NCBI GenBank assembly: GCA_031180805.1
Contig: JAPSLL010000023.1
Location: 1 to 62,835 of the forward strand
From: Bacillus sp. (in: firmicutes)
GTDB taxonomy: Bacteria > Bacillota > Bacilli > Bacillales > Bacillaceae
DNA length: 62,835 bases
Reading direction: 5' to 3'
The position numbers and the translations under genes were made by a program. Position 1 is the stretch's first letter. The number at the start of each line of letters is the position of its first letter. Below, in pieces: positions 1-62,835 of this stretch. The notes under the pieces were generated by a model. The model was not told the origin of the DNA. It saw only the letters and a program-made list of their open reading frames with translations, and made no database searches.

Positions 1-160
1 CCTCACAATAAAAAGGTTTTACCTTTTCAAGAATGAATGAAAAATCTATATATTTATCAATTTTTCGAAGTAGATGATTTTCAGGAACAAGGTCATCTAT
101 TACTATAAATTCAACTTCATTTTGCGTGTTTTCTCTTGTATTGAACAAAAATATCACCAT
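1..160 (-). CDS. IS1182-family transposase, N-terminal part (cut by window edge)
   Basis: The minus strand from 160 downward is open to the window edge and encodes about 53 residues. The stretch NHLLRKIDKYIDFSFILEKV followed by KPFY is the typical start of IS1182-type DDE transposases, whose N-termini read like F-TRE-Q-E-E-V-ID-LVPE-HLLRKID. An alternative start is the TTG at 148, which puts the FNTRE block at the very N-terminus as in relatives. The rest of the gene, including the catalytic residues, lies outside the window, so I cannot tell whether the element is intact. Recognition is from the protein sequence only. Confidence 0.75.
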   Translation of the reverse strand, partial: MVIFLFNTRENTQNEVEFIVIDDLVPENHLLRKIDKYIDFSFILEKVKPFYCE

Positions 161-229
161 CCCAATTTTGTTATCTATATTATATCAAATTAACGCGGTG
201 AAAAGTTAAAGTATTTAGATAAAATAACG

Positions 230-282
230 GGCTGTCGAGAAACCTCGGCAGCCTGAGTATCTGCTATAAAAAGCAGATACTC
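230..282. repeat. Two back-to-back hairpins, probable IS1182 end and/or terminator
   Basis: A 10-bp stem (GGCTGTCGAG 230-239 with CTCGGCAGCC 244-253, one G-T pair) is followed at once by a perfect 11-bp stem (GAGTATCTGCT 255-265 with its complement 272-282). The GGCTGTCGAGAAA block lies upstream of the transposase start, where the terminal repeat of an IS1182 element would be expected. A terminator role for the kinase gene ending at 401 is also possible, although there is no long T-run. The assignment as an element end is inferred; the hairpins are seen directly. Confidence 0.5.
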
Positions 283-400
283 TCATCTCCCCTATATAGT
301 TCCGGACAAATTCCAGAGAAAACTTAGAATCATATCAGTTGTATTAACTGTTAATTTTACAAAAAATCTATTAAACGTCATTCATGTTTATAACCTAGAT

Positions 401-1831
401 TTACACTCCCTCTAATACTTCAACCACTTCTTTTAAAGTTTCAGTCGTTCCTACGTTACCAGGAAAGATGATATAAGCTGAATCAGGGAATTTGCTTTCC
501 TTTCCTGTTTTCCATACAGGAATTCCCGGTTTAATTTGACCAGCTACCAATGCACGCTTAACCTCTAATCCAACTGTTCCAATGCTCGATGAGGTGATTC
601 CACCTTTCGCGACGATGTATTTTGGGCGGACATTCAAGTCATGAACAATGCTTGTTACAGCGTCAGAAATTTTAACCGAAAGCTTTAATTCTTCTTCTTC
701 ACGGTTCACACCTAAATCTAATCTCTCTCTACGTGTATAGTAGACTACCGATTTTCCTTCCCTGATAAGTTCTTCGCAAGTCGTGCGAACACGTTCTACT
801 TCTTGCTGGAATTTTTCATCATCAAGCACTAGGTGAACATTAAACTCAACCCCTGTGACTAGTCCACTATCAAGTAGTGCGTATAATTGATCTGTTGTCT
901 TTTTTACATGTGAACCTACAGCCACTATACCTCCATTTACTATTCCGTCTGAAACAAGCTCACTTCTTGTTAAAAGAGGTTTATCAGAAATGTCTCCGAG
1001 CACTTTCGTTAAGGCTGCTGCACTTCTACAAATAAAGGTTTTGCCCTCTTTAAGCACCTGAAGAAAAGCTGTAACAAAAACTTCAACATCACTGTAGTCA
1101 ACAGCATTTACAACGACTTTCTTGAAGTTTGTAACCTCCATTAATTGCGCTTTAATGCTTTCTATGTTTTGTGAACGAAGGTCTTCAAGACTAATATATG
1201 TTGTTTCGTCTTTAGTAAAAGTTCCCTTCGTTTTTTCTTCAATCCACTCCCCTAAGTTGGAAGCTGTAAAGCCAAAGGTCCTGTCTTTTGAAAACTCTGT
1301 ATCACCAGCAGGCACAAGTTCATCTCCGTACTGAACATAATGAATGTTATTAATTGTTAAACGTCCGCCTTCTTTAAAGAATGGAATGATAATTTCTCCA
1401 TCAAACTTTGTATCAGATATTATTTCAATCGTATTTTTCATTGTTTCTGTTTCTAATGGGTAATGACCACGCAATGTCGAATCACCTCGGCTAATGAGTA
1501 CGTAAGGAATACCTGTTTGTAAGGAAACTTCCTGTACTCTTCGCGCAATATCTTGATGTACTACAGTTGTTTCTTTTGCTGTAAAACTACGTGAGTTTGT
1601 TAATAAGAAAAAGATTTTGTTTTCTTCACGAAATCCTTGTTCAATACTCTCTTTTGTCCAATCTGTATAGACAGAAACACCATGCACAGTTTGAACACCA
1701 GTAGGATCGTCGTCAAGAACGACGATTTTATGATTAAAGCCGATCCGTTCTTGTTTTAACTTTGCTTGGATGTCATCTCGATTTGGTTCGGAAAGATTTG
1801 CTAAAAGTTCAGCTGCCTTGATTGATGTCAT
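401..1831 (-). CDS. Four-carbon acid sugar kinase family protein (OtnK/DtnK-like)
   Basis: This is a 476-residue cytoplasmic kinase of the family formerly called DUF1537/YgbK. Near the N-terminus is the substrate-domain signature VVLDDDPTGVQTVHG (about residues 37-51). The C-terminal nucleotide-binding domain carries KGGITSSSIG and FPGNVGT. Characterised members phosphorylate 3-oxo-tetronates (OtnK) or D-threonate (DtnK) using ATP. It starts 4 bases after the dehydrogenase stop, behind GAGAGGAG, so the two are translationally linked in one operon with the GntP permease and RpiR regulator. The pairing with a beta-hydroxyacid dehydrogenase favours an oxo-tetronate kinase. No partner decarboxylase/aldolase or isomerase is in the window; an IS1182 element lies directly downstream. 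Confidence 0.85.
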   Translation of the reverse strand: MTSIKAAELLANLSEPNRDDIQAKLKQERIGFNHKIVVLDDDPTGVQTVHGVSVYTDWTKESIEQGFREENKIFFLLTNSRSFTAKETTVVHQDIARRVQEVSLQTGIPYVLISRGDSTLRGHYPLETETMKNTIEIISDTKFDGEIIIPFFKEGGRLTINNIHYVQYGDELVPAGDTEFSKDRTFGFTASNLGEWIEEKTKGTFTKDETTYISLEDLRSQNIESIKAQLMEVTNFKKVVVNAVDYSDVEVFVTAFLQVLKEGKTFICRSAAALTKVLGDISDKPLLTRSELVSDGIVNGGIVAVGSHVKKTTDQLYALLDSGLVTGVEFNVHLVLDDEKFQQEVERVRTTCEELIREGKSVVYYTRRERLDLGVNREEEELKLSVKISDAVTSIVHDLNVRPKYIVAKGGITSSSIGTVGLEVKRALVAGQIKPGIPVWKTGKESKFPDSAYIIFPGNVGTTETLKEVVEVLEGV

Positions 1832-1834
1832 TCT

Positions 1835-2734
1835 TTACTTCTCCTCTCTAGTTACTTCTACATTCGCTAGCTTTTCATAGTGATGGACGATACTTGCATG
1901 ATCTAGCCCTTCTTTTCCGTCTGCTTTTAAAGAATGGAAAATTTCTAAAAGCTGAGCAGATAACGGAAGTGGAACAGCCAGTTCATGAGCTGTATTCATT
2001 ACATTTGTAATATCTTTTAGATTTATATCGACACGTCCACCTGCTTTAAAGTTGCGCTCTAGAATCATCGGTACTTTTGCATCCATGACCGTACTTCCAG
2101 CAAGACCACCACGAATAGCTTGATACATTTTTTCAACATTAATACCTGCTTTTGAAGCAAGAACAAGTGCCTCGGAGACAGCGGCAATATTTAAGTTTAC
2201 AATAATTTGGTTGGCAAGTTTTGCAGTTGTTCCGCAGCCTGAATCACCGACAAGAACGATATCACTACCCATGTCACTGAGAATGTCTTTTACACTTTCA
2301 AAAACTTCTTCATTTCCACCAACCATTATCGCAAGTGTTCCATCAATCGCTTTTGGTTCACCACCACTAACAGGTGCATCTAGGAAATGGACGCCTTTCT
2401 TTGCCGCAAGTTCTGCCATCTCTTTTGAATCAACTGGCGAAACAGAACTCATGTCAATGATAATCAATCCTTCATGAGCACCTTCCATCACTCCATTTAT
2501 ACCGAAGACAGCCTGGCGCACATGCTCACCTTTCGGCAACATCGTAATTACAACATCACTTGCATTCGCTACTTCTTTTCCGGATGTAGCAGGCTGAGCC
2601 CCTTCCTTTACAAGTGATTCAACAGATTTTTCATTAAGGTCAAATACAGTTACTTTTCTATCGTTTTTTAAAAGGTTACGTACCATTGGAGCTCCCATAA
2701 TTCCTAATCCGATAAAACCAATATTTTTTGTCAT
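1835..2734 (-). CDS. NAD(P)-dependent 3-hydroxyacid dehydrogenase (LtnD/GarR-like)
   Basis: The 299-residue protein belongs to the 6-phosphogluconate dehydrogenase-like beta-hydroxyacid dehydrogenases. The N-terminal Rossmann motif GLGIMGAPMV, the substrate-binding block DAPVSGGEPKA and the catalytic-lysine block GTTAKLANQ are all present. Relatives include tartronate semialdehyde reductase and L-threonate dehydrogenase. Beside a four-carbon acid sugar kinase it most likely oxidises a tetronate to its 3-oxo acid, the kinase substrate. I chose the ATG at 2734; a TTG at 2746 abuts AGGAG too closely. It is the third gene of the operon. The exact substrate is inferred from context, not from residues. 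Confidence 0.85.
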   Translation of the reverse strand: MTKNIGFIGLGIMGAPMVRNLLKNDRKVTVFDLNEKSVESLVKEGAQPATSGKEVANASDVVITMLPKGEHVRQAVFGINGVMEGAHEGLIIIDMSSVSPVDSKEMAELAAKKGVHFLDAPVSGGEPKAIDGTLAIMVGGNEEVFESVKDILSDMGSDIVLVGDSGCGTTAKLANQIIVNLNIAAVSEALVLASKAGINVEKMYQAIRGGLAGSTVMDAKVPMILERNFKAGGRVDINLKDITNVMNTAHELAVPLPLSAQLLEIFHSLKADGKEGLDHASIVHHYEKLANVEVTREEK

Positions 2735-2799
2735 GTTACTTTGCAACTCCTAACTTTTTTCTAATAATATATTATTTTGATATCTATTAATCTCGTAAA

Positions 2800-4167
2800 T
2801 TACAATCCTGGTAAAACTCCTTGGAACAAGCTTAGAATATAAACACATGCTAAGGCAGTAAGACCTGATAAAAAGCCGCCAATAGACCAAACTCGTAATG
2901 TCTCTGTCATTGATAAACGACCAAATTTACTTACAACCCAAAAACCAGAATCATTCGGTAAAGATAAACCTACACCACCAGCACAAATAGCTAGTCCTAA
3001 AAGAACTGGAGATACTCCAAGTTCAACAGCCATAGGTCCCATAATCGCTGATGTTGTTACAAGGGCAACAGTTGCAGAACCAAGTGAAGCACGTAATATT
3101 TGTGAAAATAGGAAAGCAAGTAATAAAGCTGGCATGCTAAGTCCTTGCATCATATCGATAATTAAATCACCTATACCAGTTTCTTGAACCACTTTACCGA
3201 ATGCTCCACCCGCTCCGGTAATAAGAATAACCATTCCGCTTTGATCAAAGGCATCTGAAAAGATTGTTTTTGTATCTTCTTTGATATAAGGCTTCAATGT
3301 AAACATCGCAACAATTACACTGATTAAAAGTGCCACGTTCTTATCTCCAATGACTGAGAAAACTGATACAATAATATGTTCTGGATTATCTCTGAATAAT
3401 AAGTTGATAAGTGTATTTGATAAAATCAACACAATTGGTAAAGCTATCATTCCAAATGAAAGAGCAGTTGATATTTCTTTTCTCCCTGATGAATCTTGAC
3501 TGTTTTCTAAATCAGTTACTTCTGATGGGTGAAGACGTCCTTCATTCGTAATGCGCTTCCCAATGAATTTACCGTATAATACACCACCTACAAGTACACC
3601 GGGTATCGATACAAGCAGTCCGTATATGAAGAACACACCAATATCCGCCCCTGTCTGGTCAGCTACAACTAATGGTCCTGGTGTTGGAATAATTAAGCTA
3701 TGTGCTGTGATCAATCCAATTGCTAGAATTGCAACAAAGGTAGATAGTGAAATTTTAGTTTTAATAGATAGATTTTGAATTAATTTGTGTAAAATAATAA
3801 ATGCTGCATCAAAGAATACTGGGATCGAAACAGTAATTGATGTTGCCGCCATTGCATATGGAGATTTTTTAACTCCAAATGCACGAAGCATTCCAGATGC
3901 AATTTTACTTATAGCACCGGATGATGCTAAAAATTGTCCGAAAATAATTCCAAGTCCTATCAAAATACCTACACCGGCTAATGTATTACCAAATCCGGTG
4001 GCAATTATTCCTGGCACTTCTTTAGCTGGAATACTTGATATAATTCCAAGCCCCACTGCGATAATTAAAAGTGAGATAAAGGCATCCCATTTGAATTTAA
4101 TAATTAGTACAAATAAAAGAATTAATGCCACAACAAATCCAACAATAAGTGCATTCCCTGTTAACAT
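2800..4167 (-). CDS. GntP-family gluconate/hydroxyacid:H+ symporter
   Basis: This is a 455-residue polytopic membrane protein with about a dozen hydrophobic segments, of the usual GntP length. Family blocks include GLGIIFGQFLASSGA near the N-terminus and SLPNDSGFWVV near the C-terminus. GntP permeases import gluconate and related sugar acids with protons. The start at 4167 follows GGGGGG with 8 nt spacing; the frame is open further upstream to 4200 without a better site. Lying between an RpiR regulator and tetronate-type enzymes, it probably imports threonate, erythronate or a similar small sugar acid. A CcpA-like site overlaps the region just upstream. Confidence 0.88.
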   Translation of the reverse strand: MLTGNALIVGFVVALILLFVLIIKFKWDAFISLLIIAVGLGIISSIPAKEVPGIIATGFGNTLAGVGILIGLGIIFGQFLASSGAISKIASGMLRAFGVKKSPYAMAATSITVSIPVFFDAAFIILHKLIQNLSIKTKISLSTFVAILAIGLITAHSLIIPTPGPLVVADQTGADIGVFFIYGLLVSIPGVLVGGVLYGKFIGKRITNEGRLHPSEVTDLENSQDSSGRKEISTALSFGMIALPIVLILSNTLINLLFRDNPEHIIVSVFSVIGDKNVALLISVIVAMFTLKPYIKEDTKTIFSDAFDQSGMVILITGAGGAFGKVVQETGIGDLIIDMMQGLSMPALLLAFLFSQILRASLGSATVALVTTSAIMGPMAVELGVSPVLLGLAICAGGVGLSLPNDSGFWVVSKFGRLSMTETLRVWSIGGFLSGLTALACVYILSLFQGVLPGL

Positions 4168-4184
4168 TGTGAAGTCCCCCCTCG

Positions 4185-4221
4185 AAGTATACGTTTTCAT
4201 TTTTTATGATAGTGCTTTCAT
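4185..4221 (-). promoter_or_regulatory. CcpA (cre)-like sites upstream of the GntP gene
   Basis: On the minus strand ATGAAAACGTATACTT (4200-4185) matches the Bacillus cre consensus at all but one defined position. A second, weaker match TGAAAGCACTATCA lies at 4221-4208. They sit 18-54 bases before the chosen start. Carbon-catabolite control is inferred from sequence alone. Confidence 0.45.
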
Positions 4222-4272
4222 TTAACCTTATATAATATAAAAGCTAACTTTATACAGCTTTTTTGTAGAAAT

Positions 4273-5121
4273 TTATTTTTTCATTCTCGTAACAGCTAAT
4301 CGCGAAATATTAACAGCTTCTTTAACAGTATTGCCTCCAATCGAAACAACCCTTGTGTATAAAGTATCAATAAAGGCTAATTGGACCATACGACTAATCA
4401 TCGCATCAGAGCGTTTTTCTGTTTCTTGGGCTTGTGTTAGAAGCAAGATGTCTGCCATTTGCGCAAGTGTTGTATTCTGATTTGATGTAATGATGATTAC
4501 AAACGCCCCCCTCTTCTTACACATATCCACAACCTCAATAATGTTTACGGTTTCACCTGAGTGCGAAATAGCTATTACAACATCACCTTTATTCATATGA
4601 TTAGCATAAATAGCTTGATAATGAGGGTCTTTGACTGCGAGTGTTGTCGTACCAATTCTCATAAATTTATGAGCACCATCTTCTGCAATTGTCCCAGAAA
4701 GTCCTTGACCAAAGAAATATAATCGTTCAGCATTTGAAATTAATTTTACAGCCACTTCCATTTGCTCAACATTTAATTTCTCTCTTGTCATCATCATAGC
4801 AGTTGCAAGTTGCTCGGAAATTTTATCAAAAACAACATCCGAAAGATCCTTTTCCAAGATCTCACCTTGACTAGCTCCTACAGATGGTTGACTGTTAGCT
4901 TGCTCTTGGGCCAATGCAACTTTTAACTCTTGATAACTAGCATAACCAAGCTTTTTATACAATCGAACAACACTAGGTTCACTTACATCACTTAATCTAG
5001 ACAGCTCATTCATTGATAATAAGAATGGTTTTTCATGTTTTTCTAACTGCTCAACTACTTTTAGTTCAGAAGCTGTCAACGCTTCCTTTTTTTCAAAAAT
5101 TCGCTCTTTAAAGCTCGCCAA
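4273..5121 (-). CDS. MurR/RpiR-family transcriptional regulator
   Basis: The protein has an N-terminal RpiR helix-turn-helix (LTASELKVVEQLEKH, then SMNELSRLSDVSEPSVVRLYKKLGY) and a C-terminal SIS sugar-phosphate isomerase-like domain (FFGQGLSGTIAEDGAHKF, VIAISHSGETVN). Such regulators sense phosphosugars and control neighbouring catabolic genes. The frame is open to a GTG at 5163, but a TTG at 5121 stands 8 nt after AGGGGG and gives the usual family N-terminus (282 aa). That choice also leaves an 18-bp palindrome outside the coding region. It is the first gene of the operon with gntP, the dehydrogenase and the kinase. Confidence 0.88.
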   Translation of the reverse strand: MASFKERIFEKKEALTASELKVVEQLEKHEKPFLLSMNELSRLSDVSEPSVVRLYKKLGYASYQELKVALAQEQANSQPSVGASQGEILEKDLSDVVFDKISEQLATAMMMTREKLNVEQMEVAVKLISNAERLYFFGQGLSGTIAEDGAHKFMRIGTTTLAVKDPHYQAIYANHMNKGDVVIAISHSGETVNIIEVVDMCKKRGAFVIIITSNQNTTLAQMADILLLTQAQETEKRSDAMISRMVQLAFIDTLYTRVVSIGGNTVKEAVNISRLAVTRMKK

Positions 5122-5140
5122 CCAACTCACCCCCTGTTTA

Positions 5141-5198
5141 TGTAGTAATTTTACTACATTCACAACGCTTTCACAAGTGTTTTTGTAATATTACTACG
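5141..5198. promoter_or_regulatory. Twin palindromic operators for the RpiR-type regulator plus cre-like site
   Basis: A perfect inverted repeat TGTAGTAATTTTACTACA occupies 5141-5158, 20 bases before the chosen start. A second copy with one good half (TTACTACG at 5191-5198, degenerate left half from 5181) lies 40 bp further upstream. A third half-site TTTTACTACA is at 5324-5333. Between the first two, TGAAAGCGTTGTGA (5173-5160, minus strand) is one base from the cre consensus. Autoregulation by the adjacent regulator is an inference. Confidence 0.55.
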
Positions 5199-5559
5199 AA
5201 ATTATCTATTTTTTTTGCCTAAATCATATGTCACTATAGATGAATTGTAGTTAATTTACATTTAAAGATAAGACTTAATGTTTTTATAAATCGTTAAGGT
5301 ATAACTCTGAATCTACTTTGAAATTTTACTACACTCATAAAAAAGAATTTTGTATTTACCTCCTCTTTTGGAGGTGTTGTAAAATTCCGATTCACGATCT
5401 TATAGGTGGCTCATTTTTCATGTGCTATTATGTTTTTTTTACAAAATACAAAAATAGATATTATCAAAATATATTAGGAGAAGAATTTCTAGAAAATGAG
5501 CTCGTAAATGTACATATAAATTGAAAACCTACCGAACTATTAAATTTACTAAGGCCATT

Positions 5560-5690
5560 CCAACCACTAAAATAGTAGAAAATTCACCTAAAATTACATT
5601 TCACGATATAGGACACCACCCGACTCTTAATGGGGATAAAATGAAAAATCCAAAGGTTGTTGCCAGTTGAATTGAACATACACTTGTTTA
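5560..5690 (+). pseudogene. Tyrosine recombinase (integrase) C-terminal relic
   Basis: From 5575 the plus strand reads SPKITFHDIGHHPTL, then KNPKVVAS, a stop, and IEHTLV. This follows the C-terminal pattern of phage/ICE-type tyrosine recombinases (ITFHDLRHTHATLL, NPKVVSERLGHSSV) but has lost the active-site arginine, several residues and the reading frame. It is a dead remnant of a mobile element. The nearby ECF sigma factor and two-component system may have arrived with such an element, but that cannot be shown from this sequence. Confidence 0.55.
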
Positions 5691-5748
5691 ACTCACTTTC
5701 CATATATATTCACATGTTAGTAAGAACTACAAAGGAGTGCTGAAAGTC

Positions 5749-5791
5749 AAAAAAGCCTCAACCCTAATCTTTCAAGAGTTTGAAGCTTCTA
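5749..5791. repeat. Dispersed AAGCTTCAA hairpin repeat, degenerate copy
   Basis: The arms AAGCCTCAA and TTTGAAGCTT resemble the hairpins at 28637, 40161 and 62770. This copy is imperfect, with a mismatch inside the stem, and does not follow an intact gene. Confidence 0.4.
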
Positions 5792-6179
5792 AGCCCGTTG
5801 ATACCGTGATATCCCCCTCTTTTGAACAATACAAAATAAAGAGAAATTGTTGTAAATTAAATAAAACTATCGCTTCCTCACTTCCCCCTAATGAGTCTCC
5901 GAAACATCCAAATTCACCTTACCCACACCCTTTTTCTGAAACGTCGAATTTCTTATTTTCTCCTGCAACTTCTCGTAAAAAGCTCCGCATCAATCGGCAG
6001 CTCAACTGGCTCCTATAACTAGGAGGACAAATAAATCGCATTGGAGATTCCATCCCCTACAAAAAAGTAATCACCTGTTTAGGGTACCATCTTAAATGAA
6101 ACGGCATGCTCCAATTCATACAGTAATTTATTAACCCTAAATCAGTAATACATTTTTAGTTAGTATTATCACAAAACAA

Positions 6180-6695
6180 TTAGTAACATTTCTGATTATA
6201 CTTACTCATTATTAATTGTCTCTTTAAATAACGAATAGCTCTACTCAATGTCACTTTTACTTTACTCTCTGGCCAATTCAATAATTCTCCTGTTTCTTTA
6301 ACGGAGTATCCGTGTAGTTTTCTCAGGATAATGACATTCTTATATGAATCTTTTAAGCTATTTAAGATATCAATTAATTCTTTGTTATCCTCTCTTTGGT
6401 ACAAATCCCAGTTGTTTTCATTTAAAGATTTCTCAGCAATATAACTATTTTTACATTTTTGCTGTGACTTTTGCTTTCTAAAAAAATCGATTGAGACATT
6501 ATAAGCTATACGGAATAGCCACGTTTTCACACTAGACTTTTCTTGAAAAGTGTTTGCTTTTATAAAGGCTTTAACAAAAGTATCTTGCATCAAGTCCTCA
6601 GCCAAATTCAAATCATTTACTAATGAAAGTATATATTTGTATACCTCATGACGATAATCTACATACCAACTTTCAACATAATTAGTGTTATCCAA
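6180..6695 (-). CDS. ECF-type RNA polymerase sigma factor
   Basis: The 171-residue protein has the region 2 signature AEDLMQDTFVKAF followed by KTWLFRIAYNVSIDFFRK (about residues 36-75) and a region 4 helix-turn-helix (ILRKLHGYSVKETGELLNWP, about 120-150). Size and motifs are those of group 4 (ECF) sigma factors, which redirect RNA polymerase after release from a membrane anti-sigma factor. The start is a TTG at 6695 behind AAAGGGTGA. No classical anti-sigma gene follows; instead a 55-aa two-helix membrane protein precedes it on the same strand. That protein could be its regulator, but this is speculative. Confidence 0.85.
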   Translation of the reverse strand: MDNTNYVESWYVDYRHEVYKYILSLVNDLNLAEDLMQDTFVKAFIKANTFQEKSSVKTWLFRIAYNVSIDFFRKQKSQQKCKNSYIAEKSLNENNWDLYQREDNKELIDILNSLKDSYKNVIILRKLHGYSVKETGELLNWPESKVKVTLSRAIRYLKRQLIMSKYNQKCY

Positions 6696-6768
6696 CCCAA
6701 TAAATCACCCTTTATCTATAATAAAATTGTTACCAATCTCATTTAATCCCTAGTTTAAGAAATTAATC

Positions 6769-6936
6769 CTATTTAATGATTCTTTTCAATAAATAATAGG
6801 GATATCCTAAAATGATAAATGGTGATGCTAATAGAAATAACACCTTTGAATCTGCTTGATTATTCCCTTCAAGTACAGATATGAAAACAATCGAACCAAT
6901 TAACAGATATAAAAGGATTCCAATTATCCATGTCAT
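6769..6936 (-). CDS. Small two-helix membrane protein (55 aa)
   Basis: An ATG at 6936 stands 7 nt after AAGGGGG and opens a 55-codon frame. The product has two hydrophobic segments, WIIGILLYLLIGSIVFI (about residues 3-19) and VLFLLASPFIILGY (about 32-45), around a polar loop. A decayed paralogue at 56482-56625 keeps the second helix as PFIILGYPYYLL, so this was a real gene. It sits 73 bp before the ECF sigma gene and behind a four-box OmpR-type promoter. I do not recognise the family. Control of the sigma factor or of envelope stress sensing is possible. Confidence 0.7.
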   Translation of the reverse strand: MTWIIGILLYLLIGSIVFISVLEGNNQADSKVLFLLASPFIILGYPYYLLKRIIK

Positions 6937-7007
6937 AGTAAAGCCCCCTTCAACTATTAATTATCAATAAATTCAAGTAAACATAGGTTGCTAGCTTTAA
7001 TGCTTAG

Positions 7008-7061
7008 ATTCTAACAAGAATATGTTTGGAAAATGTCAAAGAAATGTTTACAAAATGTTAA
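7008..7061 (-). promoter_or_regulatory. OmpR/PhoP-type promoter: four 11-bp-phased boxes and a -10
   Basis: On the plus strand the hexamers TGTTTG, TGTCAA, TGTTTA and TGTTAA begin at 7023, 7034, 7045 and 7056, an exact 11-bp period. Read on the minus strand these are TTNACA-like boxes. Nine bases after the last one lies a -10-like TAGAAT (7013-7008). The promoter would drive the 55-aa protein and sigma genes. The same box series occurs at 57130-57168 and a two-box version at 8988-9004. Confidence 0.65.
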
Positions 7062-7151
7062 TTCAATTTAAAAATAAGCACGTAAAGAAGGGAAATGTAA
7101 TTTCAAAACCTTTTCTTTCTTAGATTTTAAAACTACCTTTCCTTTAGTCAT

Positions 7152-8237
7152 TTATTTCATATTTTTCTTCAACTCAACTTTAAATGTCGTTCCACTTCCT
7201 AGTTTACTACTTACCGAAATTCTTCCACCTACTAATTGTATTACTTTTAAAGCTAGAGCAAGCCCGAGACCATTTCCTTCTTGGGAATGGGACGTGTCTT
7301 CTTGATAAAATTTATCAAAAATATGCTTTGTTGCATCTTCACTCATTCCACAGCCACTATCCTCTACTGTTACTATTACAGTATTATCATTTGAAAACTG
7401 GGTAAGCTTTATCGTTCCCCCTGGCTCTGAAAATTTAATAGCATTTGAAAGTAAATTATTCCAAACAATTGCCATCATTTCTTCATCCGCATTGATAATG
7501 GCTCTTTCTTCAATATCTGCGGCAAATGTTATATTTTTTTGCTCCCATAGTTCTTCAAAAGCCAATGCACATTCACTAAGCTGTCGGCATAAATCATATG
7601 GTTCTGCTGTCGGAAGAATTTCCTGATTCTCTAATTTATTTAGTTTTAGAATGTTTGTCACCAACGTAGTTAGTTTTTTTGATGCTGTTATAATTGTATC
7701 TGTATACTCTTTTTTCTTTTGATCATTTAAATCTTGCTTCTGCAATGCCATTGCGTAACTCTGAATAACAGATAGAGGTGTTTTTATCTCATGAGAAACA
7801 TTGGCTATAAAATCATTTTTCAAAATTTCAGTACTTCTCAATTCTTCTACCATTTTGTTAAAATCATGAATCATGACCTCAACATAATCCTTTTTTCCAT
7901 CCTTTCGAACCGGTGGAACAGTGATAGAATAATCACCCTCTGCCACTTTTTTAGCAGCCCTGCTGAGAATTATCATAGGCTTGTCATACGTACGATAACG
8001 TTGTCTCGCACTTACTAGACAGAATATCAAGGAAACTATTGCCCAATAACTCATAATACCCCAAAGATAATCAACCGGAACCATTATATGGATATTCAAA
8101 AAAGCCAATAATATCATAGCCTGCCCAAAAGTTAAAATAGTAATAACTAAATAGATTATTAAAAAATCCTTAATAGTAATGTGTTTTGTATTAACTCGGG
8201 GGTCCTGTTCGTTACTTTTTTGTTTTCTTTTCCTCAT
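7152..8237 (-). CDS. Sensor histidine kinase (OmpR-class partner)
   Basis: This 361-residue inner-membrane kinase has two transmembrane segments (about residues 24-48 and 58-78) with almost no extracellular loop. A HAMP-like linker follows, then the phosphoacceptor block FIANVSHEIKTPLS with His149. The ATPase domain shows NNLLSNAIKFSE, DSGCGMS and GNGLGLALA. The tiny outside loop suggests intramembrane sensing, as in kinases that detect membrane or antibiotic stress. Its ATG overlaps the end of the response regulator gene by 4 bases, so the two are co-translated. No transporter is adjacent to hint at the signal. Confidence 0.9.
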   Translation of the reverse strand: MRKRKQKSNEQDPRVNTKHITIKDFLIIYLVITILTFGQAMILLAFLNIHIMVPVDYLWGIMSYWAIVSLIFCLVSARQRYRTYDKPMIILSRAAKKVAEGDYSITVPPVRKDGKKDYVEVMIHDFNKMVEELRSTEILKNDFIANVSHEIKTPLSVIQSYAMALQKQDLNDQKKKEYTDTIITASKKLTTLVTNILKLNKLENQEILPTAEPYDLCRQLSECALAFEELWEQKNITFAADIEERAIINADEEMMAIVWNNLLSNAIKFSEPGGTIKLTQFSNDNTVIVTVEDSGCGMSEDATKHIFDKFYQEDTSHSQEGNGLGLALALKVIQLVGGRISVSSKLGSGTTFKVELKKNMK

Positions 8238-8905
8238 ATCAACACCGCTTTATAACCAAGACCATGAACAGTTACAATTTTAAAATCTTTGCACTCAAAA
8301 AATTTATCGCGAAGCTTTGTGATGTACACATCCACTGCTCTTAAACTAGTGTTACTATCCACACCCCAAAACTCATCCATTAATTGTGAACGTGAGAATG
8401 TATGCTTAGGATAAGATAACATTTTATATAGGATATTAAATTCCCTAATTGTTACTGGAATTTCCTCTCCATTTATAGTTGCCGACATTTCGTCTGCATT
8501 CATGACAAGGCTACCTACAATTAGTTTTCTTTCATTGGCAATATTTGCTCTCCGGAGAATGGCGCTCACACGCATCAACAATTCATCCATATCAATAGGT
8601 TTTACCATATAATCATCAATTCCAGCTTTAAAGCCTTTTTTCTTAGATTTTATGTCATCAAGAGCTGTCGTGAAGAGAATTGGGATTGTCTTATTTAAAT
8701 TTCTAACCGTCTCAGCAAACTGGAAACCATCAATTTCCGGCATCATTACATCTGAAATAATCAAATCAAATAACCGGTTATACATTAAATCATACGCTTC
8801 ACGAGGATTGAAGCAACCAGTAGCATGATACCCATTATCATTTAAATATGTGCACATAATCTCATTTAGTTTTATATCATCCTCAACAACTAATATATTT
8901 ATCAT
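8234..8905 (-). CDS. OmpR/PhoB-family response regulator
   Basis: A receiver domain (ILVVEDD at residues 4-10, phosphoacceptor Asp52 in ISDVMMPEIDG, KPIDMDEL near residue 100) is joined to a winged-helix DNA-binding domain ending VTVHGLGYKAV. The start is the ATG at 8905, 8 nt after AAAGGTGTGA, giving 223 aa; a TTG at 8926 is less likely. OmpR-type regulators bind direct repeats with about 10-11 bp spacing. Just such repeats stand upstream of this gene, of the sigma operon and of a 38-aa membrane gene, so it is the natural candidate for their control. Confidence 0.9.
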   Translation of the reverse strand: MINILVVEDDIKLNEIMCTYLNDNGYHATGCFNPREAYDLMYNRLFDLIISDVMMPEIDGFQFAETVRNLNKTIPILFTTALDDIKSKKKGFKAGIDDYMVKPIDMDELLMRVSAILRRANIANERKLIVGSLVMNADEMSATINGEEIPVTIREFNILYKMLSYPKHTFSRSQLMDEFWGVDSNTSLRAVDVYITKLRDKFFECKDFKIVTVHGLGYKAVLI

Positions 8906-8972
8906 TAATAAATTCACACCTTTCAATTAACAAAAAGAATTACAAATTTAGATTGTTCTCTGTCATGTGGAC

Positions 8973-9004
8973 AGTATATCAGGCATATGTTTATGAAATG
9001 TTAA
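8973..9004 (-). promoter_or_regulatory. Predicted autoregulated promoter of the OmpR-type system
   Basis: Hexamers TGTTTA (8988-8993) and TGTTAA (8999-9004) on the plus strand are 11 bp apart. On the minus strand a -10-like TATACT (8978-8973) follows exactly 9 bases after the last box, the same geometry as at 7008-7061 and 57115-57168. Transcription would begin near 8966, about 60 bases before the regulator start. Confidence 0.6.
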
Positions 9005-9698
9005 AATCATATTTTCATGAAAAATAAGTATACACATTTTTAAACTTACGATATTAATTATTGCCCAATCATTCTGCTTGTACCTATAAACAGTTGTTAT
9101 AATTAGTCTCCTAAAACACAAATAGTTTTTCAACTTTTACCCTTATACTACTAGTAATTTTCTTCATCTTATCTTCATATTTCATCAAACAAGACAACGC
9201 TTCTTACTAAAAAAAATTTGCAGTAACTGATAGCAGTTAATCTCAAAGCTTTGTTCCCTCTTGCGACTTTTAGAACGATGTAATTTTATTTAGAAATTAG
9301 TCTGAGACCATAGAAAATCATTTTAAAGTGTTTCCATTCCTAAAATGATCAAAGTATTTTTATTTTATACTATAGAGATATTGAGTCAATAGAGTGAGGT
9401 TAAAGTTAAACTTCTAACTTAACTGTAAGAGGTTTTTATAGCCCAAATATGATATACGAGTTACGTATAATATATCATTAATTAACTTTTACATAGTCCT
9501 ACCAATGAGATTTTATCTGTTCAATTCAGCTATTCAGTTGCAATAATTAGTCTTTAATATTTGATACAATTTCACATGAACATTCAAACTTTTATCTTTT
9601 AAGGAAAGCGTCTCAATAACAAATAAAGATAGCTTAAAATAATAAATGGAGCTCAAATACATTCTGTAATCTATTATATACTTACTTAAAGATAAAAA
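9005..9698. other. Intergenic stretch without recognisable genes
   Basis: AT-rich sequence between the OmpR-type and NarL-type systems. A hairpin with arms ATCATTTTA (9317-9325) and TAAAATGAT (9341-9349) is the only clear structure. A minus-strand open frame at 9534-9767 has no ribosome-binding site and covers a terminator, so I do not call it. Confidence 0.5.
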
Positions 9699-9738
9699 AA
9701 TCGTACACAGGGGCATGTGCCGAATGTACGATTGGGCA
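9699..9738. promoter_or_regulatory. Tandem GTACNNTNGGGCA pair, site 1; also terminator-shaped
   Basis: Units GTACACAGGGGCA (9703-9715) and GTACGATTGGGCA (9726-9738) are repeated with a 23-bp period. The arms AATCGTACA (9699-9707) and TGTACGATT (9725-9733) also form a hairpin. On the minus strand it is followed by a run of seven T, so it may end transcription of the regulator gene that stops at 9767. Confidence 0.6.
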
Positions 9739-9766
9739 GTCAAATTTTCAAATCTGTTAATAACCA

Positions 9767-10420
9767 TTATAAGGTAATATAGCCTTGCTTAATTGCAATA
9801 GAAACAGCTTCTAATCTAGAATCAACATTCAACTTATTGTAAATGTTCGTTAGATGGGCTTTAACTGTTCGTTCAGCAATACCCATATCAAATGCAATCT
9901 CTTTATTGCGATAACCTTTTGCTACAGCTCGTATTATAAATAATTCTTTTTCAGTTAATGAAGTCTGTTCATCTTTGTCACTAACGTCATCTGAACCATT
10001 TTTTTCACTCACATTTATAATTTTCGTCATGATTTCCGGTTTAAGCAGTGTATCTCCTCTAAGTGCAGAATCGATTGTTCGAAATAAATCCTCACTACTC
10101 GTATCCTTCAATAAATACCCTCTTGCACCTAATTGGATGCCTTTGACCATTAATTCATCCTCATTGTAGGTTGTAAGGATAATAATTGGAATTTTTATCT
10201 GTTTTTGATTAAGATGTTGGATTGTTTCTAGTCCACTCATAACAGGCATATTTAAATCCAATAGAATAACATCCACTCTGTTTTTTTCAAGAAATTCAAT
10301 TGCTTCTAACCCATTTCCTGCTTCACCTATGACTTTAAAGGATTCATTCGTTTCTAAAATTAACTTTAGCCCTTCTCTTACAATTAAATGGTCGTCAACA
10401 ATAAGGATATTCTTTTTCAA
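9767..10420 (-). CDS. NarL/LuxR-family response regulator (YdfI-like)
   Basis: The 217-residue protein has a receiver domain (ILIVDDHLIVREG, phosphoacceptor Asp55 in VILLDLNMP, lysine in YLLKDTSSEDL) and a C-terminal LuxR helix-turn-helix (LTEKELFIIRAVAKGYRNKE, then ERTVKAHLTNIYNKL). I chose the TTG at 10420 because AAGGTGAG stands just before it; a GTG at 10429 is the alternative. It overlaps the upstream kinase gene by 26 bases. With that DesK/YdfH-type kinase it forms a complete two-component system. The 23-bp-period GTAC/GGGCA pairs around this region are candidate binding sites. Confidence 0.9.
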   Translation of the reverse strand: MKKNILIVDDHLIVREGLKLILETNESFKVIGEAGNGLEAIEFLEKNRVDVILLDLNMPVMSGLETIQHLNQKQIKIPIIILTTYNEDELMVKGIQLGARGYLLKDTSSEDLFRTIDSALRGDTLLKPEIMTKIINVSEKNGSDDVSDKDEQTSLTEKELFIIRAVAKGYRNKEIAFDMGIAERTVKAHLTNIYNKLNVDSRLEAVSIAIKQGYITL

Positions 10421-11621
10421 CCTTCTCACCTTCCGAACTTAGTGGTATTTTCACCTTTACACTAGTTCCTACATTTGCTTTGCTTGTAATGTGAACGGTA
10501 CCATTTAATAATCGTGCACGTTCACTCATACTAATTAACCCGTAATGTCCCTTATGTTTTTCTATGATATTCGTATTGAAGCCAATACCATTATCTTTTA
10601 TAAGAATAATTAATTCTTTGTTTTCCATATATATTATAACATCAACTTTTGTTGCTTGAGCATGCTTTGTTATATTCATTAAACATTCATTAATCATATA
10701 CATCACATTTTCATTTAAATTTTCAGAGAGAACTGGAATCACCTTAATAGTTGTTTTTACTTGGATTGAAGTATTCTTTATTAACTCTTTAATTTCTTGC
10801 TCGATATTATTAAGAAAGCTTATATTAGATATAGTTCTTAAATCATCGATTACTTCCCTAGCCTCTTTAAGTGCAACTCTAGCTTGGTGCATCGTTTCTT
10901 TAACAATTTGCCTTGAACGGTCCTTGTTTCCTTGCTGTAAGTGAATATCGATAGCTTCAAGCTTCATTATAAGGCCAACAAGACCTTGTGCTAATGTATC
11001 ATGTAAATCTCTCGCAAGACGTTTTCTTTCGTTTATGATTGTAAGTTCCTCTATTTTTTGATTAGCTGCTTCCAATTTTTTAATATAATACTGCATATTA
11101 GTCCAAGCATTCTCTTTTTTTATATAAAGAAGCGAATAAAAGACTGAGACAGCAATAACGAAAAATAGAATCGGAAGGTAAAAGGGTAACTCGTTAATCC
11201 CGTAGTTCATTGAAACAATAATAGTGTATGGTATATAAAGAAGAACTACGGCAACAAAAACCTTAAAGGAGTTCTCTAGAAAATGAATGCTTTCTGCAAT
11301 TAAGATTGGTAATAATCCTATAAGAACAATTGGTGAGCCATGCGGCATGATAAATGCAGATATAAAAATAATTGCACATTGCAAGAAAAAATAATAGGAT
11401 GAAAATTTACCTTTAAATTGATACGTAAATTTATATAATATAGTGTGCAATACCATTAGTACTGTAAAAATAGTTGCTTGAATATATATAGCTTCTTCTA
11501 GAAATTGCAAGATTATAGTACCTACATAAACCAGGGGTATCCAAAGTATCATTCTATTTATATATATAGAATATTTGTTAACCTTGACATTATTATCAAT
11601 AGGTAACTTTCTTTTAAACAT
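10395..11621 (-). CDS. NarL-class sensor histidine kinase (YdfH-like, HisKA_3)
   Basis: The 408-residue kinase has about six N-terminal transmembrane segments (residues 25-168), a coiled-coil linker and the HisKA_3 phosphoacceptor block ERKRLARDLHDTLAQGL with His207. The ATPase domain shows IKDNGIGFN and GHYGLISMSERARLLNG. Length and layout match Bacillus YdfH. A conserved FIMPHGSPIVLIGLLPILIA segment inside the membrane domain is nearly identical in the second kinase at 18430-19626. Good site: GGAGGGGAAAAGG before ATG. It precedes and overlaps its response regulator gene. The signal is unknown. Confidence 0.9.
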   Translation of the reverse strand: MFKRKLPIDNNVKVNKYSIYINRMILWIPLVYVGTIILQFLEEAIYIQATIFTVLMVLHTILYKFTYQFKGKFSSYYFFLQCAIIFISAFIMPHGSPIVLIGLLPILIAESIHFLENSFKVFVAVVLLYIPYTIIVSMNYGINELPFYLPILFFVIAVSVFYSLLYIKKENAWTNMQYYIKKLEAANQKIEELTIINERKRLARDLHDTLAQGLVGLIMKLEAIDIHLQQGNKDRSRQIVKETMHQARVALKEAREVIDDLRTISNISFLNNIEQEIKELIKNTSIQVKTTIKVIPVLSENLNENVMYMINECLMNITKHAQATKVDVIIYMENKELIILIKDNGIGFNTNIIEKHKGHYGLISMSERARLLNGTVHITSKANVGTSVKVKIPLSSEGEKVEKEYPYC

Positions 11622-11751
11622 CCTTTTCCCCTCCTTTTACCAAACGAATCCATATATTTTGATAAACATAGTTAATAGCATATAATTCCATTAGGAAAAA
11701 TAGCCTTTGTTTTTAGTACGTTCTTAAAAAACAGGCTTGATAGTATAAAAA

Positions 11752-11785
11752 AAGATGATCACTGTATATATACAGAAATCATCTT
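11752..11785 (-). terminator. Rho-independent terminator of the dehydrogenase gene
   Basis: Arms AAGATGAT (11752-11759) and ATCATCTT (11778-11785) enclose an inner TGTATATATACA stem. On the minus strand seven T follow. It lies about 105 bases after the stop of the dehydrogenase gene at 11891. Confidence 0.75.
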
Positions 11786-11890
11786 AGAACAGTCACCTTT
11801 TAGAGATCCTTTTGTATAAGCATACTAGACTACTTTTATGTGCTTCCTGTTAAACGTTATTTTTTATGACTAATAAAGTGTAAGTAATGA

Positions 11891-12649
11891 TTAATAAGCA
11901 GTCCAACCACCGTCAACAGTAACTGTCGTAGCATTAACAAAGCTAGAGTCATCAGAAGCAAGGAACAATGCTACCTTTGCAATTTCCTCAGGTTGTCCCA
12001 AACGAGGATTAGTCGCCATTCCGGGTCTAGATCTCTCCATACCAAATTGACTAACATTTGTTAACGTTGCAGCTATATTAGTTTCTACACTTCCAGGGGC
12101 GATCGCATTACAGCGAATTCCACTTTTTGCATACATAAATCCTGTATTTTTTGTAAATCCAACTACCGCATGTTTTGAAGCTGTATATGCTGCGCCTGCA
12201 CGCGCTCCTTGTAATCCACCATTTGATGCAATATTTACAATAACACCTTGTTCCTTCTCTAAAAAGATCGGTAATACCTTTCTCGTTGTCCGCATGACAC
12301 CTGTTGTGTTAATCGCAAATACTCTTTCCCACATTTCATCCTCAACTTCACCTGCTGGAATAAAATTATCCATAATGCCGGCATTATTTACTAGAATGTC
12401 AACTGTATCGAATATTTCAACGGTCTTGTCGATAAGATCTTGAACATCTTTTTCACTTGCTACGTTAGCTAAAACCGCTAATGCTTCTCCTCCATTCGAT
12501 TTAATTTCATTTACAGTAGCATTTGCTGACTCTTCATTAATATCTGAAACGACTACTTTTGCACCTTCTTGAGCATAAACAATCGCAATCGCCTTTCCCA
12601 TTCCAGATCCTGCCCCTGTTACAACGGCTACTTTATCTTTAAGTTTCAT
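11891..12649 (-). CDS. Short-chain dehydrogenase/reductase
   Basis: This is a 252-residue classical SDR. It has the cofactor motif TGAGSGMG (about residues 11-18), NNAG (about 89-92), the catalytic Ser in NIASNG, the YTASK pair, and an ending DGGWTAY. The aspartate in VVVSDINEE after the second strand suggests NAD preference. The start at 12649 follows GAGGTG. It is a single gene, ended by the 11752-11785 hairpin and preceded by tandem GTAC/GGGCA site 2. Standing next to two P450 genes and a second SDR, it may oxidise an alcohol made by P450 hydroxylation, but the substrate cannot be read from sequence. Confidence 0.9.
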   Translation of the reverse strand: MKLKDKVAVVTGAGSGMGKAIAIVYAQEGAKVVVSDINEESANATVNEIKSNGGEALAVLANVASEKDVQDLIDKTVEIFDTVDILVNNAGIMDNFIPAGEVEDEMWERVFAINTTGVMRTTRKVLPIFLEKEQGVIVNIASNGGLQGARAGAAYTASKHAVVGFTKNTGFMYAKSGIRCNAIAPGSVETNIAATLTNVSQFGMERSRPGMATNPRLGQPEEIAKVALFLASDDSSFVNATTVTVDGGWTAY

Positions 12650-12747
12650 TTACAACACCTCATTCTTCAAAAGTTTTATATTTTCTACATAAGAAGTTTA
12701 CTACTTCTTATATAGAAATTCTATCATGTAAATTTGCTTTAGAAATC

Positions 12748-12783
12748 GTACTATAGGGCAGAACAATTATGTACAATAGGGCA
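12748..12783. promoter_or_regulatory. Tandem GTACNNTNGGGCA pair, site 2
   Basis: GTACTATAGGGCA (12748-12760) and GTACAATAGGGCA (12771-12783) are the cleanest pair in the window, 23 bp apart and almost identical. They lie 99-134 bp upstream of the dehydrogenase start at 12649 with no T-rich hairpin, so here a protein-binding site is the better reading. The rest of the gap 12650-13016 shows nothing else. Confidence 0.65.
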
Positions 12784-13016
12784 AAACTACTTTTTTATGT
12801 AAGAAATCTGGAACATAAACAAAGATTATTTTCACTTTATTATGACCATTACCATGCTAATGCAATATTAAGAATTTCTTCTATAATTATTGTGATTGAT
12901 ATACAAACATAGGTAGTATCTTCATTCATTGAGTATCATTAATTAACTTTATTCTTATAATTAAGGTTTTTCACGTAATTTGAGAATGTAAGATATATAT
13001 CTTAAAAAATTAAAAA

Positions 13017-13042
13017 AACCTGAAAATTCTTAATTTCAGGTT
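13017..13042 (-). terminator. Terminator of the P450 cassette
   Basis: Arms AACCTGAAA (13017-13025) and TTTCAGGTT (13034-13042) form a 9-bp stem. On the minus strand it is followed by seven T. It stands 36 bases after the stop of the last P450 gene. Confidence 0.85.
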
Positions 13043-13077
13043 CAATTTGAAGTTAATATTTAATAATATATCTACCT

Positions 13078-14313
13078 TTATTTATATACTTTTAATGGTA
13101 AATATACTAAAGATTGTCCCGGTGCAGATTCAGTAAGATTTTCTTCAAGGTTAAAGGATTCAACAGATTCGATACTTGAAAACTTTTGCAAGAACGTCTT
13201 TAAGGCTATATTCAATTCTAGTCTCGCAAGAGGTGCTCCGAGACAAAAATGTGGTCCATTTCCAAAAGTTAAATGTTTTTTATTATTTGGTCGGTGGATA
13301 TTTAACTCAAATGGATTATCGAACATTTCTTCATCCATATTTGCTGCACTCATCCAAGCAATTACAACATCCCCCTTTTTCAATTCTACACCTAAAAGAT
13401 CGTTGTCCTGTTTCACAAAGCGTTCTCTTTTAGATATGTGGAATCGATAACGAAGCATCTCTTCTACAGCCTTCGGAACAAGATTTAGGTCGTTCCTTAA
13501 TTGCTTATATAAGGATGTATCATCATACAAGAAAGAGTAAAACATGCTTGAAATCATATGACCCGTTGTTTCGATTCCGGCCCCTAATAAAAGCATCGTT
13601 GTTCGAACAATTTCATCATCAGTAAACCTTTCGCCGTCTAACTCAACTTTTATTAAGTCTGAAATAATATCATCAGATGGATTTGAATGTTTTTGAACAA
13701 CTAAAGGATATAGGTATTGGAAATATTCTCTTGCTGCTGCTTTCTTTTTCTCATCTATTTCCTGTTCTTTTCCTTTGACATACGGTTGAAAAAGAGCATC
13801 AACCCATTTTTTATACATAAGACTATCTGTTGAAGGGACTCCTATCAAATCAGCCATTACCATTGTTGGAAAAAGGCCAGAAAATTGCTTAACAATATCA
13901 ACAGTGCTATTTACCTCCATGTCATTTACGAGTTTATTGGCAATTTCTTGGATTCGCGGCTCCCAAATTTTCAAGCTACGAGGTGTAAATGCTGCCGACA
14001 AAAGTGAACGATATTTTTGATGTTTAGGTGGATCGGTCCCAGCAATATTGATTTTTTCCGGGATTTCACCTTCTTTATTATTTGCTCCTACAGCTACCGT
14101 TGATCTATTCCCTACACTTGAAAAATATTCATGCTTACTTAAGACCTGTTTGACATCTAAATACCTAAAAATATTCCATGTATCTGTTTCCTTATGGTAA
14201 TATACTGGATGATGGATAAGCATTTTTTTGTACCAATCCAATGGAAAGAATTCTTCTGATCTAGATTGAAATTTTGTAATTTCCTGCATATCTATTATTT
14301 CTTTATTCACCAT
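13078..14313 (-). CDS. Cytochrome P450 (class using ferredoxin)
   Basis: The 411-residue soluble P450 has the I-helix oxygen-binding motif GAGIETTG (about residues 244-251), the ExxR pair in EEMLRYR (Glu285, Arg288) and the haem-binding loop FGNGPHFCLGAPLA with Cys357. These mark a bacterial three-component monooxygenase that needs separate redox partners. The start is the ATG at 14313 behind AGGAGG, not the upstream GTG at 14340. It follows the ferredoxin gene by 35 bases and ends the cassette. The acidic Glu before Thr-Thr is usual for oxygen activation. Substrate unknown; a terpenoid, fatty acid or steroid is typical of relatives. Confidence 0.92.
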   Translation of the reverse strand: MVNKEIIDMQEITKFQSRSEEFFPLDWYKKMLIHHPVYYHKETDTWNIFRYLDVKQVLSKHEYFSSVGNRSTVAVGANNKEGEIPEKINIAGTDPPKHQKYRSLLSAAFTPRSLKIWEPRIQEIANKLVNDMEVNSTVDIVKQFSGLFPTMVMADLIGVPSTDSLMYKKWVDALFQPYVKGKEQEIDEKKKAAAREYFQYLYPLVVQKHSNPSDDIISDLIKVELDGERFTDDEIVRTTMLLLGAGIETTGHMISSMFYSFLYDDTSLYKQLRNDLNLVPKAVEEMLRYRFHISKRERFVKQDNDLLGVELKKGDVVIAWMSAANMDEEMFDNPFELNIHRPNNKKHLTFGNGPHFCLGAPLARLELNIALKTFLQKFSSIESVESFNLEENLTESAPGQSLVYLPLKVYK

Positions 14314-14348
14314 ATCAAACCTCCTAGTATATTTGTCCACTTACATTT

Positions 14349-15406
<1,058 letters not shown>

Positions 15407-15541
15407 GTATAGCCTCCTTATATTCATTAAAATAATTGTGAGAAGTATTATAGGATACTAGAGGCAAGTCGGTATTAAGTACTCGCTTCTAGTATGGTCA
15501 TTTCATAACTAGCTTAGTAATCAAAACTTTGCCAGTTTAAT

Positions 15542-16801
15542 TTAAAAAGAGACTGGTAGTGAGGATAGGCCTTGAGCAGCCAACTTAAATTTCCAGCTAA
15601 CATTCTCCCTTGGGATACTAAGATGGATATTTGGCATCCGTTTTAATAGAGTTGTAAACGCTATATCCCCTTCCACACGTGCGAGAGGAGCACCTAAACA
15701 CATATGCACACCTTGACCAAATGCAAGATGACGTTTGATTTTACGCGTAATATCCAAATCTTCAGAGTTTACAAAATGCTTCTCATCCCTATTTGCTGAT
15801 TTCAGTAAAGGAAAAATCATGTCACCTTTTTTAATCAGTTTCCCCCCAAGCTCTACATCCTTTAAGGCATAACGAGGCCCAGCGGTCGTTGAAGGACCAT
15901 TAAATCTCAACAATTCTTCGACTGCAGATGGGATTAAGCTATGATCGGCTTTTAGGAGTTCCAGTTGTTCCGGATGATCTAGCAACATTAAGGTGCCAGT
16001 CGAAATAAGTGTTGAAGTAGTTTCGTGTCCAGCGAAAATTAATAATTGAATCATAGAAATGAGTTCTTTTTCATCTAGTCGATCCCCTTGCTCTTCAATG
16101 GAGATTAATTGACTAATTAAATCTTTAGAAGGTTTCTTACGTTTATGGGCAACAAGCTGCATAATATAGTCGCCAAAATCTTTTAGGCTTTCAGCAGTCT
16201 TCGGGTCTGATGTCCCCAGTCCAAGACCGTTTGCGATTCCCTCTGACCACTCGTGGATCTTTGAATGATCTGATTTAGGAACACCGATCATGTTAGAAAT
16301 TACATTGATCGGTAAAGGATTGGCATAATCCTTTACAAGGTCCATTTCACCTTGATCCTGAACCTGATCGAGCAATTCATTAGCTAGTTTTTGGACTTGA
16401 GGACGTAAGCTCTCCATATATCTTGGCGTAAAAGCTTTGGATACTAAAGTTCGCAGTCGTCTATGATCAGGCTCATCAATGGCGTTCAAGGAGTTAGATA
16501 GAAATAGTTCAGAGGTTGATGAATCTGTTTTACCTGTTAAAGATTCCTTAATGTTGCTATTCTTGTCAATAGATTTCGGATCAACACAAAAATGCTCCTG
16601 ATCTTTAAGTACCTTCATCGCCTCATCCAAATGTGTAACAGCCCAAGCTTGATTATTTGATTTCCCCATTGGAAACGAAAGCTTTACAACAGATCCAATT
16701 TCCCTCGTTTTTTTGAATATTGGAAATGGATCGGCGCCACTCTTTCCACTTAGCACCCCTATTATTGCTTGCTCTGGTGCAATTTGATCTGAATGATTCA
16801 T
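15542..16801 (-). CDS. Cytochrome P450, second enzyme of the cassette
   Basis: The 419-residue P450 has the I-helix motif FAGHETTSTLI, ExxR in EELLRFN, and the haem loop FGQGVHMCLGAPLA. It begins at the ATG at 16801 behind GAGGAAGGG. Sequence is clearly different from the other P450 (for example AGHETTS against AGIETTG), so this is not a recent tandem duplicate. The two enzymes may act on successive positions of one substrate. The reductase gene ends 91 bases upstream and the SDR begins 135 bases downstream. The N-terminal region lacks a membrane anchor, so it is cytosolic. Confidence 0.92.
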   Translation of the reverse strand: MNHSDQIAPEQAIIGVLSGKSGADPFPIFKKTREIGSVVKLSFPMGKSNNQAWAVTHLDEAMKVLKDQEHFCVDPKSIDKNSNIKESLTGKTDSSTSELFLSNSLNAIDEPDHRRLRTLVSKAFTPRYMESLRPQVQKLANELLDQVQDQGEMDLVKDYANPLPINVISNMIGVPKSDHSKIHEWSEGIANGLGLGTSDPKTAESLKDFGDYIMQLVAHKRKKPSKDLISQLISIEEQGDRLDEKELISMIQLLIFAGHETTSTLISTGTLMLLDHPEQLELLKADHSLIPSAVEELLRFNGPSTTAGPRYALKDVELGGKLIKKGDMIFPLLKSANRDEKHFVNSEDLDITRKIKRHLAFGQGVHMCLGAPLARVEGDIAFTTLLKRMPNIHLSIPRENVSWKFKLAAQGLSSLPVSF

Positions 16802-16892
16802 AAATATCCCTTCCTCTCTCATCATGTACTAAAATGCAGCTGTTTTCGTTGAACTTATTATTTATTAATGACTACATATGGAGTATTTTACT

Positions 16893-17906
16893 TTACGCCA
16901 ATGATTTATCTTTCTTTTCCATTAAGCTTGTACTGTGCAATGGTTGTACCTTTGCTGATGGTTCAATGTAAACCTTAGCGTTACTTACAGCCGTTGCAGC
17001 TTCTCCGAAACCTGTTGCAATAAGCTTTATTTTTCCATCATACGTACAAATATCACCAGCCGCGTAAATCCCCTCAATATTTGTTTCCTGTTTAGAATTC
17101 ACCACAATCGAATTGGCTTCAATATCTAGATTCCAGCCTTTAATAGGTCCTAAAGATGAAACAAATCCATAGTTGACAATCACGTCATCAGCCTCAATTG
17201 CTTTTACGCTATCTCCTTTCGCTTCTTTAAGGATGACTTTATCTAATGAGCCCTCTCCTTCTATACGGACAGGGACGTAAGGAGTAAGAATCTCCACCTT
17301 TGATTTTTCAAGAAGTGACACACTATGTTCATGTGCACGGAATTTATCACGCCGATGGACAAGTGTAACTTTTTCAGCAATTGGTTCCAACATTAAAGAC
17401 CAATCAACTGCAGAATCTCCTCCTCCAAAAACTACAACTCTTCTACCTGCGAATTTGTTTAAATCATTTATAAAATAATGCACAAACTTATCTTCTATAT
17501 TATTTGGCACCTCAATTGGGAATCTTCTTGGCTGAAACGCACCGTTTCCTGCAGTAATAATGATTGACTTTGAAAGATGGATTCCCGTTTCAGTATGAAT
17601 CGTAAAAACTCCATTAACCTTTTCAATTTGCTGGACTGATTGCCCGAAACAGAGCTCTGTTTGTTCTTTAAATAAGTTCATTTGTTCCTCTAAGTTGTCG
17701 ATCAGTTCTTGAGCACGTACTTTTGGGAATCCCGCAATATCGTAAATGTATTTCTCAGGATATAACGCAGAGAGCTGCCCTCCAAGCTGTGGAAGACTTT
17801 CAATAATCTTTACTGAAGCCTGCCTCATCCCAGCATAAAAAGCTGCAAACATCCCCACTGGTCCTCCTCCAATAATAGTAATATCAACTACTTTATTTTT
17901 CTGCAT
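16893..17906 (-). CDS. Ferredoxin-NADP+ reductase, thioredoxin-reductase-like (YumC type)
   Basis: This 337-residue flavoprotein has the FAD motif [16 protein letters not shown], the NADPH motif [14 protein letters not shown], and the C-terminal FAD block [14 protein letters not shown]. No redox-active CxxC is present in the NADPH domain, which separates it from thioredoxin reductase and matches Bacillus YumC/YcgT. It would reduce the cassette ferredoxin with NADPH. The ATG at 17906 follows AGGTGG; a TTG at 17912 behind GGAGGT is the alternative. As the first gene it is preceded by two tandem GTAC/GGGCA sites. Confidence 0.92.
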
Positions 17907-18150
17907 CTTCAACCACCTCTACCTCCACTAAAATCTGATAAACTCCTGTTGATTCCCATAAAGAATTTACCTTTTTACAAGCTTTCTTCTTTTATTAAGC
18001 TTGCATAAATCTTTCATATTTCGTTTTTACTTGATTGTTACTTCGTTATTAGATAACATGATTAGAGACCTTTGCCTCCCTATTTAACAAAAGTACATAA
18101 AAGCACTTTCATTATTAATCCACATTATACATATCTAAATAAAATAAAAA

Positions 18151-18189
18151 ATCGTACAGTTGGGTATTGTCCAACTGTACGATGGTGCA
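18151..18189. promoter_or_regulatory. Tandem GTAC/GGGCA pair, site 3; also terminator-shaped
   Basis: Units GTACAGTTGGGTA (18154-18166) and GTACGATGGTGCA (18177-18189) show the 23-bp period. The DNA is also a perfect 13-bp hairpin (ATCGTACAGTTGG 18151-18163 with its complement 18171-18183) followed on the minus strand by TTTTTTATTTTA. It could end the orphan kinase transcript, bind a regulator upstream of the reductase operon, or do both. Confidence 0.6.
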
Positions 18190-18361
18190 TAATCGATTAT
18201 TACACTCATACTAAATATTTAAAGTAGAAAATAACTTTCTTCCTATTTTCTCCAACTTATTTACTTATATGAATATGTGCTTTAGATATATTTTCTTTAT
18301 CATTATCATTTCATGATAGTTTATTTGAACTAAACTATTAGGCTAACTATTGAAATTAGTC

Positions 18362-18397
18362 CTCCAAAAGGGCATATCAATTTTGCACGTTTGGGCA
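18362..18397. promoter_or_regulatory. Tandem GGGCA pair, site 4
   Basis: GGGCA at 18370-18374 and again at 18393-18397 keep the 23-bp period, with GCACGTTTGGGCA as the better unit. It lies just after the orphan kinase gene, about 450 bp upstream of the reductase start and about 200 bp from site 3. No other feature is visible in the gap 17907-18429. Confidence 0.45.
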
Positions 18398-18429
18398 AGT
18401 CCTTCTTCTATTATCTTTTCATTTAATTT

Positions 18430-19626
18430 CTATTTATTATAAGGGATCTTCACAAGAACTCTTGTTCCACTTTCTTTTTCACTTTTAATATTAATTTCAC
18501 CATTTAATATGCGCACTCGTTCGTTCAGACCTAACAATCCGTAATGGCCAACTTGTTTACCTATTTTTTTTGTATTAAAACCCACTCCATTGTCTTGAAT
18601 CTTTATTAAAAGTTCCCCATCTTCACTCCAAATAGAAAGACTTACAAAAGATGCCTGTGCATGCTTAGCTACATTCATTAAACACTCCCCTATTACGTAA
18701 ATGCAATGTTGTTTAATGAGACTTGATAAGGGTGGCAATGACTCAAAAGTTTTTTTTACCTCAATTGATGTTGCTTGAGTAAATTTTAAAATTTCCTTTT
18801 CTACCTCTTGAATAAAGTTCACTTTAGCAATAGAGTCAGATCTTAAATCATCAATTGCTTCCCTTGCATTCTTCAGCGCTATTCTAGCTTGACTCATCGA
18901 TTCTTGGACAATTTCTTTTGCTTGGTTATTATTTTCGTTTTGAAGATGGATATTAATCGCTTCTAATTTCATGATAAGTCCGGCAAGCCCTTGTGCTAAT
19001 GTATCATGTAAATCTCTGGCGATACGTTTCCTCTCATTAACAATAGTTAGTTCCTCTATTTTTTTATTTGCTTGCTGTAATTCATATAAGTAATATTGCA
19101 TTCGTCTCCATGCATTTGCTTGTCGAACATATAAAACTGAATAAAAAACAGCGATAGCGATAATGAAAAATAAAATTGGAATAAAAAATGGCAATTCTTG
19201 AATTCCATAATTTACACTAATTGCATAAGAATACGGCAAATATAACAGAATCACTACAAAAATCACTTTGAGCGAATGTTGAAATATATGGATACTTTGA
19301 GCAATTAATATAGGTAATAATCCAATCAGAACTGCAGGAGAGCCATGTGGCATTATGAATGCTGAAACAAATATAATCGTGCATTGGAGGAAAAAGTAGA
19401 GCCAAGCATACTTGCTCTTAAACCACTCTGAATACCTATGTAATATTAGATGGAAAATCATTAACATAGTGAAAAAAACGGCTTGAACGTAAATGACTTC
19501 TTCTAAAAATTGCAATACAAGAGTAGATATAAACACTAAAATAACCCAAAATAGAATTCTAAATTTATAAATATAAGGGTTATCAACCATATCCATATTA
19601 TCTATACGTAAGTTTTCTTTAAGCAT
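18430..19626 (-). CDS. Orphan NarL-class histidine kinase, paralogue of the kinase at 10395
   Basis: The 398-residue kinase is a close paralogue of the one at 10395-11621, aligning without gaps over the first 210 residues, with the same FIMPHGSP-VLIGLLPILIA segment and phosphoacceptor His207 in ERKRIARDLHDTLAQGLAGL. The ATPase domain has QDNGVGFN and GHYGLLGLNERVRILNG. About six transmembrane segments precede the kinase core. Unlike its paralogue, no response regulator gene follows: the next 520 bases hold only the two GTAC/GGGCA sites. It may signal to the regulator at 9767, or its own partner was lost. Confidence 0.9.
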   Translation of the reverse strand: MLKENLRIDNMDMVDNPYIYKFRILFWVILVFISTLVLQFLEEVIYVQAVFFTMLMIFHLILHRYSEWFKSKYAWLYFFLQCTIIFVSAFIMPHGSPAVLIGLLPILIAQSIHIFQHSLKVIFVVILLYLPYSYAISVNYGIQELPFFIPILFFIIAIAVFYSVLYVRQANAWRRMQYYLYELQQANKKIEELTIVNERKRIARDLHDTLAQGLAGLIMKLEAINIHLQNENNNQAKEIVQESMSQARIALKNAREAIDDLRSDSIAKVNFIQEVEKEILKFTQATSIEVKKTFESLPPLSSLIKQHCIYVIGECLMNVAKHAQASFVSLSIWSEDGELLIKIQDNGVGFNTKKIGKQVGHYGLLGLNERVRILNGEINIKSEKESGTRVLVKIPYNK

Positions 19627-19860
19627 TTTGCATCCCCTAGTTAATTTGGTTTATAAATCATAATTTTAACTTCATATTTTTATAGAATCTATAGTAAATT
19701 TATAATTAAATTATGTAACTAGCAATATGTTGCAACCCCATACAATGATACTCTTGGCTCCTTGGACATTGTCTTATAAGTCTCATAGTTCAAATTCTCC
19801 GATTAAAGCAGCGTCAAATATATCACTTTTTTTGTCTTTTTATCCAACCAATATATGTAC

Positions 19861-19888
19861 ACAAAAAAAAGCACTCGATTAAGAATGC
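19861..19888 (-). terminator. Terminator after the hydrolase gene
   Basis: On the minus strand GCATTC and GAGTGC (within 19888-19871) form a 6-bp stem followed by eight T. It stands about 100 bases after the hydrolase stop at 19986. The remaining gap back to 19627 shows nothing else. Confidence 0.65.
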
Positions 19889-19985
19889 CTCTATAAATGA
19901 ATAATTTTTATATAATCCATTTATTATAAATATGTTCAGAATTACATTATGTTATTTTTATGTTTTTTTCCTTTAATCCACTTGT

Positions 19986-21995
19986 TCAGTTAACTACCAC
20001 ACGAACTCTGCTAAGATTTTGGACTTGAGTGTAGATATCATCTCGTTTACCATGACGATTTGATTTTACACGAATGACAGGATAGTAGGTGCCAGGGTGA
20101 GAAAAAATATGGCTACTTTTCACAGTCCCAATCGTACCATCTTTCTGCACTGACTCATATTCACCATTCTCAAATTGACCTGACTCTCCTTCAAAATTCC
20201 AGTCAACAGTTGTTAATATTCCAGCATTATCAGGCATTTCAACATAAGCTGTAAATTGTACCTGCTCACCAACAGACACCTCTGTTGATTTAGTATGATT
20301 GACCTTTAACTCTACAACTGGCTGAATTCCCTTTCTTTCCTTTGCACCAGATGGAACGGAAATTTGCCCATCGAAAACTGAATATGTAGTACTTTGAGCA
20401 GGCTCAATCCCCCGTTCTACCCAAACGCTAAGGTCAAGTAATGCCTGATGGAGTGCCCCTAAATAACTAACAACATGAGTATCACCCGCAACCTGTGCAG
20501 AATCATCGTGCATTGCATTATCTATAAACCATAGTCTAAAAAACTGTAATTCTTTATCCTCTAACACTTCTTTTACTCTTTTACGATACCAATCAGCATG
20601 CCATGGAAAGGCGCTTTCATCCAGTAAAGAAGCAACAACAATCATTTTCCCATTAAAACATCCAGTCTGAATTGATCCAGCTCCTCCCCTGGAAATAGAA
20701 GGTCCCATTAACGTTGGACGTTGCGGATAAAGAGGCACTCCATTTTTATCCCTGAACTGGTCATATATTGAATAACCTTCTCGTGGTACTTGGTGACGAT
20801 GGTAGGTTTGTATTGCAATATAATTTGAGTTATCTAGGATAATCTTATCCCCAGGTTTAGCTTTTGCTAGCATCTCTATCATACCATCTAAACCATAACC
20901 AGCACCGATAAATGCCTTATTCCCAACTAATTTTTCAAGTGGTATTTTGAAGCCAGCTGCTTCTCCTGTTAGAAAATGGATATTTGCTCCTTTTAAGTAT
21001 GAATCCTCTGATGGGACACTCTCTAATTTTATCCAAGGCTGAGAAGTGGCTCCATCCAATCTTTGAAGTGTTTTCCAAGCTTCATCAACACCAGTATCAT
21101 TTGATATCTCTGACTCTTCTACTTTTCCTGGAATGAAAAGTTCTATGATATCTGTTTCAAATTGAAGCCTATCCTTTACAGCTGAACTGTTCGGATCAGC
21201 TCCCAAATAACCAGGTAAAGTCCAAAAGTCTTCAAAATAAGTAGAGTCTGCTCTTTCAATGATTGGAGCAAGGATGGGAAGTGCACCATCGCCTATAAAA
21301 TGAGTTGAAAACCACGCCCTTAGAGGAAATCCCATTTTGGTTGCTTCTTCAAGTGCGTCTTTCTCATCGGAATTTAGCCCAGCATATATATCCCCACTTC
21401 CACCAGGTTCAAGAGCATCGACGATCATTGGAAGCTTGTTCCTTAAGATTCTCAATGCATGTGCGCGAACAGTAAATACGTTTGGCATTGCCATAGGAGA
21501 CCCAATTACAAATGGAACAGCCCCATCCCATATATTTTCCGTATTTTCAAAACAACTGATCGTTTTATAACCACCACCACTTCCACCATATATATATCCA
21601 TAAGGACGATGATCGCCGTATAGCTTTGTAGCAACTAGCCTCGAATATTCTGCTACGGCAGCGCTTGAACGGTATATAATGGTGGAGTCAGAAGGATCAT
21701 TACCCATATTAGATTCTACAAAATATGCACCATGAGAAATAGCAAATCCAATTTTATCTTCCTCTTCTTCTGCACCCTCTGAAGCATTTTCGCTTCCTGG
21801 AATAGGAGACATAAAATGAAAAAATCTACCTTCATAATCCTCTTTTTTTGGAAAGTAAAAAGAGAATCTAGTATTAGTGTTCTCAAAACCACCATGGATG
21901 TAATGAACTCCATTTCTCCATTCGTCAATGTCTATATACGGTTTTTGAAATTGTGGATCCTTGTTCATATCATACGCTACAGATTTTTGTTGCAT
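19986..21995 (-). CDS. Large alpha/beta hydrolase-fold protein with C-terminal PKD-like domain
   Basis: The 669-residue protein has a serine-hydrolase nucleophile elbow, YGGSGGG with Ser139, in a context (HRPYGYIYGGSGGGYKT) reminiscent of tannase/feruloyl-esterase-type hydrolases. Residues from about 560 read like a PKD or Ig-like domain (VDWNFEGESG, HIFSHPGTYYPVIRV). No signal peptide or membrane segment is visible, so it is probably cytosolic, which is unusual for a PKD protein. The start at 21995 follows GAGGGAGG. It lies downstream of mgsA and its promoter. A role in releasing an ester-linked group from plant material is possible, but I do not recognise a characterised homologue. Confidence 0.6.
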   Translation of the reverse strand: MQQKSVAYDMNKDPQFQKPYIDIDEWRNGVHYIHGGFENTNTRFSFYFPKKEDYEGRFFHFMSPIPGSENASEGAEEEEDKIGFAISHGAYFVESNMGNDPSDSTIIYRSSAAVAEYSRLVATKLYGDHRPYGYIYGGSGGGYKTISCFENTENIWDGAVPFVIGSPMAMPNVFTVRAHALRILRNKLPMIVDALEPGGSGDIYAGLNSDEKDALEEATKMGFPLRAWFSTHFIGDGALPILAPIIERADSTYFEDFWTLPGYLGADPNSSAVKDRLQFETDIIELFIPGKVEESEISNDTGVDEAWKTLQRLDGATSQPWIKLESVPSEDSYLKGANIHFLTGEAAGFKIPLEKLVGNKAFIGAGYGLDGMIEMLAKAKPGDKIILDNSNYIAIQTYHRHQVPREGYSIYDQFRDKNGVPLYPQRPTLMGPSISRGGAGSIQTGCFNGKMIVVASLLDESAFPWHADWYRKRVKEVLEDKELQFFRLWFIDNAMHDDSAQVAGDTHVVSYLGALHQALLDLSVWVERGIEPAQSTTYSVFDGQISVPSGAKERKGIQPVVELKVNHTKSTEVSVGEQVQFTAYVEMPDNAGILTTVDWNFEGESGQFENGEYESVQKDGTIGTVKSSHIFSHPGTYYPVIRVKSNRHGKRDDIYTQVQNLSRVRVVVN

Positions 21996-22337
21996 CTTTA
22001 ATCCTCCCTCGATTAAAATCACCTACATTTCTCCAAACAGCGACTATGAAATTTTTAAATATATTGACAACTCGATATTACTTTCTTACGGAAACCTTTG
22101 TAAGTATATAAGGATAGTCATGGAATCATACTTTATGAATTTAAGGAAGCTATTAACTAACAAAAATGATTTTTAAGTTTTTGGATACTTTTTTTCAAGC
22201 CTAATCCTTCAATAAAATGAAAATATAAAATGTTGCACGTAGAAACCAATTGTTTTTTTACTACCATCGGCTTTTTGCTAAATATCTATTAACATTTTAT
22301 ACTGTAAAAATAGAAATAATTGTCTTCTTATTAACTT
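21996..22337. other. Intergenic gap between mgsA and the hydrolase gene
   Basis: About 340 AT-rich bases with no clear promoter, hairpin or coding signal. Short plus-strand frames here (for example 22250-22486) overlap mgsA antisense and have no support. Confidence 0.4.
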
Positions 22338-22802
22338 CTAATACCAAAAATGTGATTGAATTCCTTTTAGAAGCAAATTCTTTTTCTCCAGCTCTCTCTC
22401 TTTGTTATCATGTACAATGTAACGCCATTCAATATCTCCACGTTCTAAAGCTCTTACTAGAATTTCAGCTGAACCCATATTCGTAGCTAATGGTATATTG
22501 TACACATCGCATAATCTCAATAATGCTGAAATATCTGGTTCATGAGGTTGAGCTGTTAAAGGATCACGAAAGAAAATAACCATATCTATTTCATTTTTTG
22601 CAACCATTGCTCCTATTTCTTGATCTCCTCCAAGTGGTCCCGAACGAAAGCACTTAATGTCCAATCCAGTTTTTTCATGAATTAGCTTCCCTGTTGTACC
22701 TGTTGCAAAAAGAGCATGCTTTACTAAATATGGTTGATAAGCATGTGTAAACTGAACCATGTCTTTTTTATTTTTATCATGTGCTATTAAAGCTATATTC
22801 AT
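22338..22802 (-). CDS. mgsA: Methylglyoxal synthase
   Basis: This 154-residue enzyme converts dihydroxyacetone phosphate to methylglyoxal and phosphate. Residues align with the E. coli enzyme with an offset of 11: Asp60, Asp80, His87 and Asp90 match Asp71, Asp91, His98 and Asp101. The phosphate-binding GTTGK and SGPLGGDQ blocks are present. The ATG at 22802 follows GGGAGGAATTAAA; upstream in-frame codons belong to the leader. The gene stands alone between a GPH transporter and the hydrolase, behind one of seven shared promoters. That placement suggests use as an overflow route when phosphosugars accumulate. A dead copy is at 37345. Confidence 0.95.
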
Positions 22803-22893
22803 TTTAATTCCTCCCGCATTATACCCCTTTGTGTTCAGTAATAAATAATCTAACAAACCATAAATTACATCTGTTAATCGTTTTTCTATATTA

Positions 22894-22945
22894 ATAATAG
22901 CAATTAACCAACAATCCATATGGTATTTTGGTATCTTTTCTTGTA
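22894..22945 (-). promoter_or_regulatory. Shared activator-type promoter, copy a (mgsA)
   Basis: On the minus strand CAAAATACCATA (ending 22919) is preceded by an A-rich GAAAAG block and followed, 19 bases later, by the -10-like TATTAT (22899-22894). It lies about 90 bp before mgsA. Confidence 0.6.
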
Positions 22946-23109
22946 TAGTGGTTCATTCAAACAAAAAAATCTGTGACATTTCTATTTTTGCATTGTTAAC
23001 GAATTTGATATTAATCTATTGTTTGTAATACATAAATTTCCATCCTATCTAAATTTGTATGAAGATTTTTATTTCTAAAGTTTTTTTATTTACGAACTAA
23101 GGGATTTAC

Positions 23110-24528
23110 TTAATTCTGTTGTTGACTTTCCTTTCTACGTTCAGCAAGGTCTTTAGTAATCTGAACTTGCTTCTCTTCCGTTAAATCAAAGAAAGCAACA
23201 CATCCTGTTAAAGCAATAACAATTGATGGTAGTAATCCCATAAGTATTTTCAACCCATAAATTGTTTCACTACTCTGTTCAACCCCTGGTACATAGCCAA
23301 TAAACGCTAATCCCGTAGCTGCTACTGAACCAGCGAGAGCTGTAGCAATGGTCTGCATAAATCCTTTTAAAGAACCCATAAATGCATTAGCATTAATACC
23401 TGTTTTCCATTCTGTATAATCCATAGCAGCTGGAAGCATTGCTCCTTGAGCAGGACTTGCAAAGCCTAAAAATAAACTTGAAATAATACTAAAGGTTAAA
23501 AACATAATAATCCCAAAGGTTGAATTTGGAATGAACATAACGGAGACCATCGATAATACACTTATAAAGGCACATGAAAGAACATTAGCCTTAAGTCCAA
23601 ATCGTGCGGTTACCTTCGAGCTTAGCATCACTCCTATGATCGTTGGTATAAGACCCACAATTCCAAATAAAACAATGAGACTCTCAAAATTGAAATAGTA
23701 TTTGAAATAGTGAATCATAACTGCAGACCTTATGCCATTTGCTAAATTAATAGAGAAAACATAAATGTAGACGATAATTGCTGCTTTATTAGTAAAAACG
23801 GCGATAAGCAATTCTTTGAAAGAAGGATTATTAGTTTTTTTACTGCGTGTAACTACGTATCTTTCCTTTAATGTTGTGACTTGAAAGATTGATATAGATA
23901 CACATAATACAGCAATGAATCCCATGAGAATGGAGAAACCTCTTGAATCATCCCCTCCACCAAGTACTTTATACATTGGTTGAGTTACTGTTGAAATAAA
24001 AATTGCTGCTAACATCACGAGAAAATAGCTAATCTGCCCCATTGATATTCGCTCATCAATTCTTTTGGTAATTGCAGGACCAACCGCTGCTCCAGGTGCC
24101 TGCAAACATGCAATCAATATGCTATATATAATTAAAGTAACTGTAATATATATTAGCTTACCAACTGGACTTAGATTAAAATCCGTAAAGGTTAACCAAC
24201 CAAATACCCCAATAGGTACCCCTAATATTAAGTACCATGGAACATACTTTCCCCATGGTGTCGTAATTCTATCGACGATTATCCCAAATACTGGTGCAGA
24301 TATAGCACCAATAATTCTTGCCACTAAAATAAGTCCTGCCACATAAGTCAAACTAACTTCCAAAATATCTGTATAATAGAAAAGTAGAAAAACAGCAATC
24401 ATTTGGGAATGGATGGTCCCGTTAAACCCTGCTAAGGTAGCTGCTAGCTTCTCACGAAAGGTAAGTCTGCTATCCTCTTCAAATCTGTTATTAGCAGATT
24501 TAATTGGCATAATTTCTGTTTTTTCCAT
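23110..24528 (-). CDS. GPH-family sugar:cation symporter (MFS), first paralogue
   Basis: The 472-residue protein has about 12 transmembrane segments and the glycoside-pentoside-hexuronide (GPH) pattern: FLLFYYTDILEVSLTYVAGL, PVFGIIVDRITTPWGKYVPW and the central loop QVTTLKERYVV. GPH carriers such as MelB and XynP import oligosaccharides or glycosides with Na+ or H+. The start at 24528 follows AGGAG. It is a close paralogue of the transporter at 38342. A shared promoter copy lies 500 bp upstream, with mgsA downstream. It may import a glycoside whose substrate is cleaved inside the cell. Confidence 0.9.
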   Translation of the reverse strand: MEKTEIMPIKSANNRFEEDSRLTFREKLAATLAGFNGTIHSQMIAVFLLFYYTDILEVSLTYVAGLILVARIIGAISAPVFGIIVDRITTPWGKYVPWYLILGVPIGVFGWLTFTDFNLSPVGKLIYITVTLIIYSILIACLQAPGAAVGPAITKRIDERISMGQISYFLVMLAAIFISTVTQPMYKVLGGGDDSRGFSILMGFIAVLCVSISIFQVTTLKERYVVTRSKKTNNPSFKELLIAVFTNKAAIIVYIYVFSINLANGIRSAVMIHYFKYYFNFESLIVLFGIVGLIPTIIGVMLSSKVTARFGLKANVLSCAFISVLSMVSVMFIPNSTFGIIMFLTFSIISSLFLGFASPAQGAMLPAAMDYTEWKTGINANAFMGSLKGFMQTIATALAGSVAATGLAFIGYVPGVEQSSETIYGLKILMGLLPSIVIALTGCVAFFDLTEEKQVQITKDLAERRKESQQQN

Positions 24529-25686
24529 AATTATTCTCCTAAACATATAAATTTTAATATTTTCTCCACATTATCAAAGATACTCGCACTATTGTTTAAT
24601 AAATGAAAAAGCAAGTAAAATGTATCGTTTAAAAATTCTGTTTTTTGTAATCCGAAAATAATTACACCCTTTAGACTGGAATAACTCTTTCCAAAAATTG
24701 AAACTATTATGGTTACAAAGTCTCAATGGTTTTATTAAAATTTTTTTACAGAAGAGTACATAAAAAATTTTTGTTCCGCACTGGAACTTTGTCAAAAATA
24801 AAGAGGAATTTTATCAATTACATGTGTAACGCAACTGAAAAGTAGAGGGAATTGGGGGTGGATCTGACTTCTCATTAAAAGTCAGATCTGTTAGATATCA
24901 CTCAATAACAATGTAAGAGTTTTCAAATTACCTGAATATTTCCCTACACATTTTCACCAATAATTTTGATTAAATGAAAGAGAAGAGAAATATTTCTTTT
25001 CTTATATGATAAAGTACTTCTACTTATTAGTATGGTATTTTAGTTCCTTTTTTTGTGTAAAATACGTATTATTTTAATTAAACATTAACTTTAAACATCC
25101 TCACCTTTCATTCCATTAACGATGGACCACATACAACACTTTTTTCAACGTTTAAAAAATAGGAATCAACTTAACAAACTTCTTTCCTAATTCATTTTCT
25201 GTCTTAAAAAAATAAATAAGGATTCTAATGCCCATTGGTATATGAATATTTAAAACTAATATGTAAGACTTGCCCTTATCTCTTCAGTAATTCCTATTTC
25301 ATTTCAAAGTAACTTAGGCACCACTTTTTATACGAGAACTAATTCCCTACCTAAAACATGTTTCTACAAGTAGGAGCAAACAGTTTAGTTGAAGGGAACA
25401 ATTCCACATATCCGTAAGCTACCCCAGCTACCTCTATAACAGAGTCTATTAAAAAATAGTCAAAAGGAAAAACTGGATAACCTTATAATACGATGCTTCC
25501 TTTTTTTAGAATTAAGTTGAAATTTGAATTCCGCTTATATATTCGTCAAGATTCGTAAATTCATCACCTTATTCGAAAGGTTTACTTTTATTCTCATTTA
25601 TTCATCCCAACAAATGACAATCATTAGTAGATATCAACTAGACTCTTCTATTTTGGGAAGACAACAAAGACTACTAAAACAGCTTT
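24529..25686. other. Long intergenic stretch with eroded coding traces
   Basis: No intact gene is seen. A 10-bp hairpin without T-run lies at 24861-24888 (GATCTGACTT and complement). Shared promoter copy b lies at 25006-25057, unusually far from the transporter it would serve. On the minus strand 25465-25375 reads IDSVIEVAGVAYGYVELFPS, which looks like protein but is bounded by stops; I do not recognise it. Confidence 0.45.
25006..25057 (-). promoter_or_regulatory. Shared activator-type promoter, copy b (GPH transporter 1)
   Basis: Minus strand: ACAAAAAAAGGAACTAAAA (from 25055), then TACCATA ending at 25031, then 19 bases and the -10-like TATCAT (25011-25006). This is one of the best copies of the motif. 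Confidence 0.65.
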
Positions 25687-26670
25687 CTATTTAAATAGTT
25701 CTGGATAAAAACCTTTTGCTAATGTTTCAACTGTATAAGCCATTCTATTACCAGGTAAAACGCTTTCTAAAGATATAACTACGAAATTTTCTTTCTTTAC
25801 ACTTTCTAACTGTGAAAGAACCGGATCATTTTTAATATCATCAATTTTCTTTTCTAATGAAGGTGCATCATAATCGTGAATTACCAACACATCTGGCTGT
25901 CTTACTAAGACTTCTTCATAGCTTACCGTTGTCCATTGCTTGTCTGTAATTTCATCAAAAATATTAGTTCCACCGGCATACTCGATTAATAATGTTTCAA
26001 AATTTGTACCACTAGCTGTAAAAACACCTTCTCCACCGCTATCGTAAACTAATACATTTACTGGATCTTGAGTAGATATTTTTTCTTGTACAGCAGCAAT
26101 TCTTGTTTTTTGATTAGCAACAAATTTTTCCGCAACCTGTTCAATTTCAAATATTTTACCAATATCTAAGATTTCTTGATAGATTTGTTCTATTGTTGTG
26201 GCACGACTTATATAAGTGATTATTCCTAAACTTGATAACTCTTCAACATCTAAACCTTCTTCACCAAACTCCCAATCAATTCCATAAATAAAATCTGCAC
26301 CACTTGTAATTACTGCTTCTCTTGTAGCCGATCCGTATGTTAATTCTGGAATTTTCGCATAGTCTTCTTCATATTCGGGTAATGCTCCTCTACTATGATT
26401 ATCTAGACTATTACCAATAATATAATCACTAAGGCCTAATGCAATAAATAGTTCCGTTGTATTAGGTCCCAGTGTTAGGACCTTTTTTGGTTTATCTGTC
26501 ACCTTTACCTCTCTTCCATAGTTGTCAAATGTTAATTCTTCATATTCTGACAATGATTGAGCTTCTTCCTTAATAGCACTATTATTAGAAGATGAAGCTA
26601 TACTGCAACCAGATAATACTACCAAAAGCATTATTACACTAAATACAACTTTTTTTTCTTTATTCCCCAT
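25687..26670 (-). CDS. ABC importer substrate-binding lipoprotein (FecB/BtuF type)
   Basis: This 327-residue exported lipoprotein has a lipobox LSGC (about residues 19-22) after a hydrophobic signal and a periplasmic-binding-protein fold of the siderophore/cobalamin/metal-chelate class (KKVLTLGPNTTELFIALGL, ADFIYG, YEEVLVRQPDVLVI). It would capture a metal complex outside the cell for the permease and ATPase encoded just upstream. Its gene is third in the operon, 13 bases after the ATPase stop. The ligand cannot be told from sequence. The lar genes next door need nickel, so a nickel-chelate is a reasonable hypothesis beside iron-siderophore or cobalamin. Confidence 0.88.
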   Translation of the reverse strand: MGNKEKKVVFSVIMLLVVLSGCSIASSSNNSAIKEEAQSLSEYEELTFDNYGREVKVTDKPKKVLTLGPNTTELFIALGLSDYIIGNSLDNHSRGALPEYEEDYAKIPELTYGSATREAVITSGADFIYGIDWEFGEEGLDVEELSSLGIITYISRATTIEQIYQEILDIGKIFEIEQVAEKFVANQKTRIAAVQEKISTQDPVNVLVYDSGGEGVFTASGTNFETLLIEYAGGTNIFDEITDKQWTTVSYEEVLVRQPDVLVIHDYDAPSLEKKIDDIKNDPVLSQLESVKKENFVVISLESVLPGNRMAYTVETLAKGFYPELFK

Positions 26671-26683
26671 ATCTTTTACTCCT

Positions 26684-27457
26684 TTATAATTTTAAGCTGT
26701 TTGGTAAATATGTGATTGAAATTTTATTTGTGATAGGATGCACAATAACATCTGCTTTAATTCCGTAAACGTCAAAAATCAATTTTGACGTTAATATTTC
26801 CTCTGGATTACCTGTTTTATATATTCTTCCTTCTTTCAAAACATAAATTCGATCGCAATACAATGCAGCTATATTCAAATCATGTATGGCTGAAAGTACT
26901 GTTACTCCTAATCCCTTAACTAAATCAAATACTTGCAATTGAAAGTTTATATCTAAGTGATTTGTAGGTTCATCTAGTAATAAAAAATCTGTTTGTTGGG
27001 CTAACAAACGTGCAATTAACACTCGTTGTTTTTCTCCACCTGATAACGTCGAAAAATTCTGCTCCCCCTTTTCTACCATGTTAGTTTTCGTTAAGGCTTG
27101 AGCTACAATATCATGATCCAATTGTGTTTCTATTTCAAATAGCCTTTTGTGTGGACTGCGACCCATTGCAACAATTTCCTCCACTGTAAAATCAAATGAA
27201 ATTTCGTTTTCTTGTCCAAGGACACCTAGAATTGTTGCTACTTTTTTCACCTTCATTTTAAATAAATCTGCTCCATCTAACATGACAACACCTGAGTCTG
27301 GCTTCAGAGAAAGATATAAATTTTTTAATAAAGTCGATTTACCACTTCCATTAGGTCCAATTACTCCAATAAACTCACCTTTTGCTATATTGAGGCATAT
27401 ATCTTCAAGTATTTTTTTTCCATTATTTGAATAACTTAAATCAACTACTTGCATCAT
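26684..27457 (-). CDS. ABC importer ATPase (FecE/BtuD type)
   Basis: This 257-residue ATPase has Walker A GPNGSGKST (about residues 36-44), signature LSGGEKQRVLIARLLAQQ, Walker B FLLLDEPTNHLD and the switch His in SAIHDLN. It energises the FecCD-type permease encoded 16 bases upstream. The gene starts with ATG ATG behind GAGGTG. It is typical of the iron-siderophore, haem and cobalamin importer class and has no unusual residues. It belongs to the permease-ATPase-binding-protein operon that follows the larB-larC genes. Confidence 0.92.
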   Translation of the reverse strand: MMQVVDLSYSNNGKKILEDICLNIAKGEFIGVIGPNGSGKSTLLKNLYLSLKPDSGVVMLDGADLFKMKVKKVATILGVLGQENEISFDFTVEEIVAMGRSPHKRLFEIETQLDHDIVAQALTKTNMVEKGEQNFSTLSGGEKQRVLIARLLAQQTDFLLLDEPTNHLDINFQLQVFDLVKGLGVTVLSAIHDLNIAALYCDRIYVLKEGRIYKTGNPEEILTSKLIFDVYGIKADVIVHPITNKISITYLPNSLKL

Positions 27458-27473
27458 AATGTTTTCACCTCTT

Positions 27474-28565
27474 TTATCTGTTTGATTTTCTCTTTAACAT
27501 CCAAATAAAGAATGGTCCACCAATTAAAGCTGTTAAGATTCCAATTGGCAATTCTTCCGGTGCTATTATGATTCTTGCAACAACGTCTGTCCAAACTACT
27601 AATATTCCACCTAGCAAAGCACTAACAGGTAGAACTCTTTTATGGTCTGAACCAATCAATAATCTAGCCATATGTGGAACCATCAACCCAATAAACCCAA
27701 TAGAACCACTTACTGCTATCGTTACACCAGCTAAAAGTGAAGAAATCAATATAAGAATTTTTTGCGTACGTATCACGTTAATACCTAAAGATCCGGCAGT
27801 TTCATCTCCTATGAGCAATGCATTTAATGCACGATGATTGGTCATTAAGACTGTTAAACACAAAATAATAACAACAAGAGGAATTTTTAAATACCCCCAC
27901 TTAGCTCCCGCCAAACTTCCTGACATCCAAAAAGTAGCATTATGCAAACCAAGTGCATTTGGCGCACTTAAAGTGATAAAGCTCGTGATTGCCTCCATAA
28001 TCATTGCAATTGCAACACCTGTAAGTAATAGCTGGGTAATATTAATTCTACCTCTTACTCTTGAAATCGTATAAACAATACTAATAGTTATCAACGCACC
28101 AATAAATGCGCTGATAGAAAGTGCATAGGTTCCTAAAAAGGAAAAAACACCAAATAACATTCCTAATGTGGCAGTAGCAGAAGCTCCCGAAGAAACACCA
28201 AGAATAAATGGATCCGCCAATTGATTTCTTACCAAGGCTTGCATAGCAACACCAGTTACAGCTAAAGATGCACCAACTAACATCCCTAATAATACTCTTG
28301 GTATTCGCAAACCCCAGACAATATTTTCTTCCGTTTGAGTAAAATTGTAGGCTATACTATCTGTAAGAAATGGTAGTTTGCTAAAAATAATTTCTATAAC
28401 GCTAACTGGGTGAATAGAATATGGACCAATACCTATTGCTAAAATAATAGATACTATGCTTCCTAATATTAATAATATTGTTAAAGTATTGCCCTTCATC
28501 TTTGGATCATCCCTGAACAAGCTCTTGTGTACACTTGTAGATGTTTTGAGTTTTTCACCATACAT
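27474..28565 (-). CDS. ABC importer permease (FecCD family)
   Basis: The 363-residue membrane protein has about ten hydrophobic segments and FecCD family blocks: LRIPRVLLGMLVGASLAVTG, LADPFILGVSSGAS, SGSIGFIGLMVPHMAR and LPIGILTALIGGPFF. The family imports iron-siderophores, cobalamin and other metal chelates. About 30 polar residues precede the first membrane segment, a little longer than usual. The start at 28565 follows AAAGGG. It is the first gene of the importer operon and is separated from larC by a terminator hairpin at 28637-28676, so it probably has its own promoter. I found no cobalamin riboswitch in front of it. Confidence 0.92.
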   Translation of the reverse strand: MYGEKLKTSTSVHKSLFRDDPKMKGNTLTILLILGSIVSIILAIGIGPYSIHPVSVIEIIFSKLPFLTDSIAYNFTQTEENIVWGLRIPRVLLGMLVGASLAVTGVAMQALVRNQLADPFILGVSSGASATATLGMLFGVFSFLGTYALSISAFIGALITISIVYTISRVRGRINITQLLLTGVAIAMIMEAITSFITLSAPNALGLHNATFWMSGSLAGAKWGYLKIPLVVIILCLTVLMTNHRALNALLIGDETAGSLGINVIRTQKILILISSLLAGVTIAVSGSIGFIGLMVPHMARLLIGSDHKRVLPVSALLGGILVVWTDVVARIIIAPEELPIGILTALIGGPFFIWMLKRKSNR

Positions 28566-28636
28566 ATTTTCCCTTTCACGTTACATAAATATTTAGCTCA
28601 AAATTTCACTTTGTATGATCCTAAAACTGATTTTCA

Positions 28637-28676
28637 AAAAAGCTTCAATCCTTCATACCAAGAATTGAAGCTTTTC
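28637..28676 (-). terminator. Terminator of the larB-larC operon (AAGCTTCAAT hairpin family)
   Basis: Arms AAAAGCTTCAAT and ATTGAAGCTTTT (outer part of 28637-28676) enclose a short loop, with T-rich flanks on both strands. It stands 55 bases after the larC2 stop. Near-identical hairpins lie at 40161 and 62770. Confidence 0.8.
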
Positions 28677-28730
28677 AAATTTAATTTTGTGATTCGTTTA
28701 GTCACATATCCGTCTCTAAAACAAGTTAGG

Positions 28731-29204
28731 TCACTTCCGGTGTATTTGTTTCCAAACTTGTTCATAAACATTCTTTAAAGGAAGTTTATTGGTGTGCGCA
28801 ATGTATTTACACTCTTCAAACTCAGGGGCTCTTTGGATAACTTGTCCATTATATATCCCTTCTTTTACGGTAACTGGACCCCATTTTGTATGAACACGTC
28901 TAAACTTTCTTTCTGCCCTATGAACGGTTAAAGGATAATAACGAATTCCAAGTGTTGTTGTTTCTCTAAATAAAATCCCCCTTATAATTTCAAGTTTCTC
29001 ACGATTACATAAGAGCTGAAGTAATATCCCTGGTCTATTTTTTTTCATATAAATAGGCGTATAATAGACATCATTTGCACCATGTTCAAAAAGCAAATCC
29101 ATCACATACCCAAGCCATTCTCCAGAAATATCGTCAAGATTCACTTCCATTTTTATCATTTGATCATCGATATGTTCCTCACTTGGAGGAGGATGAGAAA
29201 TCAT
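28731..29204 (-). CDS. larC: LarC C-terminal part (LarC2), nickel insertion for the pincer cofactor
   Basis: This 157-residue protein equals the C-terminal half of LarC: MEVNLDDISGEWLGYVMD, then DVYYTPIYMKKNRPG, then FRETTTLGIRYYP. LarC inserts nickel into the pincer nucleotide made by LarB and LarE. The gene begins at an ATG with GAGAGGAG 6-7 bases before it, 21 bases after the larC1 stop and in the same reading frame. The two parts would form one chain if the TAG at 29226-29228 were read through. All expected C-terminal blocks are present, so the split falls in the natural linker. Separate translation as a two-subunit LarC is the simpler reading. Confidence 0.88.
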   Translation of the reverse strand: MISHPPPSEEHIDDQMIKMEVNLDDISGEWLGYVMDLLFEHGANDVYYTPIYMKKNRPGILLQLLCNREKLEIIRGILFRETTTLGIRYYPLTVHRAERKFRRVHTKWGPVTVKEGIYNGQVIQRAPEFEECKYIAHTNKLPLKNVYEQVWKQIHRK

Positions 29205-29225
29205 ATTATTGCTCCTCTCTATTAC

Positions 29226-30026
29226 CTATTCACCTATAATTACTCTAAGTACATTTGGTCGATCTTTAAATGTTTTGGTGCCCGCTCCATATCCAATTGA
29301 TTTTACTTGCATTGATGGTAGCGTACAAAATTCCTCAACCAAGACGGCAAGTATAGCTGCTCCTGTTGGAGTCGTAAGTTCAAATCTAATATCACATTGT
29401 TTAATAGGTAAACCTTTTAATATTTCTAGCGTTGCTGGAGCTGGTACTGGATATATACCATGACTAATATGAATTCTCCCTGTTCCTACAGGAATTGCTG
29501 ATGATTTCACTTTTTTTATCTTTAATTGATGGATTAAAATAGCAGCTCCAACAATATCGATTATAGAATCAACGGCCCCAACTTCATGGAAATGAACCTT
29601 TTCCAAAGGTAAACCATGAATATGACCTTCCGCCTCGCCAATTTTTTTGAAAATATTTAATGCTGTTTGTTTTACTTCACTCGAAAATTCTGCAACCTCT
29701 ATTAAACTAACAATGTCTTTGTATGTTCTGTAATGATGGTGGTGGTCATGTCCATGATCGTGATCATGATGATGTTCCTGATCGTGATGGTTATGGTGTT
29801 CATGGTCATGATGATGATCGTTTTGTTTTTTTAACAGTACATCAAACTTAGTACACGCAATCCCGTTTTTCACTACTTTCTTCCATTGGAGTTCATATTC
29901 TTGCTCTATATTAAGTTTCAATAATTCTTTTTCAAGTAATATAGGATCTCCACCTATATCAAGCAGGGCACCAATTACCATATCACCGCTAATCCCAGAA
30001 AAACAATCGATATAAAGTGTACTCAT
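29226..30026 (-). CDS. larC: LarC N-terminal part (LarC1) with His-rich loop
   Basis: The 266-residue protein carries the LarC N-terminal signature YIDCFSGISGDMVIGALLD, KVHFHEVGAVDSIIDIVGA and YGAGTKTFKDRPNVLR. Residues 71-98 contain about 18 histidines mixed with Asp and Glu, a typical nickel-binding stretch. The stop is a TAG at the domain boundary, followed in the same frame by larC2. In Lactiplantibacillus plantarum the two halves are known to be joined by a programmed frameshift; here an in-frame stop takes that place. The ATG overlaps the larB stop by 4 bases, with AAGGAG inside larB. Confidence 0.92.
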   Translation of the reverse strand: MSTLYIDCFSGISGDMVIGALLDIGGDPILLEKELLKLNIEQEYELQWKKVVKNGIACTKFDVLLKKQNDHHHDHEHHNHHDQEHHHDHDHGHDHHHHYRTYKDIVSLIEVAEFSSEVKQTALNIFKKIGEAEGHIHGLPLEKVHFHEVGAVDSIIDIVGAAILIHQLKIKKVKSSAIPVGTGRIHISHGIYPVPAPATLEILKGLPIKQCDIRFELTTPTGAAILAVLVEEFCTLPSMQVKSIGYGAGTKTFKDRPNVLRVIIGE

Positions 30027-30778
30027 TTTTGTATTTCTCCTTTTTGAGCTAGTTGATCAATTAATACAGCGTTATACGCTGCTCCGAAACCATTATCAAT
30101 ATTCACAACACTAATGCCAGAAGAACATGAGTTTAGCATGGTTAATAAAGCCGATAATCCATTGAAATTCGCTCCATAACCAACACTTGTTGGAACTGCA
30201 AGGATTGGGTGATTCACAAGTCCCCCAACAACACTTGGGAGTGCCCCCTCCATTCCAGCTACAACAACTGAAACGGTAGCCTTTTGGATTTCTTCAATAT
30301 TATTTAATAGACGATGAATTCCCGCTACTCCTACATCATAAAAGCGCTTGACATTGCTACCTAAAGCTTCCGCAGTTAACGCAGCTTCTTCTGCAACTTT
30401 TAAATCTGATGTTCCTGCACAAACAATAGCAATATAGCTTTTAGATTTCTCAAATCCTGTTTTTTCTTTCCAAAATAGAATTTGTGCGACTTCATGATAT
30501 ACGAATTCAGAATAGGCATCTAAAATATAAGACGCTTTTTCTTTGGAAATCCGTGTAACTAGTACATTATTTTCCTTTGAGCGTAAAGCTTTAATAATAG
30601 CCAAGATTTGTTCTTTCGTTTTACCTTCTCCATAAACGACTTCTGGGAATCCTTGACGTTTCTTTCGATGGTGATCAACCATTGCAAATCCTAAATTTTC
30701 GTATGTTGAAAGCTTATCCTTAGCTTCGTCAATACTTAATGTTCCTGTTTGTACTTGCTTTAAAATGTCTTCAAGCAT
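30023..30778 (-). CDS. larB: LarB, nickel-pincer cofactor biosynthesis
   Basis: LarB carboxylates and hydrolyses nicotinic acid adenine dinucleotide to the dicarboxylated mononucleotide, the first step to the nickel-pincer cofactor. The 251-residue protein has a family N-terminus (FPEVVYGEGKTKEQI) and a C-terminal PurE-like domain (IVCAGTSDLKVAEEAALTAE, then GMEGALPSVVGGLV and PTSVGYGA). The ATG at 30778 follows GGAG by 8 bases; a GTG at 30787 is the alternative. It is the first gene of the larB-larC1-larC2 operon. The larE gene lies upstream in a separate transcript ended by the 31065-31089 hairpin. Confidence 0.93.
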   Translation of the reverse strand: MLEDILKQVQTGTLSIDEAKDKLSTYENLGFAMVDHHRKKRQGFPEVVYGEGKTKEQILAIIKALRSKENNVLVTRISKEKASYILDAYSEFVYHEVAQILFWKEKTGFEKSKSYIAIVCAGTSDLKVAEEAALTAEALGSNVKRFYDVGVAGIHRLLNNIEEIQKATVSVVVAGMEGALPSVVGGLVNHPILAVPTSVGYGANFNGLSALLTMLNSCSSGISVVNIDNGFGAAYNAVLIDQLAQKGEIQK

Positions 30779-31064
30779 TGTTTTCACTCCACTTCAGTCA
30801 CAAATACGTATATTTTTAAATGTTTCATGCCAGACTTTAGTTGTGTATGATTGGCATACTTATCGGGATATCAAAAATTCCTTCATAGCTTTAAGTTCCT
30901 TCAAACATAGTTGTGCGATTCCAGCATTGTAAATTGGGCCCACAGATTATTGAATATCCAACTAGTATATCCTTTAGGTTGTTTTGCAAATTGTCGGATT
31001 GTCCACTCGTTTCCGTAGTAGTACCCACTTTACGAGTAAACTTTTTTCTCTCTTTCTATTGAAA
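30779..31064. other. larB upstream region
   Basis: No gene. An inverted repeat ATGCCA (30827-30832) and TGGCAT (30852-30857) lies 50-80 bases before larB and could be an operator. Nothing else is evident. Confidence 0.35.
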
Positions 31065-31089
31065 AGGCCTTGGATTAACTCCAAAGCCT
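31065..31089 (-). terminator. Terminator of the larA-like/SDR/larE operon
   Basis: Arms AGGCCTTGGA and TCCAAAGCCT form a stem with one mismatch immediately after the larE stop, followed on the minus strand by a short T-run. Confidence 0.65.
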
Positions 31090-31095
31090 GTTTTA

Positions 31096-31896
31096 TTATG
31101 ACAAAACTTTATTCATACTACCGCTCTTATATCCAATTAAATCTAGAGTAATATATTTGTATCCGTATCTCGTTAAATTACTTACAATCTTTGTATGGTT
31201 TTCAAGTACAACTTTCATATCATAGGGTTCTACTTCAATTCGTGCCATATTTTGATGAGTTCGAACTCGAACTTGACGAATATTTAGTGTTTTTAAATAA
31301 GCTTCTGCTTTCTCTACTTTAGTAAGCTTCTCAATCGTAATTTTTTCCCCGTAAGCGATTCTAGATGAAAGACAAGCAAAAGAAGGCTTATTCCATGTTG
31401 GTAAATCAAGTTGTTTTGATAACTCCCTTATTTCGGCTTTAAATAAGTTCGCCTCCAGTAATGGACCGCGAATTCCATTTTCTTTAGCTGCTTTCATTCC
31501 AGGACGAAACTCATTTAAATCATCAGCTATAACACCATAAATTATATTTTGAAGCCCTTCTTTTTCCGTAACAGGGATTAAATGTTCAAATAAGCTATTT
31601 TTACAAAAATAACAACGATTTCGATTGTTTTCTATATATCCTGGAATCGCAAGTTCTGACGTTTCAATGACTCTATGCTTTGCCCCGATTATTTCTGCTA
31701 ATTCTTTCGCCTCCTTAAGCTCGCTTGAAGGATACGTCTCAGAATCTGCTGTAACTGCTAAGACACGTTCTGATCCAAGTGTATCAACGGCTACTTTTAA
31801 CAAAAAGGTACTATCAACTCCACCTGAAAATGCAACAACAACAGAATTCATCTCTCGGAGAATTGACTTTAGGCTAAGAAGCTTTTCATTCATCAT
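31096..31896 (-). CDS. larE: LarE, ATP-dependent sacrificial sulfur transferase
   Basis: LarE adds sulfur atoms to the LarB product during nickel-pincer cofactor synthesis. The 266-residue protein has the PP-loop SGGVDST (about residues 24-30), the CYFCK block, and PSFACLSSRIAYG with Cys175. That cysteine corresponds to the sacrificial Cys176 of the Lactiplantibacillus enzyme, which loses its own sulfur. CYFCK (Cys95, Cys98) is common in the family. Two ATG codons follow AAGGAGG; either may start. It is third in an operon with the LarA-like protein and a dehydrogenase (gaps of 42-48 bases). Confidence 0.93.
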   Translation of the reverse strand: MMNEKLLSLKSILREMNSVVVAFSGGVDSTFLLKVAVDTLGSERVLAVTADSETYPSSELKEAKELAEIIGAKHRVIETSELAIPGYIENNRNRCYFCKNSLFEHLIPVTEKEGLQNIIYGVIADDLNEFRPGMKAAKENGIRGPLLEANLFKAEIRELSKQLDLPTWNKPSFACLSSRIAYGEKITIEKLTKVEKAEAYLKTLNIRQVRVRTHQNMARIEVEPYDMKVVLENHTKIVSNLTRYGYKYITLDLIGYKSGSMNKVLS

Positions 31897-31944
31897 TGTC
31901 GCCTCCTTCCACTTAAACTACTAATATCTTAGAAAAATATAATT

Positions 31945-32715
31945 TTAAATCGTCATGCTTCCAAAACCACCGTCTACCCGAATAAGTGCTCCTGTAACAA
32001 AACTAGAAGCCTTTTCTGATGAAAGCCAAACAGCTACACCTTGAAGTTCATCTGGATTTCCAAAACGCTTCATTGGTGTATGATTCATGATGGATTCAAC
32101 ACGTTCTGCACTTAATATTTTCTTATTTTGTTCTGCTGGAAAAAAACCTGGAATTATCGCATTTACACGAATATCATGTGGTGCTAATTCTCTTGATAAA
32201 AATTTCGTCATGCTATTGACGCCTGCTTTTGAGACAGAGTATGTAAATACTTTAGAAAGTGGGGTTGTTGAAGAAACTGAAGATAAATTAATAATACTTC
32301 CTTTTCTTCCTTGCTCAATCATTTTCTTTGCGAAAATTTGGCAAGTTTTCATCATCCCTTTTAAGTTAACATCCATGATATCATCCCATTCATCCTCACT
32401 TAATTCAAAGAATGGTGTAGTGCTATTTTTTCCTGGTGCATTTAGTAGAATATCAAATCCTCCGGACCATTGTTCAATTTCTATTACAACCTTCTCTAAT
32501 GATTCACGATTACTAACATCTGCTTGGAATGCTCTTGCTGTTCCACCATTCTCTTCAATTTCTTCAACAACCTGAATCGCCTTTTCGAGGTTGCGACCCA
32601 CAATTGCAACCTTTGCACCATGTGCTGACAATCCCTTTGCAATTGAGGAACCTAAAACACTGTTACCACCAATAGCTACAGCAATTTTTCCAGTTAAATC
32701 AAATAAATTCGACAT
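31945..32715 (-). CDS. Short-chain dehydrogenase between larE and the LarA-like gene
   Basis: This 256-residue SDR resembles gluconate 5-dehydrogenase and mannonate oxidoreductase types. The cofactor loop reads GGNSVLGSSIA instead of the classical TGxxxGxG, the NNAG motif is replaced by NAPG, and the catalytic YSVSKAG is intact. The start at 32715 follows AGGGGG. Because it sits in one operon with a LarA-type racemase/epimerase, it may oxidise one epimer of a sugar acid or reduce the matching keto acid. The substrate is not known. Confidence 0.85.
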   Translation of the reverse strand: MSNLFDLTGKIAVAIGGNSVLGSSIAKGLSAHGAKVAIVGRNLEKAIQVVEEIEENGGTARAFQADVSNRESLEKVVIEIEQWSGGFDILLNAPGKNSTTPFFELSEDEWDDIMDVNLKGMMKTCQIFAKKMIEQGRKGSIINLSSVSSTTPLSKVFTYSVSKAGVNSMTKFLSRELAPHDIRVNAIIPGFFPAEQNKKILSAERVESIMNHTPMKRFGNPDELQGVAVWLSSEKASSFVTGALIRVDGGFGSMTI

Positions 32716-32757
32716 TACGAATCCCCCTAAATTTAAACTTAAAATCTAAGTAAAAAA

Positions 32758-34029
32758 TCAATTCCTTAAGTTTCCATCTTTATTAAATAGAAGTTCAAAG
32801 GGATCCGATAATTGTTCCATATCTGGATGTTCAACAACATGGTCAAGTAAAGCTTCAGATACTTCAATTTCAGCAATATCTAACGTATTTTTAATACGAA
32901 CCATTTTTACTTTTGTAAAATCTAATATATTACATGTTTTTATAGCTGCTTTAATCGCATCTCTATCATTCTCCAAAGTTGTTGCGATTTTTGTTGGAGC
33001 ACATACTGTTGAAGTAAGTCCATTTGCATACGTTACTTCTCGATTCATTTTGTCAACAAGACGTTGTGTGGTAAAGTCTGCAGTTCCAACTCCGTTTGCA
33101 TTACCTTCAGATTGTGGAGTTAAATCAAGAACAACCATTTTATTTACATCTGGACCACCTTTAGCATATGGTGTTGGATATCGCCCTGTAATATTTGGAT
33201 CCATTCCATCACCACTAATGTTTTTCCCGATCTCATCAATCACGAGTACATCAATCTGGTCGAAAAATAATTTAGGCAATAGCTGTTTTGCTAATACTTG
33301 AAGCTCTGGCTCCCTTTCTTCAATCTCTTCAACCGGTAAAACCTCTACTCTTGAGACTTTATCAAATGAATTTTCAAGAGTCGCCACTCCAAATATAATA
33401 GGTGTTTTTTCCATCATCATTTTAGCCATAGACGGAACATTTTCAGCCATATATTTAAACCCTAATTGATGAGTAGCTTCCGCACCTTTTTGCTTTCCTA
33501 AGCCAATACTAATCATTTTCATAATGCCACTTTCAACTGGTCCTCTAAATGCTGTATGTGGTTTAATACGATTGATTACGACAATACCATCTGCTTGAGA
33601 AGCATATTTGTCTATATATACAGGTAATCCGTTTGGCAACTCTCCTAGTTTAATGACTTCCATAGAGGAACGAATTTCAGCTTTTACGCTTTCTTCAGTT
33701 ACACCAAGGTGAGCTAATACCTCTTTCTGTCCCTCAGCAGTTGCTCCACCATGACTTCCCATACTAGGAACAATAAATGGAATAGCTCCTAAGTCCTTTA
33801 AAAATTGCACTGTTATTGCAGTAATATCAACAAGCTGATCCATCCCTCGGCTACCTACTGCAATGGCAATTTCCATTCCTGGCTTGACTTTTGAACGAAT
33901 CGATTTTTGTTGGAGCTTTTCATATAGAGCTCGTTCTAAATCTTCTATCTTCGTGCTGTCAAATTTCTGTTTTACTTTCACCATTTTTGGAACTGGAATG
34001 TCTTTTAATAAATCTTGAAGAATCCCCAT
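32758..34029 (-). CDS. LarA-type nickel-pincer hydroxyacid racemase/epimerase (DUF2088)
   Basis: The 423-residue protein has the Lar_N fold signatures: IAVGSRG near residue 57, PSMGSHGGATAEGQ, RIKPHTAFRGPVESGIMK and IGLGKQKGA. In LarA the cofactor is bound through a lysine and active-site histidines in the equivalent loops; the His of PHTAF and the nearby Lys are good candidates here. The superfamily is known to include malate racemase and sugar-acid epimerases besides lactate racemase. Gene context (SDR, larE, sugar transporters, a shared sugar promoter) favours a sugar acid rather than lactate. The start at 34029 has AAAGGAG 12 bases upstream, slightly far. Confidence 0.85.
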   Translation of the reverse strand: MGILQDLLKDIPVPKMVKVKQKFDSTKIEDLERALYEKLQQKSIRSKVKPGMEIAIAVGSRGMDQLVDITAITVQFLKDLGAIPFIVPSMGSHGGATAEGQKEVLAHLGVTEESVKAEIRSSMEVIKLGELPNGLPVYIDKYASQADGIVVINRIKPHTAFRGPVESGIMKMISIGLGKQKGAEATHQLGFKYMAENVPSMAKMMMEKTPIIFGVATLENSFDKVSRVEVLPVEEIEEREPELQVLAKQLLPKLFFDQIDVLVIDEIGKNISGDGMDPNITGRYPTPYAKGGPDVNKMVVLDLTPQSEGNANGVGTADFTTQRLVDKMNREVTYANGLTSTVCAPTKIATTLENDRDAIKAAIKTCNILDFTKVKMVRIKNTLDIAEIEVSEALLDHVVEHPDMEQLSDPFELLFNKDGNLRN

Positions 34030-34285
34030 AATTTATATCTTCTCCTTTAAACTTTGATTAATTCCTAAACTATTATCTATTAAACAAGTATCTTAAAAAA
34101 ATTTGATTTGATAGCCAGTTTTCTCATTTTATCCGAATCTACATCTAAAAAATTTTTCTACAAACTAATAAATGAATTCAGATGATTTTCATCCAAGAAT
34201 TGCTTCTCATTTTTTTCGAAATCTCATTGCTCTACTGATTAAGCATTTGCCTCTATCTATTTGATTTTTACTATCTGAAAAAATT

Positions 34286-34355
34286 TAAGCGCTTTCCTAA
34301 TTATCATACCAATAGCTCATAACCTTGTATGGTAGATAGGTTCTTTTTTTTGTAC
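34286..34355 (-). promoter_or_regulatory. Shared activator-type promoter, copy c (lar operon)
   Basis: Minus strand: AAAAAAAAGAACC block, then TACCATA ending at 34328, 19 bases, then the -10-like TATGAT (34308-34303). A cre-like AAGCGCTT (34287-34294) lies just downstream. The whole 70 bp is similar to copy e at 39950-40020, including the cre-like part. It is 270-300 bp before the LarA-like gene. Confidence 0.6.
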
Positions 34356-34669
34356 ATTAGGCTTGTAGGAATATAATTTTTTCAACTCCTTTTTTAAGCA
34401 ATCAAAGGAGATCTTTCGTTAAATACTACTCGACTTTATCAAACCATTAAATCGAATACCCATATCTTTAAACTTATAAATTTTTAAACTTAAACATAAT
34501 TTGTTCAAATTGAATTGTAACGTTTCCACTTAATGGAAAAAGTATTAAGACAGAGATTGGGGGTCATCTCTTTGTTTCATACATGAATACTATTGACTTA
34601 AGCAAATGGTAATAAAATATATTGTAGGGCTAACTAGTCCATAGCAACCTTTAGAATATCGAGAAAAAA

Positions 34670-34713
34670 AGCCTGTCGACTTCCACGCTCATGCGTGACT
34701 TTTTCAACAGGCT
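34670..34713 (-). terminator. Terminator with nested hairpin after the GH2 gene
   Basis: Outer arms AGCCTGT (34670-34676) and ACAGGCT (34707-34713) enclose CACGC/GCGTG (34684-34697). On the minus strand seven T follow. It is 300 bases beyond the GH2 stop at 35018. The rest of 34356-35017 shows no genes. Confidence 0.65.
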
Positions 34714-35017
34714 AAGGTAAAGAGAATAGACATCTACTTCTATATCCTCATCTTTATTTATTACTTGATACTAATTATCATTTCCATCGAATTTCATTAA
34801 TTTATCTTTTTTAGATTATTTATAGGCAAATACCATTCATTACAATTCAAATGTCCCTATTATCTCTTCAATTCAATTTCATTCAAAGAATCCATAAACA
34901 TAAAAGTAAGACACCTAATGAGATGATTTATATTCAAAAAGTCAATCAAAAAACGGTTTATAATCCATTACTCTATGGTTTTTCATTTGACACTTCTCAA
35001 GCAGATGGAAAAGCAAA

Positions 35018-37240
35018 CTAACCGTTTACTTTTTTAATTTTATTTAATGCTTTATTAACTTCAACTACCATTGAACGAGGTATAGATCCCCCCGCTTGTT
35101 TAATCAATGCTTCAACAGTCATGGAATTCATTATTTTGGCCATAGATTTTGATTGTTTAACATTTTTTGCAACATCTCCACGTTTAGATTTTGCATAAGC
35201 GAACATATCATCTAAGATTTTTGCTCCTCTAGCATCTTTACGTATATCTGACATAATATCCTTTATAGAATAATATCCCTCTGGTAGGTTCATTTCGGGG
35301 TCATCAAACCAATTTATAACATCTCGTCCCTCTAATTGATAATGCTTATTAGGTTTTTTCACTTTGTATATAGTCATTTCATCTGAGCAATTACCTGCTT
35401 TTACTTCAATTTTATGTTTGTCCTGCAGTTTCAATTTGAATATAAATACTTTATCACCACTTTGCCTTCCTATAAGCTCGCCGTTATTATATAATTCAAC
35501 TGTATGAAAATTCGAATATACCTTAACTTCTGTTTCTTCTTCGTGACGTTCTATATAGTTTCTTCCACATAAGTGCACAAAAGCTTCATTACTCCAATGT
35601 GCTTTATATAGATAGAACGCGTCCTTCTTATACTTCCTATCAAAAGTAACAAGCCCCTTCTGATTTATACCGTTCTCCCCACCTTCATCACGACCATCTG
35701 CAGCAAAGTCAAACATATTCCATACATGTGTTGCCCAAAGATATGGACGATCACTAAACATATTTAGCATATGTTCATGATATACACACTGATATTGTTC
35801 AGAATAATCGCCTTTCTCAGGATTTGCAGCTTGTAATCTAGGATTAGCATCAGCACCATATTCGGCTAAACCAATAATTGCATTCGGGTATTTTTTATGA
35901 AAGTTATCAAAGAAAATATCATTATCAGTTAGTTCTCCTAAATACCACCCATAGTAGAGGTTATAAGACATGATATCAGGTAAGGATACTAAAGGTTCAT
36001 CAATTTCAAGCATAAATGCATGTGCCATAGTTGTAGGTCTAGTATTATCCAACTTATGAGCTAAATCATTTAATATCTTATGATTTTCCATTAAATCATC
36101 AGTAACACCTGTAACACTGATTTCATTAGATAACCCCCAACAGATTATTGATGGATGATTAAAATTTTGTATGATTAATTCTGTCATTTGGGTGATTGTA
36201 TTTTCTCTTCCGTTGGGCATATGCTCTGTTATATAAGGTATTTCAGCCCATACTATCATTCCGAATTCATCACATAAATCATAAAAATACTGATCATGCT
36301 GATAATGTGCTAGACGTATAGTATTTGCCCCTATTTCCTTTATAATTTCCATATCCTCAATCATCATTTCTTTTGTAATAGCATTACCAACGCCTCTTCT
36401 ATCTTGGTGACGTGAAACACCTCTTAGAGGATAAGGTTTGCCATTCAAAATAAATCCTTTATCTTTGTCAAATGAAAATGTTCTGCAACCAAAACGACTT
36501 TCAACCTTGTCAACTACGTTCCCCACTTTTACAAGTTCTGCTTTTGCTTCATATAAATATGGGTCTTCTACCCCATCCCATAAACGAACTTCTGGAATTA
36601 CAATATGACCTGAAGCAACTCCATTGTTAACAGGTACTTCTATATCGCCCACACCTTCAATTGTATAACGAACAGATTCAGCTTCCCCAGAAACATAGGA
36701 CTTTAAATATACACTTGCAGTTTTTTCATAAATTTCGGTAGTAATTTGTAGACCGCTTCCTCCATAATAATCCATATCAAAGTGACTTTCAGAAACTATT
36801 ACCATATATACATCACGATATATACCACCGTAGAAGGTGAAGTCTGCCTTTTGAGGATACACCCTATCATTAGGTTCATTATCAACAGAGACTACCAGTT
36901 CATTTTCCTCTGTCAAGACTTCTGTAATGTTCACTCTAAAAGTTGAATAACCTCCATCATGTCTAGATAATTTAGTATTATTCAGCCATACTTCTGCTGT
37001 AGAGTTTGCACCTCGAAATTCCAAATATACTTGATCACCTGAATTTATTTTTGGCTTCTTAAACGTTTTACCATACCAACAAGTTCCCCTATAATAATCA
37101 TTACCTCCATCTTGTCCATCAATGGCATTCCATGTATGAGGAATATTTACTTTTTCACCTGGTGCCAAAAATACTGCCTTTGCTCCAACATTTTCTTTTA
37201 CAAATTTCCAATCTTTGTTGATTAATATTGTATTTCTCAT
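35018..37240 (-). CDS. Glycoside hydrolase family 2 enzyme (beta-galactosidase-like), with C-terminal helical tail
   Basis: The 740-residue enzyme shows the GH2 order: sugar-binding jelly roll (about residues 1-150), Ig-like domain, and TIM barrel from about 270. The acid/base is Glu373 in WGLSNEIS and the nucleophile Glu460 in GLAEYGA. No signal peptide is present, so it acts on imported substrate. Residues from about 655 form an extra tail starting YYSIKDIM, rich in Lys and predicted helices, that resembles the tail of the other GH2 enzyme at 49085. The start at 37240 follows GGAGG. Beta-galactosidase, beta-glucuronidase or a related activity is possible. Confidence 0.88.
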   Translation of the reverse strand: MRNTILINKDWKFVKENVGAKAVFLAPGEKVNIPHTWNAIDGQDGGNDYYRGTCWYGKTFKKPKINSGDQVYLEFRGANSTAEVWLNNTKLSRHDGGYSTFRVNITEVLTEENELVVSVDNEPNDRVYPQKADFTFYGGIYRDVYMVIVSESHFDMDYYGGSGLQITTEIYEKTASVYLKSYVSGEAESVRYTIEGVGDIEVPVNNGVASGHIVIPEVRLWDGVEDPYLYEAKAELVKVGNVVDKVESRFGCRTFSFDKDKGFILNGKPYPLRGVSRHQDRRGVGNAITKEMMIEDMEIIKEIGANTIRLAHYQHDQYFYDLCDEFGMIVWAEIPYITEHMPNGRENTITQMTELIIQNFNHPSIICWGLSNEISVTGVTDDLMENHKILNDLAHKLDNTRPTTMAHAFMLEIDEPLVSLPDIMSYNLYYGWYLGELTDNDIFFDNFHKKYPNAIIGLAEYGADANPRLQAANPEKGDYSEQYQCVYHEHMLNMFSDRPYLWATHVWNMFDFAADGRDEGGENGINQKGLVTFDRKYKKDAFYLYKAHWSNEAFVHLCGRNYIERHEEETEVKVYSNFHTVELYNNGELIGRQSGDKVFIFKLKLQDKHKIEVKAGNCSDEMTIYKVKKPNKHYQLEGRDVINWFDDPEMNLPEGYYSIKDIMSDIRKDARGAKILDDMFAYAKSKRGDVAKNVKQSKSMAKIMNSMTVEALIKQAGGSIPRSMVVEVNKALNKIKKVNG

Positions 37241-37344
37241 TACAACGCCTCCAAATAAGATGTAAGTTACTCTTTAAAGAGTTTATTTTGAATACTTTGT
37301 ATTTACTTAAATGTTAATTATTAAGTTACTTCATCGTTCTAACG

Positions 37345-37681
37345 ACTGGATCTCCGCCGCCCCTATATTAAAAGCTAATGGAATGTCTACACGTCACATA
37401 ACTTCATCAAAGGAAAATATCAGAATCATTTGATTGAGCTGTTAATGTATCTGAAAAATATGACCATATCTATATGATTATTTGCTACCATTGCACCAAT
37501 ATCTTGGGTCACCTTCAGGAGAGAGCGAAAACAATGAATGTCTAAACCAGTCTTTTTATGAATTAATTCTCTAGTTGTACTAGTAACAAATAACTTGTGC
37601 TTTTCTTAGTACGATGAGTTTTTTCAGGTTAACTGAACTATCGGTTTTTCTTTTTTTCATGGGCAATTAAGTGCATTTCAT
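37345..37681 (-). pseudogene. Decayed methylglyoxal synthase
   Basis: The minus strand keeps recognisable mgsA fragments in shifting frames: LIAHEKKK after the old start at 37681, then LIHKKTGLDIHCFRS, DIGAMVANNHIDMVIFF, and KLCDV near the end. The catalytic GPLGGDQ block is destroyed and stop codons are frequent. It sits in the same relative position to a GPH transporter and a shared promoter as the intact mgsA at 22338. It is a dead duplicate. Confidence 0.85.
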
Positions 37682-37728
37682 AAAAACCTACTCCTTTTCA
37701 TAAAAATAACCTCCAATTCCCTCTTTAT

Positions 37729-37780
37729 AAGTTATCACTTCAACTTAAATAATTATGGTATTTTAGTATCATTTTTAGAA
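37729..37780 (-). promoter_or_regulatory. Shared activator-type promoter, copy d (dead mgsA / GH2)
   Basis: Minus strand ATACTAAAATACCATA ends at 37754. The expected -10 position, 19 bases on, reads only TAACTT, so this copy is weaker. It could still drive the GH2 gene through the mgsA relic. Confidence 0.45.
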
Positions 37781-37799
37781 TTTAAGTAATTTTATTAGA

Positions 37800-38341
37800 G
37801 CCCTATTAGTTTATTTTTCTTCTTAACAATAGAAGAATTGTCTTAGAACAATCACATTCATATAAACAATTTAGTAATCTTATAATCACCTTAAAAAATA
37901 GGCACTTCCTTAGGAATTTTCATCCTAAGAAAGATACCTATTTTCATTTACTATTACTTGTCTTTTAGAAGTATTTTGATTCCCTTTAAGTGGAAGACGA
38001 ATAATGTTGTTTGCACATTGGATTTCCATACAAATAGACCAACAGATGATGCTGTATATACCTGTATTCATGTTTTAATTTACTATTTTTTGCTTGAATT
38101 TTATAATAAACGTGCAAGTTCCTTAAACTTGACTATCATTATAAGAAGTAGGAACTGCCATAGGAATAAAATTTTCTAGTGGGTTTAAGAATTAATTGCC
38201 GTTAAACCCTTCTCCACGTTCTCTATGATCAATTTTAAACTTCAATATTCAAATAGTGTCAATTTGTTCCTTAGTTTGAGTTGTTGTTGGATAAAGCAAT
38301 TAGTGATCTCTTCATATAGTAAGTCTTTTATTTAATCCGTA
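37800..38341. other. Intergenic stretch with imperfect hairpins
   Basis: An imperfect hairpin spans 37896-37944 (arms AAAATAGG and CCTATTTT outermost). A plus-strand open frame at 37958-38179 lacks a ribosome-binding site. I see no gene. One of the hairpins may end the GPH transporter transcript that stops at 38342. Confidence 0.4.
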
Positions 38342-39751
38342 TTATTCAGTGTTTTCTCTACGCTCTGCCAATTCTTTTGCAATTTTTGTCTGTTTTTCCT
38401 CTGTTAAATCAAACCATGCTACCGATGCTGTAAATAACAAAATAATTGTTGGTAAAACACCCATCATTATTTTTAGACCAAAGATTGTTTCATTGCTTTG
38501 TTCTACTCCAGGAATGTATCCAATTAAAGCAAGCGCTCCAGCAGCAATAGCGCCAGCCAAAGCAGTAGAGAACGTTTGCATAAATCCTTGGAGAGAACCC
38601 ATGAAAGCGTTAACATTCATGCCTGACTTCCACTCTGTATAGTCCATTGCTGCAGGCATCATCGCAGCTTGAACTGCTGCTGCAATTCCACTAAATAAAG
38701 CCCCAATAGCACCTACAACAACATATATAATAATTCCTGTAGAAGTAGAAGGAACAAAAAGTACGACTGGACCAGTAACGACAGCCATAATAACAGATGT
38801 TAGTATTGTAGCTTTAATACCAAACCGTTTTGTAATTGGAGCACTAATTATAACTCCGATAAGTGTTGGCACTAATAGGACGATTGCCATTATGCTCATA
38901 AGACCTTCATTATTGAAGTAATATTTAAAAAAATGAAGCTGTATTCCTCCCCTGATTCCGTTTGCTAGATTGATTGCAAGAATATATACATATATAATTA
39001 TTGCAGCCTTATTTGTAAATACAGCTTTTAGCATAGCTTTAATTGGGTAATTATAGACTTTTTTATCAGTTTTAACAACATATCTTTCTTTTACGGTTGT
39101 TACTTGAAAAATTGATATCAATATCCCAATCAAAGCTACAATTCCCATAAGAATAGAAAATCCCTTAGCGTCATTGCCAGCACCTAAAGCTTTATATAAA
39201 GGTACAGCACCTGCTGAAATAGTCAATGCTCCTACCATGGTACAAAAATAGTTAAGTTGACCAATCGCTATTCGATCATCCACTCTTTTGGTTACAGCAG
39301 GACTTACTGCAGCGTATGGTCCTTGTTCAACCGCAGTTAGGATACTGTAAACCATATAAGTAATCGATATATAAACAAGCGTTGCAGTAGGTCCTAGATT
39401 AAAATCTGTAAAGGTTAACCAACCGAATATTGCAGTAGGAATTCCTAAAATCATATACCAAGGAACAAATTTCCCCCATGGAGTTGAAACTTTTGTTACA
39501 AACACTCCGAACACTGGTACTAATGCTGCATCAATGATTCGAGCAACAAGGAAAAGACCAGCTACATAAGCAGGATTTACTTTCAATATATCTGTATAGA
39601 AGAATAAAAGAAACAATGTAATCATTTGACCATGAATTGTTCCTGTAAAGCCTGCTGAGGCTATGGCAATCTTCTCTCTGAATGTAAGTTTTTTTTCTTG
39701 AACTTGATTGATACTGACAGTTTGATTCTGTACCACTTCTGGATTCTGCAT
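38342..39751 (-). CDS. GPH-family sugar:cation symporter (MFS), second paralogue
   Basis: The 469-residue carrier is closely related to the one at 23110 along its whole length (for example FLLFFYTDILKVNPAYVAGL, FGVFVTKVSTPWGKFVPWY, QVTTVKERYVV). It has about 12 transmembrane segments and the GPH signature DYTEWKSGMN. The start at 39751 follows GGGGG. It is preceded by shared promoter copy e and stands beside AraC/GH3 on one side and GH2 on the other, so it probably imports the glycoside those enzymes cleave. Substrate specificity cannot be read out. Confidence 0.9.
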   Translation of the reverse strand: MQNPEVVQNQTVSINQVQEKKLTFREKIAIASAGFTGTIHGQMITLFLLFFYTDILKVNPAYVAGLFLVARIIDAALVPVFGVFVTKVSTPWGKFVPWYMILGIPTAIFGWLTFTDFNLGPTATLVYISITYMVYSILTAVEQGPYAAVSPAVTKRVDDRIAIGQLNYFCTMVGALTISAGAVPLYKALGAGNDAKGFSILMGIVALIGILISIFQVTTVKERYVVKTDKKVYNYPIKAMLKAVFTNKAAIIIYVYILAINLANGIRGGIQLHFFKYYFNNEGLMSIMAIVLLVPTLIGVIISAPITKRFGIKATILTSVIMAVVTGPVVLFVPSTSTGIIIYVVVGAIGALFSGIAAAVQAAMMPAAMDYTEWKSGMNVNAFMGSLQGFMQTFSTALAGAIAAGALALIGYIPGVEQSNETIFGLKIMMGVLPTIILLFTASVAWFDLTEEKQTKIAKELAERRENTE

Positions 39752-39949
39752 TATATTCCCCCATTATAAAAAAATTCAAATACTTCTCAACCATCACCTT
39801 TTGTCGTTTAATGAAGCTAATTTAATAATTTAACTATTTTTATATCTTTGCTTTCCCCCTTTTATTTCTTATAGACTAATTACTCCTGTCTTAGACATTT
39901 TCAAACGAATCTAGATCATACCCTTATACAGTTTCCTTGAGTACTATTT

Positions 39950-40020
39950 AAGCGCTTTCTTGGTCATCATACCAACACCCTTCTAAGCTTGTATGGTATT
40001 TTAGTCCTTTTTTTTGTATA
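39950..40020 (-). promoter_or_regulatory. Shared activator-type promoter, copy e (GPH transporter 2)
   Basis: Minus strand: ACAAAAAAAAGGACTAAAA, then TACCATA ending at 39992, then 20 bases and the -10-like TATGAT (39971-39966). A cre-like AAGCGCTTTC lies at 39950-39959. It resembles copy c over the full 70 bp. Confidence 0.65.
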
Positions 40021-40160
40021 CATACTCAAGTTTGTTAATTTTTTCTTCATTATATAAATTAGGTTGTGTTACATAAATGAACCTTCGATTTGTTTACATA
40101 TTTATTTAAAAAGTAACTCCATCTCAATAGTGAATTAATTGGAAATTTACTTTTTAAAAT

Positions 40161-40207
40161 AAAAAAGCTTCAATCTCTTCTAATTTACCAAGAGTTGAAG
40201 CTTTTTT
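40161..40207 (-). terminator. Terminator of the AraC gene (AAGCTTCAAT hairpin family)
   Basis: Arms AAAAAAGCTTCAA (40161-40173) and TTGAAGCTTTTTT (40195-40207) flank a short loop. It stands about 88 bases after the regulator stop at 40295 and is a bidirectional-type terminator. Confidence 0.8.
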
Positions 40208-40294
40208 AGTGTCATTAGAGAAGCAACATTGACTTTCTCTTTCATGCATCTAACAATGCCATCACATTTTTGCTATTAAACCTTAACCTTGAAT

Positions 40295-41008
40295 TTATTT
40301 TATATAATCATAAGGTGTTACTCTATATATTTTTTTAAAGACTTTACTAAAATATGAATAATTTTTGTAACCCAATAGTTCAGCAATTTCATTAAATTTA
40401 TAAATGTTACTTTCCATCAGCTTAATAGCGAAATCCATCTTTACTTTATGAATATAATCCGTTATATTTTGGCCTGTTTCCATTTTAAATACCTTTGAAA
40501 GATAACTCCGATTTACTTGAATAGCATTGGAGATATCCTTTGAATATATAAATTGAAATTTATTGTTATGAATATATTCTATTGCCCTTCTTACTATGGG
40601 AGAATACTTATTCATAGAGTATTGATTCATCTTATATATTAGTTCCTCAACCATTTGAAAGTAATTATGCTCTATTTCTATTGTACTTTGTGTTTTTACA
40701 ATCAAAACATAAAACTTTCGTTTAGCACTTTCAGCCACATCTTTTGGCAATCCCTGTTTTATGGCTGTCTCTATAAAGGAAGTAATTGTTGAAGCGATAT
40801 ATAGCTTTAATATATCTAGCTCTTCATCAAAAAGTAATTGTAAATCCTTTAATTTTGCAGCATCTACTGCAACTTTGCGTACTGTTTCTATATTTCTTGA
40901 AATAATAGCACCTTCAAGCAAAAGTTTAAGTTGTGTACTCTTCTCGGAAAAATCCTTTTCATATTCTGATTGTATAGATAGCTCTTTGTTAATAAACTTA
41001 TTTTTCAT
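40295..41008 (-). CDS. AraC-family transcriptional regulator
   Basis: The 237-residue protein has an all-helical N-terminal half without a cupin and a C-terminal double helix-turn-helix (IEYIHNNKFQFIYSKDIS, NRSYLSKVFKMETGQN, NEIAELLGYKNYSYFSKVFK) ending RVTPYDYIK. It resembles the DNA-binding modules of YesN-like regulators. It is divergent from the GH3 gene with 174 bp between, and follows GTAGGAGG. Being in the centre of the sugar region, it is one of three AraC-type candidates for control of the shared promoter. The effector is unknown. Confidence 0.88.
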   Translation of the reverse strand: MKNKFINKELSIQSEYEKDFSEKSTQLKLLLEGAIISRNIETVRKVAVDAAKLKDLQLLFDEELDILKLYIASTITSFIETAIKQGLPKDVAESAKRKFYVLIVKTQSTIEIEHNYFQMVEELIYKMNQYSMNKYSPIVRRAIEYIHNNKFQFIYSKDISNAIQVNRSYLSKVFKMETGQNITDYIHKVKMDFAIKLMESNIYKFNEIAELLGYKNYSYFSKVFKKIYRVTPYDYIK

Positions 41009-41096
41009 TAAAATTCCTCCTACAAGAGTAAAGTATCAAGATTTTCTGGAAATTTTCTAAATATAATCTCGTATACACGACAATAATAACTTAAAA

Positions 41097-41146
41097 ACAA
41101 CAATATTATAATAATAGAATCTATTAATAATTATAATTATTGTTGT
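41097..41146. promoter_or_regulatory. Inverted repeat in the AraC/GH3 divergent promoter region
   Basis: ACAACAATA (41097-41105) and TATTGTTGT (41138-41146) are perfect inverted copies; the sequence between is nearly all A and T. Their centre lies in the divergent gap, so they may bind the adjacent AraC regulator. GH3 itself lacks a copy of the shared TACCATA promoter. Confidence 0.45.
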
Positions 41147-41182
41147 AAACATCGATTCTACATATAAAAGGAGGAAAATATC

Positions 41183-43648
41183 ATGCTTTATAAAGATGCC
41201 AGTAGAAGTGTATTAGAAAGGGTTGAAGATTTACTACAAAGAATGACCTTGAAGGAAAAGATTGCACAACTATATTGTATGGTCACTCTTGGACAAACGG
41301 ATCCCGTCAAAAATGCAAGTGATAACTTTAAAGAAGGTGTCGGGACGTTAAGTTTTTTAAATAGCTCTCTAACCGGCAACTCACATAAAGATATGGAAAC
41401 ATTAAATAGAATTCAAAAATATTTTGTTGAAGAAACTCGTTTGGGCATACCTGTACTTATTCATAATGAAGGGATTGCAGGTGCTCAAATACCCGGAGCA
41501 ACTACATTTCCCCAATCTATGAATGTTGCTTCAACGTGGGAGCCCGAATTAGCAAGGAAAATGGGCGAAGTAGTCAAAAAACAATTGATGGGATTTGGAA
41601 TTAGAGCTGTACACTCACCACTTTTCGATTTAGGACGTGATCCTAGGTGGGGAAGAATCGGGGAAACTTATGGAGAAGATCCTTATTTAGTTGCTCAAAT
41701 GGGAACATCCTACGTAAAAGGTGTACAAGGTAATTACGAAGTTATGGCAGCAGCAAAGCATTTTGTCGGTTATGGAAATACAGAAGGCGGGAGAAATGGT
41801 GGAGAACAACAAATCGCTAATAGAAAGTTATATGACACCTATTGTTTCCCTTTTGAAGCAGCGATACATGAAGCCAATGTAATGGGAATAATGAATAGCT
41901 ATGGAATATTAAATGAACAAGCTGTCTCTACATCAAAATGGTTACTGACAGACGTATTGCGTGAAAAACTTGGCTTTTCAGGACTTGTTGTTGCAGATTA
42001 TGGTAGCGTTAGCCATGCTAATGCACGATATCGTGTGGCCGAAACTCAGAAAGATACTGCTATTATGGCATTAAAGGCTGGAATGGATGTTGAACAACCA
42101 AATAACACATGTTATCGCTACTTAGAAGAAGCTGTTGAATCTGGCGAATTAGAAATGGAGTATATTGATCGATCAGTCAGAAGAGTACTTGAGACAAAAT
42201 TTATGATAGGATTATTTGAAAACCCTTACAGAAAAGGCAATTTTAGTATTGAAATAGGCAAAAAAAAATATCAGGAATTGTCCCAAGAAATTGCTGAAAA
42301 ATCAATTGTTTTAGTCAAAAATGACAAGAACATTCTTCCTTTGAGAAAAAAGCTTAAAATAGCTTTAATCGGCCCTACTGCAGATAACAAGATAAACTTC
42401 TTCGGAGGATATTCATCAGTCGGTACTGCTGATACCTCTAATAGAGATTTCGATCGGTCTCAGGATGACAATTTTATCAAAATTGCCTACGACACCGTCA
42501 TTTCAGAGCACAGAGATATGTTGAAAGCTAGAGGAATCGTATTTGAACAACAGCCATCTCCTGAACAAAAAGAAAAAATCATCTCTATGCTGAAGAAAAA
42601 CAGGTCAAATTCCTCATCTAATAAAGAATACAAAACTTCAGAGGAATTCGTTGAAAAGTACTATCCAAGCTGTAACACTGTTAAAGAAGTTTTAGAAAAA
42701 GATTTTGGTCAAGAGAATGTTCTTTATGCTCAAGGTTGTCATATAGGTAAACCTATTGAAGGAGGGATTGAGGATGTAAAAAAAGCTGTTCAACAAGCAG
42801 ACATCGTCATTGCAGTTTTAGGTGGGAAAGAAAGTATGCGTGCACCGGATGCTACTGCTGGAGAGAATAAAGATAATATCAACATTAACCTTGAAAAACC
42901 TCAATTAGATATGATGGAAGAGGTATTTAAACTAAACAAGCCAGTCATATCAATTATTGTCGACGGGAGACCACTGGCAATTCCATCTATTTGTGAAAAC
43001 AGTCAAGCTGTACTTTATTCATGGCTTCCTGCTCAAACTGGTGCTCAAGCCATATTAAATATTTTAACTGGTAAAAGAAATCCAAGTGGAAAACTTCCAG
43101 TAACAATTGTCAAAAATAAAGGACAAATTCCTATGTACAATAGTAGATTACCATTTTTTGTGGATATTAATGAATGGTCAGAGTATATTACCCATGATAT
43201 GAATACACCTCTATACCCATTTGGCTTCGGATTAAGTTACACTACATTCGAATATAGTAATCTTAACTTTAATAGAGAGGTTGCATCAGATGGAAAGTTA
43301 CAAATCTCATTCACAATTAAAAACATTGGTCAGCAACAAGGTGACGAAGTTGCTCAATTATACATTCGAGACTGCTTCAGTAGTATTGCTCGACCTGTCA
43401 AACAGTTAGTTGGATTTGTAAAAGTAAGCTTAGATGTAAATGAAGAAAAAGAAATTACCTTTACCGTGGACATGAGACAGCTTGCTTTTCATAATATAGA
43501 CATGAAACAGGTAGTTGAACCTGGAACAATGGAACTTTATGTTGGAGCATCTTCCGAAGATATTCGACTGCATGATACATTTGAAATTATTGGTGAAGAA
43601 ATTATTGTTCCACGAAAAGTATTTTCATCAAAAGTAACGATTAAGTAG
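41183..43648 (+). CDS. Glycoside hydrolase family 3 (beta-glucosidase/beta-xylosidase)
   Basis: The 821-residue enzyme has the GH3 TIM barrel (GIPVLIHNEGIAGAQ, HSPLFDLGRDPRWGR, AAAKHFVGYGNTEGGRNGG) with the nucleophile Asp272 in LVVADYGS. The alpha/beta sandwich domain follows (IVLVKNDKNILPLRKK, then VLGGKESMR), and a C-terminal fibronectin-III-like domain (YPFGFGLSYTTFEYS, VAQLYIRD). No signal peptide is seen, so it is intracellular. GAGGAAAATATC precedes the ATG. It is the only glycosidase here on the plus strand and ends at a clear terminator. Xylosidase or glucosidase activity cannot be separated by eye. Confidence 0.92.
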   Translation: MLYKDASRSVLERVEDLLQRMTLKEKIAQLYCMVTLGQTDPVKNASDNFKEGVGTLSFLNSSLTGNSHKDMETLNRIQKYFVEETRLGIPVLIHNEGIAGAQIPGATTFPQSMNVASTWEPELARKMGEVVKKQLMGFGIRAVHSPLFDLGRDPRWGRIGETYGEDPYLVAQMGTSYVKGVQGNYEVMAAAKHFVGYGNTEGGRNGGEQQIANRKLYDTYCFPFEAAIHEANVMGIMNSYGILNEQAVSTSKWLLTDVLREKLGFSGLVVADYGSVSHANARYRVAETQKDTAIMALKAGMDVEQPNNTCYRYLEEAVESGELEMEYIDRSVRRVLETKFMIGLFENPYRKGNFSIEIGKKKYQELSQEIAEKSIVLVKNDKNILPLRKKLKIALIGPTADNKINFFGGYSSVGTADTSNRDFDRSQDDNFIKIAYDTVISEHRDMLKARGIVFEQQPSPEQKEKIISMLKKNRSNSSSNKEYKTSEEFVEKYYPSCNTVKEVLEKDFGQENVLYAQGCHIGKPIEGGIEDVKKAVQQADIVIAVLGGKESMRAPDATAGENKDNININLEKPQLDMMEEVFKLNKPVISIIVDGRPLAIPSICENSQAVLYSWLPAQTGAQAILNILTGKRNPSGKLPVTIVKNKGQIPMYNSRLPFFVDINEWSEYITHDMNTPLYPFGFGLSYTTFEYSNLNFNREVASDGKLQISFTIKNIGQQQGDEVAQLYIRDCFSSIARPVKQLVGFVKVSLDVNEEKEITFTVDMRQLAFHNIDMKQVVEPGTMELYVGASSEDIRLHDTFEIIGEEIIVPRKVFSSKVTIK

Positions 43649-43670
43649 TGAATAAAAATAGTTTCTCGAC

Positions 43671-43710
43671 AAAATCCTCACCCCTTAAGCATTACAGGGG
43701 TTGAGGATTT
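43671..43710 (+). terminator. Terminator of the GH3 gene
   Basis: Arms AAATCCTCA-CCCCT and AGGGGTTGAGGATTT form a stem with a one-base bulge, followed by five T. It lies 23 bases after the GH3 stop. Confidence 0.85.
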
Positions 43711-43768
43711 TTAATTAATGCGCTTTTAATTTGGTGAGTTTTTTATATTTCTCTAACTCTTTTTATTA

Positions 43769-44735
43769 TTAAACATTAAATCTTTTAATCAGATTCCTTA
43801 GTTCTTTAGACATTTTAGCGAGTAACTTTGATACTTCTGATATTCCTTCTGCTGAATCAAGTTCTTCCTTTGTAGTAGTTGCTACTTGTTTTACAGCTTG
43901 TAGTTCTGTACAAGCTACACCTTCCACTAATTCAAAAGAATTGATGATTCCTCAGATTCTTTTGCCAAATTTGTTACATCCTTTATTGCAATTTGTATAT
44001 ACTGAAACGTCTTTTCCGCTACCGATAATGCATTGGTGCCTTCTTCAACATCTTTATTCGTTACACTCATTGAAGATATAGACGTGGCGATATCCTTTTG
44101 AAGCTTTAGTACAGTTGAATCAATTTTCTGTGCAAAATCTACTGACTGTTAAGCAAGCTTTCTAACTTCCTCAGCAACTACCGCAAAGCTTTTTCCTGCT
44201 TCTCCTCCCCACCTGCCCTTGCAGCTTCAATTGCACATGACTGTCCAAGACAATTTTATGCAGGTGGAAATGTTCCACAATTCCACCATTTCGGTTATTT
44301 AATGGCCTTAGCACCTGTCACTTAATTACCTTCTTCATCATAAATATAAACTCAAATTTGATTAAACTTTCCTATTATTAATCTGATAATCTACTAACCC
44401 TTATTCCATTAATTGACGCACAACAGAAATATTCCCAATGAAGTTCCTTTGTGTGATATAAATTATCACTATCCAGTGAATCCCCGCATTGTTAAAGAAA
44501 TCCAAATTTGGTTAACTACGAGCCTACTTTCCCTAGCACTCAACTTTCGATTCAGAATAATTTACCAATAAAAGTGTTGTTTCATATACAATATTATTAA
44601 CTGCTACTTTCCAAACGATTGTGCCCTGCCTCAATATGTTCATTAACTTCAACTTCAAATAGAGTAAATCCACCTTTAAGTTCTGTTACTAAAGCCAAAG
44701 CACAACACAAGTCGTTCCTTATCCATAATTTCTAT
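43769..44735 (-). pseudogene. Decayed methyl-accepting chemotaxis protein
   Basis: The minus strand from about 44240 reads as a broken MCP signalling domain: CAIEAARAGG, GKSFAVVAEEVRKL, FAQKIDSTVLKLQKDIATS, ALSVAEKTFQYIQIAIKDV, and the C-terminus MSKELRNLIKRFNV before the stop at 43769. Several frameshifts and stops interrupt it. The part from 44240 to about 44735 keeps only short traces of a sensor region such as LVTELKGGFTLFEVEVNEH. It is a dead chemoreceptor gene. Confidence 0.85.
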
Positions 44736-44776
44736 TAATCTGTTAATTTTATTGTGATTATAATAATTTAATATAC

Positions 44777-46315
44777 TTAACTAAGCCTATCGACAACCTC
44801 ATCCTCAAGATTTGATAAATCATTTTCTTTACGACGAATATCTAAATCAGCTTGGATTTCTTCCATACGTTCTTTCGTCAATGGGTAAAACTTCATTGCT
44901 ATTAATGACGCAATCCAAGCAAACATTAGTATTCCATAATCTAAAAACATAGTAGCCCAAAAAATGTTATTAGAATATGGGGTATTAATATCTGGAAAAG
45001 CAGCTTTAAATCCTATAAATGAAAGTGTAAGACCTACGATTGTTTGTGAGAAAGATGAAACCATTTTATCAATAAATGAATAAGTAGCAGAAATGGTACC
45101 CGGTACAAACTTACCACTCTTATGTGTTTCGTAATCAGTAATATCTGGTAACATTGGCTGAACTAGTCCAGTAGATATCATACGAGCTCCTCCACCTAGT
45201 AGATGCAAAGTAATAAATGCGATCGTCATAAAGCCGATGTTATTAAGGTCAATTTGTGTTGGATCCCCCAACCAAAGTAGGAAAAACCAACTTGTATAAA
45301 TCACTATACACGCCCATGTTGCTGCTACATATGCTTGTTTCGTTCCAAACTTTTTAGCATAACGCATTCCGATCAATAAGAGTAAAATATTAGGGACAAG
45401 TGCAATAGTCTGCATTGTTCCAAACATCCCATAATTTCCAATAATAATACCGAATAATAATATTGGGACGACTTGATTTCCTGCAGCTTGCATACTTAGT
45501 TTATCCGTTGTTGCTGCTAAAATAAACACTTGCAGTGGCCGATTTCCCTTTAAAACTTTCCACATATTCTTTATAGAAACTTTATGTTGCTTATTAGCTC
45601 CAACTCCAAAATTCTCTATACGATCTGATTCACGAATAGCTATAAAGGAAATCACATAGAAAATACCAGCAATAATAATGGTTGTTATCGTCAATTCATG
45701 AAAAAACGTTTCATTGTTATAACCACCGTGTTTTGGTGCTAAATATTTTGAAAGGTACACTGAAGCAAGAGCAAAATATACAGAATTATAAATAGCTTCC
45801 GTTCCACCTAAAACCGGTCTTTGTTCAGGGTCTGTTGTAATAATTGTTTTTCCAATAGGTCCAACAATTGAAGAGATGGTATACCCTATAATATAAATAC
45901 AATATACTGCGATAAAGTAAATTAATCTCATTCCTTCTGGAACTTTATGGGTTGTGAAGAACAAGATAAGGACTGCTGCAGACATTATTAAATACGCCAT
46001 AATGATTAATGGTCTAACTTTACCATGCTTTCCTTCTGTCTTGTCTGCGATAACCGCAACAATTGGATCGGTAATTCCATCGAATATTCTAGTACCTGTA
46101 AGTACCATTGATGCAACGACAGTACCAAGACCTACAATCCCTGCTGCATAGAAGGATACTAACATCATTAAAAACATAAATGCATTATGAGCTGTTCCTA
46201 TGGTTGGAAATAACAGAATTTGCCATTTTTTTGCTCGACGGAATTTTTTCTCACGCTCAGCTATCTCTAAGGCCCTTTGCTCTTTTTTTATTTGCCTTGA
46301 TGTTTTATCTTTCAC
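44777..46315 (-). CDS. MFS/GPH-family sugar transporter, third of the window
   Basis: The 512-residue protein has about 12 transmembrane segments, a charged N-terminal 30 residues and a charged C-terminal tail. GPH-like features include TRIFDGITDPIVAVIADKTEGKHGKVRPL and PDITDYETHKSGKFVPGTIS. It is clearly more distant from the two other GPH carriers than they are from each other. The start is a GTG at 46315 behind GAGGAGG. A cre site lies 87-100 bp upstream and a shared promoter copy about 460 bp upstream. It probably takes up a glycoside for the GH43-GH2-GH1 enzymes encoded upstream. Confidence 0.88.
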   Translation of the reverse strand: MKDKTSRQIKKEQRALEIAEREKKFRRAKKWQILLFPTIGTAHNAFMFLMMLVSFYAAGIVGLGTVVASMVLTGTRIFDGITDPIVAVIADKTEGKHGKVRPLIIMAYLIMSAAVLILFFTTHKVPEGMRLIYFIAVYCIYIIGYTISSIVGPIGKTIITTDPEQRPVLGGTEAIYNSVYFALASVYLSKYLAPKHGGYNNETFFHELTITTIIIAGIFYVISFIAIRESDRIENFGVGANKQHKVSIKNMWKVLKGNRPLQVFILAATTDKLSMQAAGNQVVPILLFGIIIGNYGMFGTMQTIALVPNILLLLIGMRYAKKFGTKQAYVAATWACIVIYTSWFFLLWLGDPTQIDLNNIGFMTIAFITLHLLGGGARMISTGLVQPMLPDITDYETHKSGKFVPGTISATYSFIDKMVSSFSQTIVGLTLSFIGFKAAFPDINTPYSNNIFWATMFLDYGILMFAWIASLIAMKFYPLTKERMEEIQADLDIRRKENDLSNLEDEVVDRLS

Positions 46316-46401
46316 TTTTTTTTCCTCCTCAAAAAGTCATTTCAAAAACAATCATTCTTGCACATACCACATATCTTTACTTAATATTTAGTAATTTAAT
46401 A

Positions 46402-46415
46402 TGGAATCGCTTTCA
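46402..46415 (-). promoter_or_regulatory. CcpA (cre)-like site before the third transporter
   Basis: TGGAATCGCTTTCA matches the cre consensus TGWNANCGNTNNCA at all but one position. It lies 87-100 bp upstream of the transporter start, a usual place for catabolite repression. Confidence 0.6.
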
Positions 46416-46769
46416 TTTATTGCAAACTCATCCTATTATTAATATTGAGCATCCAAACTGTACCCAATCAATAAATACAATCATAAGTAGATACATTCAT
46501 CTACATAGCCTTGATGGATAACATAAGTAAAGTAAATTTATTTCTCTTTAATAAAAATTTAAATTATTTATCAATCTAAGATGAATAAGAAGCACTTGAA
46601 TTTTTTTTCTTTAATCTTATTAACAACAACGCAATACGAAAGCGCCTTCAATTAAAACAATTAATTACATCTAGTTTCAATAGTTGTATTTCGATATTAT
46701 TTTGTAAGCTTCAAAAAATCCAATTCATCGCTATCACCCTTTCTACATTTATAGGAATTGTCTATACTA

Positions 46770-46822
46770 AAAATAAGATAATTCAAACGAATGGTATTGT
46801 ATTTTGGTTCTTTTTTTGTAAC
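46770..46822 (-). promoter_or_regulatory. Shared activator-type promoter, copy f (third transporter)
   Basis: Minus strand: TTACAAAAAAAGAACCAAAA followed by TACAATA ending at 46795, then 19 bases and TATTTT (46775-46770). One base of the TACCATA core and the -10 differ, so it is a weaker copy about 460 bp before the gene. Confidence 0.5.
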
Positions 46823-46884
46823 AACAATAGATATTACTACACTTTTTTATCACATTCTTAGTACATAATGACTATATGAAATAA

Positions 46885-47463
46885 TTTTTCTTTAGACATA
46901 TGCATTGGCTCAACAATTGTTAGTAGTAAAGTATTTGTATGGCAGGCTGGGAAACAAAGAAGAACCTTTCTATGCATACCAAAGAGTTTATACAGAATGC
47001 TATAATAAACAAGAAGATTCAAGGGAGTCCACTCGTTCTTCATTCGGATAATGGTAGTAAAGAAGGCAGCTACCTTCCGAACGTTACTTGAAACTTGGTA
47101 TCCAGATCTCCTATTTTAGACCAAGAGTACGTATTGATAACCCTTATTCCGAAGCTATATTTCGTACAATGAAGTACCTACCTGAATTTCCAAATAATAG
47201 CTCTAAAAACTTACCCGTAACTCGAGAATGTTCAAGTATACTTGTTTATTGGTACAACTGTGAACATCAACATAGTGAACTTAAATTTGTGACACCTGAC
47301 TAAGTTCATACAGTTATTTAAATAAATGTGCTAAAAAACAGAGAACTAGTTAGTGAGCAAGCAAAACTAAAGCATCCAGAACGGTGGTCACGGGGGACAA
47401 GAGATTGGAAGGAACATAAATCAGTGAAATTTAACCAAATGAAAGATAACCTGTCTAAATAAA
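46885..47463 (+). pseudogene. Decayed IS3-family transposase (OrfB), first relic
   Basis: The plus strand holds DDE integrase-domain fragments in several frames: SPLVLHSDNGSKEGSYL, then SYFRPRVRIDNPYSEAIFRT and MKYLPEFPNNS, WYNCEHQHSELKFVTP, and KHPERWSRGTRDWKEHK at the end. The catalytic Asp in HSDNG and Glu in NPYSEA are still visible. Frame changes and a stop after SYLPNVT show it is dead. Confidence 0.9.
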
Positions 47464-47499
47464 ATTGAGTTTCACTCAGTTCTATTTAGACAGGTTATC
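47445..47499. terminator. Long perfect hairpin at the end of the IS3 relic
   Basis: A 17-bp perfect stem (GATAACCTGTCTAAATA 47445-47461 with its complement 47483-47499) plus an inner TGAGT/ACTCA stem covers the last codons of the transposase. Such hairpins often close IS transcripts or block read-through into the element. Confidence 0.6.
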
Positions 47500-47534
47500 C
47501 AGCGAAGTGGGGTAGAAGATACCCAGAAATTTAA

Positions 47535-47690
47535 CTAGTTAAATGCGACAACATACTTGACAACACCGTACCAACCTTCGATAAACTGAAACATTGCTAA
47601 ATTTGCAGTTTTGTAGTCTAAATATCTAACATGTTTAACTTCTTCCTGCTTTAAAATAGCATGGAATGATGCAATACAGGCATTACCATA
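47535..47690 (-). pseudogene. Second IS3-family transposase relic (C-terminal fragment)
   Basis: The minus strand reads ASFHAILKQEEVKHVRYLDY, then KTANLAMFQFIEGWYG, and ends VVKYVVAFN with a stop. This is the C-terminal region of a different IS3-group transposase (usual pattern F-LK-E-V-H--Y---A----F-YIE-WYN--R-HS). The normal NRKRIHSSLGY ending is replaced, so the gene is truncated or fused by rearrangement. Nothing else is seen between 47691 and the GH1 gene. Confidence 0.7.
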
Positions 47691-47786
47691 TAGTCAGCCT
47701 TTTTTACTGAATATTTTCTTTATATCTTGTATAAGGCTGGTGGAACCCTATTAGTCTTTTAAATCGATTAGTTGTTAACTTGATAA

Positions 47787-49061
47787 TCATGACCTGCTTA
47801 TACTCCCCAAAAACTTCAAGCTATCTTTTGGGTATCTAATTTGTGTTGAACGATCTACAGCAATTAATCCAAATGTTTGCTCATACCCCAATTGCCATTC
47901 AAAATTATCAAGTAAAGACCAATACATATATCCAATTACTTGTATTCCGCATTCGACACATTGATGAACACCATTCAATGCCCTTTCAATAAATTCGATC
48001 CTTTCCTCATCGTTGTCTGTGGATATGCCGTTTTCTGTCACAATCATCGGCTTCTGCCAATGTTTTGCAACAAAGCGTAGAACGTTTCCTAATGCTTCAG
48101 GATAATACTCATACCCCATTTTTGTTAACCTAGTATCTTCATCGGGTTTCAAAACGCCATTTGGTCCATGAATCTTTCGTGAATAGTTTTGAACGCCCAA
48201 GAAATCATCTTCTTGTAGATAAGGAAGATAGAGTAAAAAATCTTCATATTGCTCTTTTTTTACATACACTTCACCTCCAGGTATTGACTGGTGATCATAA
48301 AGGGATAAAGTAATTCCTACTTTAATATTTGGATTCACTTCTTTAATCACTTTTCTCGCTTTTTCATGACATTTCATGATAATGAGCTCACCATTTTCAG
48401 ATCGAGGAGATAAAAATGTTTGTACACTACTTGGAGCAACCCCAAAAGCTTCACCTAAGGAGCGATAATAGGTTTCCATTTTACTTTTCATGTCTACATT
48501 AAGACCAACCTGTACATCTCCATTTTTAGCATCTACACCAGTTTCTGTCATTCTTTTCATGATTTTAGAAATTTGTTTCCCCATATTTGCTTCATTTATT
48601 GTGCAAATATATGGGATAAGTCCCCCCAGTTCAGAAACAACATGTTGACAGTATCGGACAAAATAATTAATTGTTTTTTCACTTTCCCACCCACCTTCAC
48701 TTATTAGCCATTTAGGTGATGAAAAATGATGTAATGTCACAATAGGTGTGATGTCGTTTCGATGACAAAATTCTAGAACCTCTCTATAGTGTTCAACCTC
48801 TCTAGGGTCAAAATTACCTTTTGTTGGCTCTATTCGTGCCCATTCGATCGAAAATCTATATGAATTACATCCGGCATCTATCAATAATTGAATATCTTCT
48901 TTATATCTATTATAATGATCTACCGCATCTAAAGATGGTTCCTTATACATGGATCCTTGTACATTCTCCATCGTCCAAAAATCACTGTTCACATTATTTC
49001 CTTCTACTTGATGAGCAGCAGTTGCAGCACCAATCATAAAATGCCTGTTGAACTTCTTCAT
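47787..49061 (-). CDS. Glycoside hydrolase family 1 (beta-glucosidase-type)
   Basis: The 424-residue TIM-barrel enzyme has the GH1 acid/base Glu157 in CTINEANM (NEAN instead of the usual NEP) and the nucleophile Glu343 in IVTENGIS. It begins FMIGAATAAHQVEGNN, as GH1 enzymes do, and lacks a signal peptide. The ATG at 49061 stands 6 bases after GAGGAGG; a TTG at 49076 overlaps that site and is rejected. It is the last gene of the GH43-GH2-GH1 operon, 23 bases after GH2. No phosphate-binding signature typical of 6-phospho-beta-glucosidases was recognised, in line with symporter uptake rather than a PTS. Confidence 0.9.
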   Translation of the reverse strand: MKKFNRHFMIGAATAAHQVEGNNVNSDFWTMENVQGSMYKEPSLDAVDHYNRYKEDIQLLIDAGCNSYRFSIEWARIEPTKGNFDPREVEHYREVLEFCHRNDITPIVTLHHFSSPKWLISEGGWESEKTINYFVRYCQHVVSELGGLIPYICTINEANMGKQISKIMKRMTETGVDAKNGDVQVGLNVDMKSKMETYYRSLGEAFGVAPSSVQTFLSPRSENGELIIMKCHEKARKVIKEVNPNIKVGITLSLYDHQSIPGGEVYVKKEQYEDFLLYLPYLQEDDFLGVQNYSRKIHGPNGVLKPDEDTRLTKMGYEYYPEALGNVLRFVAKHWQKPMIVTENGISTDNDEERIEFIERALNGVHQCVECGIQVIGYMYWSLLDNFEWQLGYEQTFGLIAVDRSTQIRYPKDSLKFLGSISRS

Positions 49062-49084
49062 CTTTCTCCTCCTCAAACTTCTTA

Positions 49085-51739
49085 TTAACCCAATTCTTTG
49101 ATTTCTTTTTCGATTGTACCGAGTAATTTCTTTGGAATCATTGATTCAGGGGCAAATTGGATCACTTGGTTGAAACTAATTTTTTGGGCTCTTTCTATCA
49201 ATGGACTATTCACAAATTCAGGTTGATGTTTTTCTAAGATTTCCTTTGTTTTAGGATTTTCGATTAATTCTCCTACACTCATTTCAAAACTATAAATGGT
49301 TTCTTCCATAACTATTTCCTTGTAATCTAGATCACGTTGCTCACATTGAATAGTTATCTCCCGACTAATTAAATCTTTTGATGATACCTTAAGTGTAAAA
49401 GCGCCACTTTGACCAGTGCTCTTAACTATAGCAAGGGCATTCCCTTTATATAATTTCCGTTCCTTACTTATAAATAACTCTGTCGATAATGGGTCAGCAC
49501 TTCCGAGAGCTATCAATTCTCCTTCACCGTATACTTCAACATGAATTTTATCATTAGCAAAAGCCACTAGATTCCCATTCTTATCGATTGCAGAAATCGA
49601 AATATAACATAAATCTCCATAATTTGCGCTAATAATTTTACGGTCTTCCTTTAGATAAATAGCAGCCGGAAAGTTGGTTGTTTCAAGTCGATCTCTTCCT
49701 GTTTCGATACCTGCTTTATATGCAACTACTTCCAGTGTTCCAGGCTCATAATCAATATCAAAGCTAGTCATATATTTCGTATTCCATCCTGCCTCTTTTT
49801 TCCCTAGACTAATACCATTTATGAACAGCTCTACTTCATCCGCATCAGAATAAATATCTACTCGAGTTTTCTGTCCTTCATATCCGTGAAAAGTATAATT
49901 TCGTTCAACTGGTTCCCATCCCCATGGTTTAAAATGAATGTTTTCTCCATATAAGTTTGGAGGTAGTACTACCATATATGGTGTGTCTCGATTCCCCCAA
50001 ATGATATCTCTGTAGTATGACTGTGGACGTTTTTCTCCACAAATATCGATATCTCCACAATTTGCATAAAACCAAGGAAATTGACCTCCTGCAGCCATGT
50101 TCATTTCACCAATGCTTACTCTTCCAAGGCCTGCCTCTCCCAAATAATCGATTGCAGTCCAGACAAAATCTCCAATTACATTAGGATTATTTAATGTTTC
50201 AGTCCAGTTTTCAAATAAATTTTGAGGATATGTTTCAGAGCCATAGATAACTCGATTCGGAAATCTTTTTGCATCATATTTATAACGCTTTACTTTATAG
50301 TTATAACCAGCAGCATCTAATGGTTCAAAATATTTTTCAGTTACTTCTCCCCATATGTCATTTTCAGGGTCAACATTGTTTCCTAACATATTTAAAATGA
50401 CGTTCCCATCAACAACTGTTGTCATACTTGCATATTCTGACATAAGGGAGCAAGCTGATGCCGTAACTGCCCTACTAGAATCTAATTCTCTAACTTTATC
50501 AGCAAGACGTTTACTCCAAAAATATCCATTTGAGGAACCATCTCTTTCCTCTACTTCATTTCCTATCGACCACATAATAATTGATGGATGATTAAAATCT
50601 CGTTTCACCAATGCTTCTATATCTTCTTCCCAATATTTCTCAAAGAAGAGATTATAATCAAAGCTTCTTCTTCCTGCTACCCAGGCATCAAAAGCTTCAT
50701 CAATGACTAGCATACCTAATCTGTCACAAGCATCTAAGAAAGCCGGTGCATGTGGATTATGAGCTAATCTCACTGCATTAAAACCAGATGCTTTTAATAA
50801 CTCTACTTTTCTCTCCTCAGCTCGATCATAACTTGCACTGCCGAGTGGCCCGTTATCATGATGAATGCATCCACCTTTTAACTTCATAGATTTTCCGTTA
50901 AGTTTAAAGCCTTCTTTAGCATCAAAAGAAACTTCTCGGATACCTGTTGAAACAGATGCTGTATCCTTAATGATTTCATCTAACACAATGCTAGCTTGAA
51001 TATGATATAAATAAGGATTTTCAATATCCCAATAGTTGAATTGTTTTAATGCTAGTTTAGATTTAACCTTATGTTTCGTATATGCAGCTATGTGGAAGTC
51101 TTTCTCGTCTGTTAGAAGAAGTTTCTTATCTTGATTAAAAATTTGAAGTTTTAGTTTACCTTTTACCGGATTAGATTCACTATTTGTTATGGTTGTATTT
51201 GTCTCTAAATTTACTACATTACCTTCAATTGATTTTGTTTCTATTTGTAAGTCCCAAGGCTTAATATGGACTTTTTCACCTACATGCAGCCATACATGTC
51301 GATAAATTCCTGTTCCCGCATACCACCTAGAGCTTGGTTTTTGTGTATTTTCCACATGAACGAGAATGACATTTTTCTCTCCTATTTTCACATTTTTTGT
51401 GATATCAACAAGAAAACTTGTGTATCCATTAACATGCTTTGCAACAACGCTTCCATTCAAATAGACATTCGAAATCCCCATTACACCTTCAAATTCCAAA
51501 ACAAGACTTTTATTCTGCCATTCATTCTTAACTATTAAATCTTTTTTATAATAAACACTAACTCCTGAAGTAAATCCTTCTTCATAGCCTGAAGGATTAT
51601 CTTCCTTCCTCTCTTTTTCTATTGCTATATCATGGGGAATATTAACTATTTTCCAATCATGACTCATTTGTAATAGCATGGAGTTTGCCATCGTACTCTC
51701 TAAATAGCTCCAATTTCTATCTAATAAGAATTTATCCAT
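49085..51739 (-). CDS. Glycoside hydrolase family 2 (beta-galactosidase-like) with C-terminal extra domains
   Basis: This 884-residue enzyme has the GH2 sugar-binding domain (IPHDIAIE, SRWYAGTGIYRHVWL), TIM barrel with acid/base Glu395 in WSIGNEVEE and nucleophile Glu501 in IYGSETYP. Then come a DUF4982-like/Ig-like part (about residues 590-800) and a helical tail (from about 815, YSFEMSVGELIENPKTKEIL). The same kind of tail ends the GH2 enzyme at 35018. It is intracellular, starts at 51739 behind AGAGGAA, and lies 20 bases after GH43. The substrate may be a beta-galactoside or another beta-linked sugar on xylo-oligosaccharides. Confidence 0.9.
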   Translation of the reverse strand: MDKFLLDRNWSYLESTMANSMLLQMSHDWKIVNIPHDIAIEKERKEDNPSGYEEGFTSGVSVYYKKDLIVKNEWQNKSLVLEFEGVMGISNVYLNGSVVAKHVNGYTSFLVDITKNVKIGEKNVILVHVENTQKPSSRWYAGTGIYRHVWLHVGEKVHIKPWDLQIETKSIEGNVVNLETNTTITNSESNPVKGKLKLQIFNQDKKLLLTDEKDFHIAAYTKHKVKSKLALKQFNYWDIENPYLYHIQASIVLDEIIKDTASVSTGIREVSFDAKEGFKLNGKSMKLKGGCIHHDNGPLGSASYDRAEERKVELLKASGFNAVRLAHNPHAPAFLDACDRLGMLVIDEAFDAWVAGRRSFDYNLFFEKYWEEDIEALVKRDFNHPSIIMWSIGNEVEERDGSSNGYFWSKRLADKVRELDSSRAVTASACSLMSEYASMTTVVDGNVILNMLGNNVDPENDIWGEVTEKYFEPLDAAGYNYKVKRYKYDAKRFPNRVIYGSETYPQNLFENWTETLNNPNVIGDFVWTAIDYLGEAGLGRVSIGEMNMAAGGQFPWFYANCGDIDICGEKRPQSYYRDIIWGNRDTPYMVVLPPNLYGENIHFKPWGWEPVERNYTFHGYEGQKTRVDIYSDADEVELFINGISLGKKEAGWNTKYMTSFDIDYEPGTLEVVAYKAGIETGRDRLETTNFPAAIYLKEDRKIISANYGDLCYISISAIDKNGNLVAFANDKIHVEVYGEGELIALGSADPLSTELFISKERKLYKGNALAIVKSTGQSGAFTLKVSSKDLISREITIQCEQRDLDYKEIVMEETIYSFEMSVGELIENPKTKEILEKHQPEFVNSPLIERAQKISFNQVIQFAPESMIPKKLLGTIEKEIKELG

Positions 51740-51759
51740 GATAATATCTTCCTCTATTT

Positions 51760-53289
51760 TTAATATGTACGATAATCAAAATAATCAAAGTATGCAGGTG
51801 TAGTAGATTTCTTACCATTTCCAGTTGCATACATCGCGAGATATAATCCCGTAAATCCTCCTGCAACTTGTGTAGATAAAAATGATGTTTCCCCGCTACC
51901 AATAATATTAGGTTCGCTATTTGGAGTTGAGTAGGTAAAGGTGAAGCTAGTGTCAGTAGCCTTAATCCCTAATATGACACTTGAGGACTCATACTCCATT
52001 TCAACTTCCACCGTCTTAAGACTTCCTACTACCTGACGGAAAATAAGATAGGGTTTACCTAGTTTACATGTTTTAGCAATGAGATAATGATAATTTTCAT
52101 TCATAAATACTGTTAATCCTGCTTCCTCACCATCTGACATTGGGGTAAATTCCATTAAAGTGGTTACTTCACAGTTGAAATGTTGTTGTCTACGTCCAAC
52201 AAATGCTGGTGAATCCGCACTATTTAACGTGCAAGCCTGACCATATAATGTTAAAAATCCTGGTTCCTTAGTCAATGACCAAGAATCCATTGATGGATTT
52301 CGATAAAAATTCCAAACAGGTGAAAGAGTTTCACTATTAAAATCTTCTCTTTCAAACGAATGTATAGTCATCCCTTTTAGGAGGAGAGTAGACTCATTCT
52401 CTACTTCGGCTGTACCATTGTTCCCGATAATTGGCCAACCTTCCTTCGACCATATAACTGGAGCTAGGTTTGTTTCACGGCCCAAATGATGTAGTTTAGT
52501 GCTTTTTACAGGTCGTATTCCTAAAAATACTGACCACCATGAACCATCTTCTGCTTGAATTAATTCAGCATGGCCAGTTGCTTGAATAGGCTTGTTACTA
52601 CTACGATTTGAAAGAATAGGATTATTCGGATTGCTTTCAAAGGGACCATACGGACTTTTGCTTCTTGCTATCGTTACCATGTGCCCATATTCAGTCCCTC
52701 CTTCAGCAATCATCAAGTAATACCAATCATTTATTTTATAAAGGTGAGGACCTTCAGGAGAACAACCACCCGTTCCTTCCCAAATTAGTCGAGTTTCATT
52801 TATGAGCCTTCCCGATTTTATATCAATTTCAGCTTGAATGATCCCTTCAGAGCCTACACCTGGAAAACTCGCGGCCGTCAAATATACTTTCCCATCATCA
52901 AATAGTAAAGATGGATCATACCCTCTCAATCCATCTATATAGATTGGTTCAGACCATGGACCATGTGGATTATCTGCCCAAACATAGAAGCTTTTTCTTA
53001 TTGTTATATTCGTTGTGATGACATAAAACCTTCCATTATGAAACCTAATTGTAGGGGCAAAAATCCCCTGTGAAGGGATAAATGAATTCTGGCGTGAAAG
53101 AGGCAACTGACTCTCACGTGTTAATACATGACCCATTTGTTTCCAATTAACTAAATCTGCACTATGAAATATGGGTATACCTGGAAAATACTCAAAAGAG
53201 CTTGTAACCAAGTAAAAATCCTTTCCAACTTTACAAATACTAGGATCTGGATGAAATCCACTAATTACTGGATTGGTATACTTCACCAT
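51760..53289 (-). CDS. Glycoside hydrolase family 43 beta-xylosidase (XynB-like)
   Basis: The 509-residue enzyme has a five-bladed propeller with catalytic Asp15 (GFHPDPS), pKa-modulating Asp125 (GYDPSL) and Glu179 (CSPEGPHLY), and a C-terminal concanavalin-like domain (from about residue 320). This is the layout of GH43 subfamily 11 beta-xylosidases, which release xylose or arabinose from short xylo-oligosaccharides. No signal peptide. The ATG at 53289 follows AGAAAGGAAA; an in-frame leader upstream to 53364 covers promoter DNA. It is the first gene of the operon, downstream of shared promoter copy g. Confidence 0.93.
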   Translation of the reverse strand: MVKYTNPVISGFHPDPSICKVGKDFYLVTSSFEYFPGIPIFHSADLVNWKQMGHVLTRESQLPLSRQNSFIPSQGIFAPTIRFHNGRFYVITTNITIRKSFYVWADNPHGPWSEPIYIDGLRGYDPSLLFDDGKVYLTAASFPGVGSEGIIQAEIDIKSGRLINETRLIWEGTGGCSPEGPHLYKINDWYYLMIAEGGTEYGHMVTIARSKSPYGPFESNPNNPILSNRSSNKPIQATGHAELIQAEDGSWWSVFLGIRPVKSTKLHHLGRETNLAPVIWSKEGWPIIGNNGTAEVENESTLLLKGMTIHSFEREDFNSETLSPVWNFYRNPSMDSWSLTKEPGFLTLYGQACTLNSADSPAFVGRRQQHFNCEVTTLMEFTPMSDGEEAGLTVFMNENYHYLIAKTCKLGKPYLIFRQVVGSLKTVEVEMEYESSSVILGIKATDTSFTFTYSTPNSEPNIIGSGETSFLSTQVAGGFTGLYLAMYATGNGKKSTTPAYFDYFDYRTY

Positions 53290-53393
53290 AAACAATTTCC
53301 TTTCTTTTCTTAATATTGATTTATAAATAAAAATATAACTGTTTCTAACATTAGAAAAACGCAATCATACCAAATTTATCCGCTTACATAAAT

Positions 53394-53446
53394 ATGATAC
53401 CATTCAAAACAAAAACATTATGGTACTGTAGTTCCCTTTTTGGTAA
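53394..53446 (-). promoter_or_regulatory. Shared activator-type promoter, copy g (GH43-GH2-GH1 operon)
   Basis: Minus strand: ACCAAAAAGGGAACTACAG, then TACCATA ending at 53419, then 19 bases and the -10-like TATCAT (53399-53394). It lies in the divergent gap, 105-157 bp before GH43, and the AraC gene runs the other way. Confidence 0.65.
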
Positions 53447-53495
53447 GATAGTAAAATATATAAAAGTTATCGACTCTGAAGAAAGGAGAAGCCTA

Positions 53496-54746
53496 TTGAA
53501 TACTTACCTTAAATCAATTAAACATTTATTTGATCTTGTTTCAAACACCTTTGATTTGCCTGTTTTTTTCATTACCCCTGAAGGAAAAGTAGTTTACGAG
53601 TGTTTAAACAAACAAGTATTAAATCCTCTTTATGTAAATCAGAAACACAATTTATTTAATCCATTAAACTTTGATGCAAGTGTTTCATATCACTTTCCTG
53701 TTATAAGGAAAACCATTTTTTCAGAAAAATATTTAATTATTAGTGTTTTTAATAATAAAGTTTTTAAGGGAACCTTATTAATTGGACCTTCTCTTTCTTA
53801 TCCATTGTCTGAAGATAGAGTAAATGCCATTATAAACGATTCACGGGCATTTTTTTATCGTGAAGAAGTGTTTAAATACTACAAATCTATACCTATTTTT
53901 CATTCCGAAAAGCTAATAAATATTAGTATTTTTGTATTTCATTTATTAAATAATGAATTTCTTTCTCCTGAGTTAATAAGAAAGAATAATAGTGAACTCT
54001 CCGAACTTAGTTCTAAAAATATAAACATTGACTTAACAGTTTCTGAAAATTTACAAATAAGTTCTTTTCACGATCGGATATTTGAAAAAAACGTGATCGA
54101 AATCATTAAGGAAGGACGGATTGAACAATTAAAAAATCTTCAAACCTTTAAAGAAGAAGAAGCTGCTAGTCTTCTATCAAAATCAAGTTATCTTCGGTCA
54201 TTAAAAAACCATATCATTACCCTCATTACACTCGTATCTAGAGCTTCAATAGAAGGTGGACTTCATGATGAAATTGCTTTTGGCTTACATGATCGCTTTA
54301 TCCAACGAGTCGAGGAAGTAAATAGAATAGACGAGGTGAAAAAACTAGCTAGTGAGGTACTTTATACATTTGCAGAAAAAGTAAAGGAAGCGAAAAACGA
54401 ACGTTTTTCTAAAACAATTACCTCTTGCAAAGATTATATCTATAAACATCTTTATGATGATATTAGCCATGACGAGATAGCAAAAACAGTCAATTTGAGC
54501 CCCAAATACTTATCTGTCTTATTTAAAAAAGAAGTAGGAATAACTGTTAGTGAATATATCCAAAAAAATAAAGTTGAAGAAGCAAAAAAATTGCTTGCAT
54601 ACAGTAAAACACCGATATCTGAAATTTATTCTTTATTAAACTTTAACGATCAAAGTTATTTTACAAAAGTATTTAAAAAAGTTGTTGGTGTTACACCAAA
54701 GCAATTTAGAGAAAAACATCATTTACTTGATAAATCAAAATCTTAA
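53496..54746 (+). CDS. AraC-family regulator with large N-terminal sensor domain
   Basis: The 416-residue protein has an unassigned N-terminal sensor region (about residues 1-300) with LPVFFITPEGKVVYEC near the start and LLIGPSLSYPL, and a C-terminal AraC double helix-turn-helix (DDISHDEIAKTVNLSPKYLS, VLFKKEVGITVSEYIQ, FNDQSYFTKVFKKVVGVTPK). I chose the TTG at 53496 because GAAAGGAG lies 7 bases before it; the ATG at 53394 would put promoter DNA in the coding region. It is divergent from the GH43 operon and is the best-placed candidate activator of the shared promoter. Confidence 0.85.
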   Translation: MNTYLKSIKHLFDLVSNTFDLPVFFITPEGKVVYECLNKQVLNPLYVNQKHNLFNPLNFDASVSYHFPVIRKTIFSEKYLIISVFNNKVFKGTLLIGPSLSYPLSEDRVNAIINDSRAFFYREEVFKYYKSIPIFHSEKLINISIFVFHLLNNEFLSPELIRKNNSELSELSSKNINIDLTVSENLQISSFHDRIFEKNVIEIIKEGRIEQLKNLQTFKEEEAASLLSKSSYLRSLKNHIITLITLVSRASIEGGLHDEIAFGLHDRFIQRVEEVNRIDEVKKLASEVLYTFAEKVKEAKNERFSKTITSCKDYIYKHLYDDISHDEIAKTVNLSPKYLSVLFKKEVGITVSEYIQKNKVEEAKKLLAYSKTPISEIYSLLNFNDQSYFTKVFKKVVGVTPKQFREKHHLLDKSKS

Positions 54747-54791
54747 TTCTAGTAATTTTATGGAGGTATATTTATTGCAAAATTGCATAAT

Positions 54792-54840
54792 AATAGCCTG
54801 ATAGAGTTCAGGAATATAACCCCTATTCTGTCAGGTTATT
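54792..54840 (+). terminator. Terminator of the AraC gene
   Basis: Arms AATAGCCTGATAGA (54792-54805) and TCTGTCAGGTTATT (54827-54840) pair over 14 bp with two G-T pairs, 46 bases after the stop. The following stretch to 55300 has no recognisable gene. Confidence 0.7.
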
Positions 54841-55300
54841 TAATATCATTTTACCTCTTTTAGTTTCTTTACATTCTTCCCTTAAACTATCAAAAGTTCC
54901 ATTAACTTTAATAATCGCTTTACCATTTTATTTTCTAATTTATGAACATCAGCATGATATACTTATTATCTCCATGGAAAAAACCTCAGTTACTGTTTCC
55001 TTCACACTAAAACAATATCATATAACTGAAAAACCAAATATTAAAAATCCAAAGAATGTTTTAGTAGTGATTTGCCTTCATAAATTTCTAATTAGACAAA
55101 ATGTTATTTTCTCCATAAATTTCTAAACAATAGATGAGCCGTTGTAATGAATAACCTCTTATCAAGCAGTTCAAAATTCTATTGGTGACTTTTTAATTAT
55201 TTCTTAATTTCAGTACTGTTATCGAATATAGAAAAGGCCATAGCTTTAATTTTCTTATTGAAAGGGTTCTAGTTTTGTTTGCATTAGTTAATTCACGAGA

Positions 55301-55970
55301 CTAAACCCATTGAACAATTTCACTAAGCTCTTTTCTAGTCTTAGTTCTTTTAGGGTCTTCCTTACGATAGCCAAAAGCAACCATGACTGAAGGTTTGTAT
55401 ATTCCATTTTCTAATAAACCTTCACTCTCAAGAAGAGCATGAACATCTTCGAAATGAAAACCTTCTATTGGTGTAGAGTCAATCCCAATTTGTGCAGCAG
55501 CCGACATCATATTAGCTAACGCAATATATGTTTGTTTAGATGACCAATCATATATTGCTCGATCGTTCACTAATAGTTTCCAATTATTTTGGAACTGTTT
55601 TAATCCATAAACTAACATTTTAATAATCTCATCTGGCATCTTTTGAACAGATTTCATATGATTGACAATGTATTCCGAGTCATATCTAATATCTACCCTG
55701 GCGAGAATTATGACGAAATGACTCGCACCTTTAAGCTTTTGTTCTGCCCCTGGAGCTATCTTCATTAGATTCTCCCTAAATTTAGGGCTTTGTATAACCA
55801 GGAATTTCCAGGGTTCAAACCCAAAGGAACTTGGAGATAGTCTTCCTACTTCTAAGATGAAATTAAAATCTCTTTCTGAAATCTTTTTATTTTCGTCATA
55901 TTCGTTTGTAGCATGTCTGAAATTAAATGCATCCAGTATTTCTTGTTTTTTTTACTATTTTATTTGACAT
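55301..55970 (-). pseudogene. yfkO: YfkO-like NAD(P)H nitroreductase with a frameshift in an A8 run
   Basis: A well-kept nitroreductase (FRHATNEYDENKKIS, GRLSPSSFGFEPWKFLVIQ, FDWSSK-type block YDWSSKQTYIALANMMSAAA, GYRKEDPKRTKTR) runs from about 55945 to 55301, closely like Bacillus YfkO. The natural start, ATG at 55970 behind AGAAGG, is out of frame by one base. The fault lies in a run of eight T on the plus strand at 55946-55953; seven would restore a 222-aa protein. So it is either freshly inactivated, rescued by polymerase slippage on A8, or a sequencing error. A shorter product from the ATG at 55765 would lack the FMN-binding N-terminus. Confidence 0.88.
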
Positions 55971-56183
55971 AGTATACCTTCTTTCATTTTTTATAACGAC
56001 TGCATAATCTGTTCTTCTACAAGAAATGAACTTCCTATTTGCAAACTTGCTAAATTTATTACTTTCTTTTTACACCATGTCTTGAGCAAATGATAAGAGT
56101 TTTATTACTTACTTTTGACACATGTGCATTCTTTATATTACTTTCATTACTCCACATTATATTGCATTAAATACAATTACAAA

Positions 56184-56221
56184 TCGTACAATTGGGTAAA
56201 TGAAAACTGTACGGTAGGGCA
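56184..56221. promoter_or_regulatory. Tandem GTACNNTNGGGCA pair, site 5
   Basis: GTACAATTGGGTA (56186-56198) and GTACGGTAGGGCA (56209-56221) have the 23-bp period. It is 214-252 bp upstream of the nitroreductase start, the same distance as site 3 from the ferredoxin reductase. Confidence 0.6.
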
Positions 56222-56367
56222 TTAACGGCTTATAATAAAAATCACTCTAAACCACGTATTCATTGTTACATATACCCTTTTTACTCTTTAGCAAAAGATT
56301 TTGTTCTTCCTACAACATTTACTCCATTACATTTGTACCATTAATATCAATAAATAAGATAAAAAAC

Positions 56368-56403
56368 ATACTAAAGGGTATGTACTTTATGTATATTTGG
56401 GCA
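56368..56403. promoter_or_regulatory. Tandem GTAC/GGGCA pair, site 6
   Basis: ATACTAAAGGGTA (56368-56380) and GTATATTTGGGCA (56391-56403) keep the 23-bp period with a weaker first half. It is about 180 bp beyond site 5, mirroring the site 3/site 4 arrangement. Confidence 0.5.
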
Positions 56404-56481
56404 AGTAAATTCCGCAAGAAGATCCGTAAATCATATCATCTACTTTGATTATGCTCATCATGAGATTAACCAGATTTAAAC

Positions 56482-56625
56482 TCATCTAGTAGTCCTCCTT
56501 AATAAATAATAAGGATATCCTAGAATAATAAATGGTTCATCGATCTCGAAAAGAATTCTTGAGTTAGAACTACTATCATTATCATTCATAACCTAGATGA
56601 AAACATACCAATCAACATAGTTATT
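56482..56625 (-). pseudogene. Decayed paralogue of the 55-aa membrane protein
   Basis: The minus strand keeps PFIILGYPYYLLRR before a stop at 56482, matching PFIILGYPYYLLKR of the gene at 6769. Upstream, MLIGMFSSR and a stop show loss of the first helix and the frame. DNA similarity continues through AAATGGT and GGATATCCT blocks. It lies downstream of a second copy of the four-box OmpR-type promoter. Confidence 0.7.
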
Positions 56626-56686
56626 AAAAATACTCCCCTTTGCTGTTTAATAATTAATAACATTCATTTCCTTTTCTCAACTTAAA

Positions 56687-56721
56687 ATATCCGCTGATTT
56701 TTTGAAAAAATCAGCGGATAT
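56687..56721 (-). terminator. Perfect 17-bp hairpin terminator after the 38-aa gene
   Basis: Arms 56687-56703 (ATATCCGCTGATTTTTT) and 56705-56721 are exact complements around one base. The T6 within the stem and T-rich 3' side give a strong bidirectional terminator. It lies 52 bases after the small gene. Confidence 0.85.
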
Positions 56722-56773
56722 CAACATTAAACTACTATATGAACTTACCCATTCTCCTAATTAATGCAAAATT

Positions 56774-56890
56774 TTAGCCATTTACTAGTTCGCTCTCTGT
56801 TACTTTTTTCTTGGCTGAAATTTTCTTTATTGTCACAAAAAATAAAAGTACTGAACATAACAAGCTTAGTAGCTTTGCGATTTTCTCCAT
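56774..56890 (-). CDS. Single-helix membrane protein (38 aa)
   Basis: An ATG at 56890 follows AAAGGAGA by 6 bases and opens a 38-codon frame: MEKIAKLLSLLCSVLLFFVT is a hydrophobic helix, and the remainder is lysine-rich and polar (KKISAKKKVTESELVNG). A perfect terminator follows and a four-box OmpR-type promoter lies 225 bp upstream. Together these three signals make it a convincing gene despite its length. It resembles small regulatory membrane peptides in shape, but I know no family for it. It may be an output of the OmpR-type two-component system. Confidence 0.65.
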   Translation of the reverse strand: MEKIAKLLSLLCSVLLFFVTIKKISAKKKVTESELVNG

Positions 56891-57114
56891 TATTATTCTC
56901 CTTTACCTTTTTGATTTATTTGTATAATCGACTTAGTTATTTACATGCTAAGATATCTTATTAAATATTTAAAGAGTTTATACGATAACTTTATCGTATA
57001 CCTGAACTATCTTATGATTTGCAAACACATTCTTGTATTCATACCTGATTGGTTAATTTAGCTCAAGCTTATTTTTTTCTCCTTTCTTAAGTCATCATTT
57101 GCCTTGATGTTTAC

Positions 57115-57168
57115 ATTATCGCCTGCTTATGTTTGTAAGATGTCAAAGAAATGTTTACGAAATGTTAA
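57115..57168 (-). promoter_or_regulatory. OmpR/PhoP-type promoter: second four-box array
   Basis: TGTTTG, TGTCAA, TGTTTA and TGTTAA start at 57130, 57141, 57152 and 57163, the same hexamers in the same order and 11-bp phase as at 7023-7061. On the minus strand GATAAT (57120-57115) follows the last box by exactly 9 bases. It would drive the 38-aa gene. Confidence 0.65.
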
Positions 57169-57201
57169 TTCGAAATTTATTCATTTTTGACAAAATAAAA
57201 A

Positions 57202-57243
57202 AACTAAGATGCCTCCTTAATCGAAAAAGGAAATACCTTAGTT
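57202..57243 (-). terminator. Terminator of the AraC-GH39 gene
   Basis: Arms AACTAAG and CTTAGTT (outer) with inner TCCTT/AAGGA pairs form an imperfect stem, followed on the minus strand by six T. It lies 58 bases after the stop. Confidence 0.75.
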
Positions 57244-57300
57244 AATCTTATAGAACGTTCAAGAAAACAATCTTCTGCAAAAGAAGTTATATATGAACTA

Positions 57301-59823
57301 TCAATAATGGCGCTTAAGTTCAATTAACTGTATTTCATGGGGCTGAAGAACAGTTTGTAGTTTAAATTCGTTTTGAATCGTTAATTTCTGTATTTGCATC
57401 CCAGGTTCTGCTCTTCCTTTAAGATAGTTCAGCGCATCATTATCAATGATACACGGCGCCCCCATATCTACCCATGCATCGAAAGAAGAACCGTGCTGTC
57501 TATTAACATACTGTTTTTTTATTGTGTATTGTCCATTAATTCCATCCAATAATAATTCGTAAGATTTTATTGTCTCAGCATCAAATACTGTATAACGATT
57601 TGTAGCAGACAATTGTGAATAATCAAATGAACTATATAGGTTATTCGGATGACTATAATTAAAAATGAGAATTTGATAGTCATCCCCCTTTTTCGTAACA
57701 ATAATATCTTTATCTTTTAAAACAAGCTCTTCTCCAAGCTTGCTTAAAAAATAAAACGCATGATATGCAGCCTTTTTAATTCCATTATATGTAATTAACC
57801 CGAATCCTCCATGAAATAGAGGTTGTTCCATTTTAAATTCCTCAAATATATCTGTTAAAGTCCAAAAGCCCATACCATTAACTTTCCTGTAGTTTTCAAG
57901 GACACTTTTTACAATAAATGCAGCCATATAACAAGTATCATGAACTAAGTCTCTACTGTTTACACTAGCATTCCATTCCGTAATCCAAAGCTCTTTATCT
58001 AGAACAGGATATTCTTTTAACATTTCTATAATATCGTCAATTCTATTGGTGAAATTGCTTTCATCTCCAAACATGACCAAACCATTTTCTTTAAGTTTTT
58101 TAGTTATATTTCCTGAAAGATAAACGTTACCGAATCCTTTAATTGGATTTTCTAAATCAATTAAATTCTTTGTAAGATTGTATACATGAAACGAAAAGAA
58201 ATCCAATTCAATCTTTTCCTTTGCTAAGAACATACTAAAATCATGTAACCACGTTGTATTTGATAAAAAACCTATGTTACCAAATCCACCGACCTTCAAC
58301 TTAGAATCAATAGCTTTTAAACATTTATAACTCTTTACGAAAAGAGTTAGGAATTCTTCTCTCGTACCAGACCAAAAATATTTTATTTCTGGCTCATTCC
58401 AAAATTCAAAATACCAAGTTCTTACTTCTTCCAAACCATAGCGGTTAATTAAATGTTTTATAAATGCTTCTAACAACCTTAGCCATCGCTCCATATTTTT
58501 AGGTGGTGAAACATGTGCATTCCATCTAAATATTGTATCATTACTACTTGCTAAGTCCTTGGGCATAAATCCAATTTCAATAAAAGGCTTGATCTTATTA
58601 TTGAGGAAAATATCTAAAAGAGAATCTACATGATTAAAGTTAACGAAATAAGAGCCATCCTCTTTTTCATTGAAAACACTAAGTTCATCTGAAAATATCC
58701 CATGAAATCGAATATAATCAAATCCAATTTCCTTCTGAACAAACTGGAGCTGATTATGAAAGTCTTTTCTTAAACCATGTGGTGCATAGCCGAAGGTGGT
58801 CAATTTTGTAAAAGATCGATTCATTTTTTCTACAATTTGCGATAGATCGATATTATATTTCTTATCAATGAACATCATATCCTTTTTCGGTTCATGTTTA
58901 TAATCAAGATATTTAAACAGATTTTTGAGCGATTCATGAGTATTAATACTTAGATAATCTTTCGGTACATTTTTCTCAACTTCTATCATATATTGTTCTC
59001 GGTACTTACTTGGTGTAATTCCCATAACTTCCTTAAACACTCTATAGTAGGCTTTACTATCGGGAAAACCATATTTCAATGCAATATCTGTAACCGTTTC
59101 CTCAGTCATTTGTAAAGACATTAAAGACTTGTTCAACCGCATGCTATCTAGCTTTTTTTTAAATGACATTCCTACTTTTAATTTGAAATATCTTGATAAA
59201 TATTGTGGATTTAACGAGAATTTTTTCGCCACTTCTTGCAATCCAAATTCCGCATTTGAAGAGTTCCCATTCATATACTTTAAAATTTCTAACAATCTTT
59301 GATCACTATCAATTTCCATATATTCGTTTTCTTTTGGAGGAATTTCAAAATGTTCCAGAAGAATAACGATTAAGTTTAATAAAAGCTTTTCTACCTTTAA
59401 ATGATAAAGATTTCTTTTGTTTAGGATTAAATCCATCATATTTGCAAGGATATATTTAATTTCATTAAAAATATGGATATTAAACGTCCCAACTTCATCG
59501 GGATATATATAGAATCTCTTCTTCTCTATATCAATAATATGATTTTTTAAATACTCACTATCAATTTGTAGAGCCAGAACTTCTGTTTTGCCGTATGCTG
59601 TAATCGTGTTAATAAAATGAAGCTCGTTACTATTTACAAGAAAAATATCCCCTTCTTGTAACTTGTAACTATCACGATGCACTCTTACTTCTAATGCACC
59701 TTTAAGCACAAAAAGAATTTCAATATCCTCATGCCAATGATATGGAAAGCGGTCTAAGGTATGGGTAAAAATATTGATTGGTAGATCAACGTGATAGTCT
59801 ATTTGTTCATATTCATACGGCAT
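57301..59823 (-). CDS. AraC regulator fused to a GH39-type glycosidase domain
   Basis: One 840-residue chain combines three parts: a cupin-type AraC sensor (HWHEDIEILFVLKGALEVRV, about residues 1-160), a double helix-turn-helix (LQEVAKKFSLNPQYLSRYFK to GITPSKYREQY, about 180-278) and a GH39 beta-xylosidase-like barrel (about 325-840). The GH39 catalytic pair looks intact: Glu477 in FEFWNEPE and Glu616 in LWITEWNA. GH39 enzymes cleave beta-xylosides. Fusion suggests that the barrel senses or consumes the inducer on the regulator itself. The start at 59823 has the expected N-terminus. It has its own terminator and no partner in an operon. Confidence 0.9.
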   Translation of the reverse strand: MPYEYEQIDYHVDLPINIFTHTLDRFPYHWHEDIEILFVLKGALEVRVHRDSYKLQEGDIFLVNSNELHFINTITAYGKTEVLALQIDSEYLKNHIIDIEKKRFYIYPDEVGTFNIHIFNEIKYILANMMDLILNKRNLYHLKVEKLLLNLIVILLEHFEIPPKENEYMEIDSDQRLLEILKYMNGNSSNAEFGLQEVAKKFSLNPQYLSRYFKLKVGMSFKKKLDSMRLNKSLMSLQMTEETVTDIALKYGFPDSKAYYRVFKEVMGITPSKYREQYMIEVEKNVPKDYLSINTHESLKNLFKYLDYKHEPKKDMMFIDKKYNIDLSQIVEKMNRSFTKLTTFGYAPHGLRKDFHNQLQFVQKEIGFDYIRFHGIFSDELSVFNEKEDGSYFVNFNHVDSLLDIFLNNKIKPFIEIGFMPKDLASSNDTIFRWNAHVSPPKNMERWLRLLEAFIKHLINRYGLEEVRTWYFEFWNEPEIKYFWSGTREEFLTLFVKSYKCLKAIDSKLKVGGFGNIGFLSNTTWLHDFSMFLAKEKIELDFFSFHVYNLTKNLIDLENPIKGFGNVYLSGNITKKLKENGLVMFGDESNFTNRIDDIIEMLKEYPVLDKELWITEWNASVNSRDLVHDTCYMAAFIVKSVLENYRKVNGMGFWTLTDIFEEFKMEQPLFHGGFGLITYNGIKKAAYHAFYFLSKLGEELVLKDKDIIVTKKGDDYQILIFNYSHPNNLYSSFDYSQLSATNRYTVFDAETIKSYELLLDGINGQYTIKKQYVNRQHGSSFDAWVDMGAPCIIDNDALNYLKGRAEPGMQIQKLTIQNEFKLQTVLQPHEIQLIELKRHY

Positions 59824-60163
59824 ACTTCTTCCTCCACCTTAATATAGATATTTGTATAAAAATAAATATTTAGACGAAAATGAGTTACATTTCCACTACT
59901 GATGCCCCGAAATTGAGAGGCACCGCCCCGTTTACGTGATTTACCCCCTGTTATATTCCGCCGCATCTTTTCAGATTATAGGAAATAGGTTTCGTCCATT
60001 TTAAAAAATTGGGCAAATGTTTCATAGCTGATAAAATCTTATGCATCAATAGAAACGTCAGTTTTTGTTTCAAATACACAATTGCTTTATTAAAACCTCA
60101 TATAATTTGCCAGGAGCTTTCATTCCCCCTCTTTTTAACCTTGTATCTATAGTTATATTCAGT
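59824..60163. other. Intergenic gap with a GC-richer block
   Basis: No gene is seen. Positions 59900-59960 are richer in G and C than the surroundings and contain CACCGCCCCG; they look foreign but match nothing I recognise. A lone GGGCA at 60011-60015 has no proper partner 23 bp away. Confidence 0.35.
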
Positions 60164-60748
60164 CTATTTTTCGTCATCTTTAAGTAAGATCGTTCGATTT
60201 TGAAGCAAAAAGAATTGGTCTGCTAAAAAAGTTGGTGTATAGGGCATGTCATTTTGTAGCCAAGAAATAATCAAACCTATCAAAGCTGAAGTATTGTACC
60301 AAATTAATACGTCTTTTTTTATACCTGCTTTTAAAATAGGGGACTCACCTTGTTTTTCATCTAACACTGAGACAATTCTATCTCTTAATAAGACAGTCAA
60401 GCTCTCCCTAAAGATTGGTACTACCTTAGATGTAAGGATGATTTTATAAAAATCAGCATTTTCAGCGATATGTTCCAGTAAATTGACTACCTCTTTTCCA
60501 TCATATAGTTTACTATCCAAAACACTTTTAATCTCCTCTGTCATATCTGCCGCCATCTTTTCCATCATGTCTGGAATATCCCTGTAGTGCAAATAAAAGG
60601 TTACTCGATTTATCGTTGCCCTTTCTGCCAAGCGATTAACCGTTATTTTGTCAACATCCATTTCCTGAAGCAATTCAACAAAAGCATCTCTTAGTAGTTT
60701 ACGAGTACGAAGGATACGAGGGTCAATGTGCGATTTATTTCTACTCAT
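60164..60748 (-). CDS. TetR-family regulator of the adjacent efflux pump
   Basis: The 194-residue protein has a TetR N-terminal helix-turn-helix (LLRDAFVELLQEMDVDKITV, RLAERATINRVTFYLHYRD) and a divergent ligand domain ending with a C-terminal region like TetR_C_33. The ATG at 60748 stands after AAAGGGAG; upstream in-frame codons are leader. It is divergent from the DHA2 pump gene with 221 bp between and two copies of a palindrome in that gap. Repression of the pump, released by the transported drug, is the usual arrangement. Confidence 0.9.
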   Translation of the reverse strand: MSRNKSHIDPRILRTRKLLRDAFVELLQEMDVDKITVNRLAERATINRVTFYLHYRDIPDMMEKMAADMTEEIKSVLDSKLYDGKEVVNLLEHIAENADFYKIILTSKVVPIFRESLTVLLRDRIVSVLDEKQGESPILKAGIKKDVLIWYNTSALIGLIISWLQNDMPYTPTFLADQFFLLQNRTILLKDDEK

Positions 60749-60819
60749 TTTAAACTCCCTTTCTTTGGTCACCATAAGCTACAATTTTGAAACATATGTC
60801 TAACAATTTATGGATACGC

Positions 60820-60909
60820 TACACTAACTCCAATAGTGTAAACTAATTTACATTCTATAAATATATGTAGCTTGTAAAGACCTTTTATAATCATGTAAGC
60901 TAATTTATA
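60820..60909. promoter_or_regulatory. Palindromic operators between tetR and the pump gene
   Basis: TGTAAACTAATTTACA (60837-60852) is a palindrome with a 4-base centre. TGTAAGCTAATTTATA (60894-60909) is a second copy 57 bp on. A third inverted repeat TACACTA-N7-TAGTGTA (60820-60840) overlaps the first. Binding by the adjacent TetR protein is inferred. Confidence 0.6.
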
Positions 60910-60969
60910 TAATGCAAAGTATACTACACATTGTCAATTAACTCTACATACTGAAAGGATGAATGATGT

Positions 60970-62475
60970 TTGAAAACAGATGCATCAAAAGATAGCCCTA
61001 TTGTAAAAAAGGGAGTCATTGTGTTTATTATGATTTTAGGTACTTTTCTTACAGCACTTAATCAAACCGTCATGAGCGTTGCCACTCCAGAACTAATGAT
61101 AGACCTTGATATTTCAGCGTCAACGGCTCAATGGTTGACTACAGGATATATGTTGGTTAATGGTGTTTTAATTCCAATTACCGCCTTCTTAATGAAGAGA
61201 TTTACCACTCGACAACTCTTTCAAAGCTCAATGATTATTTTTCTTGTTGGTACGATTGTATCTGCAATTGCTTTTAACTTTCCTATCCTGCTTGTAGGGC
61301 GTGTGATTCAAGCAGCTGGTGCAGGTATTATTATTCCTTTGCTTTACAATGTCGTTTTAACGCTATATCCTCCTTCAAAAAGAGGAGGTATTATGGGCAT
61401 GGTATCATTTGCAATTTTATTCGCCCCTGCAATAGGACCTACCCTTGCCGGTTATGTTCTTGATATACTCCCTTGGCAAGCAATGTTTTATGGTTTGATT
61501 CCACTTATTGTGGCTGTAATCCTCAGTGGCCAAATTTATCTAAAGAATGTTTCAGAAACGGCCCGTGCAAAAGTGGATTTTAACAGTGTAATCCTATCAA
61601 CAATCGGTTTTTCTGGTATATTATATGGGTTTAGTGTAGCTGGAAACAGTGGATGGTCAAGCACAGAAGTAATCGTTTCTCTTACTATAGGAGTCATTAC
61701 TCTTGCTCTATTTACTTGGAGACAATTGGTTTTGGATACTCCACTTCTTGATCTTCGAACCTTTAAATACCGGACATTTACTCTGACTAACATTATAAAT
61801 ATAGGAATTACGATTATTATGTATGCAGATATGATCTTGTTACCTTTGTATCTTCAGAATGCTCGAGGTTACACTGCAATGGAATCTGGTATCTTAATGC
61901 TTCCAGGTGCCATTCTGATGGGTTTGTTAAGTCCTGTAGCTGGAAAGCTATTTGATCGTTATGGGGCAAAATGGATTACGATAATTGGTATAATTATTAC
62001 AATTGTTACCACAATCCCATTTACTTTATTGACTGACTCAACTAGCTACACTTATCTTCTCCTAATGTCTACTGGTAGAAGAATCGGAATGGCTCTGCTT
62101 ATTACGCCAATTCAAACTGCAGGTTTAAACCAAGTACCTTCAGCCCTAAGTGCACATGGCACTGCGATATGGAATACGATCAGACAAGTAGCTGGTGCTG
62201 TAGGAACTTCATTACTTGTAACTGTTATGACTAGCAGTACTAATTCACACTTACAATCATTAATGTCCAATGGAGAAACAACCAAAGATATACAACAACA
62301 TCTGATGCTCGAAGCTTCCATCCATGGAGTCAATGAGGCATATTTTGTCATTATTATCATTGGTTTAATAAGTTTGTTACTTTCATTTTTTATCAAACGT
62401 GATGTTCAACTTTCAAAAGTAAGTTCAAAAAAATCAAAAGAAAAATTAAAAAAGCAAGCCATATCTGAAGTATAA
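60970..62475 (+). CDS. MFS multidrug efflux pump, DHA2 (14-helix) family
   Basis: The 501-residue membrane protein has about 14 transmembrane segments. Family motifs are present: LNQTVMSVATPEL in helix 1, WLTTGYMLVNGVLIP, LVGRVIQAAGAGIIIPL and GPTLAGYVLD (antiporter motif C region). DHA2 pumps expel drugs or amphipathic compounds using the proton gradient. The start is a TTG at 60970 with AAAGGA 9-10 bases upstream. It is controlled by the divergent TetR gene and ends before a terminator at 62512. The charged Lys/Ser-rich C-terminal tail is unremarkable. Confidence 0.92.
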   Translation: MKTDASKDSPIVKKGVIVFIMILGTFLTALNQTVMSVATPELMIDLDISASTAQWLTTGYMLVNGVLIPITAFLMKRFTTRQLFQSSMIIFLVGTIVSAIAFNFPILLVGRVIQAAGAGIIIPLLYNVVLTLYPPSKRGGIMGMVSFAILFAPAIGPTLAGYVLDILPWQAMFYGLIPLIVAVILSGQIYLKNVSETARAKVDFNSVILSTIGFSGILYGFSVAGNSGWSSTEVIVSLTIGVITLALFTWRQLVLDTPLLDLRTFKYRTFTLTNIINIGITIIMYADMILLPLYLQNARGYTAMESGILMLPGAILMGLLSPVAGKLFDRYGAKWITIIGIIITIVTTIPFTLLTDSTSYTYLLLMSTGRRIGMALLITPIQTAGLNQVPSALSAHGTAIWNTIRQVAGAVGTSLLVTVMTSSTNSHLQSLMSNGETTKDIQQHLMLEASIHGVNEAYFVIIIIGLISLLLSFFIKRDVQLSKVSSKKSKEKLKKQAISEV

Positions 62476-62511
62476 TTTCTCTCAATACCTTCCAAGCAAA
62501 ATGTGCTAAAT

Positions 62512-62554
62512 GACCAACCACAAGGTTTAATTACCATTTTCCTTATGGTTGGTC
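62512..62554 (+). terminator. Terminator of the efflux pump gene
   Basis: Arms GACCAACCACAAGG and CCTTATGGTTGGTC pair over 14 bp with one mismatch, followed by TTT. It lies 37 bases after the stop. Confidence 0.75.
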
Positions 62555-62769
62555 TTTAAAAGGATGTTATTTCACTACTAAATACACATAATCAAAAATA
62601 CTTTTGACAATGCCATACATCGGTCTCAAAATTTATTATTATATTATTCTCTTACAATGTTATAAAAAATAGGGTTTACTTTATTACAGATATATCAAAA
62701 GTCATTATAGTCTTATATGAAACTCTTCATTTATAGGTAAATTTTACTCTCTACTACATTTTAAATATG

Positions 62770-62810
62770 AAAAGCCTCAATTCCTATATATTAAAAGAAT
62801 TGAAGCTTCT
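62770..62810. repeat. Dispersed AAGCTTCAAT hairpin repeat, copy at the window end
   Basis: Arms AAAGCCTCAATTC and GAATTGAAGCTT flank an AT loop, like the hairpins at 28637 and 40161. It may terminate a gene beyond the right edge. The rest of 62555-62835 shows nothing else. Confidence 0.55.
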
Positions 62811-62835
62811 CACACTAATAGCATAACTACTATAA

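Follow-up and report, generated by a model that had tools for sequence, protein, structure and literature searches.

Seven copies of one promoter in a Bacillus glycosidase–transporter cluster and AraC2, their likely activator

The window, i.e., the whole stretch of 62,835 nucleotides analyzed here, from contig JAPSLL010000023.1 of Bacillus sp., contains seven copies of one promoter, which are real and far above chance. Their activator is likely AraC2, the AraC-type protein encoded at 53496–54746, a reading to which we assign a probability of about 0.85 on comparative sequence evidence. A broader reading, held at slightly less than even odds, is that a single AraC lineage with an unrecognized sensor domain and a rigid extended −10 module governs a gene-swapping plant-glycoside regulon of Bacillales, whose module would also stand ahead of a nickel-dependent glucuronate route, with isomerase group 22 as a new mannonate–gluconate epimerase, and of a dedicated second methylglyoxal synthase. 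If so, a common switch would turn on the hydrolysis of β-glucuronides, the entry of glucuronate into the pentose phosphate pathway, and the overflow of triose phosphate. The analysis provides a defined DNA site, a candidate regulator, and a gene list for such a regulon, of which no description was found in the open-licence literature, including parts of PMC10766802 and PMC3542313; judged by title, none of the papers listed for TACCATA and “AraC family” concerns Bacillales.

Promoter copies and their genes

All seven copies are found on the minus strand where the initial annotation had placed them. In an ungapped alignment, 12 of 33 columns are invariant. With a 32-bp weight matrix, the copies score 30.6–41.4 bits, and nothing else on the two strands of the window exceeds 9.6; leave-one-out scores are 18.7–35.9 bits, and the rank is always seventh or better. 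The bare pattern TACCATA-N19-TATNAT has seven matches in the genome, four of them inside the window (reversed control, 1 + 1), and is too weak alone; the A-rich block is needed. TACCATA had been ascribed to all copies, but the copy at 46770 reads TACAATA. The spacing from TACCATA downstream to the start of the −10 hexamer is 19 bp for six copies and 20 bp for one (39966), within the 19–20 bases claimed, but the −10 of the copy at 37729 is poor (TAACTT, three of six matches), with the preceding TG kept; a TAnnnT hexamer with at least four of six matches is found in five of the six copies with 19-bp spacing. As had been noted, TTGACA is missing and all copies point the same way, the latter being weak evidence by itself because the neighboring genes are nearly all on the minus strand.

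The box at 53394–53449 (R2, 38.4 bits; extended −10 TGgTATCAT, spacing 19) sits in the divergent region between the AraC2 gene and GH43-GH2b-GH1. Here, GH43 (51760–53289, minus strand, as are the following genes) has the β-xylosidase 5z5d as its nearest solved relative (637 bits), GH2b (49085–51739) has the GH2 enzyme 7rsk (570 bits), and GH1 (47787–49076) has 4r27 (370 bits), with 250 bits against TIGR03356 BGL, whose cut-off is 478. Three boxes precede MFS_2 sugar transporters: that at 46770–46826 (28.5 bits; −10 TATTTT, spacing 19) lies ~450 nt before GPH3 (44777–46315), that at 39966–40021 (30.6 bits; TATGAT, spacing 20) stands before GPH2 (38342–39751), and that at 25006–25061 (31.0 bits; TATCAT, spacing 19) lies ~460 nt before GPH1 (23110–24546), which is 57% identical to GPH2. 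The box at 37729–37784 (35.6 bits; weak −10 TGaTAACTT, spacing 19) is followed by a degenerate mgsA remnant with several stops (37334–37671) and by GH2a (35018–37240), whose nearest solved relative is the β-glucuronidase 7kgz (938 bits, covering 737 of 740 residues), with entries named β-galactosidase coming next at 824 bits. The remaining two boxes lie at 34303–34358 (36.1 bits; extended −10 TGgTATGAT, spacing 19), ~270 nt before the larA operon, and at 22894–22949 (40.8 bits; extended −10 TGcTATTAT, spacing 19), before a second mgsA copy (22338–22802). The copies at 22894 and 53394 fall within extensions of open reading frames that disappear with starts at 22802 for mgsA and at 53496 for AraC2, the latter a TTG preceded by AAAGGAG; with these starts, seven of seven copies lie outside the listed reading frames of at least 80 aa.

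Strong sites in this genome are confined to the cluster. Whole-genome matrix scans (4.58 Mb) gave no further strong copy, the next best scoring 13.6 and 13.5 bits (E ~0.4); since scoring in each scan was limited to the best 150 among several thousand first-look candidates, weak sites could be missed. With seven strong matches, all within the window, a genome-wide regulon was rejected and the regulon is local.

The nickel-pincer isomerase operon and the second mgsA

The larA homologue (32758–34029, minus strand, as is the rest of the operon), which the initial annotation had simply labeled LarA, is not a lactate racemase by NF033504 (21.5 bits, cut-off 460) and belongs instead to nickel-pincer isomerase group 22 (NF052515; 562 bits, cut-off 400); no solved relative was found by sequence at E ≤ 0.001. 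It is followed by an SDR gene (31945–32715), whose best match, D-mannonate oxidoreductase, falls short of the cut-off (270 bits versus 281), and by larE (31096–31896; TIGR00268, 360 bits). Next comes a gap (30788–31095) at the place of the relatives’ FGGY kinase gene, in which kinase traces are limited to two tiny non-significant matches (E about 4 to 6). The genes larB (30023–30787), larC1 (29226–30026), and larC2 (28731–29204), all over their NCBIfam cut-offs, lead to a FecCD/BtuC-type ABC importer (permease, ATPase, and binding protein; 25687–28565) downstream of larC.

In relatives, the larA homologue occurs in operons with uxaC, a mannonate-reductase-like gene, and an FGGY kinase, and on this gene context the group 22 protein is predicted to be a mannonate–gluconate epimerase; thus, the function of group 22 is directly testable. 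These operons resemble the uronate route of Thermotoga with GntE, gluconate 2-epimerase, as described in PMC7583248 and PMC6978723, in that a uronate isomerase, a mannonate-forming reductase-like gene, a LarA homologue, and a gluconokinase-like gene occur together. They differ in that GntE activity has been reported there for LarA-homologue groups 19 and 20, whereas the present homologue is group 22 of NCBIfam, a numbering presumed to equal that of the paper; the text on the GntE route in these two papers contains no group 22 activity, and a term search of PMC7583248, PMC11770544, PMC12611868, and PMC11796402 (main texts) gave no hit for “Group 22”. The homologue is like lactate racemase LarA in its nickel-pincer superfamily and in the adjoining larB, larC1, larC2, and larE, but unlike it in the operon context of the relatives, which is that of glucuronate.

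A regulon linking lar and mgsA to glycoside use had been claimed; both boxes occur in this genome, but elsewhere each was observed in a single lineage, the lar box in Halalkalibacter urbisdiaboli and the mgsA box in G020. Cluster shuffling might have put these genes behind existing boxes, so that both boxes would be incidental and the genes would not be functional members of the regulon. Along these lines, a box is seen ahead of the lar operon in two of the seven AraC2-bearing genomes with larA (G000, i.e., this genome, G005, G019, G020, G090, G374, and G426, the scan of G019 covering 1.5 kb upstream of larA), the operon in the window has neither uxaC nor the kinase, and one mgsA copy is degenerate. 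Yet the larA box is strong, with perfect spacing and −10, and the box of H. urbisdiaboli (R2, 32.0 bits) precedes gnd-uxaC-larA-SDR-larE-kinase-larB-larC on one strand. Moreover, mgsA has its own box both here and in G020, and the β-glucuronidase-like GH2a behind another box suggests a source of glucuronate. On balance, incidental placement appears unlikely. In this genome, the same box would then serve both the second mgsA and the isomerase operon, whose isomerase would convert mannonate to gluconate when glucuronate is used. A further mgsA of this genome lies on contig C103.

AraC2 as the candidate activator

AraC2 (53496–54746, plus strand) is a protein of 416 aa whose C-terminal HTH_18/HTH_AraC domain (77.3 bits, cut-off 33.6) places it in the AraC/XylS family. 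Its N-terminal half has no Pfam match, and its predicted structure has a pTM of 0.44; the predicted fold matches the GAF domain of CodY weakly (E ~4 × 10−3, rmsd ~15). A receiver domain of the YesN type was not found, the HTH domains being the only ones at E ≤ 0.001. AraC2 matches nearly the full model of TIGR04094, “YSIRK-targeted surface antigen transcriptional regulator” (residues 16–405), but its 162.5 bits miss the curated cut-off of 200, and its neighbors are glycosidases and transporters.

The initial annotation had pointed to one of three AraC-type proteins in the cluster, and comparison, with AraC1 and AraC2 surveyed across genomes, picks AraC2. When the AraC2 upstream regions were scanned with the matrix from the seven own sites, 10 of the 12 relatives whose best-segment identity was at least 46% had a hit scoring 15 bits or higher, against none of 27 more distant ones; 39 of 80 loci were used, the remainder being lower or partial matches. 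Three of the ten site-bearing relatives recur below (Bacillus sp. J37, G019; Litchfieldia salsa, G090; and H. urbisdiaboli, G426). As for the two without a site, the AraC2 gene of B. timonensis is split over two frames, with 52% identity confined to the C-terminal portion against 28% in the remaining one; in Metabacillus niabensis, the contig ends at the AraC2 gene, the best R2 match in that genome having E = 0.0026.

The scan of related genomes that had been called for agrees with this choice. In a set of 120 relatives, strong motifs (R1 E ≤ 0.005) and AraC2 at 60% identity or more coincide exactly, both occurring in the same five genomes. Among 397 genomes of the order, R2 matches at E ≤ 10−6 occur in six (G000, G090, G426, G374, G392, and G444); R2 was trained on this genome and G090, with one training site from G426, which counts against the support from co-occurrence, and G374, G392, and G444 are new. 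In G426, G374, G392, and G444, AraC2 is present at 53–63% with a site just upstream of its gene. The 22 genomes with R2 matches at E from 4.6 × 10−4 to 0.01 have no full-length AraC2 match above 40%; G230, among them, has a match at 45% that is confined to the C-terminal 159 residues. One genome, G121, counts against AraC2, with a site of 25.7 bits (E 6 × 10−5) and no AraC2 match at E ≤ 10−30. Since many of the genomes are related, these counts are not independent.

The activator could also be one of the other AraC-type proteins, AraC1 (40295–41008, minus strand), a short protein divergent to GH3 and an unlikely general regulator, or AraC-GH39 (57301). Both lie inside the cluster and have AraC-type HTH domains, and relatives of AraC1 (62–66%) also stand beside GH3 in the clusters of G090, G374, and H. 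urbisdiaboli. This is nevertheless highly improbable: at E ≤ 10−30, AraC1 is found in two of the 120 relatives (G000 and G090) and not in G005, G019, and G020 (the last 89% complete), which have strong motifs, and it was rejected as the general regulator on that account. In G090 and G426, the site near AraC1 is weaker, or missing upstream of AraC1, whereas all motif-bearing genomes in which the AraC2 region is seen have a strong site next to AraC2.

Site geometry and proposed activation

The geometry of the sites was compared in AraC2-bearing relatives, using every site, 35 in 17 loci, whose upstream block by itself scores 15 bits or higher. In 31 of the 35, a −10 (TAnnnT, at least four of six matches) follows TACCATA at exactly 19 bp, and in two at 20 bp; the same search over 13 other offsets gave 15 matches. 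Both the 33 relatives’ sites of the information count below and the 33 R2 sites (six own, 27 from relatives) were picked by hand from scans; the recount with a uniform 15-bit cut-off added two sites, L093:2921 and L127:16978, each with its −10 at 19 bp. Left out of the site counts were G019 (L098) and L128, near-copies of G005, and L132, which is the same contig as in G090. The sites stand ahead of non-homologous genes (GH1, GH43, GH2, GH3, GPH, mgsA, gnd, and ABC pairs), a pattern that descent from a single promoter does not account for. Several genera of Bacillales share the glycosidase–transporter core.

A repressor operator or a shared piece of RNA leader, suggested by the common sequence of the seven copies and by leaders of in part ~270–490 nt between −10 and start codon, is scarcely credible, since the block ends 19 bp ahead of an extended −10 that has no −35, the geometry of activation, and in 33 relatives’ sites the columns after the −10 hold at most 0.25 bits each, so that the early leader has no conserved sequence. 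A structured RNA leader was rejected on this ground and because the window has no Rfam match at gathering thresholds.

Activation by AraC2 would run as follows. The seven sequences would form one class of activator-dependent promoter, in which AraC2 may bind a ~31-bp site with a consensus of about ATATTACnAAAAAAARWACYAAAWTACCATA. The TACCATA end of this site would overlap the place of the −35, as had been proposed and as the sequence supports, and AraC2 may recruit RNA polymerase to the extended −10 TGnTATnAT 19 bp downstream. By sequence geometry, the sites overlap the −35 and keep a constant spacing to the −10, which is the class II arrangement. One site occupies the divergent stretch that separates AraC2 from its first target operon, and others stand ahead of neighboring operons; the core targets would be the glycosidases GH1, GH43, and β-glucuronidase-like GH2 and the sugar transporters. 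Co-transcription and the inducer, like the enzyme reaction and CcpA action, are parts of this scheme that we infer. Altogether, the initial interpretation is thus partly supported.

AraC/XylS class II activators include E. coli AraC at araI, RhaS, and MelR. AraC2 is like these in its C-terminal HTH_18 pair of helix-turn-helix motifs, in a site that ends over the −35 position, and in the divergent orientation of its gene to the first target operon, but unlike them in that its N-terminal half has no Pfam domain, cupin or otherwise.

CcpA may repress some of the promoters at cre-like sites near +1. Against the consensus WTGNAANCGNWWNCA, three of the seven own sites have a cre-like sequence of 13–14 out of 15 after the −10, but with both strands counted the window has 67 positions with at least 13 matches. 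The three cre-like sequences lie just downstream of the −10 on the minus strand, at 34284–34298 and 39947–39961 (13 of 15 each) and at 53375–53389 (14 of 15).

Box copies and promoter anatomy

The AraC2 box is an A-rich block that ends in TACCATA and is followed by a −10 element. The initial annotation placed seven copies on the minus strand of the window, and all seven were confirmed at their positions. A 32-bp matrix built from them scored 30.6–41.4 bits at the seven sites and at most 9.6 bits elsewhere in the window; with leave-one-out matrices, the left-out copy scored 18.7–35.9 bits and ranked seventh or better. In the whole-genome scans, which the annotation had named as a check, each of two covariance models scored the top 150 of several thousand preliminary candidates, so that weak sites may have escaped; among the candidates scored, only these seven matched strongly. 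R1, a sequence-only model without the −10 (33 positions, 7 sites), gave 20.9–27.2 bits in the 4.58-Mb genome, followed by 13.6 bits (E = 0.39), and R2, which includes the −10 (58 positions; 33 sites, six own and 27 from relatives), gave 28.5–40.8 bits, followed by 13.5 bits. Judged by sequence, the regulon is real, local, conserved and of the AraC type, and it carries one metabolic attachment that appears novel.

Promoter anatomy was analyzed in all 35 sites to which the upstream block gave 15 bits or more, from 17 loci of AraC2-bearing relatives. A TAnnnT element (at least four of six matches to TATAAT) lies 19 bp after TACCATA in 31 sites and 20 bp after it in two; the other 13 offsets tested gave 15 such matches in total. 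A G stands two bases ahead of the hexamer in 25/35 sites and is preceded by T in 23/33, which indicates an extended −10. In the upstream block, AC steps recur at −19/−18, −7/−6, and +1/+2, with a 20-bp interval between the TACs at −20 and 0, a pattern that would fit two tandem AraC-type half-sites. Columns after the −10 hold at most 0.25 bits each. Cre-like sequences (13–14 of 15) directly follow the −10 in three of the seven own sites, which is suggestive only, since 67 window positions score 13 or more.

AraC2 as the candidate regulator

Among 120 relatives searched with R1, the window's genome (G000) included, matches at E ≤ 0.005 occurred in five: G000, G005, G019, G020, and G090. AraC2 matches of at least 60% identity were found in these five and in no other. 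R1 matches between 0.0059 and 0.1 occurred in 23 further genomes, and G008 has an AraC2 match at 51% and no R1 match at E ≤ 0.1. AraC1 (40295–41008, minus strand) was found at E ≤ 1e-30 in 2/120 genomes, G000 and G090. Hence, of the three AraC-type proteins put forward as candidates, the one at 53496 gains support by co-occurring with the strong motif in five genomes, whereas that at 40295 is seen in only two of them. AraC2 (53496–54746, plus strand) contains an AraC-type DNA-binding domain, and its N-terminal half has no Pfam match. The model predicted for it (mean pLDDT 79.4, pTM 0.44, 28 sequences) resembles AraC-type DNA-binding domains, and its similarity to the CodY GAF domain is weak (E ~4e-3, rmsd ~15).

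A contig search of named relatives gave 80 loci, and 39 of them were scanned with the matrix derived solely from the window's seven copies. Of the 12 loci whose best segment is at least 46% identical, 10 have a site scoring 15 bits or more in the divergent region next to the AraC2 gene, namely those of Bacillus sp. MRMR6, Bacillus sp. J37 (G019), B. sinesaloumensis, Salipaludibacillus neizhouensis, Halalkalibacter urbisdiaboli (G426), Litchfieldia salsa (G090), H. hemicellulosilyticus, Paenibacillus sp. JJ-223, Shouchella clausii, and P. maysiensis. None of the 27 loci below 46% has such a site there; one of them, L154, has a 16.7-bit match outside the divergent region. The matrix scan found no divergent site in Metabacillus niabensis, whose contig stops at the AraC2 gene, or in B. 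timonensis, where the gene is split over two frames, with 52% identity in the C-terminal part only. The genome and named-relative surveys overlap in G019, G090, G426, and M. niabensis (G008).

Across 397 genomes of the order, R2 matched seven at E ≤ 1e-4: G000, G090, G374, G392, G426, G444, and G121. Twenty-nine genomes had R2 matches at E ≤ 0.01, and AraC2 was sought in the 27 other than G000 and G090. It is present at 53–63% identity in G374 (two copies), G392, G426, and G444, each with a site just upstream; R2 training had used one G426 site, and the other three genomes were new to it. G121 gave no AraC2 match at E ≤ 1e-30. Seven of the remaining 22 genomes have AraC2 matches at E ≤ 1e-30, with no full-length match above 40%; that of G230 (45%) spans the C-terminal 159 residues. 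In 15 further genomes, R2 matched strongly in G005 and G020, the best of the other 13 being G008 (E = 0.0026).

Several individual sites were also observed. The R2 match of G121 (G121:C1:1077279–1077325, 25.7 bits) falls in the stretch of L287, where the matrix scan gives no site above 16 bits. The two AraC2 copies of G374 (62–63%) each have their own divergent box (L273:15371 and L275:12640). One strong box of G090 (L284:8821, contig G090:C24, 34.8 bits by R2) precedes an SDR gene on a separate contig; thus, in some genomes the regulon may not be confined to one place. In G024, 53 bp separate a weak R2 match (G024:C19:54306–54344, 15.5 bits, E = 0.11) from an AraC paralogue with 38% identity, a hint that diverged box versions may serve the paralogues.

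Genes behind the boxes

The sites precede genes for GH1, GH43, GH2, GH3, and GPH transporters, and ABC exporter-like genes in some genomes. The nearest solved structure to GH2a (35018–37240, minus strand) is β-glucuronidase 7kgz (938 bits), followed by entries named β-galactosidase (824 bits); GH43 and the window's GH3 are nearest to β-xylosidases 5z5d (637 bits) and 7zb3 (605 bits), and the matrix scan of the window found no box ahead of GH3. Boxes lead to ABC_tran gene pairs at L097:785 (with L096:16978–18000), L130:4282, and L273:14395, and ABC_membrane is also present in L130 and L273. Other recurrent members of AraC2-box clusters are SDR genes, GH106-like rhamnosidases or MFS/TetR pairs. 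We speculate that these clusters may act on plant glycosides that carry toxic aglycones, and not on plain xylo-oligosaccharides. An inverted repeat, GATCTGACTT/AAGTCAGATC, was spotted by eye at 24861–24888, in the ~460-nt leader of the transporter gene GPH1.

The boxed mgsA (22338–22802, minus strand) is a second copy; the genome has a further mgsA on contig C103 (70%), and 37334–37671 is a degenerate copy. The proposed regulon link to mgsA is seen in the window and in G020, where a second copy (77%) has a 26.2-bit box directly upstream. A single mgsA each was found in G005, G019, and G090, which carry AraC2. We guess that the second copy might relieve triose-phosphate overflow. The G374 cluster contains mgsA relatives of 76% (L278:17123–17581) and 68% (L274:8422–8835).

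The lar operon

NCBIfam assigns the LarA of the window's operon (28731–34029, minus strand) to nickel-pincer isomerase group 22 and not to lactate racemase. The larB, larC1, larC2, and larE products all exceed their NCBIfam cut-offs. In G003, G005, G020, and G090, the gene order is uxaC–larA–SDR–larE–FGGY kinase–larB–larC1–larC2; the kinase of G005 has gluconokinase as its best match (498 bits, under the cut-off of 649), and a ROK regulator is divergent from that locus. The window's operon is missing uxaC and the kinase, a uxaC being retained on contig C114. From the operons of relatives, we infer a possible route from glucuronate via fructuronate, mannonate, gluconate, and 6-phosphogluconate to ribulose 5-phosphate, in which LarA would be a mannonate–gluconate epimerase. 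Two published accounts (PMC7583248, PMC6978723) describe the same pathway logic for Thermotoga GntE, which belongs to a different LarA group.

The regulon link to lar was likewise seen in one other lineage. A box is present in the window and in H. urbisdiaboli (43.6 bits by matrix, 32.0 by R2), where 6-phosphogluconate dehydrogenase, uxaC (its frame is interrupted in the assembly), larA, and the remaining operon genes follow on one strand. None was found around the lar operons of G003, G005, G020, G090, and G115, the best match (13.4 bits) lying in a terminator-like stretch. A scan of the 1.5 kb upstream of 21 larA loci gave a strong site for the window's locus alone; scores of 14.0 bits (L123, preceding a 54% paralogue in G011) and 6.4 bits came next. 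In G374, the lar operon lies within the AraC2 cluster and has no own box above 16 bits. The third AraC-type protein (57301–59823) combines cupin, AraC-type DNA-binding, and GH39 domains, and a 64% relative is encoded near the H. urbisdiaboli lar operon (L280:5579–8095).
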